Assembly: GCF_026676115.1 (NCBI RefSeq) | Contig: NZ_JAPONB010000004.1 | Span: 1 to 64,000 of the forward strand | Length of the DNA: 64,000 nt | DNA from: Salinimicrobium sp. TH3 | GTDB lineage: Bacteria > Bacteroidota > Bacteroidia > Flavobacteriales > Flavobacteriaceae | Direction: 5' to 3' | Part shown: positions 1 to 64,000 of the stretch, in pieces | Position numbering within the stretch: position 1 is the stretch's first letter | Layout: every line of letters starts with the position of its first letter | The notes under the pieces: model-generated | What the model saw: only the letters and a program-made list of their open reading frames with translations | The model's database searches: none | Told to the model about the DNA's origin: nothing | Position numbers and translations under genes: made by a program

Positions 1-77
1 CTCTTTATTCACCGGGAAATATTTATCCGCAAAGAAACTTATTTTTCACTTTAGACCCAACTTTTGAGATTGATCCC

Positions 78-250
78 AAAAAAGCCCGTGCAGGCGGCAG
101 CCTGCAGGCTTTGTTTTAGTTCCACCCCTTCAGGATCACCGACCGAAGGAAGGTAATCCTGAAGTTAGAGCTACGAAGGTAGAAATAAGAAGTCTTTCTG
201 GGTTCATCACAAGCCAAAGGGCGATAAAGAAAAAGTTCTCGCTGCTCACA
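78..250. repeat. Degenerate ~170-bp intergenic repeat, copy 1
   Basis: This copy begins with an A-run and GCCCGTGCAGGC, then carries two hairpins. The first is TGCAGGC/GCCTGCA around 93-108. The second is TTCAGGATCACC/GGTAATCCTGAA at 129-163 (11 of 12 pairs). The order and sequence match copies at 1818-1989 and 1990-2110. A decayed start of another unit lies at about 205-250. The copy sits upstream of the histidine kinase at 502. Bases 1-77 and 251-480 show no gene or other clear signal. Function is unknown. Confidence 0.75.
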
Positions 251-488
251 AAAAGAGAAGCCCTCCAAGCACAAATCTACCGACTAATACTATGTTGTGA
301 GGCAGAATTGATAAATGCTCCACAATTTGCTGCAAAAAATCACCTGTTTACGCATACTCCCAGGCTTTTTGACGCAAAAATTACAACACAAATCGCTCCG
401 TGTGTACTTTCTTCCCCTTTAATTTTGCCTCACATCTTTAGCGGTATAATTTGTTTATTTTGTGATAGAATGTTAAATAATTAGATCT

Positions 489-496
489 TATTTTTG
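489..496 (+). promoter_or_regulatory. -7 promoter element (TATTTTTG) of the histidine kinase gene
   Basis: This is an exact match to the Bacteroidetes -7 consensus TAnnTTTG. It ends only 5 bases before the ATG at 502, so the transcript would be leaderless or nearly so. A clear -33 TTG at the right distance is not evident. Confidence 0.5.
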
Positions 497-501
497 TGCC
501 T

Positions 502-1596
502 ATGGCTGAGACTCCCAGAAATGATGCCCGACAATTGCGGCAACTCAATTTCGACCTTGCAAATTATTTTTCCAATACAGTAATTCCGCAGCTGTTTGTT
601 GATGCAGATCTCATTTTAAGGATCTTCACTCCACCAGCAATGAAACAATTTTCTTTAACATATGATCATGTGGGTAGCCATATCTCAGATATTAAGGATA
701 ACCTCCGTTATCCCCATGTTGTTGAGGATATTAGTGAGGTAATCGATAATCCAAATAATTCTCTGGAAAAAGAAGTGCAGACGACAGACGGCTACTGGTA
801 TCAGATGAATATTGTACCTTATATTGAATATGAGGAGGACGTCATTAACGGAGTTATCATCACTTTTACAGACGTTACAAAAAGACTGCTTGCTTTGAGA
901 GAATCGGAAAAATTAAATTCTCAGTACGAGATCCTCATGTTTGCCTTAGCACATGATATAAGGCAACCTATCTCAACAATCTCCTTAGTTGCTGATGGAT
1001 TAAAGATGGCTTCTTCACAGGACGGTTTTAGGCAGTTCGGCAAATGGGCCGACACCCTCAGAAAATCTTCTAGAAGTCTAAAAACTTTGGTTGAAGACTT
1101 TACTGCCGGTAAGGTAGGGGAGAGGGAAGAATCTTCCGAAGAAATGAAGCTGAACATTAAAGATATCTGCGAAGATATACTTCTCGCCCTTAAATTGGAG
1201 ATTAGAAAGAAAAATATTAAGGTTACAACGGATTTAAAGATAGCAGAGATAACTTTTCCCAGGAGCAGTCTAAGAAGTGTGATCTATAATCTTATCCATA
1301 ATGCCGTTAAGTTTTGCGATCCCGAAAAAGCTTCAGAGATAAATATAGCCACAGAGGAAATAGGAGATTTTGTTATCCTGTGTGTGCAGGATAATGGATT
1401 GGGTATATCATTTGATGATCAGAGACGTGTGTTCAAAAAATCTTCAAGATTACATAATAATATAAAAGGTACCGGAATGGGGCTCTATGTTATTAAACAA
1501 ATGATTGAAGATTATGGTGGGCGAATAAAGCTAGAGAGTGATAAAGGAGAAGGAAGCACTTTTAAAGTCTTCTTTAAAAATCACAAAACAGCATAA
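502..1596 (+). CDS. PAS-domain sensor histidine kinase
   Basis: This is a soluble sensor kinase that would autophosphorylate and pass phosphate to a response regulator not found next to it. Residues 15-130 form a PAS domain of the type seen in CheB/CheR-PAS chemotaxis hybrids (LFVDADLILRIFTP, PY...GVIITFTDVT). The HisKA domain has the phospho-acceptor His151 in AHDIRQPIS. The HATPase domain shows the N box (HNAVKF), DNGLGIS and GTGMGLYVIKQ. There is no membrane segment. A GTG at 496 could also start the frame, but it overlaps the -7 element, so the ATG at 502 is preferred. The gene stands alone between intergenic repeat copies. Confidence 0.9.
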   Translation: MAETPRNDARQLRQLNFDLANYFSNTVIPQLFVDADLILRIFTPPAMKQFSLTYDHVGSHISDIKDNLRYPHVVEDISEVIDNPNNSLEKEVQTTDGYWYQMNIVPYIEYEEDVINGVIITFTDVTKRLLALRESEKLNSQYEILMFALAHDIRQPISTISLVADGLKMASSQDGFRQFGKWADTLRKSSRSLKTLVEDFTAGKVGEREESSEEMKLNIKDICEDILLALKLEIRKKNIKVTTDLKIAEITFPRSSLRSVIYNLIHNAVKFCDPEKASEINIATEEIGDFVILCVQDNGLGISFDDQRRVFKKSSRLHNNIKGTGMGLYVIKQMIEDYGGRIKLESDKGEGSTFKVFFKNHKTA

Positions 1597-1769
1597 TCAG
1601 ATAAAATAATCTTACACCTTTTTATATAAATTAGTACATTTAAAAGGCAATAAATATCATTCTAAAAGGTCACCTAATCGGTTACCTGGAGGATAGAAAA
1701 AAGAGAAAAGCACTGAATTTACTGGTATTACGGAAGATGCAATTAACCCTGCCACCCCGACAAAGCAAA

Positions 1770-1800
1770 GCCCTGCACGAAAGTGCAGGGCTTTTTTGTT
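1770..1800 (+). terminator. Intrinsic terminator
   Basis: A perfect 9-bp stem GCCCTGCAC/GTGCAGGGC with a GAAA tetraloop is followed by TTTTTTGTT. It lies 170 bases past the histidine kinase stop and fits that gene's orientation. It abuts the second block of intergenic repeats and may belong to the repeat element itself. Confidence 0.75.
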
Positions 1801-1817
1801 GGACTTGGCGTGAGCTT

Positions 1818-1989
1818 GCTCACTGGCCGAAAGGACAACAAAAAAGCCCGTGCAGGCTTAAGCCTGCGGGGCATTGCTTTAGTTTCACCCCTTCAGGATC
1901 ACCGACCGCAGGAAGGTAATCCTGAACATAGAAGTGGGAAGGTAGAATTACGAACTGATAATTCAAAATTTACTCGAGTTTTAAACTTT
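1818..1989. repeat. ~170-bp intergenic repeat, copy 2
   Basis: The copy begins CTCACTGGCCGAAAGGACAAC, continues with AAAAAAGCCCGTGCAGG at 1840, and contains the palindrome GCAGGCTTAAGCCTGC and the stem TTCAGGATCACC/GGTAATCCTGAA at 1892-1926. It is head-to-tail with copy 3. Short reading frames across it follow the repeat on more than one frame and are not genes. Confidence 0.8.
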
Positions 1990-2110
1990 CTCATAAGCCG
2001 ACAGGCCAACAAAAAAGTCCGTACAGGCAGGATTTTGTTTTTGTCTCATTCCACAAGGATCACCGGCCGCAGGGAGATAATCCTGAAGGTAGAAGAAGTA
2101 AGATCGAAAG
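1990..2110. repeat. ~170-bp intergenic repeat, copy 3 (decayed)
   Basis: The copy starts TCATAAGCCGACAGGCCAAC, then AAAAAAGTCCGTACAGGC. Its second stem (AAGGATCACC/GATAATCCT, 2055-2086) is weaker, and the first stem seen in copies 1 and 2 is lost. It ends just before the 3' end of the LytTR gene on the opposite strand. Confidence 0.75.
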
Positions 2111-2130
2111 ACAAAGGAATTACCAATTTC

Positions 2131-2856
2131 CTAGTCCAGAGCCCACTTTTCAAGTTTTTCTAAAACAGAAGATTTATAGCTCCTGCTTATAGGTATTGCT
2201 TTTCCTTTAATTTCAAGATACTCATTGGTATAAGATTCCAAAGCAGATAAAGAAACAATAAAGGAGCGATGAGTGCGTATAAAACGCGACTCTGGTAGTT
2301 CTTTTTCAATGTTGCTCATAGTTTCCCTTATTACAATATTTTCTGTGCGGGTGTGGATCTTCAGGTAATCATTTAAGCTTTCGATATAACAGATTTCAGT
2401 AAAGTTTATTTTGATCATCTTACGGTCTGATCTTACGAACATGAAATCATTCTGCACCTCATTCTTTTCCTGCACCTGTAGCCGGTGGTTTTTAAAATGG
2501 ATATTGTAAAAAGAGTTCACCGCTCTATACAGTCTATCAAAGGAAATGGGCTTTAGTAAATAATCTACAGCCTGGAGATCGAATCCATCTACAGCGTATT
2601 CCCTGTATGCCGTAGTGAAGATAATTTTAATATCCTTATTAATGGTGCGTGCAAAGGAAAGACCGGAAATTTCGGGCATATTGATATCCAGAAATATTAG
2701 ATCCACCTTATGTGAATTTATTAATGTAAAAGCCTCGTTTGCTTTGACACAGGAACCCACAATGGTGATGTTGTCGATCTTTGACAAATGTTCTGCTATG
2801 ATCTCTCTGGCTGTAGGCTCATCATCTACAATTATACACACAATTTTTTCAGCCAT
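2131..2856 (-). CDS. LytTR-family response regulator
   Basis: This is the DNA-binding output half of a two-component system. The receiver domain (residues 5-120) has the acidic pair Asp11-Asp12, the phospho-acceptor Asp57 in DLIFLDINMPE, and the conserved Lys in YLLKPI. A LytTR DNA-binding domain covers about residues 140-240 (FVRSDRKMIKI, IRTHRSFIVS). The length of 241 aa is normal for AlgR/LytR regulators. The gene overlaps the end of the kinase gene by 8 bases, so the two are translationally coupled. Confidence 0.93.
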   Translation of the reverse strand: MAEKIVCIIVDDEPTAREIIAEHLSKIDNITIVGSCVKANEAFTLINSHKVDLIFLDINMPEISGLSFARTINKDIKIIFTTAYREYAVDGFDLQAVDYLLKPISFDRLYRAVNSFYNIHFKNHRLQVQEKNEVQNDFMFVRSDRKMIKINFTEICYIESLNDYLKIHTRTENIVIRETMSNIEKELPESRFIRTHRSFIVSLSALESYTNEYLEIKGKAIPISRSYKSSVLEKLEKWALD

Positions 2857-3925
2857 TTGGTAAGGTTTTTAAGTAATTTAAGGATAGTTGTGCTTCAAAA
2901 GAATTGGCATTCCTGTGAAGGCTAAGATCAAAATTGTTCCCGTATAGTAATTCCAGACGTTTTTCCAGGTTTGTTAGTCCTAATCCATGTTGCCGCCCTG
3001 AGTTTTCCATATCTTTAGTGGAATTTTTTACGTTAAACCACAGTTTCTCATCATCAATTGTAAGGTCAATTTGAATAGTCAATTTTCCATCTATAATTCC
3101 TCCATGTTTAAAGCTGTTTTCTACTAACGGAATGAGCAGCATAGGTGCAATATTTATATTTGTGAGCTCTGCAGGAAAATTCATTATCACAGATAAACTG
3201 TTCCGAAATCTGGTCTTTTCCAAGGCAATATAATCCTTTATATGGTCTATCTCGTTGTCAAGACTCACCCATGGCTTATCTACTTGATACAACAAATAAT
3301 CCAGCAGGTTGGAGAGTTTAAGGATCATATCGGGGGTTTCTTCAGATTTCTTTAGAGCATGGCCATACATTGTGTTAAGGGTATTGAACAGGAAATGAGG
3401 ATGGACCTGCATTTTTAGATAATGCAGTTCCTGTTCCTTAAGCTTTAACTGTGCTTCCAGGATCTTATTCTCCAGGGTTTTATTTTCAGCTTCAGAAGAA
3501 TAATTCTGCTTCAGGAGGATGAAAGCACTTACAGCTACCACCACGAGATAAACAAGGGTCATCATAAAAAGGAGGCTTCGGCTAACGGCAGGCATTCCGC
3601 GGTAATTCATATTCATTATGAAAACTAATCCGTAAAATATGGAGATAACAATGGCAAATGCAGATATAATTAAAGTGTATAGGCTATAAAGACTGAACAA
3701 CAGATATTTTTTTCGAAGCAGGAAGCCAGGTATAAGGTAATAGATTACTGTGTAAGTGGTAATCATAGTTACCGGAAGCAGGAAAATCGTAAAGGAACCG
3801 GTGTATTTGAGATCCTCATTAGAACTTCCAAGGAGGTAAGAGAAAAAAAGGAGCACCAACAGCCAGAAAAAGGCATGTAGCAAAATTTTTCTGAAAAAGA
3901 GATATAGGTACCGGTTTAGTGTCAT
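2849..3925 (-). CDS. LytS/YehU-type sensor histidine kinase
   Basis: This membrane kinase is the partner of the LytTR regulator that overlaps its stop codon. Four hydrophobic segments lie at about residues 12-32, 43-66, 76-104 and 117-138. A short coiled coil (145-172) leads to the His_kinase domain with the phospho-acceptor motif QVHPHFLFNTLN (His175/His177). The ATP-binding part shows VENSFKHG and HGLGLTNLEKRL. No recognisable extracellular sensor domain is present, so any signal is probably sensed in the membrane. Confidence 0.93.
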   Translation of the reverse strand: MTLNRYLYLFFRKILLHAFFWLLVLLFFSYLLGSSNEDLKYTGSFTIFLLPVTMITTYTVIYYLIPGFLLRKKYLLFSLYSLYTLIISAFAIVISIFYGLVFIMNMNYRGMPAVSRSLLFMMTLVYLVVVAVSAFILLKQNYSSEAENKTLENKILEAQLKLKEQELHYLKMQVHPHFLFNTLNTMYGHALKKSEETPDMILKLSNLLDYLLYQVDKPWVSLDNEIDHIKDYIALEKTRFRNSLSVIMNFPAELTNINIAPMLLIPLVENSFKHGGIIDGKLTIQIDLTIDDEKLWFNVKNSTKDMENSGRQHGLGLTNLEKRLELLYGNNFDLSLHRNANSFEAQLSLNYLKTLPNG

Positions 3926-4105
3926 AAAAGCTACAATATCTAATTTATTTGAGAATTATAACTTCTTTCTGCGATAAACGACCGGTTTAATGCCTTTTTT
4001 AACCGTCAGTAAAAAGAGTACGACCATTAGAAGTGCCTATGCCGTTAAAAAAGGGTTCTAAATCGTAGTTCACCTTTTTTTTCGGGCGACATCAGGAAAA
4101 GTCTA

Positions 4106-4113
4106 TAGATTTG
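4106..4113 (+). promoter_or_regulatory. -7 promoter element (TAGATTTG)
   Basis: This is an exact TAnnTTTG match 28 bases before the ATG at 4142, in the 216-bp divergent gap between the LytS kinase and the MotA/ExbB-like gene. The -33 position is poor. Confidence 0.45.
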
Positions 4114-4141
4114 GCTAAACCAACTTTTAAAATACACAGTC

Positions 4142-4567
4142 ATGACAGCATTAGCAATTCAACAGGAAGTTCATAGAAGTATTTTCGAGGAATTAGGAAG
4201 AAGAATGGAGGAAGGAGGATTTTTTATAATGATGTTGATATTAATAGTAGGGATCTTGGGGATTATACTGCTGGTGAGAGGCATTTATTTTGCCCGGAGC
4301 AAAAACCCCCGACTTTTGAAAATGATTATCCTTATCAATTCTCTCGGACTTTTTGCCCTGGTACTTGGAATTTTCGGGCAGTTAATAAAACTTATAAACA
4401 CCCTCGACTATCTTAGTTCTTTTGAAGATACCACTCCCCGGGATTTCGCCGATGGTTTAAAAATGACCATGCTACCAACTCTTTTTGGCGCTTTTATATT
4501 TCTTGTGACCAGGTTTTCTACAATTATTTTAAACTGGATAAAACCACTTCGGGAAAATGACATTTGA
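4142..4567 (+). CDS. MotA/TolQ/ExbB-like membrane protein
   Basis: This is a 141-aa inner-membrane protein with three predicted helices, at about residues 27-48, 62-84 and 108-130. The last two, with the segment GLKMTMLPTLFGAFIFL, resemble the core of the MotA/TolQ/ExbB proton-channel family. In that family the protein normally pairs with an ExbD/MotB-type partner, and none is encoded nearby. It is shorter than typical ExbB (about 230 aa), and its substrate or partner cannot be told. The downstream serine hydrolase starts 53 bases later on the same strand. Confidence 0.65.
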   Translation: MTALAIQQEVHRSIFEELGRRMEEGGFFIMMLILIVGILGIILLVRGIYFARSKNPRLLKMIILINSLGLFALVLGIFGQLIKLINTLDYLSSFEDTTPRDFADGLKMTMLPTLFGAFIFLVTRFSTIILNWIKPLRENDI

Positions 4568-4619
4568 AGGCCTGCTCTTTTTTAAAAAAATGTCACTTTA
4601 CAATTTTAAATACATCATT

Positions 4620-5708
4620 ATGAAAAATGCTTTTATTCCTGTACTCCTCCTTATGCTGGGAGGGCTTGTAAATGCACAGAACGTTCAAAGACTTGAAAAA
4701 GTGGACAGCCTGTTCAATATTCTTGAGTATAATGAAATGGCCATGGGAAGTATATCCATTTTTTCGAAAGGGAAAGAGGTCTACCAGCGTTCCATAGGTT
4801 ACTCAGAGTTGGAAAATGCTTCGGAAGCAGATGCAGCAACCATCTATAGAATTGGTTCAATAACAAAAACCTTTACCGCCGTTGTGATCATGCAGCTAAT
4901 AGAAGAAGACAAGTTAAAACCTGATACTTTTTTGCAACAATTTTTTCCGCAGATTCCCAATTCAGATAAAATAACCATTAACCATTTGCTAAGGCATCAA
5001 AGCGGTTTATTTAATGTGACAGATGATGAAGATTTCAGGTCCTGGATGCTAAAGCCTCAGAGCAGGGAAGACATGCTAAAGCGGTTCGTCAAATACGGAA
5101 TTCTTTTTGAACCTGCGGAAAAAGCTCAATATTCCAATACAAATTATTTGTTGCTTTCGTATATAGCTGAAGATATTGAGGACAAAACATTTGCCGAAAT
5201 TGTAGAGGAGAGGATGATTAAGAAACTTGACCTGGAAAACACCTTTTACGGAGGTAAAATAGACCCTGAAAATAATGAGGCTCGTTCCTATGTCAAATCC
5301 GAAAGTGCATGGCAGGTAACTCCCGAAACAGATATGAGCGTACCCATGGGTGCAGGAGGTCTGGTTTCGACACCCGAAGATCTTAATATTTTTTTCTACC
5401 ATCTATTCGAAGGAGATCTGGTATCAGAAACTTCTTTAGAAGCCATGAAAAATACAGAAAATGGAATTGGTCCGGGGATTATGAAACTTCCGTTTAACAA
5501 CATGGAGGTGTATGGCCATGGGGGCGGCATAGACGGGTTTTCATCTATTGCAGTTCATTTTCCCGGGCAGAAGTTAACTGCAGCATATACTGCCAATGCT
5601 TCAGATTATCCTATGCAGAACCTGTTCCAGGTTATAATTAAAATGATATTGGGTCTTGATTATGAACTTCCGGAAAGCTTATTGGCCGACTCCAAGCTTC
5701 AGAATTAA
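4620..5708 (+). CDS. Serine hydrolase, class C beta-lactamase/PBP fold
   Basis: This is an exported penicillin-binding-protein-like hydrolase; the substrate is unknown (peptidoglycan peptides, esters or beta-lactams are possible for the family). The start at 4620 is chosen because it gives a clean signal peptide (MKNAFIPVLLLMLGGLVNAQ). An upstream in-frame ATG at 4557 would overlap the previous gene and bury the signal. Active-site motifs are complete: Ser80-I-T-Lys83, Tyr171-S-Asn173 and the third-box HGGG from His300. The length of 362 aa is usual for the family. Confidence 0.9.
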   Translation: MKNAFIPVLLLMLGGLVNAQNVQRLEKVDSLFNILEYNEMAMGSISIFSKGKEVYQRSIGYSELENASEADAATIYRIGSITKTFTAVVIMQLIEEDKLKPDTFLQQFFPQIPNSDKITINHLLRHQSGLFNVTDDEDFRSWMLKPQSREDMLKRFVKYGILFEPAEKAQYSNTNYLLLSYIAEDIEDKTFAEIVEERMIKKLDLENTFYGGKIDPENNEARSYVKSESAWQVTPETDMSVPMGAGGLVSTPEDLNIFFYHLFEGDLVSETSLEAMKNTENGIGPGIMKLPFNNMEVYGHGGGIDGFSSIAVHFPGQKLTAAYTANASDYPMQNLFQVIIKMILGLDYELPESLLADSKLQN

Positions 5709-5839
5709 AGCCTGCTAAAAGCTCAATCTTTTAAACCATTTTTCCTCTTCCTCTCCTTTATGTATTTGTAAGATTTTAATAATCAAATATTTATAATTAA
5801 TTTATGTAACAATTTTATCTTTACAAGTCTTCCACCGAC

Positions 5840-5847
5840 TATTTTTG
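5840..5847 (+). promoter_or_regulatory. -7 promoter element (TATTTTTG) for the VOC gene
   Basis: This is an exact TAnnTTTG match 30 bases before the ATG at 5878, giving a short leader. The surrounding sequence is very AT-rich. Confidence 0.5.
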
Positions 5848-5877
5848 TATTAATGTTTAACTTCTAAATATTTAAAT

Positions 5878-6267
5878 ATGAAATCAAAAAATCCTGTTGT
5901 TTGGTTTGAAATTTATGTTGACGACCTTGAGCGAGCAAAGAAGTTTTATGAACACGTACTGGAGGTAAAATTAAATGAACTTCCATCGTCTAGTGACAGT
6001 AACGATGAAATGAAAATGTTGGCTTTTCCAATGGAAATGGAAGAGGATGGTGCAAGTGGAGCCCTGGTTAAAATGACAGGCGTTGGTGCAGGCGGAAATT
6101 CTACCATCATTTATTTTAGAAGTGAAGATTGTGCTGTTGAGGAAAAAAAGATTTCAAATGCCGGAGGAAAAATATTCAAACCAAAAATGTCAATTGGAGA
6201 ATATGGTTTTATAGTTCTCGCATATGATACAGAAGGTAATATGTTTGGGATTCATTCTCAGGTATAA
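5878..6267 (+). CDS. VOC-family (glyoxalase/bleomycin-resistance fold) protein
   Basis: This is a small 129-aa soluble protein of the vicinal-oxygen-chelate superfamily. It begins with the typical VWFEIYVDDLERAKKFYEHV segment and ends with the second betaalphabeta module (GFIVLAYDTEGNMFGIHS). Family members include glyoxalases, dioxygenases and drug-binding proteins, and the sequence alone does not identify the substrate. It is a single-gene unit with its own promoter. The following gap at 6268-6501 shows no gene. Confidence 0.88.
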   Translation: MKSKNPVVWFEIYVDDLERAKKFYEHVLEVKLNELPSSSDSNDEMKMLAFPMEMEEDGASGALVKMTGVGAGGNSTIIYFRSEDCAVEEKKISNAGGKIFKPKMSIGEYGFIVLAYDTEGNMFGIHSQV

Positions 6268-6501
6268 AAACCATTTAATAATTTGATTACTAATTAAATA
6301 TTATTCTTCAAACAACATACTGGTTGTTCAAATCAAATTGAAATATTGTAAGTAGAAAATAGAACCATCTTAATAGTTCAAAAGAGATTAAATCCCGTAC
6401 TACCGGTGACATTTGTTACCCCTTAAATACATGCTGTAGTTTACCTTTAATTGAGGTTCTCAATTAGAACCTTTTATAGTGTTAAACTAAAATAGGGGAT
6501 T

Positions 6502-8562
6502 ATGAAAAAAAATTTACTTCTGGTACTGTGGATTGTGCCGGTACTAATGCCAAACAAGATTTGGAGCCAGGTGAACGAATTTCCTTATCCGGAAGGATTC
6601 GAACAAACCTTTATGAACCAAAATGAAAATTTTATTCCCAACTGGTTCGGAAACTATGTCGACGGAACAAGAATTTTTCAGGAGGATATTTATACAAGAA
6701 CTGGAGATCATTCTCTGGGGCTCTGGGCTGTAGTAGAAGAGGGAGAAGATGAGGAAGAGGTGGAGATCTTTACACAGGTTCATCTTGATCTTAGCGGTAT
6801 GGAGAATGTCGCGGCCACGTTTTGGGTTGCTACACGTGCCACAGGAGCCATGAAACATGTCAAACTATTCATGCAGGTTTCAACAGATGGAGGCCTTAGT
6901 TTTGGGTCCAGAGTTCTTATGGGATCAGATCACCGTGGCTTCAACAATGTGGATTCCGATTTTAAAGAATTTGTCTTTGCCCTGCATCCTGAGGCATTTG
7001 ACAACTCCAATGTGATCTTGCGCTTCCTTACCAAAGCAGGAGCCCGTAAAGGGACCGCTGCAAAGGTTTTGATCGATGATGTATATATCTTTGCGGCCGA
7101 GCATGATATATTTCCTCCGCTAGCCCTTGAGCCGAAGCCATTAAGTATAAATCAATTAAGCATTGAATTCAGTGAACCGGTAAATAACACTGCCCTCAAC
7201 GTTTCTAATTATAGTTTGAATTCAATACCTGTCGAAGGGGTGGCTGAAATTTCACCTGAAGGAGATGTGGTTATCCTCAATTTAACTTCTCCCATTGCTA
7301 TTGGAAAGTATTATGAACTTGGAATAGCCAATATTGAGGATTTGGCAGGTAATGTAATGTTACCAATGACCTCAGAAATTATTTACAATCCCCTGCAGGA
7401 AGGATTGGTGATCACAGAGATTATGTATGATGAACCTCCTGCAGAACATAATGACAATCTTGAATTCATTGAATTATATAATGTTACCGATGCGCCTATT
7501 GAACTGGGTGGTCTAAGGATCAAAGGAGGAATTACCAGTGGGCGCTTACCTGAATATACCCTTGAACCCGGCGCATATTGGATCACTGCCAAAAATGCCA
7601 CAGTTTTTACCGATTTCTTCGGAATTCCTGCTTATGAATGGCACGGAGCGAATCTGAGCAATGACGAACCCGAAACGATTTACATTATTAACACCGATCA
7701 TCATTCTGATGTTCAAATAGATCTGGTAACCTATAGTGTAGGTTCGCCATGGCCTGAAGGTGCTGCAGGCGGTGGCTATTCCATGGTGCTTTGCGATGCT
7801 ACTTTGGATAACAACGACCCATTAAATTGGAGTGAAGCTACACAATTTGCAGGTACATATAATGAAAATAAAATCTATGCAAGTCCCGGAAAAGGTTGTT
7901 GTACTTCTGAAATTTTGGTGGATGCCGGACCGGACAAAATTGTATATACCGGTTTGCCAGAAAAATTTAGCTGTACTGAATTATCTGTAATAGTTTCGGG
8001 GGGAATACCTCCATACACCTACAGCTGGACTTCCTTACCTGCTTCAGGCAAACCTAAAGTGGAGGTTTGTCCTGCAGTCACCACAAAATATATAGTGACA
8101 GTCACAGATGCAGAAGGCTGCTCTGGTATTGATGAGATCACTGTTCTGGTGTCAAATATTTTAGGGAATGATAAAATTGAATTGTGTTATTCCGGAAGAA
8201 CCTTAAGTGTTCCACCGGCTGCAGTAAAAAATTATCTTTCTAAAGGAGCTGAACTGGGATCTTGTGAAACGGTTACCTCAATTGCAGGTTTAGGAGAGGA
8301 AATGGTTGAGATCAATATTTTTCCAAATCCATCAACCGGTCCCGTAAATTTTTCTTTCAAGCCTCTTGTTCCGGCTGAGGCTGCTGCTAAGATTGTGAAT
8401 TTCAGTGGACAAAATATGAGAACCCTATTTTCAGGTAAGGTGTTGGCCAATAGAGAATACAATTGTGATTTGAATGCCGGTACTTGGCCAGCCGGGATAT
8501 ACTTTTTTGTCGTAAAAACCGAAGGGCATACTTACTCACGACAGTTTATAGTAAGAAAATAG
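6502..8562 (+). CDS. T9SS-exported protein with lamin-tail domain
   Basis: This is a secreted or cell-surface protein of 686 aa. In order it has a signal peptide (about 1-22, ending IWSQ), a jelly-roll-like domain (about 30-200), an Ig-like SbsA-type segment (about 205-300), a lamin-tail domain (about 300-440, LVITEIMYDEPP, NLEFIELYN), a PKD/SprB-like segment (about 470-560, PYTYSWTS), and a C-terminal type A sorting domain (INIFPNPSTGPVNFSF ... GIYFFVVKTEG ... QFIVRK). The last domain directs export by the type IX (Por) system. The ligand is unknown. The gene is preceded by AATAGGGGATT and stands alone. Confidence 0.9.
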   Translation: MKKNLLLVLWIVPVLMPNKIWSQVNEFPYPEGFEQTFMNQNENFIPNWFGNYVDGTRIFQEDIYTRTGDHSLGLWAVVEEGEDEEEVEIFTQVHLDLSGMENVAATFWVATRATGAMKHVKLFMQVSTDGGLSFGSRVLMGSDHRGFNNVDSDFKEFVFALHPEAFDNSNVILRFLTKAGARKGTAAKVLIDDVYIFAAEHDIFPPLALEPKPLSINQLSIEFSEPVNNTALNVSNYSLNSIPVEGVAEISPEGDVVILNLTSPIAIGKYYELGIANIEDLAGNVMLPMTSEIIYNPLQEGLVITEIMYDEPPAEHNDNLEFIELYNVTDAPIELGGLRIKGGITSGRLPEYTLEPGAYWITAKNATVFTDFFGIPAYEWHGANLSNDEPETIYIINTDHHSDVQIDLVTYSVGSPWPEGAAGGGYSMVLCDATLDNNDPLNWSEATQFAGTYNENKIYASPGKGCCTSEILVDAGPDKIVYTGLPEKFSCTELSVIVSGGIPPYTYSWTSLPASGKPKVEVCPAVTTKYIVTVTDAEGCSGIDEITVLVSNILGNDKIELCYSGRTLSVPPAAVKNYLSKGAELGSCETVTSIAGLGEEMVEINIFPNPSTGPVNFSFKPLVPAEAAAKIVNFSGQNMRTLFSGKVLANREYNCDLNAGTWPAGIYFFVVKTEGHTYSRQFIVRK

Positions 8563-8729
8563 TTGAGCGGGTGTCTAAAAAGATAATTACAACCTGAAAA
8601 CAGGCTGATCCCCAAAGGTAACTCCTTTATAGATTCACAGTGGTATTTGTTCCTTTTGAAGGTAACATAGGTCACTAAATATTCTTCATTTATTGAGTAG
8701 CTTAATTAGATAATTAAAATATGTGTAAA

Positions 8730-9425
8730 ATGAAAAAGTTATTGATTTTATTGGCGTTTCTGGTCATTACCCCAACTATAAGTGAGGCTCAGGACCAGGT
8801 AAAAGATCAGGATCGGGATCAAACCAGACTCATGATGGTAGATGGGGATCTACTGCAGATTAGGGATCGGGATCAGGTTCGGTTGAAGGACAAAATTACC
8901 CTTAATGACGGTACGGTGCTTAGTACCAATGGTCGTTATGTAACAAGGGATGGTGATAAATTACGGTTAAGAGATGGGGAATGTCTCGACATGGACGGCG
9001 TTAAATACAATAACGAATACCAGTACAGGTTTAAGGTAATGCAGGAAAGTAAAGGGCTTTCTCAGGAACAAATGAGAGAAAGAAACCAGAACCGTACACA
9101 GTTCGTGATGATGGATGGTGAGGTTTATCAGGTAAAGAATCAGGAGCAGAGCAGGGTTCAAAATCAGTTAGCTCTCAATAATGGTGCAACGATTAATCCT
9201 GATGGCACCTATCAAATGAGGGATCAAAAACAACTAAGACTCCGGGATGGGGAATGTCTTAACCTGGATGGACAAAAATATCAGAATATTCTGCAGCACA
9301 GGAAAATGGTCATGCAGAAGAATATGAATAAACAAAAGAACATGAATAAACCGCCAATGCAAAAAAAGGTTCATAAAAATATGCAAAAGGGTGCTACTGC
9401 AGCCAATAAAAAAAGGAATAATTAA
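8730..9425 (+). CDS. Exported protein with two DUF6799 repeats
   Basis: This is a secreted or periplasmic protein of unknown function. A signal peptide (MKKLLILLAF...SEAQ) is followed by a D/Q/R-rich stretch. Two homologous units of about 75 aa follow (roughly 30-105 and 120-190), each with a MMVDG/MMDGE opening, a TLNDGT or ALNNGA middle and a LRLRDGECL(D/N)(M/L)DG end. This is the pattern I associate with DUF6799. The C-terminus is Lys/Met/Asn-rich (MNKQKNMNKPPMQKKV). An ATG at 8721 also exists, but 8730 gives the better signal peptide. A strong terminator follows. Confidence 0.8.
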   Translation: MKKLLILLAFLVITPTISEAQDQVKDQDRDQTRLMMVDGDLLQIRDRDQVRLKDKITLNDGTVLSTNGRYVTRDGDKLRLRDGECLDMDGVKYNNEYQYRFKVMQESKGLSQEQMRERNQNRTQFVMMDGEVYQVKNQEQSRVQNQLALNNGATINPDGTYQMRDQKQLRLRDGECLNLDGQKYQNILQHRKMVMQKNMNKQKNMNKPPMQKKVHKNMQKGATAANKKRNN

Positions 9426-9432
9426 AAAGGAT

Positions 9433-9475
9433 ATGTAAAAGAGAGTTTTCCCGAAAACTCTCTTTTACATTTTTA
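9433..9475 (+). terminator. Strong intrinsic terminator after the DUF6799 gene
   Basis: A perfect 17-bp stem (9433-9449 with 9454-9470) has a CCCG loop and is followed by TTTTT. It separates the DUF6799 gene from the barrel-like protein starting at 9484, which lies only 9 bases after the T-run. The downstream gene therefore depends on read-through or on a promoter within this short gap. Confidence 0.88.
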
Positions 9476-9483
9476 ACTGAAAC

Positions 9484-10389
9484 ATGAAAATTATTATCAC
9501 ATTTTTCCTGTTACTTATGGTGGTTCAGGGAAATCTAAAAGCTCAAACTCCCGAAGGGTCTACCTCAGATTTTTCCTATTTTCTTGGGGATTTAAGCTAT
9601 ATAAATGATGCTGTTTTTATGGGACGCAGGGATTCTATTGCAGCCCCATACGCTTATGCTTCAATGGGTTATTTTGACAAGTCGGGATTTTATGGAAACG
9701 CTTCCGCATCATATTTGGTTTCTTCGGCGGAAGAAAGATTTGATCTGTTCCTGATTAGCGCCGGATACCTTTTAACAAACAAAAATTTTACCGCGGGACT
9801 TTCAGGTACCAAATATTTTTTTGATGATGAAAGTTATAATGTCCTATCTGAAATTGAAGGAGACATTACTGGTTTGGTGAGTTATGATTTCAGGGTTGCA
9901 GAACTTACTCTTAGTGGAGCCAGTTATTTTAGTAGTAGCAGCTCTCCCGATTTTACAGTGAATTTGATGATCAATCGAAATTTTTATGCGATCAACAAAA
10001 AATTGGTAATTAGCCCAGTTCTTATTCTAAGCGCCGGAACCCAATACTTTTATGAAGAGTATTATAATACCAGCAGACTTGGCAACCGAAAAGGAGGGGG
10101 AAGCGGACAGCAGGGACCAGGAAATGGACCCGGCGGACCGGCCATGATGCAATCTGAAGTTATTAATGTGAGCATATCTGAAGCATCAGAATTTAATATC
10201 CTGAACATCGAAGCACAACTTCCTTTACAGTACTACTACAAATCCTTTATTTTTTCTTTCACACCTATGGTGTCATTTCCCCAAACCAGTGCTACAATTA
10301 CAACAGAGAGTGCTGTTTACAAGGAAGACCTGGAAAGTGTTTTCTACTGGTCTGCCGGAATTAGTTACTGGATAAAGACTGGAAAGTAA
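9484..10389 (+). CDS. Putative outer-membrane beta-barrel protein
   Basis: I do not recognise the family. The protein has a signal peptide (MKIIITFFLLLMVVQGNLKAQ) and then alternating aromatic/polar stretches typical of outer-membrane strands (YAYASMGYFDKSGFYGNAS, SGTKYFFDD, YYKSFIFSFTPMVSF). It ends in W-I-K-T-G-K rather than the usual terminal Phe. A Gly/Pro/Gln-rich loop (GGGSGQQGPGNGPGGPAM, about residues 202-220) is inserted in the last third. It shares a strand with the DUF6799 gene but is separated from it by a terminator. Confidence 0.6.
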   Translation: MKIIITFFLLLMVVQGNLKAQTPEGSTSDFSYFLGDLSYINDAVFMGRRDSIAAPYAYASMGYFDKSGFYGNASASYLVSSAEERFDLFLISAGYLLTNKNFTAGLSGTKYFFDDESYNVLSEIEGDITGLVSYDFRVAELTLSGASYFSSSSSPDFTVNLMINRNFYAINKKLVISPVLILSAGTQYFYEEYYNTSRLGNRKGGGSGQQGPGNGPGGPAMMQSEVINVSISEASEFNILNIEAQLPLQYYYKSFIFSFTPMVSFPQTSATITTESAVYKEDLESVFYWSAGISYWIKTGK

Positions 10390-10602
10390 TTATAGTCAAT
10401 TTCATTAAATCACTTTTATCATACCTAAAACAAAGGTGAGAAATAGCCCGCTGGTATTGCGGACCGACACTATTTTATTTAATTCTGAAATATGGTTGTT
10501 AAATCTACATTCATAGCGAAAATATAACCCGGGAAATTGATCTTGTTGAAGTAATCTGATAAGATTAAAAATTGGAATCGGGCAAGGGTAGAAGGAGATT
10601 AA

Positions 10603-10816
10603 ATGAAAATATTAAATCAGGTTTATATTTCTTTTAGTTCTTCTTTTAATGAGCTCAATTACTTTATTTAATTTAAAGGTAATTGATTATAATGATGACT
10701 ATAAGAAAAGGATAAAAGCTCATTTAAACGGCTTAGATCCAGTTGAGTTAATATTAATTGGTAAGTTCCTTTTTGGAAGAAATGGTCCAGAAGGATGGTT
10801 ATTGGGAGAGCAATAA
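10603..10816 (+). pseudogene. Small single-pass membrane protein gene with apparent 1-base frameshift
   Basis: An ATG at 10603 follows a strong GAAGGAGATT ribosome site, but its frame ends after 22 codons. From 10622 the next frame reads FIFLLVLLLMSSITLFNLK and then a charged tail (KKRIKAHLNGLDPVELILIGK ... GPEGWLLGEQ) to a stop at 10814-10816. Removing one G of the GG at 10620-10621 joins them into a 70-aa membrane-anchored protein. Alternatives are a sequencing error, or a 55-aa frame starting at ATG 10649 without a good ribosome site. The family is unknown. Elsewhere the gap 10390-10950 shows nothing except a hairpin at 10874. Confidence 0.45.
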
Positions 10817-10873
10817 ACCTTATTCTTTGAAATTACGAGGGAAATTTTTTGATTATCCCATTCATGTTTAAAA

Positions 10874-10906
10874 TTTAATCCGGGATTTTACCAACCCCGG
10901 ATTAAA
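10874..10906 (-). terminator. Hairpin terminator between converging units
   Basis: An 11-bp perfect stem, TTTAATCCGGG (10874-10884) with CCCGGATTAAA (10896-10906), lies just past the stop of the reverse-strand lipoprotein gene and 57 bases past the small frameshifted gene. Read on the minus strand it is followed by a T-rich run, so it probably ends the lipoprotein transcript and may act both ways. Confidence 0.65.
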
Positions 10907-10950
10907 GAATCTGTGCTATTAAAAATAAATAAGTTAATTATCTACGGCTG

Positions 10951-12084
10951 CTACCTTCTGCCACCTTGGTTGCCTTTGTCGCCGCTATTGCCGCCTCCGG
11001 CACCACTGTTGCCGCTGCCGCTGCCTTTTTGATCAGTTAGCTTAACATCTATGTAAGTTAAGTTATAGTCCGGAAGAATTCCGGTTATTCCACCGCCTGA
11101 ATCAGGTTCCGCAGTTATGGTGATTTCTTCTCCTGCCTCTTTTGGCACTACAATGGTTAGTTCATCGAATTCAGTATTTAAGTCAGGAATGGGAGCATTA
11201 GAATCCAGGACAAAAGTAATTCTATATGTGCCTGCTCCGTCACCGGTTTTACGAGTCACCCAGTTGTACCCATAGATCACTTTTCCCTGTACATTGATTT
11301 CTGCACTATAACCAGAAGGCCCATCAATATTTTCCCATACTCCACCTTCAAATAGCGGTGTACTAATATCACCTTCCCAGGAGGAGGTAGTAGAATTCCA
11401 ATTTAAAGAGGGAGGTTGATTTCCTGCTAATTCAGTGATCTTTTGTATCACAAGCTTAGCCATACCTGAATAGACTGTGGCAACAGGACTATCGTAGGTA
11501 ACTGCCTGTGGTCCTGCTTCACTTCCTGTTGTTTGAGCGCCCCACACTTCTGTCAATCCAGACTGGCTTTCATCTTCAATTTTCATGGTATAAGCTTTCA
11601 TGGGATAATCTAAAACCTTGGACAAAACTACTTCTACCCTAATTTGTGAACCATATGGCCAGTCTTTTGCTTCAAGATTATCCCCCCAGTCAATACTGCT
11701 TATGCTAAGCAATTCCAGGTCATTTGTTGGATTTGTTGCATCAATTGATGCGGTAAGAGGATCAAAAGATTCTGCCTGCCAGGTATTAAGAGGATCGTTT
11801 TGAACATAATAATCAAAGCCATCTGCAGTAAAGTAAAGCCCATTGAAGACATCTTCACCAAAAGTTCCGCGAAGCGGTTTTGTAAGACCATCCGACCAGA
11901 TTACGGGAAATGATAGGTTATTTCCTGTTTTTTCAGCAGCGGGAGCCTTTTTTCCACCTGGAGCAGTAATAATAGCTTTAGCATCTAAGCTTTGGGTTTC
12001 AAGCTCTTCTTTTTCACATCCAGTAAAAGAGATCATGAGCACGGCAAGAAGTGCCGATTTTAAAATGGTAAGTCCTACTTTCAT
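10951..12084 (-). CDS. Lipoprotein of unknown function with Gly-rich tail
   Basis: I do not recognise the family. A lipoprotein signal is clear: Met-Lys start, hydrophobic core and lipobox FTGC with Cys23. A low-complexity stretch (ITAPGGKKAPAAEK) is followed by a mostly beta-rich domain with conserved-looking Trp/Asp positions (FPVIWSDGLTKPLRGTFGED, YGYNWVTRKTGDGAGTYRITF). The last 28 residues are Gly/Ser/Asn-rich (GSGSGNSGAGGGNSGDKG), ending GGRR. The protein is probably anchored in the outer membrane and exposed. It is a single-gene unit bounded by a hairpin at 10874-10906. Confidence 0.75.
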   Translation of the reverse strand: MKVGLTILKSALLAVLMISFTGCEKEELETQSLDAKAIITAPGGKKAPAAEKTGNNLSFPVIWSDGLTKPLRGTFGEDVFNGLYFTADGFDYYVQNDPLNTWQAESFDPLTASIDATNPTNDLELLSISSIDWGDNLEAKDWPYGSQIRVEVVLSKVLDYPMKAYTMKIEDESQSGLTEVWGAQTTGSEAGPQAVTYDSPVATVYSGMAKLVIQKITELAGNQPPSLNWNSTTSSWEGDISTPLFEGGVWENIDGPSGYSAEINVQGKVIYGYNWVTRKTGDGAGTYRITFVLDSNAPIPDLNTEFDELTIVVPKEAGEEITITAEPDSGGGITGILPDYNLTYIDVKLTDQKGSGSGNSGAGGGNSGDKGNQGGRR

Positions 12085-12377
12085 TAGATAATCATTTTTT
12101 ATGGTTATTATTAATTATTATACATTAAGTTAAAGAACAGTTTATGGCTCCGAAATAACTAATACACCCTTGTGGAAAGACTAAAGTTCTTTAATTAAAG
12201 ATTAAAATCACTCATTTTCAAACCTCTATGGCATGCTACAAAAATGCATGAAAGATGAAATAAAGTGAAGACTCCTATTTCCTATTAAACTTCAGGGATT
12301 GTTTTCGGTCAGAAACATTCTTATCTAAATCTTAAAAGAGTTAAATTATTGTTACATAGTTAGTTGAGGGTGAAAAA

Positions 12378-12391
12378 ATGATTTTTATCAT
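12378..12391. promoter_or_regulatory. Fnr/Crp-like operator ATGAT-TTTT-ATCAT
   Basis: This perfect 14-bp palindrome has the TGAT-N4-ATCA layout of Fnr/Crp-type sites. Its centre (12384.5) is 36.5 bases from the end of the likely -7 element at 12414-12421, i.e. about -42 from the expected start site. It suggests autoregulation of the Crp/Fnr gene. The rest of the 12085-12377 gap shows no gene. Confidence 0.6.
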
Positions 12392-12413
12392 GTCCAATGA
12401 AGACAATTAATAC

Positions 12414-12421
12414 TATTTTTC
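12414..12421 (+). promoter_or_regulatory. Probable -7 element (TATTTTTC) of the Crp/Fnr gene
   Basis: It matches TAnnTTTG at 7 of 8 positions. It lies inside the frame opened by the ATG at 12397, which argues that translation really begins at ATG 12451. Confidence 0.4.
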
Positions 12422-12450
12422 TTCTAGAGTTATTATTAAAAACCATCAGT

Positions 12451-13119
12451 ATGGGAATTTTTAATTTTACAAGCCCGTGTTTCCCTCCCCAAATTCTTCA
12501 ACCATTTCGTGAAAAAGGCGATGGATTATTTTTTAAGAAAGGGCAGTTGATTTATCAGGAAGGCAGTACCCCATTGGGAGCCTACTTTGTAGAAAAAGGG
12601 AAAGTGAAAATCAGTAAAACAGGAAGCCTTGGAAAAGAGAAAATTGTGAAGATTGCCATCCATCCCGAATTACTTAGTTTTTCTGATCTTTTCTCCCGCC
12701 GAAAGTATACAACCTCTGCCGAGACTCTCGAAGAGACTTTTCTTTTGTTCGTTTCTAAAGAGGACTTTTGGAAAGTTCTAAATAAAAATCAGGAAATATT
12801 CTCTCATTTGCTTTGTCGGCTTGCAGAAGATATAAACAGGATTGAGGAAACAGTTACCGATCTTGCTTATAAACCTGTTAGAGGTCGTCTTGCCGATGCA
12901 ATTTTATCCCTGGATGACTCTTTCAACGGCACCGACGGCTCCTCCCATTCAATTTGCCTTACCCGCACCGATCTTGCAGGATATGTTGGCACGGTAAAAG
13001 AAACCGTAAACAGGCTGTTATCTGAGTTGAAAGAGGAGAAGATCATTTCCACTCTGGGTAGTCGCATAGAAATTCACGATAGGGAGAAACTCAATAAGAT
13101 AAGCAAGCTCTACAATTAG
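12451..13119 (+). CDS. Crp/Fnr-family transcription regulator
   Basis: This is a DNA-binding regulator of the Crp/Fnr superfamily. The N-terminal half is a cyclic-nucleotide-binding-type beta roll (LIYQEGSTPLGAYFVEKGKVKI) with no N-terminal Cys cluster, so it is not an Fe-S Fnr. The C-terminal winged helix has a typical recognition helix (TRTDLAGYVGTVKETVNRLLSELKEEKII). The track-length frame from 12397 is possible, but the operator and -7 element favour the ATG at 12451, giving 222 aa, normal for the family. In Bacteroidetes such regulators often control oxygen, nitrogen-oxide or redox responses; here the signal is unknown. Confidence 0.88.
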   Translation: MGIFNFTSPCFPPQILQPFREKGDGLFFKKGQLIYQEGSTPLGAYFVEKGKVKISKTGSLGKEKIVKIAIHPELLSFSDLFSRRKYTTSAETLEETFLLFVSKEDFWKVLNKNQEIFSHLLCRLAEDINRIEETVTDLAYKPVRGRLADAILSLDDSFNGTDGSSHSICLTRTDLAGYVGTVKETVNRLLSELKEEKIISTLGSRIEIHDREKLNKISKLYN

Positions 13120-13253
13120 GTTTAAAATCATCGAAAACCGGGCGTGGATTGAATTAACACAAGATGTTTTTCTTAAAATTATTCCTCAACTCTAACCCCA
13201 GAGAGGAATCAAATATGTACTTGATTGTTTACCCTATTTAATCCTTTTCTGCC

Positions 13254-13261
13254 TAAATTTG
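13254..13261 (+). promoter_or_regulatory. -7 promoter element (TAAATTTG) for the glycosyltransferase
   Basis: This exact TAnnTTTG match overlaps the first possible start (TTG 13259), so translation likely begins further downstream. Confidence 0.45.
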
Positions 13262-13317
13262 TCCCCCGAACAGGAAAGGCGTTTCTGTTATATTTTTAAT
13301 TTTAAACCAAATCAGTT

Positions 13318-14140
13318 TTTGGATCTGGAGCCCTCATATCAATCACGATTTGACGCACTTCATTGTTGTGTCCTTATTCCTACATATAATAACCACAAGA
13401 CCTTGCAGAGGGTAATTGATGAAGTGTACAATTACACCAAAAACATCATAGTGGTAAATGACGGTTCCACCGATAATACCGAACGAATCCTTGAAAATTA
13501 TTCTTTTTTGCAGGTAATCAATATCCCGGTAAACAAAGGAAAAGGGAATGCGCTGAAAAGAGGTTTTAAGGAAGCTCAAAAAATGGGCTACAAGTATTCC
13601 ATTTCAATGGATTCCGATGGGCAGCACTTCCCCGATGATCTGCATGTATTTCTTGATGCCCTGGAAGAACACATTACTTCCCAACCCGATCTTTTGGTTA
13701 TTGGATCCCGAAAAATGGACGATCCTACGGTGCCCGATAAAAGTAGTATTGGAAACCGCTTTTCTACCTTTTGGTATTGGGTGGAAACCGGAATTAAATT
13801 GAAAGACACTCAATGTGGTTACAGGCTTTATCCTCTTGAGGCTGTAAATTCTCTTTCTTTATACACCTCCAGGTTTGAACTGGAGATAGAAGTGATCGTA
13901 AAGGCAGCATGGAGCGGAGTAAAAGTGATCAATCTTCCTGTAAAGGTACTTTATGACCCTCAGGAAAGAGTCACGCATTTCAAGCCCTGGCAGGATGTGG
14001 CAAGAATAACACTATTGAATATATACTTTGTTTTTGTTGCAGCTTTCTACATTGCACCCCGTAATCTTCTGCGGAAGTTTCGATCATCAAAAGAAAATTC
14101 TCCAAAAAAGACGGTGTCTAATGAAGTTCACCTGGAATAG
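13318..14140 (+). CDS. Glycosyltransferase family 2 (dolichol-phosphate-mannose-synthase-like)
   Basis: This is a GT-A enzyme that transfers a sugar from a nucleotide sugar, probably to a lipid carrier or glycolipid. It shows CVLIPTYNNHKTL, VVNDGSTDNT, the metal/nucleotide-binding SMDSDGQH (DxD-like) and DTQCGYRLYPLEAV. A hydrophobic segment near the end (ARITLLNIYFVFVAAFYIA) gives membrane contact. No ATG exists before the core. TTG 13259 overlaps the promoter, so TTG 13318, leaving about 17 residues before the core, is preferred with low certainty. It converges with the THUMP-like gene, with only 9 bases between stops. Confidence 0.85.
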
Positions 14141-14149
14141 TCTTCCTAA

Positions 14150-15325
14150 TTAGCTTTTTTGACACACCAGCACCACTTTTTCTTCATTCTTAAGGGTAGT
14201 AAAGAATAAGTAAGAATCCCCTCCTTCTTTTAATTTGAGTTGCTTCCTAAGGTCCGCAACTGTTTCAGGAAAATTGCGGGTGGAGATATTGGCTTTTTTT
14301 AACTGCAGCTCCTTCTTCAGCTGTTTTTTTCTGAAAGGCAGTACCTGTAGGATCTTAAAACGTCTTCCGGGGAATTCTACAGGCTTTTCTGAAGTAAACA
14401 GCTGGGTATTGGGATGAAGTTTGTTAAGTCCAAGATCCTTTCCTAAGGCAGCAAATAGACCACTTTTCATTATAGCCGCATTGGGTTCATACAGGAATTC
14501 CTCAGGATCCTGGTAATTTTCAGGAAGATTTTGCCCAAAAGAACTTTCATAGATCTGCTCTCCTTTCTTCTGAAAATTCACCGTTTTAATTCGGATTACT
14601 TCCGAAGCACCTTTCTTCAGGATCCAAAGCAGTTCTTTCACATCATTTTCAACAGCGACAACATGGATTTCATGAACATTTTTCAGCTCGTTAAGTCCTG
14701 CCTGCAGGTCGAGCAGGGGAGAGGTCTTCACAATTATATTGTTGGACTTTTCCTGAAGTAATTCCATGTTTTCGGGAACATTGGGTAAACAGTTAGAAAG
14801 GAAAAAGACCCGCCCTCCCGCTTCGTCTCGGCGGGAAGGATCAATGTAGATCCAATCGAATTTTTTAGTCGTTTTTTTTAGAAATCCAATTCCATCCCCG
14901 GCTTCAGAAATGACATTTTTGGCATTCAGTATTTGAAAGTTGTGAGAAGCGATTTCCTGCAGTTCGGGATTTAGTTCAAAATGTCTTACCGTTTTTACCT
15001 TATGCGCAAAGTAATAGCTATCTATTCCAAACCCCCCGGTAAGATCCAGAAGCCTGTCACCTTCCACCAAAGAAGCTTTGTATTTTGCAGTAACTTCAGA
15101 AGAAGTTTGCTCTAAATTAACGTTGGGAGGATAAATGATTCCCCGGGTTTTGAACCAGTGGGGGAGTTTTTTTTCAGCTCTTTTTTTTCCTGAAAGCTGC
15201 ACCAAAAGCTCCTGTGTAGAAATACCTTCAAAAGGACTGTTCTGAAATGCCATTTTTGACACTTCAGTTTTATAGTTGTTTTCTAAAAACTCCTGAACCT
15301 CGTTATTTAGAAGTTTCCGGTTCAA
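14150..15325 (-). CDS. Class I SAM methyltransferase with THUMP-like C-terminal domain
   Basis: This is a predicted RNA- or protein-modifying methyltransferase found widely in Bacteroidetes. The SAM-binding core lies at about residues 85-200: motif I LLDLTGGFGIDSYYF, acidic motif FELNPE, and motif IV WIYIDPSRRDEAGGRVF. The C-terminal part (about 300-391, FKILQVLPFRKKQLKKEL, ISTRNFPETVADLRKQLKL) matches the THUMP-like domain associated with this family. The target is not known. It follows the AI-2E transporter gene with no gap and belongs to the reverse-strand run reading from tsaD. Confidence 0.85.
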   Translation of the reverse strand: MNRKLLNNEVQEFLENNYKTEVSKMAFQNSPFEGISTQELLVQLSGKKRAEKKLPHWFKTRGIIYPPNVNLEQTSSEVTAKYKASLVEGDRLLDLTGGFGIDSYYFAHKVKTVRHFELNPELQEIASHNFQILNAKNVISEAGDGIGFLKKTTKKFDWIYIDPSRRDEAGGRVFFLSNCLPNVPENMELLQEKSNNIIVKTSPLLDLQAGLNELKNVHEIHVVAVENDVKELLWILKKGASEVIRIKTVNFQKKGEQIYESSFGQNLPENYQDPEEFLYEPNAAIMKSGLFAALGKDLGLNKLHPNTQLFTSEKPVEFPGRRFKILQVLPFRKKQLKKELQLKKANISTRNFPETVADLRKQLKLKEGGDSYLFFTTLKNEEKVVLVCQKS

Positions 15326-16414
15326 TTAAAGGTCCCTGGTTAATCGTTTTACTATCTTATATTCGCTTAAAGATTCTTTTGCAATCACCTTGATCGCGGT
15401 ATAGAAAGGCACAGCAACCACCATCCCTAAAATTCCCGAAGTTAATCCGGCAATTAGGATTATAAGGAAGATCTCCAGGGGGTGTGAACGTACACTGGCT
15501 CCAAAAATAAGCGGCTGATTGATAAAATTATCGATCAATTGGCAAATTAGATACCCGGACATAACATATATAAGCTGCGGTAGAATTATAGTTTGGAAGT
15601 CAGCTCCCAGATTGCTGGAAATGACAAAAAGTGAAACTAAAATTCCGGCAATAATTGGTCCCAGGTAAGGTACGATATTGAGAAACGCGCAGATGAAGGC
15701 TATAGCAATTGGATTGTTGATTTCAAATAGAGATAACAAAATGCTGTATAGAATAAAGAGAACCGTGATTTGCATGGTGAGCCCGACGAAATAGCGGGAT
15801 AACAATACCTTGATCTTATTGAAGACCCGCTGGAACTTATCTTCATGACCCTTATTGGCAAAAACAAGAATACTGTTAAGCATGAGGCGACTGTCCTTGA
15901 GAAAAAAGAAAGAAATAAAAATTATGGAAAAAATAGCAATCACTCCCGCTCCTAAAATGCCAAAGAAATTATTAAGATATCTTGGGATGGTGGATAAGTC
16001 AAAATTTCTTGCAAATTCTGTTTGTTTAATACCTTCAATGATGTTGATCTCTTCAACACCAAGATAATTGTTGATCTGGTTATTTAATTCATTTAAATCC
16101 CGGGTAAAAGCGTCCATATCTATTTGTCCCAGGTTTTTACTCTGTTCAACTACGATAGGAATAAAAATGGTGATAAGGCCAATAAAGCTGCTTAAAACCA
16201 GCAGTAAAACTATTACCACCGCAAATTTATTCGGGATCTTTAAATGATTTTTTAGGAACAGAACGATTGGCCTGCCAACAAGCGAGATCACCCCGGCAAT
16301 AGCAATGTAAACGAGTACTGACTGTATGAGATATAGAAAATAAAGAAGAAAAACCACCCCCAGTATTATGGCAATGGCGCGGAGGATTCCGTAGGAAAGT
16401 TCTTTTTCGTTCAC
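15326..16414 (-). CDS. AI-2E family transporter (UPF0118)
   Basis: This is an inner-membrane protein of 362 aa with about eight helices: two hydrophobic pairs in the first 90 residues, a polar cytoplasmic or periplasmic stretch (95-150), and a helical bundle with the family-typical FSIIFISFFFLKDSR and NIVPYLGPIIAGI segments. Members export small molecules or act as Na+/H+ antiporters; true AI-2 export has been shown only for some. The gene abuts the THUMP-like methyltransferase gene directly. Confidence 0.9.
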   Translation of the reverse strand: MNEKELSYGILRAIAIILGVVFLLYFLYLIQSVLVYIAIAGVISLVGRPIVLFLKNHLKIPNKFAVVIVLLLVLSSFIGLITIFIPIVVEQSKNLGQIDMDAFTRDLNELNNQINNYLGVEEINIIEGIKQTEFARNFDLSTIPRYLNNFFGILGAGVIAIFSIIFISFFFLKDSRLMLNSILVFANKGHEDKFQRVFNKIKVLLSRYFVGLTMQITVLFILYSILLSLFEINNPIAIAFICAFLNIVPYLGPIIAGILVSLFVISSNLGADFQTIILPQLIYVMSGYLICQLIDNFINQPLIFGASVRSHPLEIFLIILIAGLTSGILGMVVAVPFYTAIKVIAKESLSEYKIVKRLTRDL

Positions 16415-16433
16415 GGGGTAAATATATTATTTC

Positions 16434-16946
16434 TCATCGAACTGGTTGCAGCCTTTTTGTGATTTCAAAAAGTGCTATTGCCCCAGCATGAGTAACATTC
16501 ATGCTGCTGTTATCTCCAAACATTTCAATATGAAGCAGATCATCGGCCATTTCCAGGATTTCTTTTTTGACTCCCCGGCTTTCATTTCCCAGCACCAGGG
16601 CCACTTTATCCTGATTCTGAAAATGCATTTCCTGAACCGGAATACTTCCTGATGCCACTTCTAATGCCAGAATTTTATATCCTTCTAATTTCAATTCCAT
16701 GCAAACAGCTTGAGAATTTTCCCGTTCCTCAAAAAGCACATTTTTTATTGTAGCCCTGGCTGTCCTTTTCAACCTGTTGCTTTTTAAGTCTACGGGGTTT
16801 TCACAGAAGATTAGCTTTTCAATTCCAAAGGCATCGGCCAGCCTAAAAAGGCTGCCCATATTCGCCGGACTTGAAATTCCATCAAGAATAAGAACAATAG
16901 GGAATTTTTTCTTTTCGAAAGTAGTGGAATCGTGTGTTGCCTGCAT
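16434..16946 (-). CDS. TrmH-family (SpoU) RNA 2'-O-methyltransferase
   Basis: This is a SAM-dependent RNA ribose methyltransferase with the SPOUT knot. All three motifs are present: motif 1 ISSPANMGSLFRLADAFG, motif 2 LVLGNESRGVKKEIL, and motif 3 MNVTHAGAIALFEI. At 170 aa it is a minimal catalytic domain without the N-terminal substrate-binding extension of TrmB/RlmB, as in TrmL-like or TrmH-like small enzymes. The RNA target cannot be assigned. Its start overlaps the stop of the DUF4159 gene by one base. Confidence 0.9.
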   Translation of the reverse strand: MQATHDSTTFEKKKFPIVLILDGISSPANMGSLFRLADAFGIEKLIFCENPVDLKSNRLKRTARATIKNVLFEERENSQAVCMELKLEGYKILALEVASGSIPVQEMHFQNQDKVALVLGNESRGVKKEILEMADDLLHIEMFGDNSSMNVTHAGAIALFEITKRLQPVR

Positions 16947-17590
16947 TAGTTGGAAAAAGCAAATTTTACAATGTTTGCTCCCATTTGAAGAGCCTTTAAT
17001 CTCACTTCTTCTGGATCATTGTGCACCTGTGGATCTTCCCAGCCATCACTAAGATCGGTTTCAAAGGTAAACAGGCACAGAAGCCTTCCATTTTCAAAAA
17101 TGCCAAAGGCCTGCGGGCGAAGTCCGTCGTGTTCATGGATCTTTGGCAGGCCATTGGGATAATTAAATGCTGCAGAAAAAATGGGATGGGAGGCGGGAAG
17201 TTCCTCGAGCTCTTTATCGGGAAAAACTTTTTTAAGTTCCCTCCGAATGAATTCATTCATTCCATAATTGTCATCGATATGCAAAAATCCTCCTCCCAGG
17301 AGGTAAGTACGAAGATTTAATGCGTCTTCTTCACTAAAGAACACGTTACCATGCCCGGTCATAAAGATCAACGGATACTGGAAAATGTCTGTACTGCCCG
17401 GTTCCACCGCCCCGGGTTGGGGATCAATTGAAGTGTTAATATTTTGATTGCTAAATTGTATAAGATTTGGAACCGCTGTGGGGTTGCTGTACCAATCGCC
17501 GCCACCGCCGTATTTAAGGACTGCAACCTGCTGCGCCTGTAGATTTGCGACGAAAGAAGAAAATAGGAAAAATAGCAGCAGTTTGTTCAT
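16946..17590 (-). CDS. DUF4159 exported protein
   Basis: This is a periplasmic protein of unknown function (215 aa from the preferred start). ATG at 17590 gives a signal peptide (MNKLLLFFLFSSFVANLQAQ); a start at 17629 would place 13 extra residues before it and overlap rsmE. The core is a ThuA/glutamine-amidotransferase-like fold: MTGHGNVFFSEEDALNLRTYL, GGGFLHIDDNYGMNEFIRRELKKVFP, then HPIF and a His-rich HEHDGLRPQAFG segment. In gliding Bacteroidetes, DUF4159 proteins are common near envelope genes. Confidence 0.85.
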   Translation of the reverse strand: MNKLLLFFLFSSFVANLQAQQVAVLKYGGGGDWYSNPTAVPNLIQFSNQNINTSIDPQPGAVEPGSTDIFQYPLIFMTGHGNVFFSEEDALNLRTYLLGGGFLHIDDNYGMNEFIRRELKKVFPDKELEELPASHPIFSAAFNYPNGLPKIHEHDGLRPQAFGIFENGRLLCLFTFETDLSDGWEDPQVHNDPEEVRLKALQMGANIVKFAFSN

Positions 17591-17615
17591 GTCTCTAAAA
17601 TAGCAAAAATGAATG

Positions 17616-18329
17616 TTATTCTTCTTCATTGATCAATGCAGCCGTATGGCAGGCCACCACAGCTGCGGTTTCGGTCCTTAGCCTGCTGTTTCCAAGGCTA
17701 ACCGGCTTCCAGCCTGCTTCTAACGCCATTCTGATCTCTTCGGGGGAAAAATCTCCTTCGGGCCCGATTAAAATTGTTGCCGAAATGCCTTTTTTCAGAC
17801 TTCCTGAAAGTAATCTTCTTGGTATGGAATCTTCACAATGAGCAATAAACCTTGCTTCAGGATGATCTTTTTCTATGAAATCCTTAAAACTGATAGGTTC
17901 ATGCAACACCGGAAACCTGGTATGCAGGGACTGCTTTAGAGCACTCTGGATCACTCTTTGAAAGCGTTCAGATTTCACGACTTTACGTTCACTGTGATCA
18001 CAAATAACCGGCGTGATCTCCTGGATCCCAATCTCTGTGGCCTTTTCCAGGAACCACTCATAACGATCGTTCATTTTCGTAGGGGCTACCGCAAGGTGTA
18101 AATGATATGATGCCGGTGCCTCTTTTTCAGTTTTTAAAATGCGGGCGGTACAGTTATTGGCTTCGGCCAGGGTAATTTCTGTTTCGAAGATCCAGCCTTT
18201 CCCATTGGTAAGGTGCAGGCGGTCTCCTTCACGCTTGCGAAGCACCTTCACAATATGTTTGCTCTCCTCCCTGGAAAAGCGAACTTCCTTATGATCTTCA
18301 GTTACTTCAGGATGAAAAAAGAGCTGCAT
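17616..18329 (-). CDS. rsmE: 16S rRNA (uracil-1498-N3)-methyltransferase
   Basis: This enzyme methylates N3 of U1498 in the small-subunit rRNA. An N-terminal PUA-like domain (about 1-70) is followed by the SPOUT domain with LAVAPTKMNDRYEWFLEKATEIG, the motif ILIGPEGDFSPEE, and LGNSRLRTETAAVVA near the end. The 237-aa length is standard. It sits between tsaD (3-base gap) and the DUF4159 gene in a co-directional run. Confidence 0.95.
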   Translation of the reverse strand: MQLFFHPEVTEDHKEVRFSREESKHIVKVLRKREGDRLHLTNGKGWIFETEITLAEANNCTARILKTEKEAPASYHLHLAVAPTKMNDRYEWFLEKATEIGIQEITPVICDHSERKVVKSERFQRVIQSALKQSLHTRFPVLHEPISFKDFIEKDHPEARFIAHCEDSIPRRLLSGSLKKGISATILIGPEGDFSPEEIRMALEAGWKPVSLGNSRLRTETAAVVACHTAALINEEE

Positions 18330-18332
18330 GGA

Positions 18333-19355
18333 TTACATTTTAATTCTTGCTGTGGCGGTCACTCCAAGATCGGCAAAATCTTCAGAAATAAATTTGTAAT
18401 GGCCGGCAATGGCGATCATCGCTGCATTATCTGTAGTATACTCGAATTTTGGAATATAAGTTTTCCAGCCGTATTTAGCCTGTGCTTCCACGAGGGTTTT
18501 CCTGATACCACTGTTGGCCGATACTCCTCCCGCAATGGCAATTTCTTTTATGCCCGTTTGTTTCACTGCTTTTTTTAGTTTATCCATAAGGATATTAATT
18601 ATGGTGTGCTGAATTGAGGCGCAGATATCATTAATGTTTTCTTCAATAAACTTAGGATCTTCCTTTATTTGTTTCTGAATAAAGTAAAGAATAGAGGTTT
18701 TTAAACCGCTGAAGCTAAAGTTCAAACCTTCCACTTTTGGTTTGGGAAAAGGAAAAGCTTTTGGATTACCCTTTTGAGCATTTTTATCTACTAAAGGACC
18801 ACCGGGATAGGGAAGACCAAGGATCTTTGCACTTTTATCAAAAGCTTCTCCCACTGCATCGTCTAGCGTTTCTCCAATTACTTCCATTTTAAAATAGTCT
18901 AAAACTTTTACGATCTGGGTGTGACCCCCGCTTATTGTTAGAGCAAGAAATGGGAACTTTGGTTTTTGAAAATCTTCCTCCTCAATAAAGTGGGCGAGGA
19001 TGTGAGCCTGCATATGGTTAACATCCAAAAGCGGGATATTAAGCCCTAAGGAAAGTGATTTTGCAAAAGAGGTTCCTACCAAAAGAGAACCCATTAAACC
19101 GGGACCCCGTGTAAAAGCAATTGCAGAAAGATCTTCTTTCGTTACTCCGGCCCTGGAAAGAGCTTCATGAATTACGGGTACAATGTTCTGTTGGTGAGCT
19201 CTGGAAGCCAGCTCGGGCACCACCCCCCCATACTTTTGGTGGACCTCTTGAGTCGCCACAACATTAGATAAAATTTTACCATTATGAAGTACTGCGGCAG
19301 CAGTATCATCACAGGATGATTCAATGCCGAGTATGTAAATATTTTGTACTGTCAT
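18333..19355 (-). CDS. tsaD: tRNA N6-threonylcarbamoyladenosine synthase subunit TsaD
   Basis: TsaD transfers the threonylcarbamoyl group to A37 of ANN-decoding tRNAs. It is an ASKHA-fold protein of 340 aa with ILGIESSCDDTAAAVL, the metal-binding His pair in NHMQAHILAHF, LALTISGGHTQI, and the C-terminal IAGGVSANSGIR and TDNAAMIA. It is the first gene of the reverse-strand run and diverges from tamB. Its likely -7 element lies inside the tamB reading frame. Confidence 0.97.
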   Translation of the reverse strand: MTVQNIYILGIESSCDDTAAAVLHNGKILSNVVATQEVHQKYGGVVPELASRAHQQNIVPVIHEALSRAGVTKEDLSAIAFTRGPGLMGSLLVGTSFAKSLSLGLNIPLLDVNHMQAHILAHFIEEEDFQKPKFPFLALTISGGHTQIVKVLDYFKMEVIGETLDDAVGEAFDKSAKILGLPYPGGPLVDKNAQKGNPKAFPFPKPKVEGLNFSFSGLKTSILYFIQKQIKEDPKFIEENINDICASIQHTIINILMDKLKKAVKQTGIKEIAIAGGVSANSGIRKTLVEAQAKYGWKTYIPKFEYTTDNAAMIAIAGHYKFISEDFADLGVTATARIKM

Positions 19356-19376
19356 CCCTAGTATTTAGGCCCGAAA

Positions 19377-22300
19377 ATTGTTAATATTGTTCGCAAAGTT
19401 ATAACTAAAAAAACTATCAGAAAATTCTGGAAAATACTAGGTAAAGCGCTGCTCTCTCTGCTGCTTATTTTCATCATTTTGTTGATAGTATTTTCCATTC
19501 CCTCTGTACAAACTTTTGTCGCACGAAAAATCACAGATTCCCTTAAAGAATCTAAAGATGTGGATATTAGAATAGGACGGATAGGTCTCACATATAGTGG
19601 GAAGCTTAATTTGAAGGATGTCCTGATCCTCGACCACCACCAGGACACTCTTATTTTTTCTGAAAGAATAAAAACTTCGGCTACCAGCTTAAGGAGTATC
19701 TATAATAATAATCCCACCCTGGGAGCTACTACGGCAAGGGAGCTTTCCATGCATATGAAAGTTTATGAAGGGGAGGAGCGGGATAATCTGAATATCTTTC
19801 TGAATAAACTGAAAAGTCAAAAAAAGAAGGAGCCAACTCCTTTTATGCTCAAGGTTGCCAGGCTGGAAGTAGTTGATGGAGATTTTAGCTACACAAATCA
19901 AAATTTAAATACTCCTGAAGTAATCAATTTAGATGATCTAAACATTTTGGCCAGCGATCTCCTGGTTGAAAATTCAGATGTTTATGTAGATATCGAAAGG
20001 CTTTCCGGATTCGAGAACAGGGGAATCCGGGTGGATCATTTAAGTACTAATTTCGGCTATACTTCCGAAGAAATGGTCCTGGAAAATCTCCAGATCGAAA
20101 CTCCCTATTCGAAAATCGATTCGGACATTCGATTTGATATCACCAATGGCTTTGCCGGCTTTATTAATAAGGTGCCTGTTGAAATGACCTTAAGGCCCTC
20201 AACCATTTCAACAAATGACCTGGAACCTTTTTACGACAAATTCGGGAAGGACCAAAAGATCAATATTTCTACCAGTCTCGATGGAATTTTAAATGATTTT
20301 ATGCTGGTCGACCTTAAAATGAACGGACTTGACCGTACCCGTCTTGAAGGAGACCTGCAAATCACAAATTCTTTGTCCTCAATGGAGGGTGAATTTTCGT
20401 TAAATGGCGAGATCACCAATCTTTCCACGAATTATTATGATCTTATTAATCTACTCCCGGGTTTGTTACGGGATAAATTGCCTAAAGAACTAAGGGAGCT
20501 GGGGAACGTTCAGCTTGAGGGAGATATATTTGTTTCAGAAAATTCTTTGTCTACAGATGCTAACCTGTTCTCACAATTGGGAACAGCCACGGTGGACCTG
20601 GAAATGAAAGGCTTTGGGGAAGGTGTGATCACCTCCTATGAAGGTCGCCTGGTGGTAAGGGATTTCAATATTGGGAGGCTGGCCAATGTGCAGGATCTTG
20701 GAACCACTTCCTTAAATGTCACTTTTGACGGGAGAGGTTTTACGACCGAGACTCTTAATACCCAGGTTCAGGGCAGTATTTCAAAGCTCGTGTTCAAAGA
20801 TTACGCCTATAATAACCTCAAATTGCGTGGTATTTTAAAAGCTCCTCTTTTCAATGGAAATGTTATTTCACTGGATCCTAATCTTCGCATGGAATTTAAC
20901 GGGCTCGCGGATTTTTCTGCCGATATCAACGTGTACGATTTTGAAGCCTCGGTTGCCCATGCCGACCTGGCTGCTCTAAATCTGGTTCAACGCGACAGTA
21001 TCTCAAATTTTCAAGGGGATGTAATCATGAACATTGAAGGTACTAACCTTAACAATTTTGAAGGAGAAATCTATCTCCTGAATACTTCTTATAAGAATGA
21101 TAATGATACCTATATGTTCAAGGATCTGGAAATAACTTCAGATTTTGATGGGCCTGTAAGAACTATAGAGGTGCATTCTCCAGATGTTATTAATGGTACC
21201 ATAGAAGGAATATTTGACATTACAGAAGTTCCTGCCCTGGTCGAGAATGCGGTGGGAAGTCTTTATACCAACTATCGCCCCAATAAGATCACTACCGACC
21301 AGTATCTCAATTTTGATTTTGATATTTACAATAAGATCGTAGAAGTCTTTTATCCCGAAATTGCACTGGCGCCCAATACCTTCATCCGCGGAAGTGTGGA
21401 ATCTGATGAATCTGAGTTTCGGTTAGCTTTTCGATCTCCTCAAATAGAAGCTTTCAATAACTTGTTTGAAAAGGTTAATATTCAGGTAGATAACTCGAAC
21501 CCGCTTTTTAATACCTTTATTGAAATTGACAGTGTTGCGACCAGCTTTTATAACATAAAGGATTTCAATCTTATTAACGTTACGCTTAACGATACGCTCT
21601 TTATGCGATCGGAGTTTAAAGGTGGTCCAAAAAGTAATGATGAGTTTAATCTCAATTTGTACCACACCATTAATGAGAATAATAATTCAGTAGTGGGCTT
21701 ACAACCTTCGGACTTAAAATTCAAGGAAAGTGTTTGGCATCTCAATGAGGAGGGAAACAGGTCCAACAGGATAATTTTTTCTAAAGGATTTAATAATGTA
21801 TTAATCGACTCCCTGGTGCTTAGTCATGAAAATGAGGAAATTCGGCTTGCAGGAGTGATGCGGGATTCTACCTATAAGGATTTTCAAATGGAGTTTGATA
21901 ATGTGGACCTGTACAAGATCACCCCCGAAATTTCAAGCCTGGAAATGGGAGGGATAGTAAACGGTTCTCTGAACCTTCTGCAGCAGGATGGTGCTTACTA
22001 CCCTAACACCTCTCTTACTGTAAATGATCTCACTCTTAATGACCAGATGCTGGGAATACTTAATCTGGATGTAATGGGTAACCGGGATCTAAGCCTTTAT
22101 AACGTCAATACTTCCCTTAGAAATGCGGGATTGGAATCACTTTCGGCTATTGGAGAAATCTATGTCGAAGGGGATTCTCCTGAAATTGCACTTGATGTAG
22201 ATCTTAAAAATTTCAACATGGCGGCTTTTAGTCCTTTGGGTAAGGATGTCATTAGTAATATAAGAGGGCTGGTTTCGGGAGAAGCCGATATTTCCGGAGA

Positions 22301-23864
22301 TTACCGAAATCCTGAAATAGAGGGAAGGCTTTTTCTTGATAATGCCGGTTTGTCTGTTCCTTATTTGGAAGTGGATTACGCTTTTGAAGAAGGGGCAGTG
22401 GTGAATTTGACTCAGCAGCAGTTTAATTTTGATGAGATTGGAATTACCGATACCAAATACAACACGAAGGGTATTCTTGATGGCACTATTTCACATACAA
22501 ACTTTAGAGACTGGGTTTTAGGATTGAATGTTTCTACCGATCGGTTGTTGGTGCTGGATACCGAATATGAAGAGGAAGCCCTTTATTATGGAACCGCGTT
22601 CATTGGGGGAAATGCTTCAATTTACGGCCCCACTTCAGAACTTGTAATTGATGTGATAGCAGCCACACGTAGAGGAACGGTTTTCAAAATTCCAATAAGT
22701 GATTCTGAAAGTATTGGAGACAACTCTTTTATCCACTTTTTAAGCCCCGAGGAGAAGGCTGCACGCCTTGCAGGGGAAGAACTGGAATTCCAGGAGGTAA
22801 AAGGGCTGGAGCTTAATTTTGATCTGGATGTCACCAATGATGCTTTGGTTGAACTGGATATTGACGGAAGTATTCTTCGCGGAAGAGGAGCAGGTACTTT
22901 GCTAATTGAGATCAATACCCTGGGGAAATTTAATATGTGGGGTGACTTTATTGCAAACACAGGAGAATACATTTTCAACTATGGGGCGCTTCAAAAACGG
23001 TTTGAAGTAAGACCGGGAGGAAGCATCAACTGGAATGGGAACCCTGCACTTGCCGATCTCAATATAAGCGCTGTTTATGAAGCTCATGCCAACCCTGCGA
23101 TCATCCTGGACAATCCGGGAATTAGCCGAAGAATACCGGTAGAAGTAGTGATCAACCTGGAAGGGGAACTGGTACAACCCGACTTTTCATTTGACCTGGA
23201 ATATCCCAATGTTGCTTCAACGGTACGGTCTGAACTGGAATATAAAATTGAAACCAGTGGTAATAGTGAAGCCCAGGCGTTCTCCCTGTTGGCCCTGGGA
23301 CAGTTTTACACGCCCGACGTATTTGGAGGCAGTGCCGGAAGTGCCATTTTAGGAGGAGTTTTCCAGAGTGCATCTTCAGGGCTGTTCAGCAGTCTGGTGG
23401 GAGACGATGGAGGTGTTTTTGAAGTGGGACTTAATTATGAACAGGGATCCCGAACTCCCGAACAATCAATGGCCGACCGATTTGGAGTCACTCTTTCCAC
23501 GCAGATAAGTGAACGGGTACTTATTAACGGCCAGGTGGGAGTGCCTGTAGGAGGTGTTACCGAAACAGTTATTGTAGGTAACCTGGAGATCGAATTTTTG
23601 TTAAATGAAGAAGGAAATCTGAGAGCTAAAATCTTTAACAGGGAAAACAATATTCAATACCTTGGAGAAGAACTGGGCTTCACCCAGGGAGTTGGGCTGT
23701 CTTACCAGGTAGATTTTGATACTTTTAAAGAACTGTTGAGAAAAGTTGTTGACAAGGAAATCTCGAGCTCAGCCATAAAAGAGGAAGAGGAAGAAGGCCC
23801 GGTTGAGAAAAGGAAAAGTCTTGCACCAGATTATATACGGTTCCCCGGTGCCGACGATCAATAA
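19377..23864 (+). CDS. tamB: Translocation and assembly module protein TamB
   Basis: TamB is an inner-membrane-anchored, periplasm-spanning beta-taco protein linked to outer-membrane protein assembly and phospholipid transport. The C-terminal DUF490/TamB domain is clear (RGAGTLLIEINTLGKFNMWG, FEVRPGGSINWNGNPALADL, ASTVRSELEYKI). The first NTG start, TTG 19479, cuts the membrane anchor in half. The frame is open from 19362, and its translation upstream of 19479 is a basic stretch plus hydrophobic anchor (RKFWKILGKALLSLLLIFII). No ATG, GTG or TTG exists there, so an ATT start at 19377 or 19386 is proposed. The length, about 1490 aa, is normal for Bacteroidetes. Confidence 0.88.
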   Translation: MVNIVRKVITKKTIRKFWKILGKALLSLLLIFIILLIVFSIPSVQTFVARKITDSLKESKDVDIRIGRIGLTYSGKLNLKDVLILDHHQDTLIFSERIKTSATSLRSIYNNNPTLGATTARELSMHMKVYEGEERDNLNIFLNKLKSQKKKEPTPFMLKVARLEVVDGDFSYTNQNLNTPEVINLDDLNILASDLLVENSDVYVDIERLSGFENRGIRVDHLSTNFGYTSEEMVLENLQIETPYSKIDSDIRFDITNGFAGFINKVPVEMTLRPSTISTNDLEPFYDKFGKDQKINISTSLDGILNDFMLVDLKMNGLDRTRLEGDLQITNSLSSMEGEFSLNGEITNLSTNYYDLINLLPGLLRDKLPKELRELGNVQLEGDIFVSENSLSTDANLFSQLGTATVDLEMKGFGEGVITSYEGRLVVRDFNIGRLANVQDLGTTSLNVTFDGRGFTTETLNTQVQGSISKLVFKDYAYNNLKLRGILKAPLFNGNVISLDPNLRMEFNGLADFSADINVYDFEASVAHADLAALNLVQRDSISNFQGDVIMNIEGTNLNNFEGEIYLLNTSYKNDNDTYMFKDLEITSDFDGPVRTIEVHSPDVINGTIEGIFDITEVPALVENAVGSLYTNYRPNKITTDQYLNFDFDIYNKIVEVFYPEIALAPNTFIRGSVESDESEFRLAFRSPQIEAFNNLFEKVNIQVDNSNPLFNTFIEIDSVATSFYNIKDFNLINVTLNDTLFMRSEFKGGPKSNDEFNLNLYHTINENNNSVVGLQPSDLKFKESVWHLNEEGNRSNRIIFSKGFNNVLIDSLVLSHENEEIRLAGVMRDSTYKDFQMEFDNVDLYKITPEISSLEMGGIVNGSLNLLQQDGAYYPNTSLTVNDLTLNDQMLGILNLDVMGNRDLSLYNVNTSLRNAGLESLSAIGEIYVEGDSPEIALDVDLKNFNMAAFSPLGKDVISNIRGLVSGEADISGDYRNPEIEGRLFLDNAGLSVPYLEVDYAFEEGAVVNLTQQQFNFDEIGITDTKYNTKGILDGTISHTNFRDWVLGLNVSTDRLLVLDTEYEEEALYYGTAFIGGNASIYGPTSELVIDVIAATRRGTVFKIPISDSESIGDNSFIHFLSPEEKAARLAGEELEFQEVKGLELNFDLDVTNDALVELDIDGSILRGRGAGTLLIEINTLGKFNMWGDFIANTGEYIFNYGALQKRFEVRPGGSINWNGNPALADLNISAVYEAHANPAIILDNPGISRRIPVEVVINLEGELVQPDFSFDLEYPNVASTVRSELEYKIETSGNSEAQAFSLLALGQFYTPDVFGGSAGSAILGGVFQSASSGLFSSLVGDDGGVFEVGLNYEQGSRTPEQSMADRFGVTLSTQISERVLINGQVGVPVGGVTETVIVGNLEIEFLLNEEGNLRAKIFNRENNIQYLGEELGFTQGVGLSYQVDFDTFKELLRKVVDKEISSSAIKEEEEEGPVEKRKSLAPDYIRFPGADDQ
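19394..19401 (-). promoter_or_regulatory. -7 promoter element (TAACTTTG on the minus strand) for tsaD
   Basis: This is an exact TAnnTTTG match on the minus strand, 39 bases before the tsaD start. It lies within the N-terminal coding region of the divergent tamB gene. Confidence 0.45.
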
Positions 23865-23868
23865 AAGA

Positions 23869-23905
23869 ACAGGGGGCTCAAAAATGCCATTTTTGAGCCC
23901 CCTGT
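23869..23905. terminator. Bidirectional terminator between tamB and ridA
   Basis: An 18-bp perfect inverted repeat (ACAGGGGGCTCAAAAATG and its complement) has one base between the arms. It lies 4 bases after the tamB stop and 31 bases past the ridA stop on the other strand. It serves both converging transcripts. Confidence 0.88.
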
Positions 23906-23936
23906 CATATTCATTTTTTGATCTTTGTTATTTCCT

Positions 23937-24317
23937 TTACTTAACTGCGATCATACTTATTTCCACATTCACAAACTTTGGAAGATTCGCCACCTCCACA
24001 GTTTCCCGTGCCGGGGCTGTCGCTTCATTAAAATATTTTGAGTAAACGGCATTGATCCTGGCGAAATTATTCATGTCACTTATGAAGATCGAGCTCTTCA
24101 CTACATTTTCAAAGTCCATTTCGGCTGCACCCAATATGGCTTTGAGGTTGCGCATTACCTGCTCTGTCTCCTCTTCAATATTTTTCTGTTCCAGTTCCCC
24201 GTTCACGGGATTAATAGCGATCTGTCCCGAAATATACAAAGTGTTTCCGCTTAGAACAGCCTGATTGTAAGCTCCTATTGGTGCCGGAGCATCTTTGGTT
24301 TGAATGATGGTTTTCAT
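23937..24317 (-). CDS. ridA: RidA-family enamine/imine deaminase
   Basis: This is a small (126 aa) trimeric YjgF/YER057c/UK114 enzyme that hydrolyses reactive enamines and imines from PLP enzymes such as threonine dehydratase. It shows the family segments APAPIGAYNQAVLSGNTLYISGQI and PARETVEVANLPKFVNVEISMIAV, with the catalytic Arg in PARE. It lies 12 bases downstream of lptD on the same strand. Confidence 0.95.
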   Translation of the reverse strand: MKTIIQTKDAPAPIGAYNQAVLSGNTLYISGQIAINPVNGELEQKNIEEETEQVMRNLKAILGAAEMDFENVVKSSIFISDMNNFARINAVYSKYFNEATAPARETVEVANLPKFVNVEISMIAVK

Positions 24318-24329
24318 AATTTTTAGCTT

Positions 24330-27023
24330 TTATAAACTTCTGTCTCTTTCTCTCCTTTTTTCATATTTAATATCCCTCAACAAGGAAGACTTGATCCCTA
24401 TAAAGAAATTCCATTGCTTATAAACTCCAAAAGGAGTCCAACTAAAGGTCATTCTCCAGCTTTCAAGATCCCGTGCAAATCGCAACTGGGTATGGGTGAA
24501 ACCGGTATTTACAAAATCATAACCCGAGGAGGCACCAACAGTCCATTTTGGAGAAAATTCCACATCTCCCGAAAACATAAGGGAATGTGAGGAAATCTCA
24601 TTTTGTCTTGCAGTGTTACTGTAGTTCATAGCATAAGCCAGCCTTAGGTTCCACGGTATTTCAAAATTGTACCATAAATTCTCGTTTTCTTCCTCATCGG
24701 GCATATCGGTTTCTTTTTCGTCATAAAAAGTACCGTCGATATCCATGTCTTTTCCAAAAAGATCATCGGGTCTTCCTCCATTTCTGAAGGTTTGATTTTC
24801 AAGCCTGTTGACATTCTCTTTTCCACCCGAAAAATCCTGGCTTGAGAAGGAATATCCAAAACTTACATTGGCATTAGTAAGCCTAAAGAGACTTCCGCCA
24901 TTTTCAATATTTAATTTATCTATACGGCGGTTGGCGTTGTTTAAAGCATATATATCAAGGTTACTTCCAAAATTAATATCCAGTTTGTTCTGTATCACCG
25001 GGATACTTCCGCGTATGCTAATAGGGGAGAGCTTTAAGGAATCTCCTGCAAGATTGTAGGAAGTGCTAATATTAAAGTTGTTTAGCAGTTTTATCTTCCG
25101 TGGTTCGGCATCTACGGAATCTTTCACCTTAGCTTCAAAAGTGTTACTTAACGACAGGCCAATAGAACTGGAAAAGATTTTTCCCGGAGGTCCATAGAGG
25201 GAACCCTGAAATCGAGAATAATCTACAACACGTTCTTCCCGTCCATCTGTCTCGGGGATGACATATTGATCATAATAGTAATCAAATCCCGGATTGATAT
25301 TATAGCTTATAGAGGGACGCATAACGTGCCGTATTGCCTGGTACTTACCATCACCGCCAAAGGTTTTCATCCCATAAATGGTAGTTCCTATACTGGTGTT
25401 GAAGTTGTAGGTACGAAAAGAATCAAAACCACTCACAGTGTCTATAACCTCCCTGCGGGCTTCCTCGTCATAAGATCTCTCAAAAGTTTTGAAAACCCAC
25501 GACTCGGTATAATTTGTCCCTGCACTAACACTTAAGTAGTTGAATAATTTAAAGTTTGTAGTAAGCGGAATAGTATGCTGTGCACCAAAAACTGCATCTT
25601 TAAACATTTCAGGTGTAAAGAAAAGCGAGTCTGTAGTCCGGAATCTGTTCTCACCCCTAAAATTGTATTGGAAATTTATGTTTTCAATAATTCCTTTTTT
25701 TGAACCCACTTTTGGCTCGAAAGGATAAACTCTTGCCATACTGGCCTGCACTGTTGGCAGGGTCATATTTATTTGATTGGTATTGGTGTTCTGGCTGTGT
25801 GTGGCAGTGATGCTTAGGTTTACCTGCGGCTCAATATTGAATGTTTTGGAATAAGAAACCGAAGAAGTTAATGTATTTGTCAACCTGTTCCCGGTGTTCA
25901 TTTGATTGGTAGAGGCCTGGTAATAGTCACTACTACCAAGGTTCACGGCTGCCGAGAACCTTGAAGAAGGATTTGCTTTTGAATCCTGGGAGTGGTTCCA
26001 GCGCAGGTTGTAAATAGTGCCTTCAGAAAAATCGGGAAAACCTCTTTCACTGTTTATTTGCTTTTCATATCTAAAGCTCAGGTTTCCCCTAAATCTATAT
26101 CGTAGGGCATAAGAAGATTCCATTCTTAAGCCATAGCTCCCGTTAGTGTAATAATCTCCCAGCACCGTTAGATCTACATAATCATTAATGGCAAAATAAT
26201 AACCTCCATTTTGCAGGAAGAATCCGCGGTTGTTGTCATCACCGAATGAGGGAATGATAAATCCCGAGGTCTGCTCATCGGTCATTGGGAAATAGCCAAA
26301 CGGAAGACCTAAAGGAGTAGGAACATCGGCAATGTACATATTCACCAGGCCGGAGACTATCTTTTTATCGGGTACTAATTTGATCCTTCTGGCATAAAAA
26401 TAATAATCTGGGTTTTCTTCATTAGGGGAGGTGGTAAACCTCACATTCTTCATGTAATACACTGAGTCATTTTCCCGCTTTGTGATTTGACCGAGCACTT
26501 TAAATTCTCCCTGATCTGTTCGGGAATTGAAGACGAGGGCTTTTTCAGAATCAAAATTGAATCGAATCGAGTCGGGACGCACCACATTTTGGGCCTGTGT
26601 GAAAACCGGTTTTTGAGTGTAAACTCCTGCCGTATCTACAATTCCGTAGGCATACACTTCATTGCGTTCATTGTCGAGAATGATCCTTCCTGCGGTAATG
26701 TTGATATCACCATAGGTCACTTCGGCATTATTATAAAGGTATATCCTGTTTTCCCGCGGACTCAGACGCATGTAGTCTTCTGCAGTATAGACTACTCTAT
26801 CGGCCAGCATTTCCCGTTTTGGTTTTACTGTATCTTGTGGAGTAAGTGTAATTACAGGAATTGGAGCTTCTATTTTTATGGAGTCCTGGATGGGTTGTAC
26901 AGGTTCACGTTCTGCAGGGATGCGGATACCTTCTTTGGTTTTAATTTCCTGTGCTGTGGATTTTGAGGCTAATGAAAGCATAAAAATACAGCAGGAAAGT
27001 ATGTAAAGTATCTTTGTTCGCAA
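24330..27023 (-). CDS. lptD: LPS-assembly protein LptD homologue
   Basis: This is an outer-membrane barrel that inserts lipopolysaccharide into the outer leaflet. A signal peptide (ILYILSCCIFMLSLASKSTAQ) is followed by an OstA/LptA-like beta-jellyroll (about 75-220, EDYMRLSPRENRIYLYNNAE, ITAGRIILDNERNEVYAYG) and a long barrel. The barrel contains LPLGLPFGYFPMTDEQTSGF-like lumen segments and ends FGVYKQWNFFIGIKSSLL plus a charged tail. The 897-aa length matches Bacteroidetes LptD. The start must be TTG at 27023, because the frame meets a stop three codons upstream and no internal ATG keeps the signal peptide. Confidence 0.9.
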   Translation of the reverse strand: MRTKILYILSCCIFMLSLASKSTAQEIKTKEGIRIPAEREPVQPIQDSIKIEAPIPVITLTPQDTVKPKREMLADRVVYTAEDYMRLSPRENRIYLYNNAEVTYGDINITAGRIILDNERNEVYAYGIVDTAGVYTQKPVFTQAQNVVRPDSIRFNFDSEKALVFNSRTDQGEFKVLGQITKRENDSVYYMKNVRFTTSPNEENPDYYFYARRIKLVPDKKIVSGLVNMYIADVPTPLGLPFGYFPMTDEQTSGFIIPSFGDDNNRGFFLQNGGYYFAINDYVDLTVLGDYYTNGSYGLRMESSYALRYRFRGNLSFRYEKQINSERGFPDFSEGTIYNLRWNHSQDSKANPSSRFSAAVNLGSSDYYQASTNQMNTGNRLTNTLTSSVSYSKTFNIEPQVNLSITATHSQNTNTNQINMTLPTVQASMARVYPFEPKVGSKKGIIENINFQYNFRGENRFRTTDSLFFTPEMFKDAVFGAQHTIPLTTNFKLFNYLSVSAGTNYTESWVFKTFERSYDEEARREVIDTVSGFDSFRTYNFNTSIGTTIYGMKTFGGDGKYQAIRHVMRPSISYNINPGFDYYYDQYVIPETDGREERVVDYSRFQGSLYGPPGKIFSSSIGLSLSNTFEAKVKDSVDAEPRKIKLLNNFNISTSYNLAGDSLKLSPISIRGSIPVIQNKLDINFGSNLDIYALNNANRRIDKLNIENGGSLFRLTNANVSFGYSFSSQDFSGGKENVNRLENQTFRNGGRPDDLFGKDMDIDGTFYDEKETDMPDEEENENLWYNFEIPWNLRLAYAMNYSNTARQNEISSHSLMFSGDVEFSPKWTVGASSGYDFVNTGFTHTQLRFARDLESWRMTFSWTPFGVYKQWNFFIGIKSSLLRDIKYEKRRERDRSL

Positions 27024-27043
27024 TGGTAGTTATGCTATTTTTG
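27014..27043 (+). promoter_or_regulatory. Promoter for the amidase gene: TTG-N19-TATTTTTG
   Basis: A -33 TTG at 27014-27016 and an exact -7 TATTTTTG at 27036-27043 with a 19-base spacer fit the Bacteroidetes sigma-A consensus. The -33 part lies within the first codons of the divergent lptD. Confidence 0.6.
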
Positions 27044-27149
27044 TATGGTGTGGCTCGTTTTTTGAAGTCTCAAAATTACATATATTTTTTAAGGTACCTT
27101 TTGAGTTCACTAAAAATAATAAGCACCCCTAATGAACCGTTATTTCCAT

Positions 27150-28268
27150 ATGAAAACGAATTTTCTTGCAATTTTAATATTTTTTACTGCTATTAATCCT
27201 TTAATGGCTGCTTCTGTAGCAGGAGATCCGCCGCGCGATCCCTTTGTAGTTGTGTTAGATGCGGGGCATGGAGGTCATGACCCCGGTAACACCTGGAACG
27301 GTTACAAAGAAAAAGGAATCGCTTTAAATATCGCCCTAAGGGTTGGTGCTGAACTTGAAAAGATCCCGGATATTAAGGTGATCTATACCCGTAAGTCAGA
27401 TGTTTTTGTAACTCTGGCAGGAAGAGCACAGATCGCAAATAAGGCCGAAGCAGATCTTTTTGTTTCAATTCATATGAATGGTCATAAATCCCAAGCCCAG
27501 GGAACCGAGACCTTTGTACTTGGGCTTCACCGTAACCAGGATAACCTGGAGGTGGCAATGCGTGAGAACCAGGTAATCTTTCTTGAGGAAGATTATGAAA
27601 TGACTTATGACGGCTTTAATCCTAATTCTCCTGAGTCTTATATAGGACTTACTCTTATGCAGGAAGAGTATTTGGATCAAAGTATTTTGCTTGCAGATTT
27701 TATTCAGAAGAATTTTACCAACTTAAATAAACGGGTTAACCGCGGGGTAAAACAGGCGGGGTTCCTGGTGTTGAGGGAGACCTATATGCCTAGTGTTCTT
27801 ATAGAAGCAGGATTTTTAAGCAATAGGTCCGAAGGTGCTTTTCTTAATAGTGCGGCCGGTCAGGCTGCAATTTCTGAATCTATTGTTCGGGCCGTAAAGG
27901 ATTACAAAAATTCGATGAATCTTTCTATTCTGGACAATATAGAAGCTAATCCTCCTATTGAGCTCACCCAGGAATCTGAAGATAGACCTCTGGACGTATA
28001 TGATGGAATAACCTTTAAGGTGCAATTGGCGGCATCAGGTAAAAAGCTGGATCCAAATTCAAGAAATTTTAAAGGATTGAACCAGGTTTCGAGAAATAAA
28101 GAAGGAAAGCTTTTCAAATATTACTACGGTGCATCTTCCAGTTATTCCCAGATACAGGATTTGCATGATAAGGCAAAACGTACCGGTTACCCCGACAGTT
28201 ACATAGTCGCATTCCGTGGAAATGAGAAGATCAGCGTTAATGAGGCGTTAAAAACAAAAATGGAATAG
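27150..28268 (+). CDS. N-acetylmuramoyl-L-alanine amidase with SPOR-like domain
   Basis: This is an exported zinc amidase that cuts the MurNAc-L-Ala bond to separate daughter-cell peptidoglycan. A signal peptide (MKTNFLAILIFFTAINPLMAA) is followed by an Amidase_3 domain (about 25-260) with VVLDAGHGGHDPG (zinc His), the zinc His in VSIHMNGHKS, and the catalytic Glu in VLIEAGFLSN. A C-terminal SPOR-like domain (about 290-365, FKVQLAASG, YYGASSSYSQ, GYPDSYIVAF) would bind denuded glycan at the septum. ATG 27132 is an alternative start. Confidence 0.92.
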   Translation: MKTNFLAILIFFTAINPLMAASVAGDPPRDPFVVVLDAGHGGHDPGNTWNGYKEKGIALNIALRVGAELEKIPDIKVIYTRKSDVFVTLAGRAQIANKAEADLFVSIHMNGHKSQAQGTETFVLGLHRNQDNLEVAMRENQVIFLEEDYEMTYDGFNPNSPESYIGLTLMQEEYLDQSILLADFIQKNFTNLNKRVNRGVKQAGFLVLRETYMPSVLIEAGFLSNRSEGAFLNSAAGQAAISESIVRAVKDYKNSMNLSILDNIEANPPIELTQESEDRPLDVYDGITFKVQLAASGKKLDPNSRNFKGLNQVSRNKEGKLFKYYYGASSSYSQIQDLHDKAKRTGYPDSYIVAFRGNEKISVNEALKTKME

Positions 28269-28290
28269 TCCTTCTTTACTATATAAATTT

Positions 28291-28298
28291 TATATTTG
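28291..28298 (+). promoter_or_regulatory. -7 promoter element (TATATTTG) for mlaD-like gene
   Basis: This is an exact TAnnTTTG match 26 bases before the GTG start at 28324, in the short gap after the amidase gene. Confidence 0.45.
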
Positions 28299-28323
28299 TC
28301 CCTAATCAAATAGGACGATTTTT

Positions 28324-29274
28324 GTGAAATATACTAAGGAGGTTAAAACTGCTCTTTTGGCCATAGTTGCCATTCTTCTGTTCATTTTTGGATATAGCTT
28401 TTTAAAAGGTAAAAACTGGTTTGATTCCAGCAGGACCTTTTATGCCATTTATAATGATGTAGAAGGGCTTTCGCCTTCATCTCCCGTGACCATCAATGGG
28501 CTCAAGGTGGGAAATGTAACTAAAATTGGATTTTTAGATCACTCAGGCAAACTGGTGGTGACTTTTCTTGTTGACAACTCTTTTCCTTTTTCTGAAAATA
28601 GTGTCGCCCAAATCTATGGTGGTGGTCTTATTGGAGGAAAATCCCTTGCAATCATACCAAAATATGAAGAGGGACAAATGGCCAAATCTGGCGACACATT
28701 GCCCGGTGCGATAGAAGAGGGGTTACTGGAACTGGTGAATGAAAGGCTAACACCTCTTCAGGAAAAAGTGGAAAAGGTTATTGTAAGTACAGATTCGCTT
28801 ATAAATTCCTTTAACGAGGTAATGAATCCTACTACCCGTCAAAATTTAAAAAATAGTATTGCTAATCTTAACGCAACTATTGCTTCATTAAACAATTCAG
28901 CAAACACGGTAGAAGATGTTTTAACTGAAAATTCTCCAAAGCTAGACCGCACCTTCACCAACCTTGATGAAATGGCCGTAAACTTCAGTAATTTTTCAGA
29001 TACTCTTTCTCAATTCGATGTAAGAAAGGTAACAGAGGATCTGGAAATGGCAGTGGCTAATTTTGAAAATGTTACCAGAAAACTTAATTCGGGAGAGGGA
29101 ACTGCAGGTAAACTTCTTAATGATCCTTCAGTCTTTAATAATCTTGAAAGGGCAACCAATCAATTGGATGCATTGATACAGGATGTGAAATTGAATCCAA
29201 AACGTTACGTACATTTTTCTATCTTTGGGAAAAACCCGGGCCCTTATTCGCCCCCTCGAGATTCATTAAAATAA
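28324..29274 (+). CDS. MlaD/MCE-family lipid transport protein
   Basis: This is an inner-membrane-anchored MCE protein that would carry phospholipids across the periplasm as part of a Mla-like system. One N-terminal helix (TALLAIVAILLFIFGYSFL) is followed by a single MCE domain (about 35-115, FYAIYNDVEGLSPSSPVTINGLKVGNV, IYGGGLIGGKSLAI), then a long helical/coiled region (130-290) that would form the tunnel or bundle. The start codon is GTG. No MlaE permease or MlaF ATPase is in the window, so its partners are encoded elsewhere. Confidence 0.9.
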   Translation: MKYTKEVKTALLAIVAILLFIFGYSFLKGKNWFDSSRTFYAIYNDVEGLSPSSPVTINGLKVGNVTKIGFLDHSGKLVVTFLVDNSFPFSENSVAQIYGGGLIGGKSLAIIPKYEEGQMAKSGDTLPGAIEEGLLELVNERLTPLQEKVEKVIVSTDSLINSFNEVMNPTTRQNLKNSIANLNATIASLNNSANTVEDVLTENSPKLDRTFTNLDEMAVNFSNFSDTLSQFDVRKVTEDLEMAVANFENVTRKLNSGEGTAGKLLNDPSVFNNLERATNQLDALIQDVKLNPKRYVHFSIFGKNPGPYSPPRDSLK

Positions 29275-29284
29275 CCAACCAACC

Positions 29285-30634
29285 ATGCAGATCCTTGCAC
29301 AAATCGCCTTTATCCTTGCCGTCGCAATTGGGTTAGGTATTTTTATTCGCAACATCCGGAGAATGATCCGGAATATTAAACTGGGTCGGGAAGCCGATCG
29401 AACCGATAACCCCGGGAAAAGATGGGGTAAAATGGCTAAAATAGCTTTGGGGCAGTACAAGATGGTGCGAAGACCTGTATCGGGTATTATCCACGTCATT
29501 GTTTATCTTGGTTTTATTATCATCAACATAGAGGTCCTGGAAATTATAATCGACGGGATCTTTGGCACTCATAGAATTTTTGCCTTTGCCGGTTCTTTCT
29601 ATAGTTTTCTTATAGGTGCTTTTGAAATCCTGGCATTATTGGTTCTTGTAGGAGTGATTATTTTCTGGATAAGACGTAATATCCTGACCATTCAGAGATT
29701 CAGGGCCAGAGAGCTTACTGAGTGGCCGAAGAACGATGCAAATTACATCCTGTACTTTGAGATGGTGCTAATGTCGCTCTTTCTAATCATGAATGCTGCC
29801 GATTACCAATTACAATTAAATCTTGCTCCTCACTATGCCATGGCTAGTGGAGAGATCGCCGGTGCTTTTCCAGTAAGTAGTTTTTTACTGCCTCTCCTGG
29901 ATGGTTTTACTAATTCCACACTTATAATTATTGAAAGAACCGCATGGTGGTTACATATTTTAGGAATTCTTTTCTTTTTGAATTACCTGTACTATTCCAA
30001 GCATCTTCATATACTTCTGGCTTTTCCTAATGTTTATTATTCCAAGATTAAACCAAAAGCAGAATTTGATAACATTGAAGCTGTGACCAAAGAAGTGCAG
30101 CTAATGATGGATCCGGATGCCGACCCATTTGCTGCTCCAGCGGAACCAGAAGGCGAAGCAGAAGGAGAGTCCGAAAAATTTGGAGCCTCAGATGTATTTG
30201 ATCTCAACAGGGTCCAATTGCTTAATGCTTACACCTGTACCGAATGTGGGCGGTGTACAGATCAATGTCCCGCGAACAACACCGGGAAATTGCTTTCTCC
30301 AAGAAAAATCATGATGGATACCCGGGATCGTCTGGAAGAGGTGGGAGAAAACATCAACAAGAATGGAAAATTTGAAGATGATGGTAAACAACTTCTCGAT
30401 GATTACATCTTAAGGGAGGAAATTTGGGCATGTACGACCTGTCAAATGTGTATAGAGGCTTGTCCTGTGGGAATTGACCCCCTTTCCATAATTGTGGAGA
30501 TGAGAAGGTATCTAATGATGGAACAAAGCGCAGGACCGGCAGATTTAAATAATGCGATGGGTAACATCGAGAACAATGGAGCACCATGGCCTTACAACCA
30601 GATGGACCGCTTAAATTGGGCAAACGAAAATTAA
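29285..30634 (+). CDS. Membrane (Fe-S)-binding protein, HdrD/GlpC-like electron-transfer subunit
   Basis: This is a 449-aa membrane protein with about five helices in the first 250 residues (NarI-like cytochrome b or Hdr membrane part). An acidic linker (PDADPFAAPAEPEGEAEGE) leads to two 4Fe-4S clusters, CTECGRCTDQCP (about 317-328) and CTTCQMCIEACP (about 383-394). It would shuttle electrons between quinone and the soluble CCG-domain protein encoded 40 bases downstream. Such pairs occur widely in Bacteroidetes, but the physiological reaction is not established from sequence. Confidence 0.85.
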   Translation: MQILAQIAFILAVAIGLGIFIRNIRRMIRNIKLGREADRTDNPGKRWGKMAKIALGQYKMVRRPVSGIIHVIVYLGFIIINIEVLEIIIDGIFGTHRIFAFAGSFYSFLIGAFEILALLVLVGVIIFWIRRNILTIQRFRARELTEWPKNDANYILYFEMVLMSLFLIMNAADYQLQLNLAPHYAMASGEIAGAFPVSSFLLPLLDGFTNSTLIIIERTAWWLHILGILFFLNYLYYSKHLHILLAFPNVYYSKIKPKAEFDNIEAVTKEVQLMMDPDADPFAAPAEPEGEAEGESEKFGASDVFDLNRVQLLNAYTCTECGRCTDQCPANNTGKLLSPRKIMMDTRDRLEEVGENINKNGKFEDDGKQLLDDYILREEIWACTTCQMCIEACPVGIDPLSIIVEMRRYLMMEQSAGPADLNNAMGNIENNGAPWPYNQMDRLNWANEN

Positions 30635-30674
30635 TTACCAAATTGGCCTTTTTGAGGCTGCAATAAAAAATACA

Positions 30675-31466
30675 ATGGCAGAAAATATTAAAGTGCCAAC
30701 CATGGCAGAATATATGGCCGAAGGAAAACAACCTGAAGTCCTGTTTTGGGTAGGTTGCTCCGGAAGTTTTGACGACAGGGCAAAGAAAATTACAAAAGCT
30801 TTTGTAAGGCTGCTCAACAGGGCAAATGTTGATTTTGCTGTGCTTGGAACAGAAGAAAGCTGTACCGGCGATCCTGCAAAACGCGCCGGGAATGAATTTC
30901 TTTACCAAATGCAGGCTGCCGGAAATATCGAGGTTTTAAACGGGTACGAGATCAAAAAGATTGTAACCACCTGTCCTCACTGTTTCAATATAATTAAAAA
31001 TGAATATCCCGGTCTTGGAGGGAATTATGAAGTGATGCATCACACTACTTTTCTCAAATCTTTGTTAGAAGAAGGCAGACTAACAGTAGAAGGTGGAAAA
31101 TTTAAGGGCAAAAGGATCACTTTTCACGACCCCTGTTATTTAGGTCGGGGAAATGGAATTTATGAAGCACCCCGTGATCTACTAAGAAAACTTGAAGTTG
31201 AATTAGTAGAGATGAAAAGGTGTAAAAAGGATGCCATGTGTTGTGGTGCCGGAGGTGCCCAGATGTTTAAAGAACCCGAGCCGGGAAAAGAAGATGTAAA
31301 CGTCGCGCGTACAGAGCAGGCAATTGAAGTTAAGCCAGAGGTAATCGCAGCCGGATGTCCTTTTTGCAACACGATGATGACAGATGGGGTTAAATCCAAG
31401 AACAGGGAAGACAACATTGCAGTAATGGATATTGCAGAGATGATCGCAACTGCTGAAGATCTCTAG
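30675..31466 (+). CDS. CCG-domain (Fe-S)-binding protein
   Basis: This is the soluble partner of the upstream membrane Fe-S protein. It has two CCG domains of the HdrB/GlpC/LutA type: the first with LFWVGCSGSFDDR and TTCPHCFNIIKNEYP, the second with TFHDPCYLGRGNGIYE and AMCCGAGGAQMF, ending with AAGCPFCNTMMTDG. These cysteines bind an unusual iron-sulfur cluster that in HdrB handles disulfides. It forms a two-gene unit with 29285 and is followed by a strong hairpin terminator. Confidence 0.88.
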   Translation: MAENIKVPTMAEYMAEGKQPEVLFWVGCSGSFDDRAKKITKAFVRLLNRANVDFAVLGTEESCTGDPAKRAGNEFLYQMQAAGNIEVLNGYEIKKIVTTCPHCFNIIKNEYPGLGGNYEVMHHTTFLKSLLEEGRLTVEGGKFKGKRITFHDPCYLGRGNGIYEAPRDLLRKLEVELVEMKRCKKDAMCCGAGGAQMFKEPEPGKEDVNVARTEQAIEVKPEVIAAGCPFCNTMMTDGVKSKNREDNIAVMDIAEMIATAEDL

Positions 31467-31483
31467 TGCAGAAGCTATAATAA

Positions 31484-31529
31484 AAAAAAGCGAGGGTCCA
31501 AAAATAGCATTTTGGACCCCCGCTTTTTT
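31484..31529. terminator. Bidirectional terminator
   Basis: An inverted repeat of 20 bases (31484-31503 with 31510-31529, one mismatch) has A/T tails on both sides. It separates the Fe-S pair from the converging gene at 31539. Confidence 0.88.
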
Positions 31530-31538
31530 GTTTACCTT

Positions 31539-32063
31539 CTATTTCAGTTTTAAAGTCTCTTCTTCTGGTTTTTTGTTCCTCACCAGGATAAGGATATCAT
31601 CTTCGGTGAGTCCTTCTTCAATATAATCTCCCTGTTTTCCCTGTAGATAAGCATACTTCTCAATATTTGTTTGGTATTCGGGCCGCGGAAGGATTTTGTC
31701 CTTATCCCCATAACCTTTTAAGTAGGCAAGGACCACTTCATCGTCTGTGGCTTTTAAATGTTTCTGTTTTTCGTACCTGGATAAAAGCAATATGGCATCG
31801 AAAAGACCCTGTTGCTGCATTTCTATATAAGAGTTTCCTCCTGCCGCGTGAATTGGTTCATGATAATAAATACAAATAGGCGCTGTAACGGTGTAGCAAT
31901 AAGATTCTACAAAATTGTTTAATTCATCCCAAATACTTCCAACCTCCACATGAATTTGCTTTTCCTCGCGCAGCCAGGATGCGAGGTCGGGGAGCTGATC
32001 TTTTTTTGACCGGTAGCCAAGTTTTCTTGCCTTTTTAAAAAGTTCCTTCTCCTTTGTGTCCAT
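31539..32063 (-). CDS. Conserved hypothetical protein with Fnr-like operator upstream
   Basis: I do not recognise the family. It is a 174-aa soluble protein, rich in charged residues, with no signal peptide or membrane segment. A Lys/Arg-rich start (KEKELFKKARKLGYRSKK) is followed by an aromatic core (SYCYTVTAPICIYYHEPIH) and an acidic end. The HxxxxH-like PIHAAGG segment is not a known motif. The -7 element TAAATTTG (minus strand, 32075-32068) ends 5 bases before the ATG, so the mRNA would be leaderless. An Fnr-like palindrome at 32098-32111 sits in class II position. The gene is probably controlled by a Crp/Fnr protein. Confidence 0.75.
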   Translation of the reverse strand: MDTKEKELFKKARKLGYRSKKDQLPDLASWLREEKQIHVEVGSIWDELNNFVESYCYTVTAPICIYYHEPIHAAGGNSYIEMQQQGLFDAILLLSRYEKQKHLKATDDEVVLAYLKGYGDKDKILPRPEYQTNIEKYAYLQGKQGDYIEEGLTEDDILILVRNKKPEEETLKLK

Positions 32064-32067
32064 AGAA

Positions 32068-32075
32068 CAAATTTA
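32068..32075 (-). promoter_or_regulatory. -7 promoter element (TAAATTTG, minus strand)
   Basis: This is an exact TAnnTTTG match ending 5 bases before the ATG at 32063. The expected transcription start coincides with the start codon. Confidence 0.55.
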
Positions 32076-32097
32076 GAAGAGGAAACTTCAGGAAATT

Positions 32098-32111
32098 ATG
32101 ATTTTTATCAG
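32098..32111. promoter_or_regulatory. Fnr/Crp-like operator ATGAT-TTTT-ATCAG
   Basis: It has 13 of 14 bases identical to the site at 12378-12391. Its centre (32104.5) is 36.5 bases from the inner end of the minus-strand -7 element, the same distance as at the Crp/Fnr gene. Confidence 0.55.
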
Positions 32112-32187
32112 CTTGTAGAAAAGCTTTTACTATAGCAGAAGAAGCAATAATGACAAGGAGAAATTATACAACTTTAACCTTCTCAAA

Positions 32188-32219
32188 TTGGAATCCCGCC
32201 TTCAAATCTCTTATTTTTG
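32188..32219 (+). promoter_or_regulatory. Promoter TTG-N21-TATTTTTG
   Basis: A -33 TTG at 32188-32190 and an exact -7 TATTTTTG at 32212-32219 lie 23 bases before ATG 32243. This fixes the start of the downstream gene and rules out the in-frame start at 32150. Confidence 0.65.
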
Positions 32220-32242
32220 TATTACTAAATTATATCCAAAAA

Positions 32243-32728
32243 ATGTTTGTCCCATTTGAAACTTTACCAGAGAGTTCCCGCGTTTGGGTCTTTCAGGCAA
32301 ACCGCTCTTTTACAGAGGAAGAGCAGACAGAAATTAAAGAAAAACTTGAGGCTTTTATTGAGCAGTGGACTGCCCACGGCGCCAATCTCCAGGCTTCTTA
32401 TGAAATGCGTTACAAGCGATTTATCATTCTTGCTCTTGACCAGAAAATGAATGCTGCTACAGGATGCTCCATAGATGAATCTGTGCGCTTTATTCAACAG
32501 CTTGAGAAAGATTATAACGTCGATCTTCTTGATAAGATGAATGTCTCCTATAAACAGGGTGAATTTGTGGCTTATAAAACGCTTACAGACTTCAGGAAAA
32601 TGGCCAAAGAAAAAGCCGTTTCTCCCAAAACTATTGTGTTTAATAACCTCGTGAACAATAAAGCTGAATATCTTTCAGATTGGGAAGTACCTGCATCTGA
32701 AAGCTGGCACAAGCGTTTCCTAAACTAA
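32243..32728 (+). CDS. Conserved small protein often mislabelled ABC transporter ATPase
   Basis: This is a 161-aa soluble protein with FVPFETLPESSRVWVFQANR at its start. Homologues in Bacteroidetes carry the database label ABC transporter ATPase, but there is no Walker A, Walker B or signature motif here, so that label is not supported. Function is unknown. The segments FEQWTAHGANLQ-like (IEQWTAHG), YEMRYKRFIILALD and IDESVRFIQQLEKDYNVDLLDK are the probable conserved core. Its TAA stop overlaps the ATG of the next gene, so the two are translationally coupled. Confidence 0.8.
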   Translation: MFVPFETLPESSRVWVFQANRSFTEEEQTEIKEKLEAFIEQWTAHGANLQASYEMRYKRFIILALDQKMNAATGCSIDESVRFIQQLEKDYNVDLLDKMNVSYKQGEFVAYKTLTDFRKMAKEKAVSPKTIVFNNLVNNKAEYLSDWEVPASESWHKRFLN

Positions 32729-35655
32729 TGAAAATTAAAAGCAGCCCCTTTTCAGGCCTTTTATTGGCCTCGTTCCTTATTACCCAAATTTCATTTTCCC
32801 AAACAAGCCCTTTAATTGCAGAAGATGTAGAGCAACAAAGGCAATGGGTAGACAGCATCTATGATGCTATGACCCTGAAGGAGAAAGTTGGGCAGCTTTT
32901 CATGATTGATGTTTTCTCGTCAGATCCTCCTGCAAAAATTGAAAAAGCCAGAGAATTGGTGGAGCAGCATTACGTTGGCGGGGTGATCTTTTCCAAAGGA
33001 GGTCCTAAAAGACAGGTGAAGCTCCAGAACGAATTGCAGGAGCTTTCCAAAATCCCATTGCTTATAGGTATGGATGCAGAGTGGGGCCTGGCGATGCGCC
33101 TTGATTCTACCTATGCTTATCCATGGAATATGACCCTGGGTGCTATTCAGGATGAAAACTTAATAACAGAAGTGGGTGCCAGTATAGCCCAACATTCAAA
33201 AAGGCTGGGGGTGCACATGAACTTTGCCCCGGTGGTCGACATCAATACAAATCCTGAAAACCCTATTATTGGCAATCGTTCCTTTGGCGAAAACAAGACC
33301 AATGTTACCAGTAAATCCATTGCTTTTATAAAAGGGATGCAAAGAGAAGGTGTACTGGGAAGCGCTAAACATTTCCCGGGACATGGGGATACAGAGAGGG
33401 ATTCCCATAAAACCCTGCCCGTTGTGGATTTTTCCCGTGACAGGATCTTTAGAGAGGAACTTTTTCCATACAGGGAATTAATAGCCGAAGGGCTCAGCAG
33501 TGTTATGGTAGCACATTTAAATGTTCCCAGCCTCGAAGAACGTACAGAATTTCCTTCTAGTCTTTCTCATGAAATAGTCACTGGTATTTTAAAGGAAGAA
33601 TTGAACTTTAACGGACTTATAATTACTGATGCTCTCAATATGAAGGGCGTAGCCAATTTTGACGAGCCGGGAGAAATAGATCTGGCGGCATTTTTGGCGG
33701 GGAATGATATCTTACTCTTTTCTGAAGATGTTCCAAAAGCTTCAGAATTAATCGTAGAAGCCTATAACAAAGGCCTAATTACTGAAGCCCGGCTGAAACA
33801 TTCGGTTAGAAAAATCCTTTACGCAAAATATAAAATTGGTCTTGATAAGTATAAACCTGTCGACCCCGTTTATGTTATTGAAGATCTCAATAGCATTCGT
33901 AATGAGGTGCTCTCTCATAAACTGTACGAAAATGCCATGACGGTGATCAAAAATGACCGGTCCACCTTACCCATTCAGGATTTGGAAACCAGTAAGATCG
34001 CCTATGTCCATTTTGGAGAAGACTCCGGGAATGCCTTTTTTGAGCAGTTAAATCGTTATGCACAGGTAGATTCAGTTTCAGCAGAAAATCTGAATGAGCT
34101 TTTAGATAAACTCGATTCATATAACCAGGTTATCATTGGATATCATCAATCTTCTGCTTCTCCCTGGAGTGGTTTCAAACTGAATCAAAAAGAGCAGACC
34201 TGGCTCTATGAAATCGCAAGGAAAAATAAAGTAATTCTCAATATTTTCACGAGTCCTTATGCTTTACTCGACCTGGAAACCACTGCCAATTTTGAGGCTA
34301 TACAAGTAGCTTATCAAAATACCATTCTTGGGCAGCAAAAGGCTGCACAGGTTATTTTTGGGGCTCTCGAAGCCAAAGGGAAACTTCCTGTAAGTGCCGG
34401 GAATAATTTTCCCGTGGGCACCGGCTACAGAACGCGTAACCTCGAACGCCTGTCTTATGGGTTGCCAGAACAGGTGGGAATGAATTCTTACAAACTCAGC
34501 AAAATTGACGACCTCATTCAAAAGGCGTTAGATAAAAAAATGACCCCGGGATTACAGGTGCTGGTAGCGCGTAAGGGAAAGGTTATTTACGAAAGAAATG
34601 CAGGCTACCATACCTATGAGAAGGAAATACCGGTAAAGTCTTCAGATGTTTATGATCTTGCTTCACTTACCAAGATCCTTGCTACCCTTCCGCTTTTGAT
34701 GGAACTGGTAGACCAGGATGAAATCGATTTGGAGACAACATTGGGGGAGATGTTACCATCCTTCCGCGGAAGCAATAAAGAGCAGGTCACCATTCTGGAA
34801 ATGCTGTCGCACTACGCCCGATTCAAGAGCTGGATTCCTTTCCACAGGATGACCATTGATAAGAATACAAAGCGACCAGATGTAAAATATATTCGTTCTC
34901 AACAGGACAGAGGTTACAATGTACAGATAGCCGAAAAAATGTATGTTAGGAATGACATTAGAGACACGGTGCTAAAGATCATTAGGGATAGCGAACTTGA
35001 AAGAAGAAAAGCTTACAAATACAGTGATCTTCCTTTCTATCTGCTCAAATTTTATCTGGAGGATATTTACGGGACTTCCCTGGAGTATCTCACCCAGGAT
35101 CATTTTTATAAATCTTTAGGTGCTCATAACACCACCTATTTACCTCTTAAGAAGTTTCCAAAAGAAAGAATTGTGCCTACAGAGAATGACCAAAACTGGA
35201 GAAATCAGCTCCTACAGGGCTTTGTCCATGATGAAGGAGCTGCTCTTTTGGGAGGAATTGGAGGCCAGGCCGGTTTGTATTCCACAGCCAATGACGTGGC
35301 CAAGATCATGCAAATGTATTTGAACGGTGGACAATATGGAGGTAAAATATATTTTGACCAGGAGACGGTTGACAAATTTAATACCTGCTATTATTGCGAA
35401 GATGACGTGCGGCGTGGGGTAGGATTTGATAAACCCCAGCTAAGTGATGTCGGTCCTACCTGTGGATGTGTTTCCATGACCAGCTTTGGTCATAGTGGTT
35501 TTACCGGAACTTTTACCTGGGCTGACCCCGATGAAGAAATAGTTTACGTATTTTTAGCGAACCGTATACATCCTTCTGCAGGAAACAATGAACTAACGAG
35601 GGAGAGCATTAGGTCAAATATTCAGGAACTTATTTACGAAGCTATAGAACGCTGA
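32728..35655 (+). CDS. GH3 beta-N-acetylhexosaminidase fused to a beta-lactamase-fold serine hydrolase
   Basis: This is an exported two-domain enzyme for peptidoglycan recycling or turnover. A signal peptide (about 1-25, SFLITQISFSQ) is followed by a GH3 NagZ-like domain with KHFPGHGD (214-221, acid/base His-Asp dyad region) and catalytic Asp301 in ITDALNMKG. A GH3 C-terminal domain (about 400-570) precedes a class C beta-lactamase/PBP domain from about 590, with Ser646-L-T-Lys649, Tyr765-S-Asp767 and a GHSGFTGT third box. NagZ and amidase/carboxypeptidase-like activities are thus joined in one chain. The gene is coupled to the upstream small gene. Confidence 0.93.
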   Translation: MKIKSSPFSGLLLASFLITQISFSQTSPLIAEDVEQQRQWVDSIYDAMTLKEKVGQLFMIDVFSSDPPAKIEKARELVEQHYVGGVIFSKGGPKRQVKLQNELQELSKIPLLIGMDAEWGLAMRLDSTYAYPWNMTLGAIQDENLITEVGASIAQHSKRLGVHMNFAPVVDINTNPENPIIGNRSFGENKTNVTSKSIAFIKGMQREGVLGSAKHFPGHGDTERDSHKTLPVVDFSRDRIFREELFPYRELIAEGLSSVMVAHLNVPSLEERTEFPSSLSHEIVTGILKEELNFNGLIITDALNMKGVANFDEPGEIDLAAFLAGNDILLFSEDVPKASELIVEAYNKGLITEARLKHSVRKILYAKYKIGLDKYKPVDPVYVIEDLNSIRNEVLSHKLYENAMTVIKNDRSTLPIQDLETSKIAYVHFGEDSGNAFFEQLNRYAQVDSVSAENLNELLDKLDSYNQVIIGYHQSSASPWSGFKLNQKEQTWLYEIARKNKVILNIFTSPYALLDLETTANFEAIQVAYQNTILGQQKAAQVIFGALEAKGKLPVSAGNNFPVGTGYRTRNLERLSYGLPEQVGMNSYKLSKIDDLIQKALDKKMTPGLQVLVARKGKVIYERNAGYHTYEKEIPVKSSDVYDLASLTKILATLPLLMELVDQDEIDLETTLGEMLPSFRGSNKEQVTILEMLSHYARFKSWIPFHRMTIDKNTKRPDVKYIRSQQDRGYNVQIAEKMYVRNDIRDTVLKIIRDSELERRKAYKYSDLPFYLLKFYLEDIYGTSLEYLTQDHFYKSLGAHNTTYLPLKKFPKERIVPTENDQNWRNQLLQGFVHDEGAALLGGIGGQAGLYSTANDVAKIMQMYLNGGQYGGKIYFDQETVDKFNTCYYCEDDVRRGVGFDKPQLSDVGPTCGCVSMTSFGHSGFTGTFTWADPDEEIVYVFLANRIHPSAGNNELTRESIRSNIQELIYEAIER

Positions 35656-35658
35656 TAC

Positions 35659-36810
35659 ATGAAAATAGGCATTGTTTGTTACCCCACCTTTGGTGGTAGT
35701 GGTGTGGTTGCTACAGAATTGGGAATGGCACTCTCCAGGAGAGGCCACGAGATCCATTTTATTACATATAAACAGCCGGTAAGGCTGGAACAACTTTCGC
35801 ATAACATACATTTTCATGAAGTAAATGTTCCCGAATATCCACTTTTTCATTATCAGCCATACGAGCTTGCATTAAGCAGCAAACTTGTTGACATGGTGAA
35901 ACTTCATAAGATAGAGGTGCTGCATGTACATTATGCTATCCCTCACGCTTATGCAGGTTACATGGCAAAAAAGATGCTGGAGGAAGAAGGAATCTACCTG
36001 CCAATGGTGACCACCCTTCATGGAACCGATATTACCCTGGTGGGAAACCATCCTTTCTACAAACCGGCTGTAACTTTTAGTATAAATAGCAGCGATGTAG
36101 TAACCTCGGTTTCCCAGAGCCTTAAAGCAGATACATTAAGACTTTTCAACGTAAAGCGTGAGATCAATGTGGTGCCAAATTTTATTGATACCACCAAATA
36201 CACTCAGTCAATTAGCAACTGCCAAAGGACAATGCTTGCCGAAAGTGATGAAAGGATCATTACTCACGTAAGTAACCTGCGAAAGGTGAAACGTATAAGA
36301 GATGTGATCATGATCTTTTATGAGGTTCAGAAAAAGCTTAAATCAAAGCTTATTATGGTAGGGCAGGGGCCCGAGAGGGAAATGGCCGAAGAACTGGTGC
36401 ATGACCTGGGGCTGGAAGAAAAGGTTTTATTTCTTGGGGAATCTCATGAAATAGATAAGGTGCTGAGTTATTCAGATCTTTTTCTCCTGCCTTCAGAAAA
36501 AGAGAGTTTTGGCCTTGCGGCACTTGAAGCAATGGTCAATGGCGTACCCGTGATCTCTACGAATACCGGCGGACTTCCGGAGGTGAATAAACACGGTTTT
36601 TCGGGGTATTTAAGTGATGTGGGTGATGTTGAGGAAATGGCTGCAAATGCTATTCGAATACTTGAAAATGAGGAAGTTCTAAATGAGTTCAAAGAAAATG
36701 CACGCAAACAATCCTTTACTTTCGATATATATTCTGTAGTACCTTTATATGAAGATCTGTACCAAAAGGCTTTAGATCTGGTTCAAAAAGAAAAGGCTGC
36801 CAAAAAATAG
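35659..36810 (+). CDS. bshA: N-acetyl-alpha-D-glucosaminyl L-malate synthase BshA
   Basis: This GT4 glycosyltransferase joins UDP-GlcNAc and L-malate in the first step of bacillithiol synthesis. It is a GT-B fold of 383 aa with the N-terminal GIVCYPTFGGSGVVATELG, HVHYAIPHAYAGYMA, TTLHGTDITLVG, and the C-terminal donor site PSEKESFGLAALEAM(V)NGVPV followed by STNTGGLPEV. The start is 3 bases after the GH3 fusion stop. BshB and BshC are not in the window. Confidence 0.95.
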   Translation: MKIGIVCYPTFGGSGVVATELGMALSRRGHEIHFITYKQPVRLEQLSHNIHFHEVNVPEYPLFHYQPYELALSSKLVDMVKLHKIEVLHVHYAIPHAYAGYMAKKMLEEEGIYLPMVTTLHGTDITLVGNHPFYKPAVTFSINSSDVVTSVSQSLKADTLRLFNVKREINVVPNFIDTTKYTQSISNCQRTMLAESDERIITHVSNLRKVKRIRDVIMIFYEVQKKLKSKLIMVGQGPEREMAEELVHDLGLEEKVLFLGESHEIDKVLSYSDLFLLPSEKESFGLAALEAMVNGVPVISTNTGGLPEVNKHGFSGYLSDVGDVEEMAANAIRILENEEVLNEFKENARKQSFTFDIYSVVPLYEDLYQKALDLVQKEKAAKK

Positions 36811-36832
36811 ATTTTTGACAGCCTTTTCTTTT
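36791..36832 (+). terminator. Terminator overlapping the bshA stop
   Basis: The stem AAAAGGCTG-CCAAAAA pairs with TTTTTG-ACAGCCTTTT around the TAG stop and is followed by CTTTTTATT. The 5' arm is the last codons of bshA. Confidence 0.75.
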
Positions 36833-36846
36833 TATTAATTGATCTT

Positions 36847-37332
36847 CTAGAACTGATACCTGATACCTAATGCAATATCAAAATCCACGTCATCACCATA
36901 ATCATCTAGACCTAATTCTGGTCTAAAATCCAGAGATAGTAACAGTGGGAAATCAAAATTATATTCGATACCTATGTCTCCGGCTGCAAGAGCGAAAAAC
37001 TCGCTGTCATCAGAATGATCGTGATCATCATCAAAGCTTCTGGATCCTAAACCGGCACCAGCGCCTGCATACCAGTTGAAGCCTCCTTCAATATTCCAAA
37101 CCCACTGGTATAAACCAACAACTTTAAAAGCATCATAATGACCTCTATCTCCCCAGCCTAAATCGAATTCCAATCTATTGTTTTCAGAAAGACCATGTTG
37201 ATAAGAAATTTCTGTTCCAAATCCTCCACTGTCACCTAAGCGTAGACCCAGGGCATGATCGGCAATATTTTGTGCTTGAGAATTAAGGGTAAATCCTAAA
37301 ATACATAAAGTCAGTAAAACAATTTTTTTCAT
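36847..37332 (-). CDS. Small outer-membrane beta-barrel protein
   Basis: This is a 161-aa OmpX/OmpW-like barrel candidate. A signal peptide (MKKIVLLTLCILGFTLNSQA) is followed by repeated amphipathic strands (LGLRLGDSGGFGTEISYQHG, RLEFDLGWGDRG, FNWYAGAGAGLG) and a typical terminal Phe in GIRYQF for BAM recognition. An Asp/His-rich loop (DDDHDHSDDSE, about residues 101-111) could bind metal. Ligand and role are unknown. Confidence 0.8.
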   Translation of the reverse strand: MKKIVLLTLCILGFTLNSQAQNIADHALGLRLGDSGGFGTEISYQHGLSENNRLEFDLGWGDRGHYDAFKVVGLYQWVWNIEGGFNWYAGAGAGLGSRSFDDDHDHSDDSEFFALAAGDIGIEYNFDFPLLLSLDFRPELGLDDYGDDVDFDIALGIRYQF

Positions 37333-37356
37333 ATCTTTTCATTTAATTTGTTCCTA

Positions 37357-37364
37357 CAAAATTA
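37357..37364 (-). promoter_or_regulatory. -7 promoter element (TAATTTTG, minus strand)
   Basis: This is an exact TAnnTTTG match, 25 bases before the start of the small barrel gene. A TTG on the same strand lies 15 bases further up, slightly close. Confidence 0.45.
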
Positions 37365-37466
37365 GACTATCTGTCATACCAACTACTCCCACCTTCAGCT
37401 AATTAAATGTTAATGTTAATTAAGACCTGTTAATCGGCCGTTCAATGGTCTGATAATTATACAACT

Positions 37467-40376
37467 ATGAATGATAAGCTTAAGAATTTTAGCGGTAATC
37501 TGGAAGGAGATCTTTTTTACGATTCTCTTTGGCGTAGAATATTTGCTACAGATGCTTCTGTGTACCGCACTATACCACAGGCAGTTGCCTATCCAGCAAC
37601 GGTCCAGGATATAAAAGAACTAATTTCTTTTGCTCGCAGGAATAAAACATCACTTATCCCAAGAACGGCAGGCACCTCGCTCGCCGGGCAGTGTGTTGGC
37701 GAGGGTATAGTTGTAGATGTTTCCAAGTACTTTACAAAAATAATTGATCTAAATGTTGAAAAGAAGACCGTAAAGGTGCAGCCAGGGGTAATTCGGGATG
37801 ATCTAAACCGTTTTCTCCAGGCACATGATCTATTTTTTGGTCCCAATACTTCTACCTCCAATCGTTGTATGATAGGTGGAATGGTGGGCAACAACTCCAG
37901 CGGTACCACTTCAATTAAATATGGCGTCACCAGAGATAAGGTGGTTGAGATGAAAGTGTTGCTGAGTGATGGTTCTGAAGCTGTTTTTTCTGAAATAACT
38001 TCGGAAGAATTCAGCAACAAATTGCAGCTGGACTCCATGGAAGGGGAGATCTACCGGAAATTATACGAGGAGCTGAAGCCAGAGGTTGTACGTCAACAGA
38101 TCACTGCGGGTTTCCCAAAACCCGAAATCCACCGCCGCAATACTGGATATGCAGTAGATGAGCTTATTTTAGCCGAAGTCTTAGGTGGAAATGAAGAGAA
38201 GATCAATATATGCAAGCTCCTTTGCGGCAGCGAGGGCACCCTTGCGTTCACAACAGAAATTACCCTGCAGCTGGATGAACTGCCGCCTTCAAATGCTGTA
38301 ATGATCGCAGCCCATTTTGATTCGGTTGAAAAATGCCTGCAGGCCGTGGTGCCCGCTATGAGACATTCATTGTTTACCTGCGAAATGATGGATAAGGTGA
38401 TTTTGGATTGCACCAAAAACAGCCTTAAATACAAAGAGAACAGGTTTTTTATAGAAGGGGATCCTGCAGCTATTCTCATGCTGGAAATAAGAGCAACTTC
38501 TCAAAAAGAGCTTACAAACAGGACGGCCGAATTGCTTAAAACGCTCACAGATTCCGGATTGGCATATGCACTTCCAGTGCTGCGAAATGATACCATTGAA
38601 CTTGCTCAGGAATTGCGAAAAGCAGGGTTAGGCCTTTTAGGAAATATAGTGGGCGATCGCAAAGCCGTTGCTTGTATTGAGGATACCGCAGTAGCTGTAG
38701 AAGATTTGGCTGCCTACATTTCAGAGTTTTCTAAATTGATGAAGAATTACGGGCAGGAGGCAGTGTATTACGCCCATGCCGGGGCTGGGGAACTACATCT
38801 GCGACCAATTCTCAATCTTAAAAAAGATGAAGATGTAGCTCTTTTTCGGAAGATCACCGAAGAGGTCGCTTCCCTGGTAAAAAAATATGGGGGTTCCATG
38901 AGCGGGGAACACGGTGACGGTAGAGTGAGAGCAGAATTTATTCGCTTTATGATAGGGGATGAGAATTATGACCTTTTAAAAAGGGTAAAACATATCTTCG
39001 ATCCGGTAAATATTTTTAATCCCGGGAAAATCATTGATGCGCCTCCTATGGATGAAAGCTTAAGATACGAGCCAGGGCGGAAGGAACCGGAAATTAAAAC
39101 GCTCATGGATTTTTCTGATTCCCTCGGAATTCTTAGAGGTGTCGAAAATTGCAACGGAAGCGGAGACTGTCGCAAACCTGCCGAAGCGGGAGGAACCATG
39201 TGCCCCAGTTATCGCGCCACCCGAAACGAAAAGGATACTACCCGCGCCCGGGCTAATGCTTTGCGCGAATTTTTGACGCATTCCAATAAACCCAATCGTT
39301 TTGATCATGAAGAGCTAAAAGAGGTTCTTGACCTTTGTATTAGTTGTAAAGGCTGTAAAAGTGAATGTCCTTCTAACGTTGATATGGCTGCTTATAAAGC
39401 TGAGTTTCAATATCAATATAATCAGGTAAATGGAAGTTCCATTCGCTCCAGGGCTTTTGCTTTTAATGCGGAAATGAATAAAAAGACATCGAAAATTTCC
39501 CCTTTTTCAAACTTTATGTTTTCCAATTCATTGACTGCAAGTATCCTGAAAAAAACTATGGGAATTGCACCGCAGCGAAGCTTGCCGCCGCTTTCGCGCC
39601 AAACTTTGTCTGCATACTACAGGAAAAATCAAAGGAAAATTAAGGATCCAATTAAAACCGTTTATCTTTTCAATGATGAATTTACAAATTACCTGGATTC
39701 GGAGGTAGGAGTGGCGGCCATAAAATTACTCAATGGACTGAACTATGAAGTTAAGATCATAGATCATCCTGAAAGTGGCCGCGGATTTATATCAAAAGGG
39801 TTTTTAAAAGAGGCCAGGGAGGTAGCCAATAAGAACATTGGGATATTTACGGAAATAATTTCTGAAGAAAGTCCTCTTTTGGGATTAGAGCCTTCAGCAA
39901 TTCTAAGCTTTCGGGATGAGTATCTTAGGCTGGCCGATGACAAAGCAGCTGCAGCGCAGGTATCCAAAAATGCCTTTTTGCTGGAAGAATTTTTCAAAAA
40001 GGAAGTGGTCGCCGGAAATATAACTGCCAACTCTTTTACTTCAGATAAGAAGAGGATCAAATTACATGGACATTGTCACCAGAAGGCGCTTTCGGGAATT
40101 GAAAATACATTTGTGATGCTAAACCTTCCGGAGAATTTTGAGGTAACAGTAATTCCTTCGGGTTGTTGCGGGATGGCAGGTTCTTTCGGTTATGAAAAAG
40201 AGCATTATGAAGTGAGCATGCAAATAGGGGAACAAACGCTTTTCCCGGCAGTGAGAAAAGCTTCCGAAGAGACTTTAATTGCAGCTCCCGGGACCAGCTG
40301 CCGCCACCAAATATTTGACGGAACAGGGAAAAAAGCTCTTCATCCAGTGTCGATCATGGCGGAGGCCCTGAAATAA
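37467..40376 (+). CDS. FAD-linked and (Fe-S)-binding oxidoreductase (Dld/GlcD-GlcF-like fusion)
   Basis: This is a 969-aa fused 2-hydroxyacid dehydrogenase that would oxidise lactate, glycolate or a similar acid and pass electrons on through iron-sulfur clusters. The FAD-binding PCMH domain (about 40-270) has [14 protein letters not shown] and [17 protein letters not shown]. The FAD-oxidase C domain follows, with [13 protein letters not shown] and [12 protein letters not shown]. Next comes a ferredoxin module with Cys in [17 protein letters not shown] and [12 protein letters not shown], then a CCG domain ([22 protein letters not shown]). YdiJ-type proteins share this layout. Substrate is not determined. 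Confidence 0.9.
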
Positions 40377-40402
40377 CATTTTCAAATCTTGGCTTAAAAA
40401 AT

Positions 40403-40410
40403 TACATTTG
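40403..40410 (+). promoter_or_regulatory. -7 promoter element (TACATTTG) for aroC
   Basis: This is an exact TAnnTTTG match 16 bases before the aroC ATG at 40427. Confidence 0.5.
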
Positions 40411-40426
40411 CTCAAAATCACCTTCA

Positions 40427-41491
40427 ATGGCAGGGAATTCCTTCGGAAAACTTTTTAGACTTACCACTTTTGGGGAATCTCATGGCGAAGCTATTGGAGG
40501 GATAATTGACGGATGCCCCGCCGGACTCAAAATTGACCTTGAAAAAGTTCAGCAGGAAATGGATCGGCGTAAACCGGGACAATCGGCCATCGTTACTCAG
40601 CGTAAAGAACCTGATAGCGTTAGGTTTCTTTCAGGCATTTTTGAAGGTAAAACTACCGGAACTCCCATTGGTTTTGTTATTGAAAATTCCAATCAAAAAT
40701 CCAATGATTATTCGCATATCAAAGATGTTTACCGTCCCTCTCACGCCGATTATACCTATGACCAAAAGTTTGGCAACAGGGATTACAGGGGTGGAGGAAG
40801 ATCTTCGGCACGGGAGACTGCTTGTAGAGTGGCCGCGGGAGCTATTGCAAAACAACTGCTTAAGGATATAAAAATTACGGCTTATACTTCATCGGTAGGA
40901 GACATTCAGCTTCAGAAGAAATTCGAGGAGTTGGAGCTTTCAGAAATAGAAAAGAATCCGGTGCGCTGTCCAGATTCTGATACTGCCAGGAGAATGGAAG
41001 CTTATATAAAAGAAATTCGGTCGCAGGGTGATACTGTGGGTGGAGTAGTGGAGTGTGTTATCTCCAACGTACCCAAAGGGCTGGGAGAACCTGTTTTCGA
41101 TAAACTTCATGCTGCTATAGGCGCAGCCATGCTTTCCATCAATGCTGTAAAAGGATTTGAATATGGGAGCGGGTTTGCAGGATCGGCGATGAAAGGCAGC
41201 GAACATAACGACCTTTTTGAACCTGATGGTTCAACCACTTCGAATTTTAGCGGTGGTATCCAGGGAGGAATTTCCAATGGGATGGACATAGTCTTTCGTG
41301 TGGCATTCAAACCTGTCGCCACAATTATGCAAAAGCAGAAAACCATTAATGCTCAAGGGCAGGAGGTAGAAATGCAGGGCAAAGGCAGGCATGACCCCTG
41401 TGTGGTGCCGCGTGCGATCCCTATTGTAGAAGCCATGGCAGCACTCGTACTTGCAGATTATTATTTATTGAACAGAACGTCTAAAATATAA
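40427..41491 (+). CDS. aroC: Chorismate synthase
   Basis: AroC converts 5-enolpyruvylshikimate-3-phosphate to chorismate with reduced FMN, the last step of the shikimate pathway. The three family signatures are present: [10 protein letters not shown], the long [14 protein letters not shown] ... [18 protein letters not shown], and [17 protein letters not shown]. The 354-aa length is standard. It is followed 18 bases later by the symporter gene, probably in one transcript. Confidence 0.97.
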
Positions 41492-41509
41492 TTTCAGAGA
41501 CACTTTAAT

Positions 41510-42826
41510 ATGAAAAAATTAGCACTGCACTGGCAGATTTTACTGGGAATGGCAGCCGGGGTGATCTTTGCCCTTATTATGACCAATTTTTCCTGGGGAG
41601 CCGAATTTATTAATGACTGGATAAAACCTTTTGGAAATATCTTCATAAATGCCCTCAAATTGATTGCAGTTCCTCTAATTTTAGCTTCACTTATTAAAGG
41701 GATCTCCGATCTTAAGGATATTTCGAAGTTATCAAAAATGGGTACCCGCACCATTTTAATTTATATAGGAACAACCCTTATTGCAGTTTCCATTGGTCTT
41801 GTATTGGTGAATTTAATAGAACCCGGTGGAGCCATTGCTGAAGATACCCGAAACGATCTTATTACCAGTTACGAAGGTGATGCAAACATGAAGATAGCCG
41901 ATGCTCAGCGCCAAAAGGAAGCGGGCCCGTTACAGGCTCTTGAAGACATTGTGCCCGGGAATATTTTTGCTGCAGCAAGTGATAATGGGAATATGCTACA
42001 GGTGATATTTTTTGCCATCTTTTTTGGACTGGGGCTTATACTAATTCCTGAAGAAACGGCGAGACCTGTGAAAGCCTTTTTTGACGGATTTAATGAAGTA
42101 ATTCTTAAACTCATTGACCTCATTATGCTTGCGGCTCCATATGGTGTTTTTGCACTGTTAGCTGCCCTGGTAGTCGAATCCCCCAGCGCCGACCTCTTTG
42201 CTGCGCTAGCTATGTATGGAGTTACTGTTCTTATAGGACTTGCCCTTATGATTGTGGTTTATATGTTGATCGTTTGGGTCACTACAGGAAGGAATCCGGC
42301 CTTCTTTGAAAATGGAATAGCTCCTGCTCAATTGCTGGCTTTTTCTACCAGTTCAAGTGCTGCTACTCTACCTGTAACCATGGAAAGAACCGAAGAACAT
42401 CTTGGGGTACACGAAGAAGTTACAAGTTTTGTGTTACCAATTGGTGCAACAATCAATATGGATGGAACCAGCCTGTACCAGGCGGTAGCTGCCGTATTTA
42501 TAGCTCAGGCTTTTGGAATGGACCTTACCTTAGGTGCCCAACTTGGTATCATTGCCACTGCAACTTTGGCTTCAATTGGTTCTGCAGCGGTTCCCGGTGC
42601 GGGAATGGTAATGCTGGTAATTGTACTTTCACAGGCAGGAATCCCCGAAGCCGGTTTGGCCCTTATCTTTGCTGTTGACAGGCCTTTGGACATGTGCCGT
42701 ACTATGGTAAATGTTACAGGGGATGCAGCAGTTTCCATGATGGTAGCAAAATCTGTGGATAGACTGGGGGAACCGCATGAGAGAAAGTGGGATGAGAATC
42801 TTCCCAAAAAGGAGAAAGTTCACTAG
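41510..42826 (+). CDS. Dicarboxylate/amino acid:cation symporter (DAACS/GltP-DctA family)
   Basis: This is an inner-membrane importer of 438 aa that brings in C4-dicarboxylates or glutamate/aspartate with Na+ or H+. It shows the re-entrant loop serine motif (FSTSSSAATLPVTME), the NMDGT motif in ATINMDGTSLYQAV, and the AAVPGAGMVMLVIVLSQAG segment followed by the substrate-binding Asp in DRPLDMCRTMVNVTGD. The amino-acid versus dicarboxylate preference is not decided here. Confidence 0.93.
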   Translation: MKKLALHWQILLGMAAGVIFALIMTNFSWGAEFINDWIKPFGNIFINALKLIAVPLILASLIKGISDLKDISKLSKMGTRTILIYIGTTLIAVSIGLVLVNLIEPGGAIAEDTRNDLITSYEGDANMKIADAQRQKEAGPLQALEDIVPGNIFAAASDNGNMLQVIFFAIFFGLGLILIPEETARPVKAFFDGFNEVILKLIDLIMLAAPYGVFALLAALVVESPSADLFAALAMYGVTVLIGLALMIVVYMLIVWVTTGRNPAFFENGIAPAQLLAFSTSSSAATLPVTMERTEEHLGVHEEVTSFVLPIGATINMDGTSLYQAVAAVFIAQAFGMDLTLGAQLGIIATATLASIGSAAVPGAGMVMLVIVLSQAGIPEAGLALIFAVDRPLDMCRTMVNVTGDAAVSMMVAKSVDRLGEPHERKWDENLPKKEKVH

Positions 42827-42869
42827 TATTTAATTTGTTCCAGTCTTGAAAACCTGGAGAAAATCTTTC

Positions 42870-42900
42870 AAAAAGCCCGGATTTTGTATCCGGGCTTTTT
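42870..42900 (+). terminator. Intrinsic terminator after the symporter gene
   Basis: A 13-bp stem AAAAAGCCCGGAT/ATCCGGGCTTTTT has a TTTGT loop. The remainder of the gap to 43136 shows no gene, only a weak CATACC/GGTATG repeat. Confidence 0.88.
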
Positions 42901-43136
42901 AAGTTCAATGCATTAATTTTTAAAAACCGGGATTACTTTGTAGAGTTCAAAGGACCCTTTAAAATTAAGGTATGCAACACCAACAGAGGATTAGGCATAC
43001 CGGCAGAAAAAAGCAGGTATGGTTGAACTAAAGCTATTCTCATTTTTACGTTTTTTTTACATCCCAAAGCTTGCGAGGTTTGGAAGAATTCCTTGTATTT
43101 GCCCGGGAAAATTTTTTAACCTGAAATTCCTCAGTA

Positions 43137-44291
43137 ATGACCGATAAAACCCGCGATTACTATAAGACTCTTTTGGAGATAGACCAAAACCTCGACCGGC
43201 TTGTGCGGGAAATCGATGTGCTGAATTATTTGAATCCGTTAAATATTGAGCAGGAAAAAAAACGCTTTTTTGGATCAAAATTTTCTGAAGATCCGGTTTT
43301 TAAATACAGAAAATTAAAATTCGACCCATATACCCTGCAACGACAATTATTCAGCCAGCGGCTGGAGGATATTCCCGATGAGGATATTTACAAACTTTAC
43401 TATGATGCAATTTATGAGTATTCAGGTTTAGTGCAGTGTGTGGCTACAGTGGGAAAGGGAAAGAAATTCTTTTATAACTCCTTAAGGGTGTTTGGTACGC
43501 CCACAGAAAAGGATGTCAAAAATGCCAAATTCATTCTTCATTTTCACAAAGAAGAAGACGCAGAGGAAATGGTTCCCCGTTATAATGCCGATCAGGCACA
43601 GGCGTATTTTCAGGCCTTTGGAGAACATTATCCTTTTCAATTTAGAATACGACAGAGCAACAGCATTACGGGTGCCGCCATGGCATTAAATTCCAGAGAG
43701 CTGGTAGTGAAGAAGAACCGAAAATTCAGTGATAATGACTTGAAGGTCCTTGCCAATCATGAGATAGGGGTTAATATGCTCACTACTTTTAACGGTTTGG
43801 ATCAGGCACTAAGGATATTCTCCCATGGATTCGCCAATAATCACCCAACCCAGGCAGGATTAGGGATCTTTAGTGAATATATGAGTGACAGTCTAAGCTT
43901 AAAAAGGGTGAAAGAACTGGCCTATCGTGTTTTAGCAGCCGATAGTCTTATAAAAGGCTACAGCTTTAGTGATACTTTCGACCTTTTATACAGCCAATAT
44001 AAACTGGATAGGGAGACTTCATGGCTAATAAGCCTTAGAGCCCACCGCGGCGGAGGATTCACCAAAGACCATCAATACCTGCCGGGCCTTAAGAAGGTCT
44101 ATGACTACTATTCTGCCGGAAAAGATATGGGGCTGCTGCTCACAGGAAAAGTTGCCCTGGAAGACGCCGAACTTATTGAGAAGCTTCAGCAGAAAGAACT
44201 GGCTCAAAAGAATACTTATTTTCCTCACTCATTTAAAGAAAATAAGAATACAAATGACAAGCTCAAATTCCTGCTGAGCAATCTCAAGTAA
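43137..44291 (+). CDS. DUF1704 protein (MATCAP/flavohemoglobin-modulating QEGLA family)
   Basis: This is a 384-aa soluble protein of the tyrosine/MATCAP-type metallopeptidase family. It contains NHEIGVNMLTTFNGLDQ, in which His208 and Glu209 match the HExxxH zinc motif but the last ligand is Asn213, and TQAGLGIFSEYMSDSLS where most bacterial members have QEGLA. Family members are linked by annotation to flavohemoglobin expression; the biochemical role in bacteria is open. The altered ligand could mean loss of peptidase activity or use of another residue. Confidence 0.85.
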   Translation: MTDKTRDYYKTLLEIDQNLDRLVREIDVLNYLNPLNIEQEKKRFFGSKFSEDPVFKYRKLKFDPYTLQRQLFSQRLEDIPDEDIYKLYYDAIYEYSGLVQCVATVGKGKKFFYNSLRVFGTPTEKDVKNAKFILHFHKEEDAEEMVPRYNADQAQAYFQAFGEHYPFQFRIRQSNSITGAAMALNSRELVVKKNRKFSDNDLKVLANHEIGVNMLTTFNGLDQALRIFSHGFANNHPTQAGLGIFSEYMSDSLSLKRVKELAYRVLAADSLIKGYSFSDTFDLLYSQYKLDRETSWLISLRAHRGGGFTKDHQYLPGLKKVYDYYSAGKDMGLLLTGKVALEDAELIEKLQQKELAQKNTYFPHSFKENKNTNDKLKFLLSNLK

Positions 44292-44426
44292 GTGGGCGGT
44301 TTGCAGTAATTAGTAGGCAGTACGTGCTCAGTATGAATTTACCTGAAATCGCTGTCTTTTATATCCCTATCGGGAAATCAATCAAAAAATTTTTTTTGAC
44401 CCCGGTTCTAGAACCTAATAAAAATA

Positions 44427-44471
44427 GCAGGCTTTGTTTTTAAAATAAATTATTTTAAAAACAAAGCCTGC
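44427..44471 (-). terminator. Terminator overlapping the 3' end of the DCC gene
   Basis: A 22-bp perfect inverted repeat (44427-44448 with 44450-44471) has a single central base, and the DCC stop codon lies in one arm. It may also end the DUF1704 transcript from the other side. The rest of 44292-44426 shows no gene. Confidence 0.85.
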
Positions 44472-44863
44472 AGCTCGGGAGTAGGTGTCATACAGGTATC
44501 CTTTTTGCCAAACCAGCTGTAACGGTTATTTGCAACAAAGCTATAAATGGTATCTCTAAAACCTTCGGGAAGGGGTTTGAAATATTTAAGCCATGAATAT
44601 CCTTTAAGGTGTTTCGATATTTCTATTGCTGCAGTTGACTTGTTATAATACGCAACTCCGGGTTCAATGAGGATTACCGAATCCAGGTTTTCTGTGTCGA
44701 TTCCTCTTTCATTAATTATTTGACGGCCCACGTCACTTTGAAGCGGGGCAAATCTAAAGACATCATCTACATCATTCTTGATAATTGTTTGTACGGTTTT
44801 GTTACAAAGATTACAAACACCATCAAAAAGGATGATCTTTTTATTTTCAGGGAAATTTACCAT
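44450..44863 (-). CDS. DCC-family thiol-disulfide oxidoreductase
   Basis: This is a 137-aa thioredoxin-like protein with the family-defining start IILFDGVCNLCNKTVQ (CxxC-type Cys pair) and FRFAPLQSDVGRQI. Members reduce or isomerise disulfides; the substrate is unknown. The start at 44863 (MVNFPENKKI) is preferred over the frame opening at 45022, which would run through the 3' end of mutS2. Only 13 bases separate it from the mutS2 stop, so they are likely cotranscribed. Confidence 0.9.
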   Translation of the reverse strand: MVNFPENKKIILFDGVCNLCNKTVQTIIKNDVDDVFRFAPLQSDVGRQIINERGIDTENLDSVILIEPGVAYYNKSTAAIEISKHLKGYSWLKYFKPLPEGFRDTIYSFVANNRYSWFGKKDTCMTPTPELQALFLK

Positions 44864-44876
44864 AATTTTTCTTTTT

Positions 44877-47051
44877 CTATTTTTTTCTTTGCACCAGTTC
44901 CAGTTGATCCACAGAGACCGAGGTGGTGAAAATGCCGTAGTTGACTTTAGCATTTCCTTTTTCAATGCTGTCAATACTACCAACGGCTTTGCCATCCTGC
45001 ATTCGCACCCGGTCTCCCACATTTATTACCGGTTTTGGTTTTGCAATTTCTTCTTTTGTTTCTTTTTCCTGTTTTTCTTTTTTCTTCTTTCTAATTTCTT
45101 CCACCTTTTTTTCAGCTTCCTGCATCACCTTTTTTTCTTTGGCTTTCTCGACCTTTTTCTCTTTAGGTGTAACTTTTTTACGCTTGGAATTCTCTACTTC
45201 AACGATCTTTAGAAATTCGGCGATAAGATCTTTTTTCTTTTTGTTCTGAAAGTACTTTTCACTTATTTCATTGATCTTGTTTCCTAAATAGATCAAACGT
45301 TGATTGCTGTCATACAACTCCTGAAAGTTCTCCAGTTTTTGCTGAATCCGGGCATTTGTTTCTTCCAGTTTTTTCTTTTCAGATTCTGTTTTTTGTTCCT
45401 TGGTCTTTAATGCCGATGTCGTCTTTGAGAGTTTAGAGCGTTCCTTCTGAAGGTCGGCAATACTTTTATCGAATCTTATTTTCCCGCGTTCAACCTTCTT
45501 TTTTGATCGGTTGATAAGGCTATAAGGAATTCCGTTCTTTTGAGCTACTTCAAAAGTAAAGGAGCTACCGGCTTCTCCCATGTGCAGCTTGTAAAGAGGC
45601 TCGAGGGTGCGGGCATCAAATAACATGTTTGCATTAATAACATGCGGCAGTTCATTAGCCAGCATCTTTAAATTGGCATAATGAGTAGTCAAAATTCCAA
45701 AGGCTCCTTTTTCATAGAATACCTCCAAAAAAGTTTCGGCCAGGGCGCCTCCCAATTCAGGATCACTACCTGTTCCAAATTCATCTATGAGAAAAAGAGT
45801 TTTTTCATCCACCTTTTTCAGAAAGTAATTCATATTCTTAAGCCTGTAACTGTAGGTACTCAAATGATTTTCGATACTCTGATTATCTCCGATATCGGTG
45901 AGGATCTTATCGAAAAAGCACATCCGGCTGTATTCGTGTACCGGAATAAGCATTCCGCTTTGCACCATTACCTGAAGCAGGCCAATTGTTTTAAGGGTAA
46001 TACTCTTACCACCTGCATTAGGCCCTGAGATTACGATGATTCGTCGCTCTTTATTTAATTCAATCGTCTGCGGAAAAGTTTTCTCGTTTTTCTTTCGATT
46101 ATTAAGCAACAGCAATGGATGGTAAGCATCAATTAACTCCAGTTCCCGGTCCTCCTTAGATATTTTGGGCATAACGGCATCCATTTCCATGCCGTACCTG
46201 GCCTTGGCCGCAACAACGTCTATATCGCTCAGGAAATCCTGGTAATCGATCAACAAAGGACGATACGGCCGAATGAAATTTGTAAGGTCCTTCAGGATCT
46301 TTTTGATCTCCTCCTTTTCCTCATATTCCAGGTTGTTCAGCTCTCTTGTGTAATTATAGGTAGCTTCCGGCTGAATATATACGATGCTTCCGGTCTTAGA
46401 GTTGCCCAGGATTCCGCCTTTGACCTTACGCCTGTGCATGGCAGAAACTGCAAGCACCCGAATATTATCCACCACGGTCTCGCGTATGTCATCGAGATAT
46501 CCAAGATTATTATAGTGGGTAAGAGCACTTCCAAAACTGGCATTAATTCGCCCTTTTACATGTCCTATGTTTCTTCTTATTTCCTGAAGCAGGGGAGAAG
46601 CATCGTCTTTCACTTCTCCAAAGCGATCTATAACTCTATTAATCCTTTCGATAATTTCCGGAGTATATTCTACTGCCGATGCTGTTTCGTTAAGACATGG
46701 ATAGAGTTCCTCAAACTTTCTAAAGAACTGTATAAGTGTATTGGCAGTTTCAGAAATTGATCCAATCTTCCTGAAGCTTGAGGCCTCCAGTCGCGTTTCT
46801 TCAATGCCTAAATATTTTATTTCCTGATCTATTGCATCAAATCCATGATTGGGGATGCGACTTTCCTGCTGGTAAGAAGACACGTATTCATTGGTCTGCC
46901 TTAGAGCAAAAAGGGTTGTTTGATAACTTGAAAATGGTGCTATTTCAAGAGCTTTATCCTTTCCCGGCCCGGTAACCGTGTATTGGCTAACCTGCTGACA
47001 AACTGTGGGGAATTCCAGGTCTTGAAGAGTCTTGGCTGTAACTTTGATCAT
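44877..47051 (-). CDS. mutS2: MutS2-family DNA-binding ATPase without Smr domain
   Basis: This is a MutS-related ATPase that in other bacteria acts on recombination intermediates or rescues collided ribosomes. It shows the core helical/clamp region (about 1-300), Walker A ISGPNAGGKSITLKTIG, Walker B TLFLIDEFGTGSDPELGG, and a long Lys/Glu coiled coil (about 510-660). It ends with a KOW-like module (INVGDRVRMQDGKAVGSI). The C-terminal Smr nuclease domain of canonical MutS2 is absent, and 724 aa is shorter than the roughly 780 aa of Bacillus MutS2. It diverges from ung. Confidence 0.88.
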   Translation of the reverse strand: MIKVTAKTLQDLEFPTVCQQVSQYTVTGPGKDKALEIAPFSSYQTTLFALRQTNEYVSSYQQESRIPNHGFDAIDQEIKYLGIEETRLEASSFRKIGSISETANTLIQFFRKFEELYPCLNETASAVEYTPEIIERINRVIDRFGEVKDDASPLLQEIRRNIGHVKGRINASFGSALTHYNNLGYLDDIRETVVDNIRVLAVSAMHRRKVKGGILGNSKTGSIVYIQPEATYNYTRELNNLEYEEKEEIKKILKDLTNFIRPYRPLLIDYQDFLSDIDVVAAKARYGMEMDAVMPKISKEDRELELIDAYHPLLLLNNRKKNEKTFPQTIELNKERRIIVISGPNAGGKSITLKTIGLLQVMVQSGMLIPVHEYSRMCFFDKILTDIGDNQSIENHLSTYSYRLKNMNYFLKKVDEKTLFLIDEFGTGSDPELGGALAETFLEVFYEKGAFGILTTHYANLKMLANELPHVINANMLFDARTLEPLYKLHMGEAGSSFTFEVAQKNGIPYSLINRSKKKVERGKIRFDKSIADLQKERSKLSKTTSALKTKEQKTESEKKKLEETNARIQQKLENFQELYDSNQRLIYLGNKINEISEKYFQNKKKKDLIAEFLKIVEVENSKRKKVTPKEKKVEKAKEKKVMQEAEKKVEEIRKKKKEKQEKETKEEIAKPKPVINVGDRVRMQDGKAVGSIDSIEKGNAKVNYGIFTTSVSVDQLELVQRKK

Positions 47052-47071
47052 ATAAAATTTCCCTATTTTTG
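47044..47071 (+). promoter_or_regulatory. Promoter for ung: TTG-N17-TATTTTTG
   Basis: TTG at 47044-47046 and exact -7 TATTTTTG at 47064-47071 with a 17-base spacer. The -33 part lies inside the first codons of the divergent mutS2. It supports the ung start at 47096 rather than 47069. Confidence 0.7.
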
Positions 47072-47095
47072 GGAAGCCGCAATTTAACCATAATT

Positions 47096-47761
47096 ATGAC
47101 CTTTAACATTACCCAGAATTGGAAAAAAAAGTTAAATCATGAAATGGGAAAGCCTTATTTCAAGGAACTTCTTCAATTTGTGACTGCAGAATATGAAGCT
47201 AATGACTGTTTTCCTCACCCCGACAATATCTTCAAGGCTTTTGAACTCTCTCCCTTTGAAGAAACTAAAGTGGTAATTATTGGACAGGACCCTTATCACG
47301 GGTATGGCCAGGCTCACGGCTTGTGTTTCTCGGTTCAACCTAATACTACGGTCCCACCTTCTTTGGTCAACATTTTTAGAGAGATAAAAGAGGATTTGAG
47401 AAAACCTGTACCGGCTCACGGAAATCTTCAGCATTGGGCAGAACAGGGAGTGTTGATGCTAAATGCCACACTTACTGTACGGGCGGGACAGGCCGGTTCC
47501 CACCAGAGAAAAGGCTGGGAAAAGTTTACAGATGCTGTTATCTCAATTCTTTCGGAAGAGCGGGAGAACCTTGTATTTTTATTATGGGGAGGTCCTGCAC
47601 AAAAGAAAGGTAAAAAGATAGATGAGAGGAAACATCTTGTCCTCACCAGCGGTCACCCTTCTCCATTAGCTGCAAATCGCGGATACTGGTTTGGCAACAG
47701 GCACTTTAGTAAAACCAATGAATACCTAAAATCTTTAGGAAAAGAACCTATAGACTGGTAA
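47096..47761 (+). CDS. ung: Uracil-DNA glycosylase
   Basis: Ung removes uracil from DNA to begin base-excision repair. Family 1 motifs are complete: the catalytic GQDPYHGYGQAHGLCFSV with Asp and His, and HPSPLAANRG with the minor-groove-intercalating region; VFLLWGGPAQKKG lies between them. The length is 221 aa from the chosen start (MTFNITQNWKKKL), placed downstream of a good promoter. It converges with the next gene with a single base between stops and no terminator. Confidence 0.97.
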   Translation: MTFNITQNWKKKLNHEMGKPYFKELLQFVTAEYEANDCFPHPDNIFKAFELSPFEETKVVIIGQDPYHGYGQAHGLCFSVQPNTTVPPSLVNIFREIKEDLRKPVPAHGNLQHWAEQGVLMLNATLTVRAGQAGSHQRKGWEKFTDAVISILSEERENLVFLLWGGPAQKKGKKIDERKHLVLTSGHPSPLAANRGYWFGNRHFSKTNEYLKSLGKEPIDW

Positions 47762-47762
47762 A

Positions 47763-48410
47763 CTAGAATCGGTAGCCCACATTAACTGAAGGTAACAGGA
47801 TAATATCGGGAGAATTTTTGTCGAAGAGGTTCCTTCCTATTCCAAATGAAACATCGATTAAAAATCCCTGTTTGGCTACCCATTTTCCACCTACGCCTAC
47901 ACCAAGACCTATATCTGTGTATTCAATTAGTACTTCCCTTTCTTCTAATTCTCCTGTTTCAGAGTCCTTGAACTCCATTTTCACTTCGTTATCTCCATTG
48001 GAAAACATCCCAAAGGCTTCTGCATAATAACCCCAGGCAGTATTTTCTTCCTGCAGGAAATATTTAAACCTTCCGGTAATAGAGAAATCCTTAGCGTAAA
48101 CTTTGGAGAGGTCCACATCCTCGCCTTCATTCTTGTTAAATACTTTAGAAAATATCTCAACACCGGCCGAAGTATGGTCGTTGATCACCCGTTCATATCC
48201 TACATCCAGGGCTCCAAAAACCAAAAGATTCAAAATATTGAGGTGAACTTCACTTTTAGTAGTATCTCTCCTAAAGATCATTTCCTGTTGCAATTGCTCT
48301 TCCTGTACGATCGTGTCTTTCTGTATTTCCTGTAATTCTATATCCTGCGCGACTACAGGCAGGGTAAAGGTGAGTAAAATGAATAAAGTAAAATTAGTAA
48401 TATGGTTCAT
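47763..48410 (-). CDS. DUF3575-like exported barrel protein
   Basis: This is a 215-aa exported protein with signal peptide (FTLFILLTFTLPVVAQ), a Gln/Glu-rich linker (QEIQKDTIVQEEQLQQE), then a barrel-like region: LNILNLLVFGALDVGYERVI, FKYFLQEENTAWGYYAEAFG, GLGVGVGGKWVAKQGFLID. It ends VNVGYRF with a terminal Phe typical of outer-membrane proteins. The layout resembles DUF3575 proteins. Function is unknown. It is the last gene of a run that starts with ppk1. Confidence 0.75.
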   Translation of the reverse strand: MNHITNFTLFILLTFTLPVVAQDIELQEIQKDTIVQEEQLQQEMIFRRDTTKSEVHLNILNLLVFGALDVGYERVINDHTSAGVEIFSKVFNKNEGEDVDLSKVYAKDFSITGRFKYFLQEENTAWGYYAEAFGMFSNGDNEVKMEFKDSETGELEEREVLIEYTDIGLGVGVGGKWVAKQGFLIDVSFGIGRNLFDKNSPDIILLPSVNVGYRF

Positions 48411-48420
48411 AATATTTTTT

Positions 48421-49269
48421 TTAGTGGGGGAGGAAATCGAGATTGTCCTTCATCTCAGAAATTAACCCGAGTTCTTTGAGTTGTTCCTGTACCTTGTGGA
48501 TCTCCTCAACCGAAAGTTGTTTTTGACTCCAGTTGGTGATCTTTAACCATTGTTGAATATCTTCCTCCTTCTGGTCATATTTCTTTGCCAGAGCCGTTTC
48601 TACTTTAGGAATCTTTTTGAATTGACTCGTTAAATTGTTTAACGTCTTAAGCATAGTTAGTATTGCGGCCGGTTCTCTGTCCATAAAGTCCTTGTTCACG
48701 GCAATGACAAAACAGGACCATGGCGTGGGACAGTCATCTATCCTCCGGAATATTCCTTTGTCTACCAGGGGCTTAGTTGTGAAGTGTTCCCACATGAAAT
48801 AACCTGCTTTTCCCGATCTTAAGGCCTCTATGGCGCCATCAATATCACCTACTACTTCAAATTCCAATTTGGAAGGATCCCAGCCGAGATTCCTGGCATT
48901 TACATAAGCCATCAAATGTGAACCCGATCCATATCTACTAATGGCAACTTTTTGACCCTTCAGGTCTTCCAAAGTTTTGAAGTTGGATTCTGCAGCCACA
49001 TGTATTCCCCAAATAAGGGGAGAAGCAATGTACTCCTGCACAATAACTGCATCATTACCATTATGGATATCCTTTATAATACCTTCAGTAAGAATAACGG
49101 CTACGTCTATTTCTTTACTTCGCATGGCTTTGCACATGGCGCCTGTCCCGTCGGGAAAATCTCTCCAGGAAAGATCCAGGCCGTTCTCTTTGAATTTCCC
49201 GTCGTCGATAAGAAGATGCCAGGGAAGGTTGAAATGTTCAGGTACTCCACCTACTTTAATACTTCTCAT
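48421..49269 (-). CDS. Cytoplasmic periplasmic-binding-protein-fold protein (NMT1/SBP-like)
   Basis: This 282-aa protein has the fold of ABC-transporter substrate-binding proteins for thiamine precursors or alkanesulfonates: IKVGGVPEHFNLPWHLLIDDG, DVAVILTEGIIKDI, FKTLEDLKGQKVAISRYGSGSH and DGAIEALRSGKAGYFMWEH. It has no signal peptide, and no ABC permease or ATPase is nearby, so it probably binds its ligand in the cytoplasm. Its start overlaps the ppk1 stop by 4 bases (ATGA), indicating coupled translation. Confidence 0.85.
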   Translation of the reverse strand: MRSIKVGGVPEHFNLPWHLLIDDGKFKENGLDLSWRDFPDGTGAMCKAMRSKEIDVAVILTEGIIKDIHNGNDAVIVQEYIASPLIWGIHVAAESNFKTLEDLKGQKVAISRYGSGSHLMAYVNARNLGWDPSKLEFEVVGDIDGAIEALRSGKAGYFMWEHFTTKPLVDKGIFRRIDDCPTPWSCFVIAVNKDFMDREPAAILTMLKTLNNLTSQFKKIPKVETALAKKYDQKEEDIQQWLKITNWSQKQLSVEEIHKVQEQLKELGLISEMKDNLDFLPH

Positions 49270-51335
49270 AAGGCATGTTTTTCCTTTAAATAATTGTAGA
49301 TCTCATACTGCGATCTTATCCTTTTCTCTCCCGGTTGTGGCTGTACAAAATTATTTTTTTCCTCCAGGTCCTGGATTCGGGCTTTGACATTGTCGTTAAA
49401 CTGGATCTCCAGTATATCTTTAAACTCCCTGGCGATATCTTCGTCATAGACGGGAGCAATTACTTCTATCCTTCGATCGAGGTTTCGGGTCATCCAGTCT
49501 GCGCTACCAAAATAGAGCTCTTCATTTCCATTATTTTCAAAGAGGTAAATCCGGCCGTGTTCCAGGAATCTATCGACGATACTTGTCATGTAAATATTCT
49601 CACTTAAATTTTTTACACCCGGTACCAGGCACGTAAAACCTCTTACCAGCAGCCTTACTTTCACGCCGGCTTCACTGGCGTCATATAAAAGATCAATGAT
49701 CTCTTTATCTTCCAGGCTGTTCATTTTTGCTTTAATTCCAGCTTTTTTACCCATCCTGGCATTGGTGATCTCTCTGTTGATCATGTCAGTAAAGGTTTTC
49801 CTTGTTGAAAAGGGCGAAATGAGAAGGTGCTTTGCGCGGGGAATGATCAATTCCCCCTCCAGAACAAGAAAGACTCTGGAAAGTTCGGAAGTTATTTTTT
49901 CGTGAGCGGTAAAAACAGCATGGTCACAGTAGATTTTAGAAGTTTTACTGTTGAAATTTCCTGTACCTATGTAAGCGTAATCTTTAAGTTCATTATTTTC
50001 TTCCCGGCTCACCAGCAGGATCTTGGAGTGCACTTTAATTTTGGGGTAACTATAAATTACTTTAGCGCCTGCTTCTTCGAACTTTCGTCCCCAGTCAATA
50101 TTGTTTCTTTCATCAAACCTTGCCTTAGCTTCAATGAAAATAGTGACATTTTTGCCATTTTCGAGAGCCGAGAGCAGGGCAGAGGTCACCACAGATTCAT
50201 CTGCAATTCTGTAAATGGAGATCTTGATTTCTTTTACCAGGGGATCATTGGCAGCCTGGTGTATAAACCGTTCCACATACTCGAAAGACATGTAAGGAAA
50301 ATGCACCGACTGGTCTTTTTTTGCAATTGCGGCGAAATAATTTTCAGCGTTTTCTAATACCGAATGTTTTACCGGAGGTAAGTCTTCGTAATGTAAAGCC
50401 GGATTATTACTGGGATCTGGAAAAGAAAAAAAGTCACTAAAGTTATGGTATCTACCACCGGGCATCATGTCAATTTTCCCTAGTTTAAGAGTCTTACGTA
50501 CGATTTTTTGATCTTCTTCGGGCATCCCGGCATCATACAATAACCTTGTAGGTTGACCATCTGTTCGCTGTTTTAGGGACTCGTAAATTTTTTCTGCCAG
50601 CAACCCGTCTATTTCATCGTCAATGTATAATTCGGCATCGCGCGAGAGCTTGACCTCATAAATCCCTTCAATTTCCTTCTGCGGAAAAAGTTCAGGAATA
50701 TTGACCTTTACGATATCATCTAAAAAGGTGATTTTATGTTCGGGGGTTTCAGTAGAAAACTTTATAAACCTTTCGCATTCATCTGTCGGAATATTTACCA
50801 CCCCAAATTCAGATTTATCTTTAAAGGAAACTACGAAGTAAAGTGCATTGTTCTTTAAAAAGTAGTCTTTCCCACCGGCAGTATCGAACATCTCCGTTTT
50901 AATACACTTCCTGATTTTCTTGAAGTACCTTCGGGCAAATTCCTCCTGCTGGTCATTATAATCTTCCCGGTGAACCAGGTAAATTCCAGCGGTTTCAAGT
51001 TCTGGAATTATCTGCTCTCTGTAGATCTCACCAAATTTGTTTTGTTGCTCCCTTACCTCTTTTAGAATTTGCTTTACGGTTTTACTTGGCTTGAGTGCAA
51101 GTTTTTTCCTAATGCTTTTCTCTACCCGTTTCATCTGTCTCAATTGAGAAACACGTACCCGAAAGTATTCATCAAGATTCATTGAAAAAATCGCAAGGAA
51201 TTTCAGCCTCTCATACAGGGGAGTGGCACTGTTTTGTGCTTCCTGAAGCACTCTTTCGTTAAAACTTAACCAGTTTAAATCGCGATGCCTTGTAATTTTC
51301 TCTTCAGGCTTTAACATAGGGAGGGATTTAGCCAA
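49266..51335 (-). CDS. ppk1: Polyphosphate kinase 1
   Basis: Ppk1 reversibly makes polyphosphate from ATP. The four-domain layout is complete in 689 aa: the N domain (LNWLSFNERVLQEAQN), the head domain, and two PLD-like catalytic domains. The catalytic-His region reads KIKVHSKILLVSREENN, preceded by EAKARFDERNNIDW, and YIGTGNFNSKTSKIYCD is also present. The C2 part has FGSADWMTRNLDRRIEV. It is coupled to the downstream binding-protein-fold gene. Confidence 0.97.
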   Translation of the reverse strand: MAKSLPMLKPEEKITRHRDLNWLSFNERVLQEAQNSATPLYERLKFLAIFSMNLDEYFRVRVSQLRQMKRVEKSIRKKLALKPSKTVKQILKEVREQQNKFGEIYREQIIPELETAGIYLVHREDYNDQQEEFARRYFKKIRKCIKTEMFDTAGGKDYFLKNNALYFVVSFKDKSEFGVVNIPTDECERFIKFSTETPEHKITFLDDIVKVNIPELFPQKEIEGIYEVKLSRDAELYIDDEIDGLLAEKIYESLKQRTDGQPTRLLYDAGMPEEDQKIVRKTLKLGKIDMMPGGRYHNFSDFFSFPDPSNNPALHYEDLPPVKHSVLENAENYFAAIAKKDQSVHFPYMSFEYVERFIHQAANDPLVKEIKISIYRIADESVVTSALLSALENGKNVTIFIEAKARFDERNNIDWGRKFEEAGAKVIYSYPKIKVHSKILLVSREENNELKDYAYIGTGNFNSKTSKIYCDHAVFTAHEKITSELSRVFLVLEGELIIPRAKHLLISPFSTRKTFTDMINREITNARMGKKAGIKAKMNSLEDKEIIDLLYDASEAGVKVRLLVRGFTCLVPGVKNLSENIYMTSIVDRFLEHGRIYLFENNGNEELYFGSADWMTRNLDRRIEVIAPVYDEDIAREFKDILEIQFNDNVKARIQDLEEKNNFVQPQPGEKRIRSQYEIYNYLKEKHAL

Positions 51336-51383
51336 AAATACAAATATGAGGTTAGCGTGCTTTAAATATTCTGTTAAATGAAA

Positions 51384-52259
51384 TTAAACAGAAAGCAGCT
51401 TTTCCAGTGTATATTTGATGGTGTTATCAACCGCCTTTGCACCATCTTTAGTGAAATTTCCCGTTGCCCGGTTAGCAATAATCGCGTTTAGAGAAAGAGC
51501 TTTGTGTCCAAGCATTTTCGAAAGTCCGAAGATTGCCGAGGTTTCCATTTCGAGATTAGTGATCTTTTTTCCTTTAAAGCTGAAAGCTGCCAATTTATCC
51601 TTCATGTTATCATCCCTTAGCGGTAATCGAAGAACACGGCCCTGTGGTGCATAAAACCCAACATTTGAACCTGTAAAACCAGAAAACACCTCTTCACTCA
51701 TAAATGTTTTGACCAAATTAGAATCGGCAGGAACTACGTAAGGTTTACTGTTCCTTTCATAGGTATTAAGGTGATCTTCAATGGCCTCATTAAAATCCTG
51801 AAGTTGCACGTCATCACTCTGGTAGTAATGCAATAAACTATCGAAACCAACTGCCAGTTCGCTTACCACAATTGAATCTACAGGAATATCTTTTTGAATT
51901 GATCCCGAGGTTCCAATGCGTATAATATTGAGGCTGGTTTTATTTTCTTTGATTTGGCGGGTTTCAAAATCGATGTTCACCAGGGCGTCAAGTTCATTGA
52001 GCACAATATCAATGTTATCTGTTCCAATTCCCGTGGAAATTACCGAAATCCTTTTTCCTTTGTAAACTCCGGTTTGGGTGTGAAATTCTCTTTTTTTAAT
52101 TACCACATCTACTTTATCAAAGTATTGGGTGATCTTTTCTACCCGGTTTTGATCTCCCACCAGTAAAATAGTGTCGGCAAGATGTTCAGGTTTTAAATTG
52201 AGGTGGTATATGCTGCCGTCAGGGTTCAGAATTAATTCTGAAGCTGCTAAATGATTCAT
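51384..52259 (-). CDS. Nucleoside phosphorylase (uridine phosphorylase-like)
   Basis: This enzyme splits a nucleoside with phosphate, probably uridine or a purine nucleoside, for salvage. It is a 291-aa PNP/UDP family member with ILVGDQNRVEKITQYFDKVD, ISVISTGIGTDNIDIVLNEL, IIRIGTSGSIQKDIPVDSIV and the substrate-binding NLEMETSAIFGLSKMLGH with the ribose-binding MET. A gap of 48 bases separates it from ppk1. Confidence 0.9.
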   Translation of the reverse strand: MNHLAASELILNPDGSIYHLNLKPEHLADTILLVGDQNRVEKITQYFDKVDVVIKKREFHTQTGVYKGKRISVISTGIGTDNIDIVLNELDALVNIDFETRQIKENKTSLNIIRIGTSGSIQKDIPVDSIVVSELAVGFDSLLHYYQSDDVQLQDFNEAIEDHLNTYERNSKPYVVPADSNLVKTFMSEEVFSGFTGSNVGFYAPQGRVLRLPLRDDNMKDKLAAFSFKGKKITNLEMETSAIFGLSKMLGHKALSLNAIIANRATGNFTKDGAKAVDNTIKYTLEKLLSV

Positions 52260-52260
52260 G

Positions 52261-53196
52261 TTATAGTTTTAATATGTCGTGGTTATCGGGGTCGTAAAGG
52301 AAGTCGTATTTTCTAACGCCGCCGTAATATTCATCGTCCTTTAAATTCTGGTAATAATTTTTTGTGCCGTTAAGGGCTTTGAGGCCATCATCATTTAAAG
52401 ATAATCCATTCTCTGTAGACTCATAAAAGGGACGGAGTTTATCCAGAACCCTTTGCATCTGCACATCTACGTAACCATAATAACCCTGGTATTGTAAAGC
52501 GTAACCTAAAAGGTGATTCACAGATGTTATTTTATGTTCCCGAATGAGTTTTAACACATTTACCTCCAGGGTATTTAGACCGGTCTTCACACTGGGGAAA
52601 CGCTCGATATGTGCTCTAATAGAACTGGAGAGATATTCAAAATTTGTAGTTTTTTTGATTTCTGAAGCCAGACGTTTAGGATTTTTACTGCAGTAGAGTT
52701 CCCAAATAAGTTGTGCAGTTTGAATATCTTCATCGGTCAAAGAAATTCTTTGCTTGTAATGTTCCTTAAGGTGTTTGGGAGAAAGCTGGGAAAGGGGAGC
52801 CATTTCTTCCTCTCCCTTTAATTTACGGCTACATACCAGCGAAAAAGGACCAGTCTTTTTATTTTGAAGCAGGAAACTTATTAGGGCCAGCATATTCATA
52901 TGAGAGAAAAGGTCGAACTCAAACCATAAAACTACCTCGTCATAATTATTTATGGCGGCCAGTTTTACCAGTTCTGCCAGGAATTCCTTCTGGTATCTAT
53001 CCTCTGTGATTTTATATTTCTCATAAAGGAAAGTCTTTCTAAGCGTCACAAACTCCTCGTCCCCAACATCCATGGAGGCAGGGCCCTCACATAACATCTC
53101 CCTCCAGGTGATGACATCTCCCGGAAGTTTTAAATTAAGGATCTGTTCCGAAAGGTCATCTCCATTTGTGATATGTAAAATTTTCTTTTCCTCCAT
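52261..53196 (-). CDS. DUF1835 domain protein
   Basis: This is a 311-aa soluble protein. The N-terminal DUF1835 domain (LHITNGDDLSEQILNLKLPG, VITWREMLCEGP, VVLWFEFDLFSHMNMLALIS) is followed by a C-terminal helical region (about 190-270, AHIERFPSVKTGLNTLEVNVLKLI) with DUF3658-like character. Function is unknown. The stop lies 1 base from the nucleoside phosphorylase start, and SUI1 is 9 bases upstream, suggesting one transcription unit. Confidence 0.88.
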   Translation of the reverse strand: MEEKKILHITNGDDLSEQILNLKLPGDVITWREMLCEGPASMDVGDEEFVTLRKTFLYEKYKITEDRYQKEFLAELVKLAAINNYDEVVLWFEFDLFSHMNMLALISFLLQNKKTGPFSLVCSRKLKGEEEMAPLSQLSPKHLKEHYKQRISLTDEDIQTAQLIWELYCSKNPKRLASEIKKTTNFEYLSSSIRAHIERFPSVKTGLNTLEVNVLKLIREHKITSVNHLLGYALQYQGYYGYVDVQMQRVLDKLRPFYESTENGLSLNDDGLKALNGTKNYYQNLKDDEYYGGVRKYDFLYDPDNHDILKL

Positions 53197-53205
53197 AAAA
53201 ATGTT

Positions 53206-53556
53206 TTAGCCTCCTACACGCTTTACTTTATATCCCATGTCACTAAGATAACTCATTACTTTATCACGTACTTCTCCCTGGATGATGATTTCTCCATTCT
53301 TGACAGAGCCACCAACACCACATTTCTTTTTTAAGTCTTTACCTAAGGCGGTGAGATCCTCATCTGTTCCGATGAAGCCTTTTACTACCGTCACCTTTTT
53401 ACCGGCACGCCCTTTTGAGCTGTAATGTGCTTCCAGGAGTTGATCCTTAGGTTTTAATGTCTCTTCCTTTTCATCTTCATGAAGGTCGGGTTCAAAATCT
53501 TTGTCTGTCGAAAAGACAAAGCCCAAATCCTCCAGTCCCATCTTCTTTTTACCCAT
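53206..53556 (-). CDS. SUI1/eIF1-like translation initiation factor
   Basis: This is a 116-aa homologue of YciH/eIF1, which checks start-codon fidelity in eukaryotes; its bacterial role is less certain. The domain is at about residues 45-116: KVTVVKGFIGTDEDLTALGKDLKKKC, VGGSVKNGEIIIQG, DKVMSYLSDMGY. An acidic N-terminal stretch precedes it. It lies 5 bases from the 2OG oxygenase stop and 9 bases from the DUF1835 start. Confidence 0.93.
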   Translation of the reverse strand: MGKKKMGLEDLGFVFSTDKDFEPDLHEDEKEETLKPKDQLLEAHYSSKGRAGKKVTVVKGFIGTDEDLTALGKDLKKKCGVGGSVKNGEIIIQGEVRDKVMSYLSDMGYKVKRVGG

Positions 53557-53560
53557 GAAA

Positions 53561-54508
53561 TTATTTTTTGAGTCCTATCTCGACCAGTCGCTGATGAAGA
53601 AATTCACCTGCAGTAATATCGGGATAAGTTTTTGGATGCTCATCATCAATACATTCTTCCAAACAATTTAGCGGCATTTCGCTGCGCGGGTGCATAAAAA
53701 ACGGAATGGAATATCGGGGGGTGCTCCACTGTTCCTTTGGAGGATTCACTACCCGGTGAATTGTACTTCGAAGTTTGTTGTTGGTATGCCTTTCCAGCAT
53801 ATCCCCAACATTGATAACCAATTCATCCTCCTTTGGAATAGCGTCAATCCATTCGCCATCCTTTCTTAAAACCTGAAGACCGCCTGTAGATGCCCCCATT
53901 AACAGGGTAATTAGATTAATGTCGCCATGAGCTCCTGCCCGTTCTGCCCCTTTGGGTTCTTCGGTGATAGGAGGGTAGTGAATAGGTCGTAATATACTGT
54001 TTCCGTTGCTTGCCCAATGATCAAAATAATGTTCATCAAGTCCAATGTATAGAGCAAGGGCTCTTAGAACATAGATCCCGGTTTTTTCAAGCATTCTGTA
54101 TGCTTCCATTCCTGTGTGGTTGAAGTCTGGAAGTTCTTCGACCTGTACATTTTCAGGATATTCTTCAATAAGATTGGCATCTTTGGAAGGTTCCTGTCCA
54201 AAATGCCAGAATTCCTTAAGATCCCCTTCTTTCTTTCCTTTTGCATGTTCTTTTCCGAAGGAAATGTATCCTCGCTGGCCCGCAAGGCCTTCGATTTCAT
54301 ATTTCTTTTTAGTTTCGACCGGCAGGTCAAAAAAGTTTTTTACTTCTTTATATAGCTCAGACACAAGATTATCGCTCAAAAAATGATTTTTTAAAGCGAC
54401 AAATCCTATTTCTTCGTAGGCTTTACCTATTTCGTTTACAAATTTCTGCTTTCGCTTTGGGTCATCAGACAAAAAGTCTGCAAGGTCAACACTGGGAATG
54501 TTGTTCAT
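53561..54508 (-). CDS. 2-oxoglutarate/Fe(II) oxygenase, isopenicillin-N-synthase-like
   Basis: This is a non-haem iron oxygenase of 315 aa. It has the DIOX_N region (IPSVDLADFLSDD) and the iron facial triad with His and Asp in GAHGDINLITLLM and a distal His in STIHRVVNPP. The 2-oxoglutarate-binding Arg/Ser is in RYSIPFFMHP. Substrate is unknown. Starts at 54538 and 54514 also exist; 54508 (MNNIPSV) best matches the family beginning. Confidence 0.88.
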   Translation of the reverse strand: MNNIPSVDLADFLSDDPKRKQKFVNEIGKAYEEIGFVALKNHFLSDNLVSELYKEVKNFFDLPVETKKKYEIEGLAGQRGYISFGKEHAKGKKEGDLKEFWHFGQEPSKDANLIEEYPENVQVEELPDFNHTGMEAYRMLEKTGIYVLRALALYIGLDEHYFDHWASNGNSILRPIHYPPITEEPKGAERAGAHGDINLITLLMGASTGGLQVLRKDGEWIDAIPKEDELVINVGDMLERHTNNKLRSTIHRVVNPPKEQWSTPRYSIPFFMHPRSEMPLNCLEECIDDEHPKTYPDITAGEFLHQRLVEIGLKK

Positions 54509-54609
54509 TTCCATAAGATCATGTTTTATATGTATCACAAAGTTAAATAAATTACTAAGAGTGCAGTGGGGTTTAAATTTTTCTTAATAACAAGGAGTTC
54601 AAATTTAAT

Positions 54610-54617
54610 TACATTTG
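54610..54617 (+). promoter_or_regulatory. -7 promoter element (TACATTTG) for the E1 fusion gene
   Basis: This is an exact TAnnTTTG match that overlaps the first possible start (TTG 54615), pointing to ATG 54636 as the true start. Confidence 0.5.
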
Positions 54618-54635
54618 AGAAATCAATTCTTACAT

Positions 54636-56645
54636 ATGGAAATTAGAGAAACTCCATTTCAACCAAATATAAAATTCGACAGGACCAATTTTCAGGATGA
54701 GCAGCTCCTCACATTATACAAGGCTTTATTAAAGCCGCGACTAATAGAAGAAAAAATGCTGGTGCTGTTAAGGCAGGGAAAGATTTCCAAATGGTTTAGC
54801 GGGATTGGCCAGGAGGCTATTTCAATAGGTGTGACACTTTCTCTTGATATAGATGAGTATATCCTGCCAATGCACCGAAATCTCGGAGTATTTACAGCGA
54901 GAGAAATTCCGCTTTTCAGGTTATTCAGTCAGTGGCAGGGAAAAGCATCCGGCTTTACAAAGGGTCGGGATCGTAGCTTCCATTTTGGAACCCAGGAATT
55001 TAAGATCGTGGGAATGATCTCACATTTGGGGCCACAATTGGGTGTGGCCGACGGAATTGCCCTCGCACACAGGCTTCAAAAAGAGCAAAAGATCACTGCA
55101 GTTTTTACCGGTGAAGGAGGGACCAGTGAAGGAGATTTTCATGAAGCTCTTAATATAGCTTCGGTATGGAAACTCCCGGTATTGTTTTGTATTGAGAACA
55201 ATGGATACGGGCTTTCCACCCCAACATCGGAACAGTTCAATTGCGAGCATATCGCCGATCGTGCTATAGGTTATGGTATGGAAGCCCATATCATTGACGG
55301 GAACAATATTCTTGAGGTATACGAAAAGATCTCTCACCTGGCCGAAAGTATGCGTAAAAATCCCCGACCGGTTTTAGTGGAATTCAAAACCTTTAGAATG
55401 CGTGGGCATGAAGAAGCCAGCGGAACAAAATATGTGCCCAATGATTTAATGGAGGAGTGGGCAAAAAAAGATCCTGTGGACAACTTCAAAGAATTCCTGT
55501 TAGCCGAAAATATTCTTTCTGAAGATCTGGATTCCATTTTAAAAAGCGAAATCAAACAAGAAATAAATGACGACCTAAAAAAGGCCAATGCAGAACCCTT
55601 TATTGATTTTGATGAAACTAAAGAATTAAATGATGTATACAAAGAGTTTGTATATGAAGAAGTTAATCATTCGAAAGAAACTGAAGAACTCAGGTTCATA
55701 GATGCAATTTCAGGAGGCTTGCGCCAATCTATGCAACGTCATGAGAATTTGATTCTTATGGGCCAGGACATTGCAGAATATGGAGGAGTATTTAAGATTA
55801 CAGAGAACTTCGTTGAAGAATTTGGCAGGGAAAGAGTTCGCAATACTCCTATTTGTGAATCTGGAATTGTGGAAACAGCTATGGGCCTTTCGATTAAAGG
55901 AATGAAGGCTTTGGTGGAGATGCAGTTTGCCGATTTTGTGAGTTCAGGATTTAACCCGGTTGTAAATTATTTGGCCAAAGTGAACTACCGTTGGAATCAA
56001 AATGCCGATGTAGTTATAAGAATGCCTTGTGGGGCAGGGGTTGGAGCAGGACCGTTCCACAGTCAAACTAATGAAGCCTGGTTTACCAAAACACCCGGTT
56101 TGAAAGTAGTTTATCCTGCATTCCCATATGATGCTAAAGGCCTTTTAAATACAGCAATTAATGATCCCAATCCTGTACTTTTCTTTGAGCATAAGGTGCT
56201 TTATCGCAGCATACGGCAACAGGTGCCAAAGGATTATTACACCCTGCCCCTGGGGAAAGCAGCATTGTTAAAGGAGGGGGGAGATATTACAGTTATAAGC
56301 TTTGGAGCTGCCGTGCACTGGGCTTTGGAAACACTTGAAGCTCATCCCCATATAAAAGCAGACCTGGTAGACCTGCGAAGCCTGCAGCCTTTGGATACCG
56401 AAACTATTTTCTCTTCAGTCAGGAAAACAGGAAAAGTAATTATTCTTCAGGAAGATAGTCTATTCGGGGGTCTGGGATCGGATATCGCCGCCATGATCGC
56501 CGAAAACTGTTTTGAATTTCTGGATGCACCGGTAATGAGGGTAGCAAGTCTTGAAACCCCCATCCCGTTCTCAAAAGCCCTGGAAGAAGGTTACCTTCCT
56601 AAAAGGCGTTTTGAAGATAAAATTCTTGAATTATTGAAGTATTAA
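54636..56645 (+). CDS. Fused alpha/beta E1 of a branched-chain 2-oxoacid dehydrogenase
   Basis: This thiamine-diphosphate enzyme decarboxylates 2-oxoacids (probably branched-chain) for the lipoyl E2 subunit, feeding branched-chain fatty-acid precursors. The alpha part (about 25-320) has GIGQEAISIGVTL, MHRNLGVFTARE and the TPP motif GEGGTSEGDFHEALNIASVW...CIENN. The beta part (about 355-669) has MGQDIAEYGGVFKITENF, CESGIVETAMGLSIKGMK and GAGVGAGPFHSQ. Fusion of both chains is common in Bacteroidetes. E2 and E3 are not in the window. Confidence 0.93.
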   Translation: MEIRETPFQPNIKFDRTNFQDEQLLTLYKALLKPRLIEEKMLVLLRQGKISKWFSGIGQEAISIGVTLSLDIDEYILPMHRNLGVFTAREIPLFRLFSQWQGKASGFTKGRDRSFHFGTQEFKIVGMISHLGPQLGVADGIALAHRLQKEQKITAVFTGEGGTSEGDFHEALNIASVWKLPVLFCIENNGYGLSTPTSEQFNCEHIADRAIGYGMEAHIIDGNNILEVYEKISHLAESMRKNPRPVLVEFKTFRMRGHEEASGTKYVPNDLMEEWAKKDPVDNFKEFLLAENILSEDLDSILKSEIKQEINDDLKKANAEPFIDFDETKELNDVYKEFVYEEVNHSKETEELRFIDAISGGLRQSMQRHENLILMGQDIAEYGGVFKITENFVEEFGRERVRNTPICESGIVETAMGLSIKGMKALVEMQFADFVSSGFNPVVNYLAKVNYRWNQNADVVIRMPCGAGVGAGPFHSQTNEAWFTKTPGLKVVYPAFPYDAKGLLNTAINDPNPVLFFEHKVLYRSIRQQVPKDYYTLPLGKAALLKEGGDITVISFGAAVHWALETLEAHPHIKADLVDLRSLQPLDTETIFSSVRKTGKVIILQEDSLFGGLGSDIAAMIAENCFEFLDAPVMRVASLETPIPFSKALEEGYLPKRRFEDKILELLKY

Positions 56646-56774
56646 GAAAGAATTGGCTGGATCTTTTATTTGTTAGGATATCTTTACAAAAAAATTGTTA
56701 AATAAGTAATAATCTTTTGTGTGGCGGGAGGTCGAAATGTAATTTAGAGTAACTAATCACTAAAACCTTAAATT

Positions 56775-56936
56775 ATGATACGATTAATCGTTATCTTTTT
56801 AATCATCGCAATTATCGCTGCCATTTTTGGATTTGGGGGAATTGCAGAAGGTGCTGCCGATATTGCGCAGATTATCTTTTACATCTTCCTGGTTCTACTT
56901 GTAATAGCCCTTATAAGCAGGCTATTTAGAAGATAA
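56775..56936 (+). CDS. DUF1328 two-helix membrane mini-protein
   Basis: This 53-aa inner-membrane protein has two helices, [21 protein letters not shown] and [19 protein letters not shown], joined by EGAAD. It is the pattern of DUF1328/YtjA proteins, which are often induced by envelope or general stress, although their function is not known. It is short, but the frame, the motif [14 protein letters not shown] and the following terminator make it convincing. Confidence 0.9.
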
Positions 56937-56950
56937 TCGTAGACGGAACA

Positions 56951-57000
56951 AATCCAGTGTCATTGAAAAATATTATAGTCGTGACATTGGATTTTTTTAT
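56951..57000 (+). terminator. Terminator after the DUF1328 gene
   Basis: A 12-bp stem AATCCAGTGTCA/TGACATTGGATT (one G-T pair, 56951-56962 with 56982-56993) is followed by a run of T. Confidence 0.8.
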
Positions 57001-57017
57001 TAATCAAAAATCATAGA

Positions 57018-57494
57018 ATGAAGAAAATTGCTTTTTTATTTTTCAGTTTAGCTTTCCTCGTATCCTGCGGTTCCAGTCGCGTTGTAGACGAAGCCAGGGA
57101 AACCATGAGAGGAGACTGGCAGTTAACCAGTATAACCTATCCCGGGAATGACCAGAATATTCAGGTTTCCCTTTTGAACGATATCCCAGCAAGATGCCTT
57201 GAAGGCAGTAGCTGGATGTTCGTGTCCAATAATAATACAGGATCCTATGAACCTTCGGGGATCAACTGTGATTCGAATGCACAGTTTTTTATCTGGTCTA
57301 TCGACGGTGCCGGTGGAGCAATGGGTAATTACGACCTAATGCTTAAACCCACCAACGAAGATTACAAATCTGAGCTTGGCAACCAGGGTTACAGGATCAA
57401 TCTCACTCATCTTTCGGGCGACCAAATGACGTGGGAACAAACTGTAAACTTTGAAGGAAAGCCCTTTACAATTAAAATGAACTTTAATAAATAA
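57018..57494 (+). CDS. Lipocalin-like lipoprotein
   Basis: This is a 158-aa lipoprotein with lipobox FLVSCGSS (Cys17). A lipocalin-type beta-barrel follows (MRGDWQLTSITYPG, SSWMFVSNNNTGSYEPSG, TWEQTVNFEGKPFTIKMNF). These proteins sit in the outer membrane and may bind a hydrophobic ligand. It lies 11 bases upstream of the OmpA-family gene and is probably cotranscribed with it. Confidence 0.8.
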   Translation: MKKIAFLFFSLAFLVSCGSSRVVDEARETMRGDWQLTSITYPGNDQNIQVSLLNDIPARCLEGSSWMFVSNNNTGSYEPSGINCDSNAQFFIWSIDGAGGAMGNYDLMLKPTNEDYKSELGNQGYRINLTHLSGDQMTWEQTVNFEGKPFTIKMNFNK

Positions 57495-57505
57495 TTGAAT
57501 TTACT

Positions 57506-58201
57506 ATGAAAATGAGACAGAACAAATTATTTGCTTTTTTATTTACAGCCCTCATACTGTTTGTGGGATGTGATGCCACAAGAAATGCGAGTAACAAACA
57601 AAAAGGAACCGTTATAGGTGCCACAGGTGGTGCCGTTGTTGGCGGTGTTGTAGGTAATAATGTCGGAGAAGGAAATACCGCTTTAGGAGCCATTATTGGT
57701 GGAGTTGTAGGTGGTGCTGCCGGAGCGTACATTGGAAACCGAATGGACAAACAGGCCCAGGAGATCGAACAGGAGATCCCGGGAGCTGAAGTAGAAAGAG
57801 TTGGGGAAGGTATCAATGTTACTTTTGACGAAACCAGCGGAGTGTATTTTGCTACAGATAAATATGCAATTGAAGGCCAGTCCAGAGAAGCATTAATGAA
57901 ACTTGCCAACATCTTCCAGGAATATCCCGATACTAATATTCTTGTAGAAGGACATACAGACAACACAGGAAGTGATGCTTATAACCTCACCCTTTCAAAG
58001 AACAGGGCACAGGCCGTTACAAATTTCCTAACCAGCCAGGGAATCTCTCAGGGAAGAATCGAGACAAAATGGTACGGGGAGGCACAGCCTAAGTATGATA
58101 ACTCTACTGTAGAAGGTCGTTCCAAGAACCGTAGGGTAGAGCTTGCCATTGTGGCCAGCGAAGAACTTAAAGAAGAAGCAAAAGAAAAGGCCGGCAATTA
58201 A
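57506..58201 (+). CDS. OmpA-family lipoprotein with glycine zipper
   Basis: This 231-aa outer-membrane lipoprotein ties the envelope to peptidoglycan. The lipobox LFVGCDAT is followed by a glycine-zipper stretch (about 32-80, IGATGGAVVGGVVGNNVGEG, IIGGVVGGAAGAYIGNRM). The OmpA C-terminal domain (about 105-220) has VYFATDKYAI, LVEGHTDNTGSDAYNLTLSKNRA and GRSKNRRVELAI, with the meso-DAP-binding Asp and Arg. It follows the lipocalin-like gene closely and ends in a terminator. Confidence 0.93.
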   Translation: MKMRQNKLFAFLFTALILFVGCDATRNASNKQKGTVIGATGGAVVGGVVGNNVGEGNTALGAIIGGVVGGAAGAYIGNRMDKQAQEIEQEIPGAEVERVGEGINVTFDETSGVYFATDKYAIEGQSREALMKLANIFQEYPDTNILVEGHTDNTGSDAYNLTLSKNRAQAVTNFLTSQGISQGRIETKWYGEAQPKYDNSTVEGRSKNRRVELAIVASEELKEEAKEKAGN

Positions 58202-58220
58202 TATTCCGGTATAAAGTTTA

Positions 58221-58247
58221 AAACCCGGTTTATGCCGGGTTTTTTTA
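58221..58247 (+). terminator. Terminator between ompA-like gene and the PKS cluster
   Basis: The stem AACCCGG/CCGGGTT with loop TTTATG is followed by seven T. An ATG in the loop could start the next frame at 58232, but that would place the start inside the hairpin. Confidence 0.8.
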
Positions 58248-58264
58248 TTCCCAATAAAAACTGG

Positions 58265-59383
58265 ATGCGTAAGGACAGGATCATTATTGTTGGCGGCGGC
58301 CTGGCAGGTTTAACAGCAGCCATACACCTGGCTCAAAAAGGACAAAAAATCATCCTTTTTGAGAAGGATACTTTTCCTCACCATAAAGTCTGTGGGGAAT
58401 ATCTTTCTCGAGAAGTTAAACCCTATCTCGATGATCTGGGCGTGCAACTAAGTAAATTGCAACCAAAGATTATCGATAAACTTTTATATAGCACACTATC
58501 GGGGCGGTCTGTGCATGTAGATCTGCCTTTGGGTGCTTTTGGAATCAGTCGCTTTGCGTTGGATGATCTGTTTTATGAAACTGCTAAAGAAAATGGAGTA
58601 GAAGTCATTCAGGAAAAGGTGCTGGCAATTAATTATTTAGAAAATCATTTTAAAGTTATTACTTCAAAAGAGGAATATCTGGCAGATTTTGTTCTCGGTA
58701 GCTTCGGAAAAAGGTCACTTCTCGATAAAAATCTGGGAAGGAAATTTTTTAAGGAACCGGCGCCATGGGTGGCAGTAAAAAGCCATTACCGGCTGAAGGA
58801 TTTTCCTGAGGACCTGGTTGCTTTACACAACTTCAATGGTGGCTACTGTGGACTCTCCCGAACAGAGTCCGGGGATATTAACATGTGTTACCTGGCCACT
58901 TATGAAAGTTTTAAGCAGCATAAGGATCCGGGAAAATTCAATGAAAAAGTACTTCGGAAAAACCCATTTTTGGATAGTTTTCTTGCGGAAGCCTGTCCGG
59001 TATTTGAACAGCCGCTTACTATTGCACAAATATCCTTCAGCAAAAAAGAAGCTGTGGAAGATCACGTGCTTATGCTGGGAGATGCCGCCGGTCTTATCCA
59101 TCCGCTTTGCGGGAATGGAATGGCCATCGCAATTCACAGTGCAAAAATTGCTTCTGAAGAAATCCTTAAGCATATAGAAAAGGGAAGTAGTCGGGAAAAA
59201 ATGGAACTGGCCTACCGCCAACGGTGGAAAAAAACCTTTTCTGGAAGATTTACAACAGCAGGATGGCTACAAAAGATCCTGCTAAGGGAAAAACTTGCAG
59301 AAGTTTCTCAAACTCTCATCTCAGGTCTTCCTTTTCTGCTGCCAAAGCTCATTAAGCAAACCCATGGAGAACCTATAGAATAA
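58265..59383 (+). CDS. FAD-dependent oxidoreductase (geranylgeranyl-reductase-like) of the PKS cluster
   Basis: This is a 372-aa flavoprotein of the p-hydroxybenzoate-hydroxylase/geranylgeranyl reductase group. The Rossmann FAD site IIIVGGGLAGLTAAIHLAQKG is followed by a CGEYLS motif region and a second FAD motif LMLGDAAGLIHPLCGNGMAIA. It could hydroxylate an aromatic ring or reduce a double bond of the product. ATG 58265 is preferred because 58232 lies in the terminator. Its stop overlaps the ATG of the methyltransferase (TAATG), so the cluster genes are coupled. Confidence 0.9.
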   Translation: MRKDRIIIVGGGLAGLTAAIHLAQKGQKIILFEKDTFPHHKVCGEYLSREVKPYLDDLGVQLSKLQPKIIDKLLYSTLSGRSVHVDLPLGAFGISRFALDDLFYETAKENGVEVIQEKVLAINYLENHFKVITSKEEYLADFVLGSFGKRSLLDKNLGRKFFKEPAPWVAVKSHYRLKDFPEDLVALHNFNGGYCGLSRTESGDINMCYLATYESFKQHKDPGKFNEKVLRKNPFLDSFLAEACPVFEQPLTIAQISFSKKEAVEDHVLMLGDAAGLIHPLCGNGMAIAIHSAKIASEEILKHIEKGSSREKMELAYRQRWKKTFSGRFTTAGWLQKILLREKLAEVSQTLISGLPFLLPKLIKQTHGEPIE

Positions 59384-60090
59384 TGGTGAATACTACATAT
59401 AGATCCAACCAGAAGGAGATCATGGACGATCTTGATATGCAGGGGGAAGAGCTGGAGAAGACCCTTAAGGACCTGGATAAGGTAAATCTGTGGCTGGGCG
59501 GCAATAAAATCACTGTTGAAGGGGTTGAAAAGCTCCTTAAAAGTTGTTGCTACACAAGGCCAATAAGGATCATTGATGTGGGTTGCGGTAACGGGAGTAT
59601 CTTAAAAGAAGTTGCTGACTTCGGGCGCAAAACCGGGGAAAAATTTGAGTTAATGGGAATAGACGCCAACCAAAATGCAATGGCGATCGCAGAGGAAAAT
59701 CTTGCGGCATATCCCGAGGTTACTTTTAAAGGGATGGATGTGTTTTCAGAAGAATTTAGAACCCTGGAAGCAGATATTATTTTATGTACCTTAACCCTGC
59801 ATCACTTCAATGATGAGCATATAAAAAAGCTTATGAAAACTTTTACACAAAAGGCCGGCCTTGGGATAGTTATTAACGACTTAAAAAGGAGCAGGGCTGC
59901 GTATTACCTTTTTAAAGCTTTTTGTGCCGCTTTTGGAATAAGGGAGATCAATCGTAAGGATGGCTTAACTTCCATCCTTAGAAGCTTTAAAAAAAAGGAA
60001 CTGGAAAACTTTGGAAAGGGCCTCCAGGCAAGCCGGCAGGAGATCAATTCTAAATGGGCCTTTAGATATCAATGGATCTTATATAAATAG
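59383..60090 (+). CDS. Class I SAM-dependent methyltransferase of the PKS cluster
   Basis: This 235-aa methyltransferase has motif I IIDVGCGNGSILKEV (from about residue 63), the acidic LMGIDANQNAMA, and LCTLTLHHFNDEH. It most likely methylates an oxygen or carbon of the product made by the type III PKS 10 bases downstream, by analogy with methyltransferases found in phenolic-lipid and alkylpyrone operons. The N-terminal stretch (MDDLDMQGEELEKTLKDLD) is helical and typical of small UbiE/PKS-associated enzymes. Confidence 0.88.
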   Translation: MVNTTYRSNQKEIMDDLDMQGEELEKTLKDLDKVNLWLGGNKITVEGVEKLLKSCCYTRPIRIIDVGCGNGSILKEVADFGRKTGEKFELMGIDANQNAMAIAEENLAAYPEVTFKGMDVFSEEFRTLEADIILCTLTLHHFNDEHIKKLMKTFTQKAGLGIVINDLKRSRAAYYLFKAFCAAFGIREINRKDGLTSILRSFKKKELENFGKGLQASRQEINSKWAFRYQWILYK

Positions 60091-60099
60091 AAGAAAAGA

Positions 60100-61152
60100 A
60101 TGAGTGTAAGAATAACTACTGTGGCAAAACAACTCCCACCATACTCCCGCGAGACCCGGGAGGTAATTCCTTTTGTAGAAACCTGGCTGGATGGACAGGA
60201 GGAGAGGTACAAGCGTAAAGTCATCAAGATCTTTGAAGGAGCTGCGGTTGATAAACGATATTCCATAATGGAACCTTCGGAAGTTTTTACTGCAACTTCC
60301 TTCGAAGACAAGAATAAGATCTACTCCAGGGAAGTAAAGAAACTGGGTTACGGGGCGCTTAAAAAGGCATTGGAACAGGCAAACTGGGAGGCAAATTCCA
60401 TTGATTTTATCATTACGGTAAGCTGTACCGGAATCATGATCCCTTCCCTTGATGCATTTCTTATCAATGAACTGCAAATGCGGCAGGATGTCACGCGTTT
60501 GCCGGTAACCGAGATGGGCTGTGCCGCAGGAATCTCAGGCCTAATCTACGCTAACAGTTTTTTAAAGGCACATCCCGGGAAGAGAGCTGCCGTTATTGCC
60601 GTTGAGAGTCCTACCGCAACCTTTCAACTTGAAGATTTTTCCATGGCCAATATGGTGAGTGCAGCCATTTTTGGTGACGGTGCAGCCTGTGTTCTATTGT
60701 CTTCGGAAGAGGAGGCAGTGGGTCCAAAAATAGTGGGAGATGATATGTACCATTTCTTTGATGCCACTCATCTTATGGGATTCGACCTCACTGACCTCGG
60801 ACTAAAAATGGTTCTCGATCCCGATGTGCCTCAAACCATAGCCGATCATTTTCCGGAGATCATTCATCCTTTCCTTGAAAAAAATAATTCTTCTATTGAA
60901 AAAGTGGACCATTTGATCTTCCATCCCGGAGGAAAAAAAATTGTACAGACAGTTGAAGATCTTTTTGGTAAATTGGGTAAGAATATAGATGATACAAGGG
61001 AGGTGCTGCGGCTTTACGGTAATATGAGCAGTGCTACGGTACTCTATGTTCTGGAAAGATTTCTTAATAAGCCAATTAAAAAAGGGGAACAGGGACTTAT
61101 GCTAAGTTTTGGACCCGGATTTTCGGCTCAAAAAATACTTTTGGAATGGTAA
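60100..61152 (+). CDS. Type III polyketide synthase (chalcone-synthase-like)
   Basis: This homodimeric condensing enzyme extends an acyl starter with malonyl-CoA and cyclises the poly-beta-ketone. It is a thiolase fold of 350 aa with the full catalytic triad: Cys141 in TEMGCAAGISG, His275 in IFHPGGKK and Asn308 in YGNMSSATV, plus the terminal SFGPGFSAQ loop. Bacterial relatives make alkylresorcinols, alkylpyrones or phloroglucinols, and the starter cannot be read from sequence. The stop overlaps the start of the reductase gene by 7 bases, so they are translationally coupled. Confidence 0.95.
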   Translation: MSVRITTVAKQLPPYSRETREVIPFVETWLDGQEERYKRKVIKIFEGAAVDKRYSIMEPSEVFTATSFEDKNKIYSREVKKLGYGALKKALEQANWEANSIDFIITVSCTGIMIPSLDAFLINELQMRQDVTRLPVTEMGCAAGISGLIYANSFLKAHPGKRAAVIAVESPTATFQLEDFSMANMVSAAIFGDGAACVLLSSEEEAVGPKIVGDDMYHFFDATHLMGFDLTDLGLKMVLDPDVPQTIADHFPEIIHPFLEKNNSSIEKVDHLIFHPGGKKIVQTVEDLFGKLGKNIDDTREVLRLYGNMSSATVLYVLERFLNKPIKKGEQGLMLSFGPGFSAQKILLEW

Positions 61153-61940
61153 AGGATTTTAAAGGAAAAGATTACTGGGCCCTTGTGCTGGGCGGGAGTA
61201 GTGGACTTGGCTTTGCTTCGGCAAAAAAGCTGGCCCAACATGGAATGAATATTCTTGTAGTTCACCGGGACAGGAAAGATGATCTGCCCGAAATAAAATC
61301 GGCTTTTGATGAGATTCGCGACCTGGGCGTAAAACTGCATTCCTTTAACCGCGATGCCACCAGGAAAGACCGGCGGGAAGAGATAAAAAGTGAAATGCAG
61401 GAGATCATGGGGGAGACAGGAAAAGTACGAACCATGATTCACAGCATCTCGAAAGGAAATTTAAAATCCATGAAGGGAGAAGAACCTACCCTGCGCAATG
61501 ATGATTTTCAGCAAACCATTGATGCCATGGCCATAAGTCTTTACGACTGGACACGATTGATCTATGACGCCCATTTATTTTCTAAAGACGCAAGAATACT
61601 TTCCTTTACGAGTGAAGGAAATACTAAGGCCTGGAAGGACTATGCGGCAGTTTCGGCGGCCAAGGTTGCGCTGGAAGCAATTACCCGCAGCATAGCATTG
61701 GAATTTGCTCCGGAAGGTATCCGGGCCAATTGTATCCAAGCGGGAGTAACGGTGACCCGTTCCCTCGAATTGATCCCCAGCTATGAAACCCTGCGACAGC
61801 ATGCCCTTAAACGCAATCCTTTTAAGCGGCTTACAACTCCAACAGATATAGCTAACGCTGTTTATCTTTTAAGCAAGGATGAAGCAAGCTGGATCACCGG
61901 AACTGTGATCCCGGTAAATGGAGGGGAACACCTCAAGTAA
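61146..61940 (+). CDS. SDR-family enoyl-ACP reductase (FabL/FabI-like)
   Basis: This is a 264-aa short-chain dehydrogenase with the NADPH-binding GGSSGLG (16-22) and the active-site pair Tyr166 and Lys173. The Y-x6-K spacing is that of FabI/FabL enoyl-ACP reductases, not the Y-x3-K of ordinary SDRs. The end SWITGTVIPVNGGEHL is typical of the fold. It would perform the last reduction of each chain-elongation cycle, or tailor the PKS product. It is the bridge between the PKS half and the fatty-acid-synthase half of the cluster. Confidence 0.85.
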   Translation: MVKDFKGKDYWALVLGGSSGLGFASAKKLAQHGMNILVVHRDRKDDLPEIKSAFDEIRDLGVKLHSFNRDATRKDRREEIKSEMQEIMGETGKVRTMIHSISKGNLKSMKGEEPTLRNDDFQQTIDAMAISLYDWTRLIYDAHLFSKDARILSFTSEGNTKAWKDYAAVSAAKVALEAITRSIALEFAPEGIRANCIQAGVTVTRSLELIPSYETLRQHALKRNPFKRLTTPTDIANAVYLLSKDEASWITGTVIPVNGGEHLK

Positions 61941-62043
61941 AGTTAGCACTGTTCAATCTTCAGCAGGCAGCATAGGGGAATATAGAAATAGGATCTGAAA
62001 AAAATAAATATTAAAAAATCATTCATAACTCGTTGATATAACC

Positions 62044-62478
62044 TTGAATTTTGAATCTCTGATAAATTTACTTCCCTATTCTGAACCTTTCCTTTTTGTG
62101 GATGAGCTGGAAGAGGTGACCGAAAAGGGCATTTCAGGAACTTATACATTTAAAAAGGACGCCTATTTCTACCGTGGACATTTTAAGGATAATCCTGTTA
62201 CTCCCGGTGTGATCTTAACCGAATGTATGGCCCAGATCGGGGTGGTTTGCCTCGGAATATTTCTTCTGAAGGACCGGGAACTGGAAAACTTTGGAGTTGC
62301 TTTATCAAATGCAACAGTAAATTACTATTTACCTGTTTTGCCCGGGGAAAAAGTGAAAGTAGTTTCTGAAAAAGAATATTTCAGGTTCAACAAGTTGAAA
62401 TGTAAAGTACAAATGTTTAATGCTGAAGAAAAACTCGTTTGCAGGGGAGAAATTTCAGGAATGATAAAAGCTGAATGA
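62044..62478 (+). CDS. FabZ-like 3-hydroxyacyl-ACP dehydratase
   Basis: This 144-aa hotdog-fold protein has the FabZ active site: His46 in RGHFKDNPVTPG and Glu60 in GVILTECMAQIG. It would dehydrate 3-hydroxyacyl-ACP to enoyl-ACP. The start is TTG; an upstream stop and the absence of any ATG in frame leave no better choice. About 100 non-coding bases (61941-62043) precede it, so it may have its own promoter. Its stop overlaps the ATG of the ketosynthase (ATGA). Confidence 0.87.
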   Translation: MNFESLINLLPYSEPFLFVDELEEVTEKGISGTYTFKKDAYFYRGHFKDNPVTPGVILTECMAQIGVVCLGIFLLKDRELENFGVALSNATVNYYLPVLPGEKVKVVSEKEYFRFNKLKCKVQMFNAEEKLVCRGEISGMIKAE

Positions 62479-63749
62479 ATAGAAGAGTAGTAATAACAGG
62501 AATGGGCGTGGCCGCTCCAAACGGAGTGGGATTAGCTGCCTTTTCTGAAGCTCTCAAAAAGGGCAAAAGCGGAATAAGATTAATACCCGAGCTGGAAAGG
62601 CTGAAGTTTAGGTGCCAGATCGCGGGGCAGCCTGAAATTCCTGAGGAATTGCTGAAAGAGTATTTCACCGACCTGGAACTGCGGGGGCTTAACAGCAGCG
62701 GAATAGTGTATGGAATGATCTCGGGTGTTGATGCCTGGAAAGATGCAGGTTTACCTATAGGACCTGAAGCAGCAACCGATTGGGATAATGGGATCATCTT
62801 TGGGACAGGGATTTTGGGAGTGGATAAATTCCGGGAGGGCATCTATCTTATTGACGATAAAAATACTCGCAGGGTTGGTAGTACTACTGTGATTCAAACT
62901 ATGGCCAGCGGGATTAGCGCTTACCTTAACAGCAGGATTGCATGCGGAAACCAGGTGACCACCAATTCCTCGGCCTGTACTACAGGAACTGAGGCTATAT
63001 TAATGGCTGCCGATAGAATTCGCGCAGGAAAAGCTAAAAGGATTCTGGCGGGAAGTTGCGGTGAAAGCGGACCTTACATTTGGGGAGGATTTGATGCAAT
63101 GCGCATTTTGCCCCATAAATACAATGACAATCCGGAAGCTGGATCCAGGCCTATGAGCGAATCGGCTGCAGGTTTTGTTCCTGGGAGTGGAGCAGGGGCA
63201 ATGGTTGTTGAAGATCTTGAATCTGCCCTGGAAAGAGGGGCGAAGATCTATGCCGAAGTTCTTGGCGGGCACATTAATAGTGGCGGCCAAAGAAACAAGG
63301 GTTCCATGACAGCTCCCAATTCTGAAGGTGTAAAAAGATGTATCAAAAATGCCATTTTTGATGCCGGAGTACGGGCAGAAGAACTGGATGCCATTAATGG
63401 TCATATTACTGCGACTTCAATGGATGCAACCGAAGTTAGGAACTGGAGCGAAGCCCTGGATCTTAAAGGAAATGATTTTCCACATATCAACAGCCTCAAA
63501 AGTCTCACCGGCCATTGCCTTAGTGCGGCAGGAAGTATAGAGAGTGTCGCCAGCGTACTTCAGGTTTCTGAAGATTTTATTTTTGGGAATATTAATTCCG
63601 AAGACCTGCATCCAGAAATTGAAGAGATGGTGAACCGCAAGAAAGTTCCGGAAAAGACTATTTTTAAGGAGGTAAATAATGTGGCTAAAGCAAGTTTTGG
63701 ATTTGGAGATGTGAATGCGGTGGTGATTTTTAGTAAATTCCGGGATTAG
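62475..63749 (+). CDS. Beta-ketoacyl-ACP synthase (FabF-like)
   Basis: This 424-aa condensing enzyme elongates acyl-ACP with malonyl-ACP. The Cys-His-His triad is complete: Cys168 in NSSACTTGT, His310 in NGHITATSMDATE, and His347 in KSLTGHCLSAAG with Lys342. The usual FabF His loop reads NAHGTSTP, so the NGHITATS form is unusual. Because the cluster also has its own ACP and other fatty-acid enzymes, it is probably a dedicated rather than a housekeeping FabF. It is coupled to the dehydratase gene. Confidence 0.92.
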   Translation: MNRRVVITGMGVAAPNGVGLAAFSEALKKGKSGIRLIPELERLKFRCQIAGQPEIPEELLKEYFTDLELRGLNSSGIVYGMISGVDAWKDAGLPIGPEAATDWDNGIIFGTGILGVDKFREGIYLIDDKNTRRVGSTTVIQTMASGISAYLNSRIACGNQVTTNSSACTTGTEAILMAADRIRAGKAKRILAGSCGESGPYIWGGFDAMRILPHKYNDNPEAGSRPMSESAAGFVPGSGAGAMVVEDLESALERGAKIYAEVLGGHINSGGQRNKGSMTAPNSEGVKRCIKNAIFDAGVRAEELDAINGHITATSMDATEVRNWSEALDLKGNDFPHINSLKSLTGHCLSAAGSIESVASVLQVSEDFIFGNINSEDLHPEIEEMVNRKKVPEKTIFKEVNNVAKASFGFGDVNAVVIFSKFRD

Positions 63750-63767
63750 TGATCAGGAAATATAACT

Positions 63768-63801
63768 AAGACTTCACAGTTTTTAAAGCCTGTGAGGTCT
63801 T
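63768..63801. repeat. Inverted repeat between the ketosynthase and ACP genes
   Basis: AAGACTTCACAG and CTGTGAGGTCTT form a 12-bp stem with one G-T pair and a 10-base loop (63780-63789). No T-run follows on the + strand, so it may be an attenuator or processing site, or a dispersed palindrome rather than a terminator. Confidence 0.6.
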
Positions 63802-63838
63802 AAGCCTTAAATTTAAAACCTTAAAGTTTGAACCAAAT

Positions 63839-64000
63839 ATGGAAACAAAAGAAATCATTTATTGCCTCAAAAAAATTGTGAAACCATATGTTCAGAACGA
63901 TCTGGCATTTAAGGATTTTGGACAGGACACAGATTTTATTAAGGATCTGGAGATAAATTCGGCTAACCTTGTGGATATTGTGCTGGATGTAGAAGATGAA
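63839..64000 (+). CDS. Acyl carrier protein, partial (cut by window end)
   Basis: The first 54 codons are present. The phosphopantetheine attachment Ser41 lies in DLEINSANLVDI, followed by the helix VLDVEDE. The usual DSL is replaced by NSA, a form seen in ACPs of specialised clusters. It would carry the growing chain for the FabL-like, FabZ-like and FabF-like enzymes encoded just upstream. The C-terminal part lies beyond the window. Confidence 0.85.
   Translation, partial: METKEIIYCLKKIVKPYVQNDLAFKDFGQDTDFIKDLEINSANLVDIVLDVEDE

Follow-up and report, generated by a model that had tools for sequence, protein, structure and literature searches.

The window that we analysed, a stretch of 64,000 nucleotides, contains two Fnr-like operators, and the geometry of both supports their assignment to class II promoters, with the site centred at -41.5. 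Both sites appear to be genuine and to belong to a set of low-oxygen gene switches spread over the genome; sequence statistics establish the operator, the constancy of its spacing and the genes that it targets. The best candidate for the master regulator is a protein with a receiver domain and a Crp-type activator (REC-Crp), predicted to be coupled to a FixL-like PAS kinase. The features of the two sites are collected in Table 1.

Table 1. Operators, promoter elements and genes at the two sites of the window
Feature	Position	Strand	Remarks
Operator TGAT-N4-ATCA, ATGATTTTTATCAT	12378-12391	+	Centre 12384.5, 41.5 before predicted +1
-7 element TATTTTTC	12414-12421	+	Matches TAnnTTTG at 5 of its 6 fixed positions (C for the last G)
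Predicted transcription start	12426	+	5 bases past end of -7 element; leader 25 nt
Crp/Fnr-superfamily gene, 222 aa	12451-13119	+	Recognition helix VKETVNR; no Fnr Cys pattern
Predicted target gene, 174 aa	31539-32063	-	No family match; downstream of operator 32098-32111
Predicted transcription start	32063	-	A of ATG (leaderless mRNA)
-7 element TAAATTTG	32068-32075	-	Ends at 32068
Operator TGAT-N4-ATCA, ATGATTTTTATCAG	32098-32111	-	Centre 41.5 before A of ATG

Both operators are present letter for letter as described in the earlier note on this DNA; they have 13 of 14 bases in common, and in each the distance from the centre to the end of the -7 element is 36.5 bases, again as described. The predicted start at 12426 was inferred from the placement of TAnnTTTG at -12 to -5 in F. 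psychrophilum, as given in the excerpt available of PMC9723704, and with this flavobacterial placement the observed geometry centres the sites at -41.5 from the predicted +1. In the sister species an identical 12-mer of the operator at 12378-12391 occurs with unchanged geometry, and the operator at 32098-32111 fits the minus-strand gene at 31539-32063. A scan for sigma-70 promoters was uninformative here, as it addresses the wrong promoter type.

The palindrome by itself occurs at chance frequency and is thus not taken as evidence: we found four copies of TGAT-N4-ATCA in the window against 1.93 expected from shuffling, and 116 in the whole genome, close to the number predicted from the window shuffle rate. 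The same pattern read backwards occurs 30 times in the genome, but its dinucleotides differ from those of the palindrome. The spacing of the palindrome gave a different result. We scanned for TGAT-N4-ATCA followed by a -7 element at gaps of 11-35 (25 allowed gaps), a scale on which the window sites have a gap of 23. In the own genome, the gap was exactly 23 in 7 of 10 matches with TANNTTTG (binomial p 1.8e-8) and in 12 of 32 with TANNTTT (binomial p 1.8e-9); after removal of the window's two sites, which set the gap, these figures were 6/9 (p 3e-7) and 10/30 (p 1.5e-7). In the genus (cf. Salinimicrobium; 12 genomes), gap 23 accounted for 59 of 105 TAnnTTT matches, and each of the 12 genomes had such sites; across 60 genomes of the family it accounted for 150 of 401, compared to 10.5 per other gap. 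The backwards control yielded 122 matches in the family over all gaps, with 5 at gap 23 and hence no excess. The enrichment of the palindrome before promoters, on which the earlier note had staked its reading, is therefore absent from the bare count and evident in the fixed geometry. One could still suppose that the palindrome arose by chance or for structural reasons and that the shared spacing is meaningless, as the palindrome's frequency taken alone would allow, but the spacing statistics already contradict this: the gap-23 peak is missing from the backwards control, and both the targets and the sites are conserved. We regard such an explanation as extremely improbable.

The genes that follow strict operators in the 12 genus genomes are most often uspA (10 genomes), hemN (9), ccoS-ccoN (8) and fhs (8), and the orthologue of gene 31539-32063 is among them in six; 4 of 64 genus sites fall inside an open frame of at least 150 codons. 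Targets in the own genome, named by reading translations, also include genes of the alcohol dehydrogenase and NuoA types, Rrf2, 2-oxoacid:ferredoxin oxidoreductase, malic enzyme and hemerythrin. Because hemN, the cbb3 oxidase, uspA and fhs are targets, we consider the regulon to be FNR/FixK-like and to respond to low oxygen, and the low-oxygen or nitrosative response that had been proposed agrees with the low-oxygen and NO-type genes among the other targets.

Gene 31539-32063 has matches in 10 of the 12 genus genomes and in 2 of the 59 genera sampled, its own included. TGAY-N4-ATCA precedes it in all 10 genus orthologues, and the arrangement TAnnTTTG-N4-ATG is likewise found in 10 of 10, own gene included. 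Since the ATG sits at the expected +1, the mRNA of this gene is probably leaderless. The 174-aa protein had no match in Pfam, PADLOC or PHROGs and no convincing one in the PDB (two entries, E 0.25 and 2.1), and its single-sequence fold was unusable (mean pLDDT 37.9).

The Crp gene of the window encodes a member of the CRP/FNR superfamily (Pfam cNMP_binding, 2.2e-15; HTH_Crp_2, 1.7e-17), but the Cys positions that we checked do not form the N-terminal cluster pattern for a 4Fe-4S centre that would define FNR proper; judged by these residues, its sensor is not that of an Fnr. Its start is likely at 12451; the start at 12397 given by the ORF caller overlaps the gene's own promoter, and the longer frame meets a stop in the sister species.

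The results support the earlier note in that Fnr-like operators in class II geometry are common to the crp gene and gene 31539-32063; the note also took the window Crp to be an Fnr-like activator of both through these sites. In keeping with this, a gap-23 palindrome (relaxed letters) lies before all five window-type crp loci read, which are the window gene, its own paralogue (C11:553851) and the loci in G063, G031 and G028, and the E..R pair is kept in the recognition helix. Nevertheless, we consider this reading unlikely. The orthologue is found beyond the own genome in 1 of 11 congeners, where it is frameshifted, yet gap-23 sites are found in 12 of 12 genomes and all 10 orthologues of gene 31539-32063 retain its site. 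Moreover, TGAC variants of the site precede the own paralogue as well as the genes in G031 and G028, and gap-23 sites of the form TGAC..GTCA also occur in genomes in which the clade was not found; the latter led us to reject TGAC..GTCA as a private operator of the window-type clade, as the genomes concerned include congeners. Given the phyletic distribution, we rejected the window Crp as master regulator in our main reading, and the window crp gene is probably a target of the regulon. Thus, the claim that the crp product regulates gene 31539-32063 is not supported, while autoregulation is possible but is not distinguishable from control by another regulator.

Ten proteins in the genome have a cNMP domain. 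REC-Crp combines receiver, cNMP and HTH_Crp domains in one protein by Pfam, and one form of it, REC-Crp A, is present in all 12 genus genomes, in each of which a gap-23 site (relaxed letters) follows it; outside the genus such a site follows 15 of the 21 REC loci read, with none in the other 6. The stop of a kinase gene (C11, ~322.8-324.1 kb of the assembly) overlaps the REC-Crp start. The best solved relatives of the kinase PAS are the haem oxygen sensors DosP (7.5e-13) and FixL (1.3e-12). The motif region aligned in 21 of 23 kinase loci; inspected by eye, all 21 carry the His that in FixL holds the haem, and in 19 the distal residue is Arg. The roles of this His (haem) and of the distal Arg in the kinase PAS are presumed. 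The domain is nearest in sequence to haem PAS and keeps the haem His, as in the FixL type, although there may be PAS domains of this kind that bind no haem.

A small Crp (C14:48069), with a VETVIR helix and no Cys, adjoins a cbb3/nirK/truncated-globin cluster and is a serious rival. It might be the regulator, as an NO or low-oxygen sensor of the Dnr/Nnr kind acting alone or beside REC-Crp. Immediately downstream lie two TGAT-N4-ATCA sites, of which one is at gap 23. Of 8 such loci read, 7 have a gap-23 site (relaxed letters) after the gene, and the gene appears in 11 of 12 genus genomes (by frame length and score, with six of them read). Since gap-23 sites also follow 7 of 11 REC-Crp B loci, the argument from neighbouring sites fails to single out REC-Crp A. 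However, the gap-23 peak is family-wide, unlike the observed spread of the small Crp: outside the genus, with a query distant from it and many weak matches unread, loci of this type were read from two genera only (G042 and G054). We therefore find the small Crp a doubtful alternative.

A Cys-rich Fnr with four Cys (a C-x2-C pair and two others at fixed positions) is found in 37 of 60 sampled Flavobacteriaceae genomes, but was not found in the genus among the loci read. It forms a clade apart from the window Crp and REC-Crp, and in G017 its gene points away from one that resembles a P-type ATPase, after which comes ccoN. With regulator status over the 60 genomes assigned partly by frame length and from loci read only, the matches at gap 23 were 39/88 in the 12 genomes with REC-Crp in which no 4-Cys Fnr was found, 48/160 in those with 4-Cys Fnr in which no REC-Crp was found, and 7/41, a slight excess (p 0.001), in those with neither. 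Of the 24 genomes that have the 4-Cys Fnr alone, 5 lack a strict site, as does G049, which has both regulators. We give about even weight to the reading that Flavobacteriaceae retained a single operator grammar for low oxygen (TGAY-N4-RTCA, 23 bases, TAnnTTTG) and exchanged the sensor, either Fe-S-type Fnr or haem-PAS kinase with REC-Crp, and that in this genus the regulon recruited the probably leaderless gene. The Cys-rich Fnr occurs in many genera, kinase and REC-Crp in others, including this genus, where FixL-FixJ-FixK would be collapsed into two proteins.

The explanation that we favour, with confidence somewhat above even, is an FNR/FixK-like regulon for low oxygen and probably also NO, with kinase and REC-Crp as main regulator, the two window sites as class II (-41.5) operators and the window Crp in a second tier. 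At low oxygen, the soluble FixL-like haem-PAS kinase would phosphorylate the translationally coupled REC-Crp, which would bind TGAY-N4-RTCA at -41.5, make class II contact with RNA polymerase and activate hemN, cco, uspA, fhs, the probably leaderless gene 31539-32063 and the window crp. The window Crp would be a narrowly distributed member comparable to NnrR below FixK2, and may recognise sites of this type too, and hence regulate itself.

Among the literature matches listed, none describes an oxygen sensor or a regulon of the FNR kind from Flavobacteriaceae or Bacteroidota. In the excerpts available, oxygen-limited F. psychrophilum induces its cbb3 oxidase as well as haem synthesis (PMC9723704), and Crp/Fnr homologues of Flavobacteriales are treated as MalR-like carbon sensors (PMC8510549). 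With an operator grammar defined to the base, the regulon would become recognisable in many of the family's genomes, the candidate sensor is directly testable, and nature may here offer an example of two different sensing chemistries acting through a single set of operators.

The class II regulons of the FNR/Anr kind, with the operator TTGAT-N4-ATCAA for E. coli FNR, have hemN, the cbb3 oxidase and UspA as typical targets. The regulon described here resembles them in operator core, -41.5 position and typical targets, but its -7 element is the Bacteroidota TAnnTTTG, the flanks of the window sites are not TT/AA, no 4-Cys Fnr was found among the genus loci read, and the window Crp is without the Cys. 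The rhizobial FixL-FixJ-FixK2(-NnrR) cascade, as described in the excerpts available (PMC6710368, PMC9104804), shares a haem-PAS-related kinase, a receiver, a Crp-type activator, a cbb3 target and possibly a lower-tier Crp. It differs in phylum and promoter and in that the receiver here is fused directly to the Crp-type activator, so that a FixJ-type intermediate would not be needed; in place of a separate FixJ (receiver with LuxR-type HTH) and FixK, the REC-Crp locus encodes one protein. The Cys-rich Fnr of other Flavobacteriaceae differs in Cys pattern and clade but comes with the same gap-23 peak.

The two 14-mers, their -7 elements and the distances of 36.5 bases that the earlier note gave for the two TGAT-N4-ATCA operators, one before crp and one before the gene for a 174-aa protein, match the sequence exactly; each operator lies 23 bases from its -7 element, of the TAnnTTTG type (gap 23). 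The window spans C16:1-64000 in an assembly of 21 contigs and 3.69 Mb; it is the AT-rich DNA of a flavobacterium, with a GC content of 40.6%. Mapped starts in Flavobacterium psychrophilum place TAnnTTTG at -12 to -5 (PMC9723704). Because of that placement, the predicted +1 falls five bases past the -7 element, which would put the centre of the site at -41.5. This is the canonical class II position for E. coli Crp/Fnr, and the class II geometry proposed for both sites holds relative to the predicted +1.

Positions of the features discussed (G000, own genome; G063, S. sediminilitoris)
Feature	Position	Strand
Operator before crp	window 12378-12391	+
crp	window 12451-13119	
Operator before 174-aa gene	window 32098-32111	-
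174-aa gene	window 31539-32063	
Overlapping palindromes	window 37016-37033	
L326, ccoS-ccoN region	G000:C14:36000-50500	
L331, second REC-Crp fusion	G000:C15:58000-63500	
L353, Rrf2-family gene	G000:C5:12300-14200	
L036, crp orthologue	G063:C11:111472-112138	

In the genome-wide scan suggested earlier, the bare palindrome came out at chance, unremarkable relative to shuffles, but the gap-23 spacing was in excess. The window has 4 copies of TGAT-N4-ATCA (1.93 expected) and the whole genome has 116, compared to 30 for the pattern read backwards, our control. With gaps of 11 to 35 allowed, 7 of the 10 own-genome matches to TAnnTTTG are at gap 23 (control, 1 match); with the final G dropped, 12 of 32 are (binomial p 1.8e-9; control, 3), and 10 of 30 remain without the window's two sites (p 1.5e-7). 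Across the 12 genus genomes, 59 of 105 matches are at gap 23, compared to 1.9 per other gap (control, 2), and across 60 family genomes 150 of 401, compared to 10.5 (control, 122 in all and 5 at gap 23), with a strict gap-23 match absent in 12 of the 60. The own-genome p value is independent, while pooled p values are not, since the genomes are related. With relaxed letters (TGAY-N4-RTCA) and gaps of 21-25, 120 of 145 genus matches, in a listing read by eye, are at gap 23 (control, 6). Elsewhere in the window, two overlapping TGAT-N4-ATCA matches lack a TANNTTT at 11-35 bases downstream, whichever strand is read.

The targets mark both sites as members of one FNR/FixK-like regulon. We surveyed the first gene after the site at 64 gap-23 loci, 52 from 11 congeners and 12 from the own genome, naming targets by reading their translations; one locus (L184) has no gene assigned, and four sites lie inside an open frame of at least 150 codons. 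Such a site precedes tandem UspA in 10 of the 12 genus genomes, HemN in 9, CcoS-CcoN and formate-THF ligase (fhs) in 8 each, the 174-aa gene in 6 and an RND-type periplasmic protein in 3; the remaining targets each occur in one or two. Other own-genome targets are alcohol dehydrogenase, NuoA, a CPBP-like and another membrane protein, the window's crp, and a 96-aa protein followed by a truncated globin. The relaxed search adds seven own-genome gap-23 sites, at genes for an Rrf2-type regulator, 2-oxoacid:ferredoxin oxidoreductase, malic enzyme, hemerythrin, an outer-membrane protein and a small membrane protein; no gene was found near the seventh (L359). At L353, a TGAC-N4-GTCA gap-23 site stands at an Rrf2-family gene with NsrR/IscR-like cysteines, followed by a NadA-like gene, and most genus genomes have similar sites, judged by resemblance of the site alone. 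At L326, a gap-23 site separates a divergent nirK-like gene from ccoS-ccoN; further along are a small Cys-less Crp, two palindromes and a truncated globin.

The earlier step from neighbour to regulator, by which the crp beside the operator encodes the sites' regulator, was not borne out. The window's Crp has both superfamily domains (cNMP_binding and HTH_Crp), and the Fnr cysteine pattern, looked for in its sequence, is absent. The orthologues found are one in G063 (88-89% identity) and, in another genus, one in G031 (59%); the G063 gene (L036) is frameshifted near codon 30 with its operator kept, and is either a pseudogene or an assembly error. Together with these two, an own-genome paralogue and a G028 protein, the window's Crp makes up a clade of five with support of 99/96; for that value the bootstrap had yet to settle completely, and two of the five are long-branched. 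Because a gap-23 site (relaxed letters) precedes the gene at all five loci, the window's crp is probably itself a regulon member.

The 174-aa gene has matches in 10 of the 12 genus genomes. A sample of 59 genera gave two with a match, the gene's own and one in which it is weak (26%, E 4.8e-4); its protein gave no family match in Pfam, PADLOC or PHROGs and no convincing solved-structure match in the PDB. In all 10 orthologues the operator is followed by TAnnTTTG and then, after four bases, by the ATG. Six of them have an operator gap of 23, two of 22 and two of 24; thus, the distance from -7 element to ATG varies less than the operator gap does. The ATG is 47 bases from the operator's first base, compared to 58-72 for uspA, hemN and fhs. 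With +1 placed five bases beyond the -7 element, as above, we infer that the mRNA would have no leader; 5.5% of mRNAs are leaderless in F. psychrophilum (PMC9723704).

Within the family, the sensor may have been exchanged while the operator stayed the same. In 37 of the 60 family genomes we found 4-Cys Fnr, a Crp/Fnr protein that has a C-x2-C motif plus two other fixed cysteines; in other genera it scores 1e-21 or better. The pattern is absent from all 30 Crp-type loci read in the genus, where matches outside those loci score 1e-9 or worse or come from the broken gene of G063. TGAY-N4-RTCA occurs near the frame start in 32 of the 37 4-Cys loci, four of them with a gap-23 promoter (counted by eye). 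In these loci (L073-L096, L250-L270) the palindrome mostly lies ∼50 bases upstream of the first Met, and 33 of 37 are without a gap-23 promoter; autorepression is possible. Classified by frame length for receiver-Crp fusions (REC-Crp) and by cysteine pattern in the loci read, genomes with REC-Crp only have 39 of 88 matches at gap 23 (12 of 12 genomes with one), those with 4-Cys Fnr only 48 of 160 (19 of 24), those with both 56 of 112 (12 of 13) and those with neither, a class including G020, which has a clade member by tree, 7 of 41 (5 of 11). A tree of 125 rows, in which long branches are flagged, recovers the small Crp and the clade of the window's Crp as single groups. For REC, as for 4-Cys Fnr, two label changes are needed (L092 and L271 stand apart or intrude).

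The own genome encodes ten cNMP-domain proteins. REC-Crp A is present in all 12 genus genomes, each with a gap-23 site (relaxed letters) after the gene, and in the own genome UspA lies behind that site; in other genera, 15 of 21 REC loci read, from 31 REC-length frames, have such a site. The main rival regulator is the small Crp beside the cbb3 cluster, which a gap-23 site follows in 7 of 8 loci, as it follows REC-Crp B in 7 of 11. Since both also precede gap-23 sites, gene neighbourhood favours REC-Crp A only by completeness and spread. L331 holds a second REC-Crp fusion, with an Hsp20-like gene and two genes for UspA downstream of it; no kinase gene was found within that 5.5 kb stretch.

Upstream of REC-Crp A, with an ATGA overlap, is a PAS-HisKA-HATPase kinase. 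From gene order and sequence, the most likely mechanism is that a haem-PAS kinase acts through the receiver-Crp fusion on the operators, with an oxygen signal presumably leading to phosphorylation and operator binding. Among solved structures, the kinase PAS is best matched by DosP and FixL; fifteen distinct sequences match it, including one whose only name is multi-sensor histidine kinase. Among 23 kinase loci checked by eye, 21 align over the motif (G034 and G038 do not); all 21 have His at the haem position of FixL. The distal residue is Arg in 19, the exceptions being G047 with Lys and G040 with Met; we take these residues to have the roles they have in FixL.
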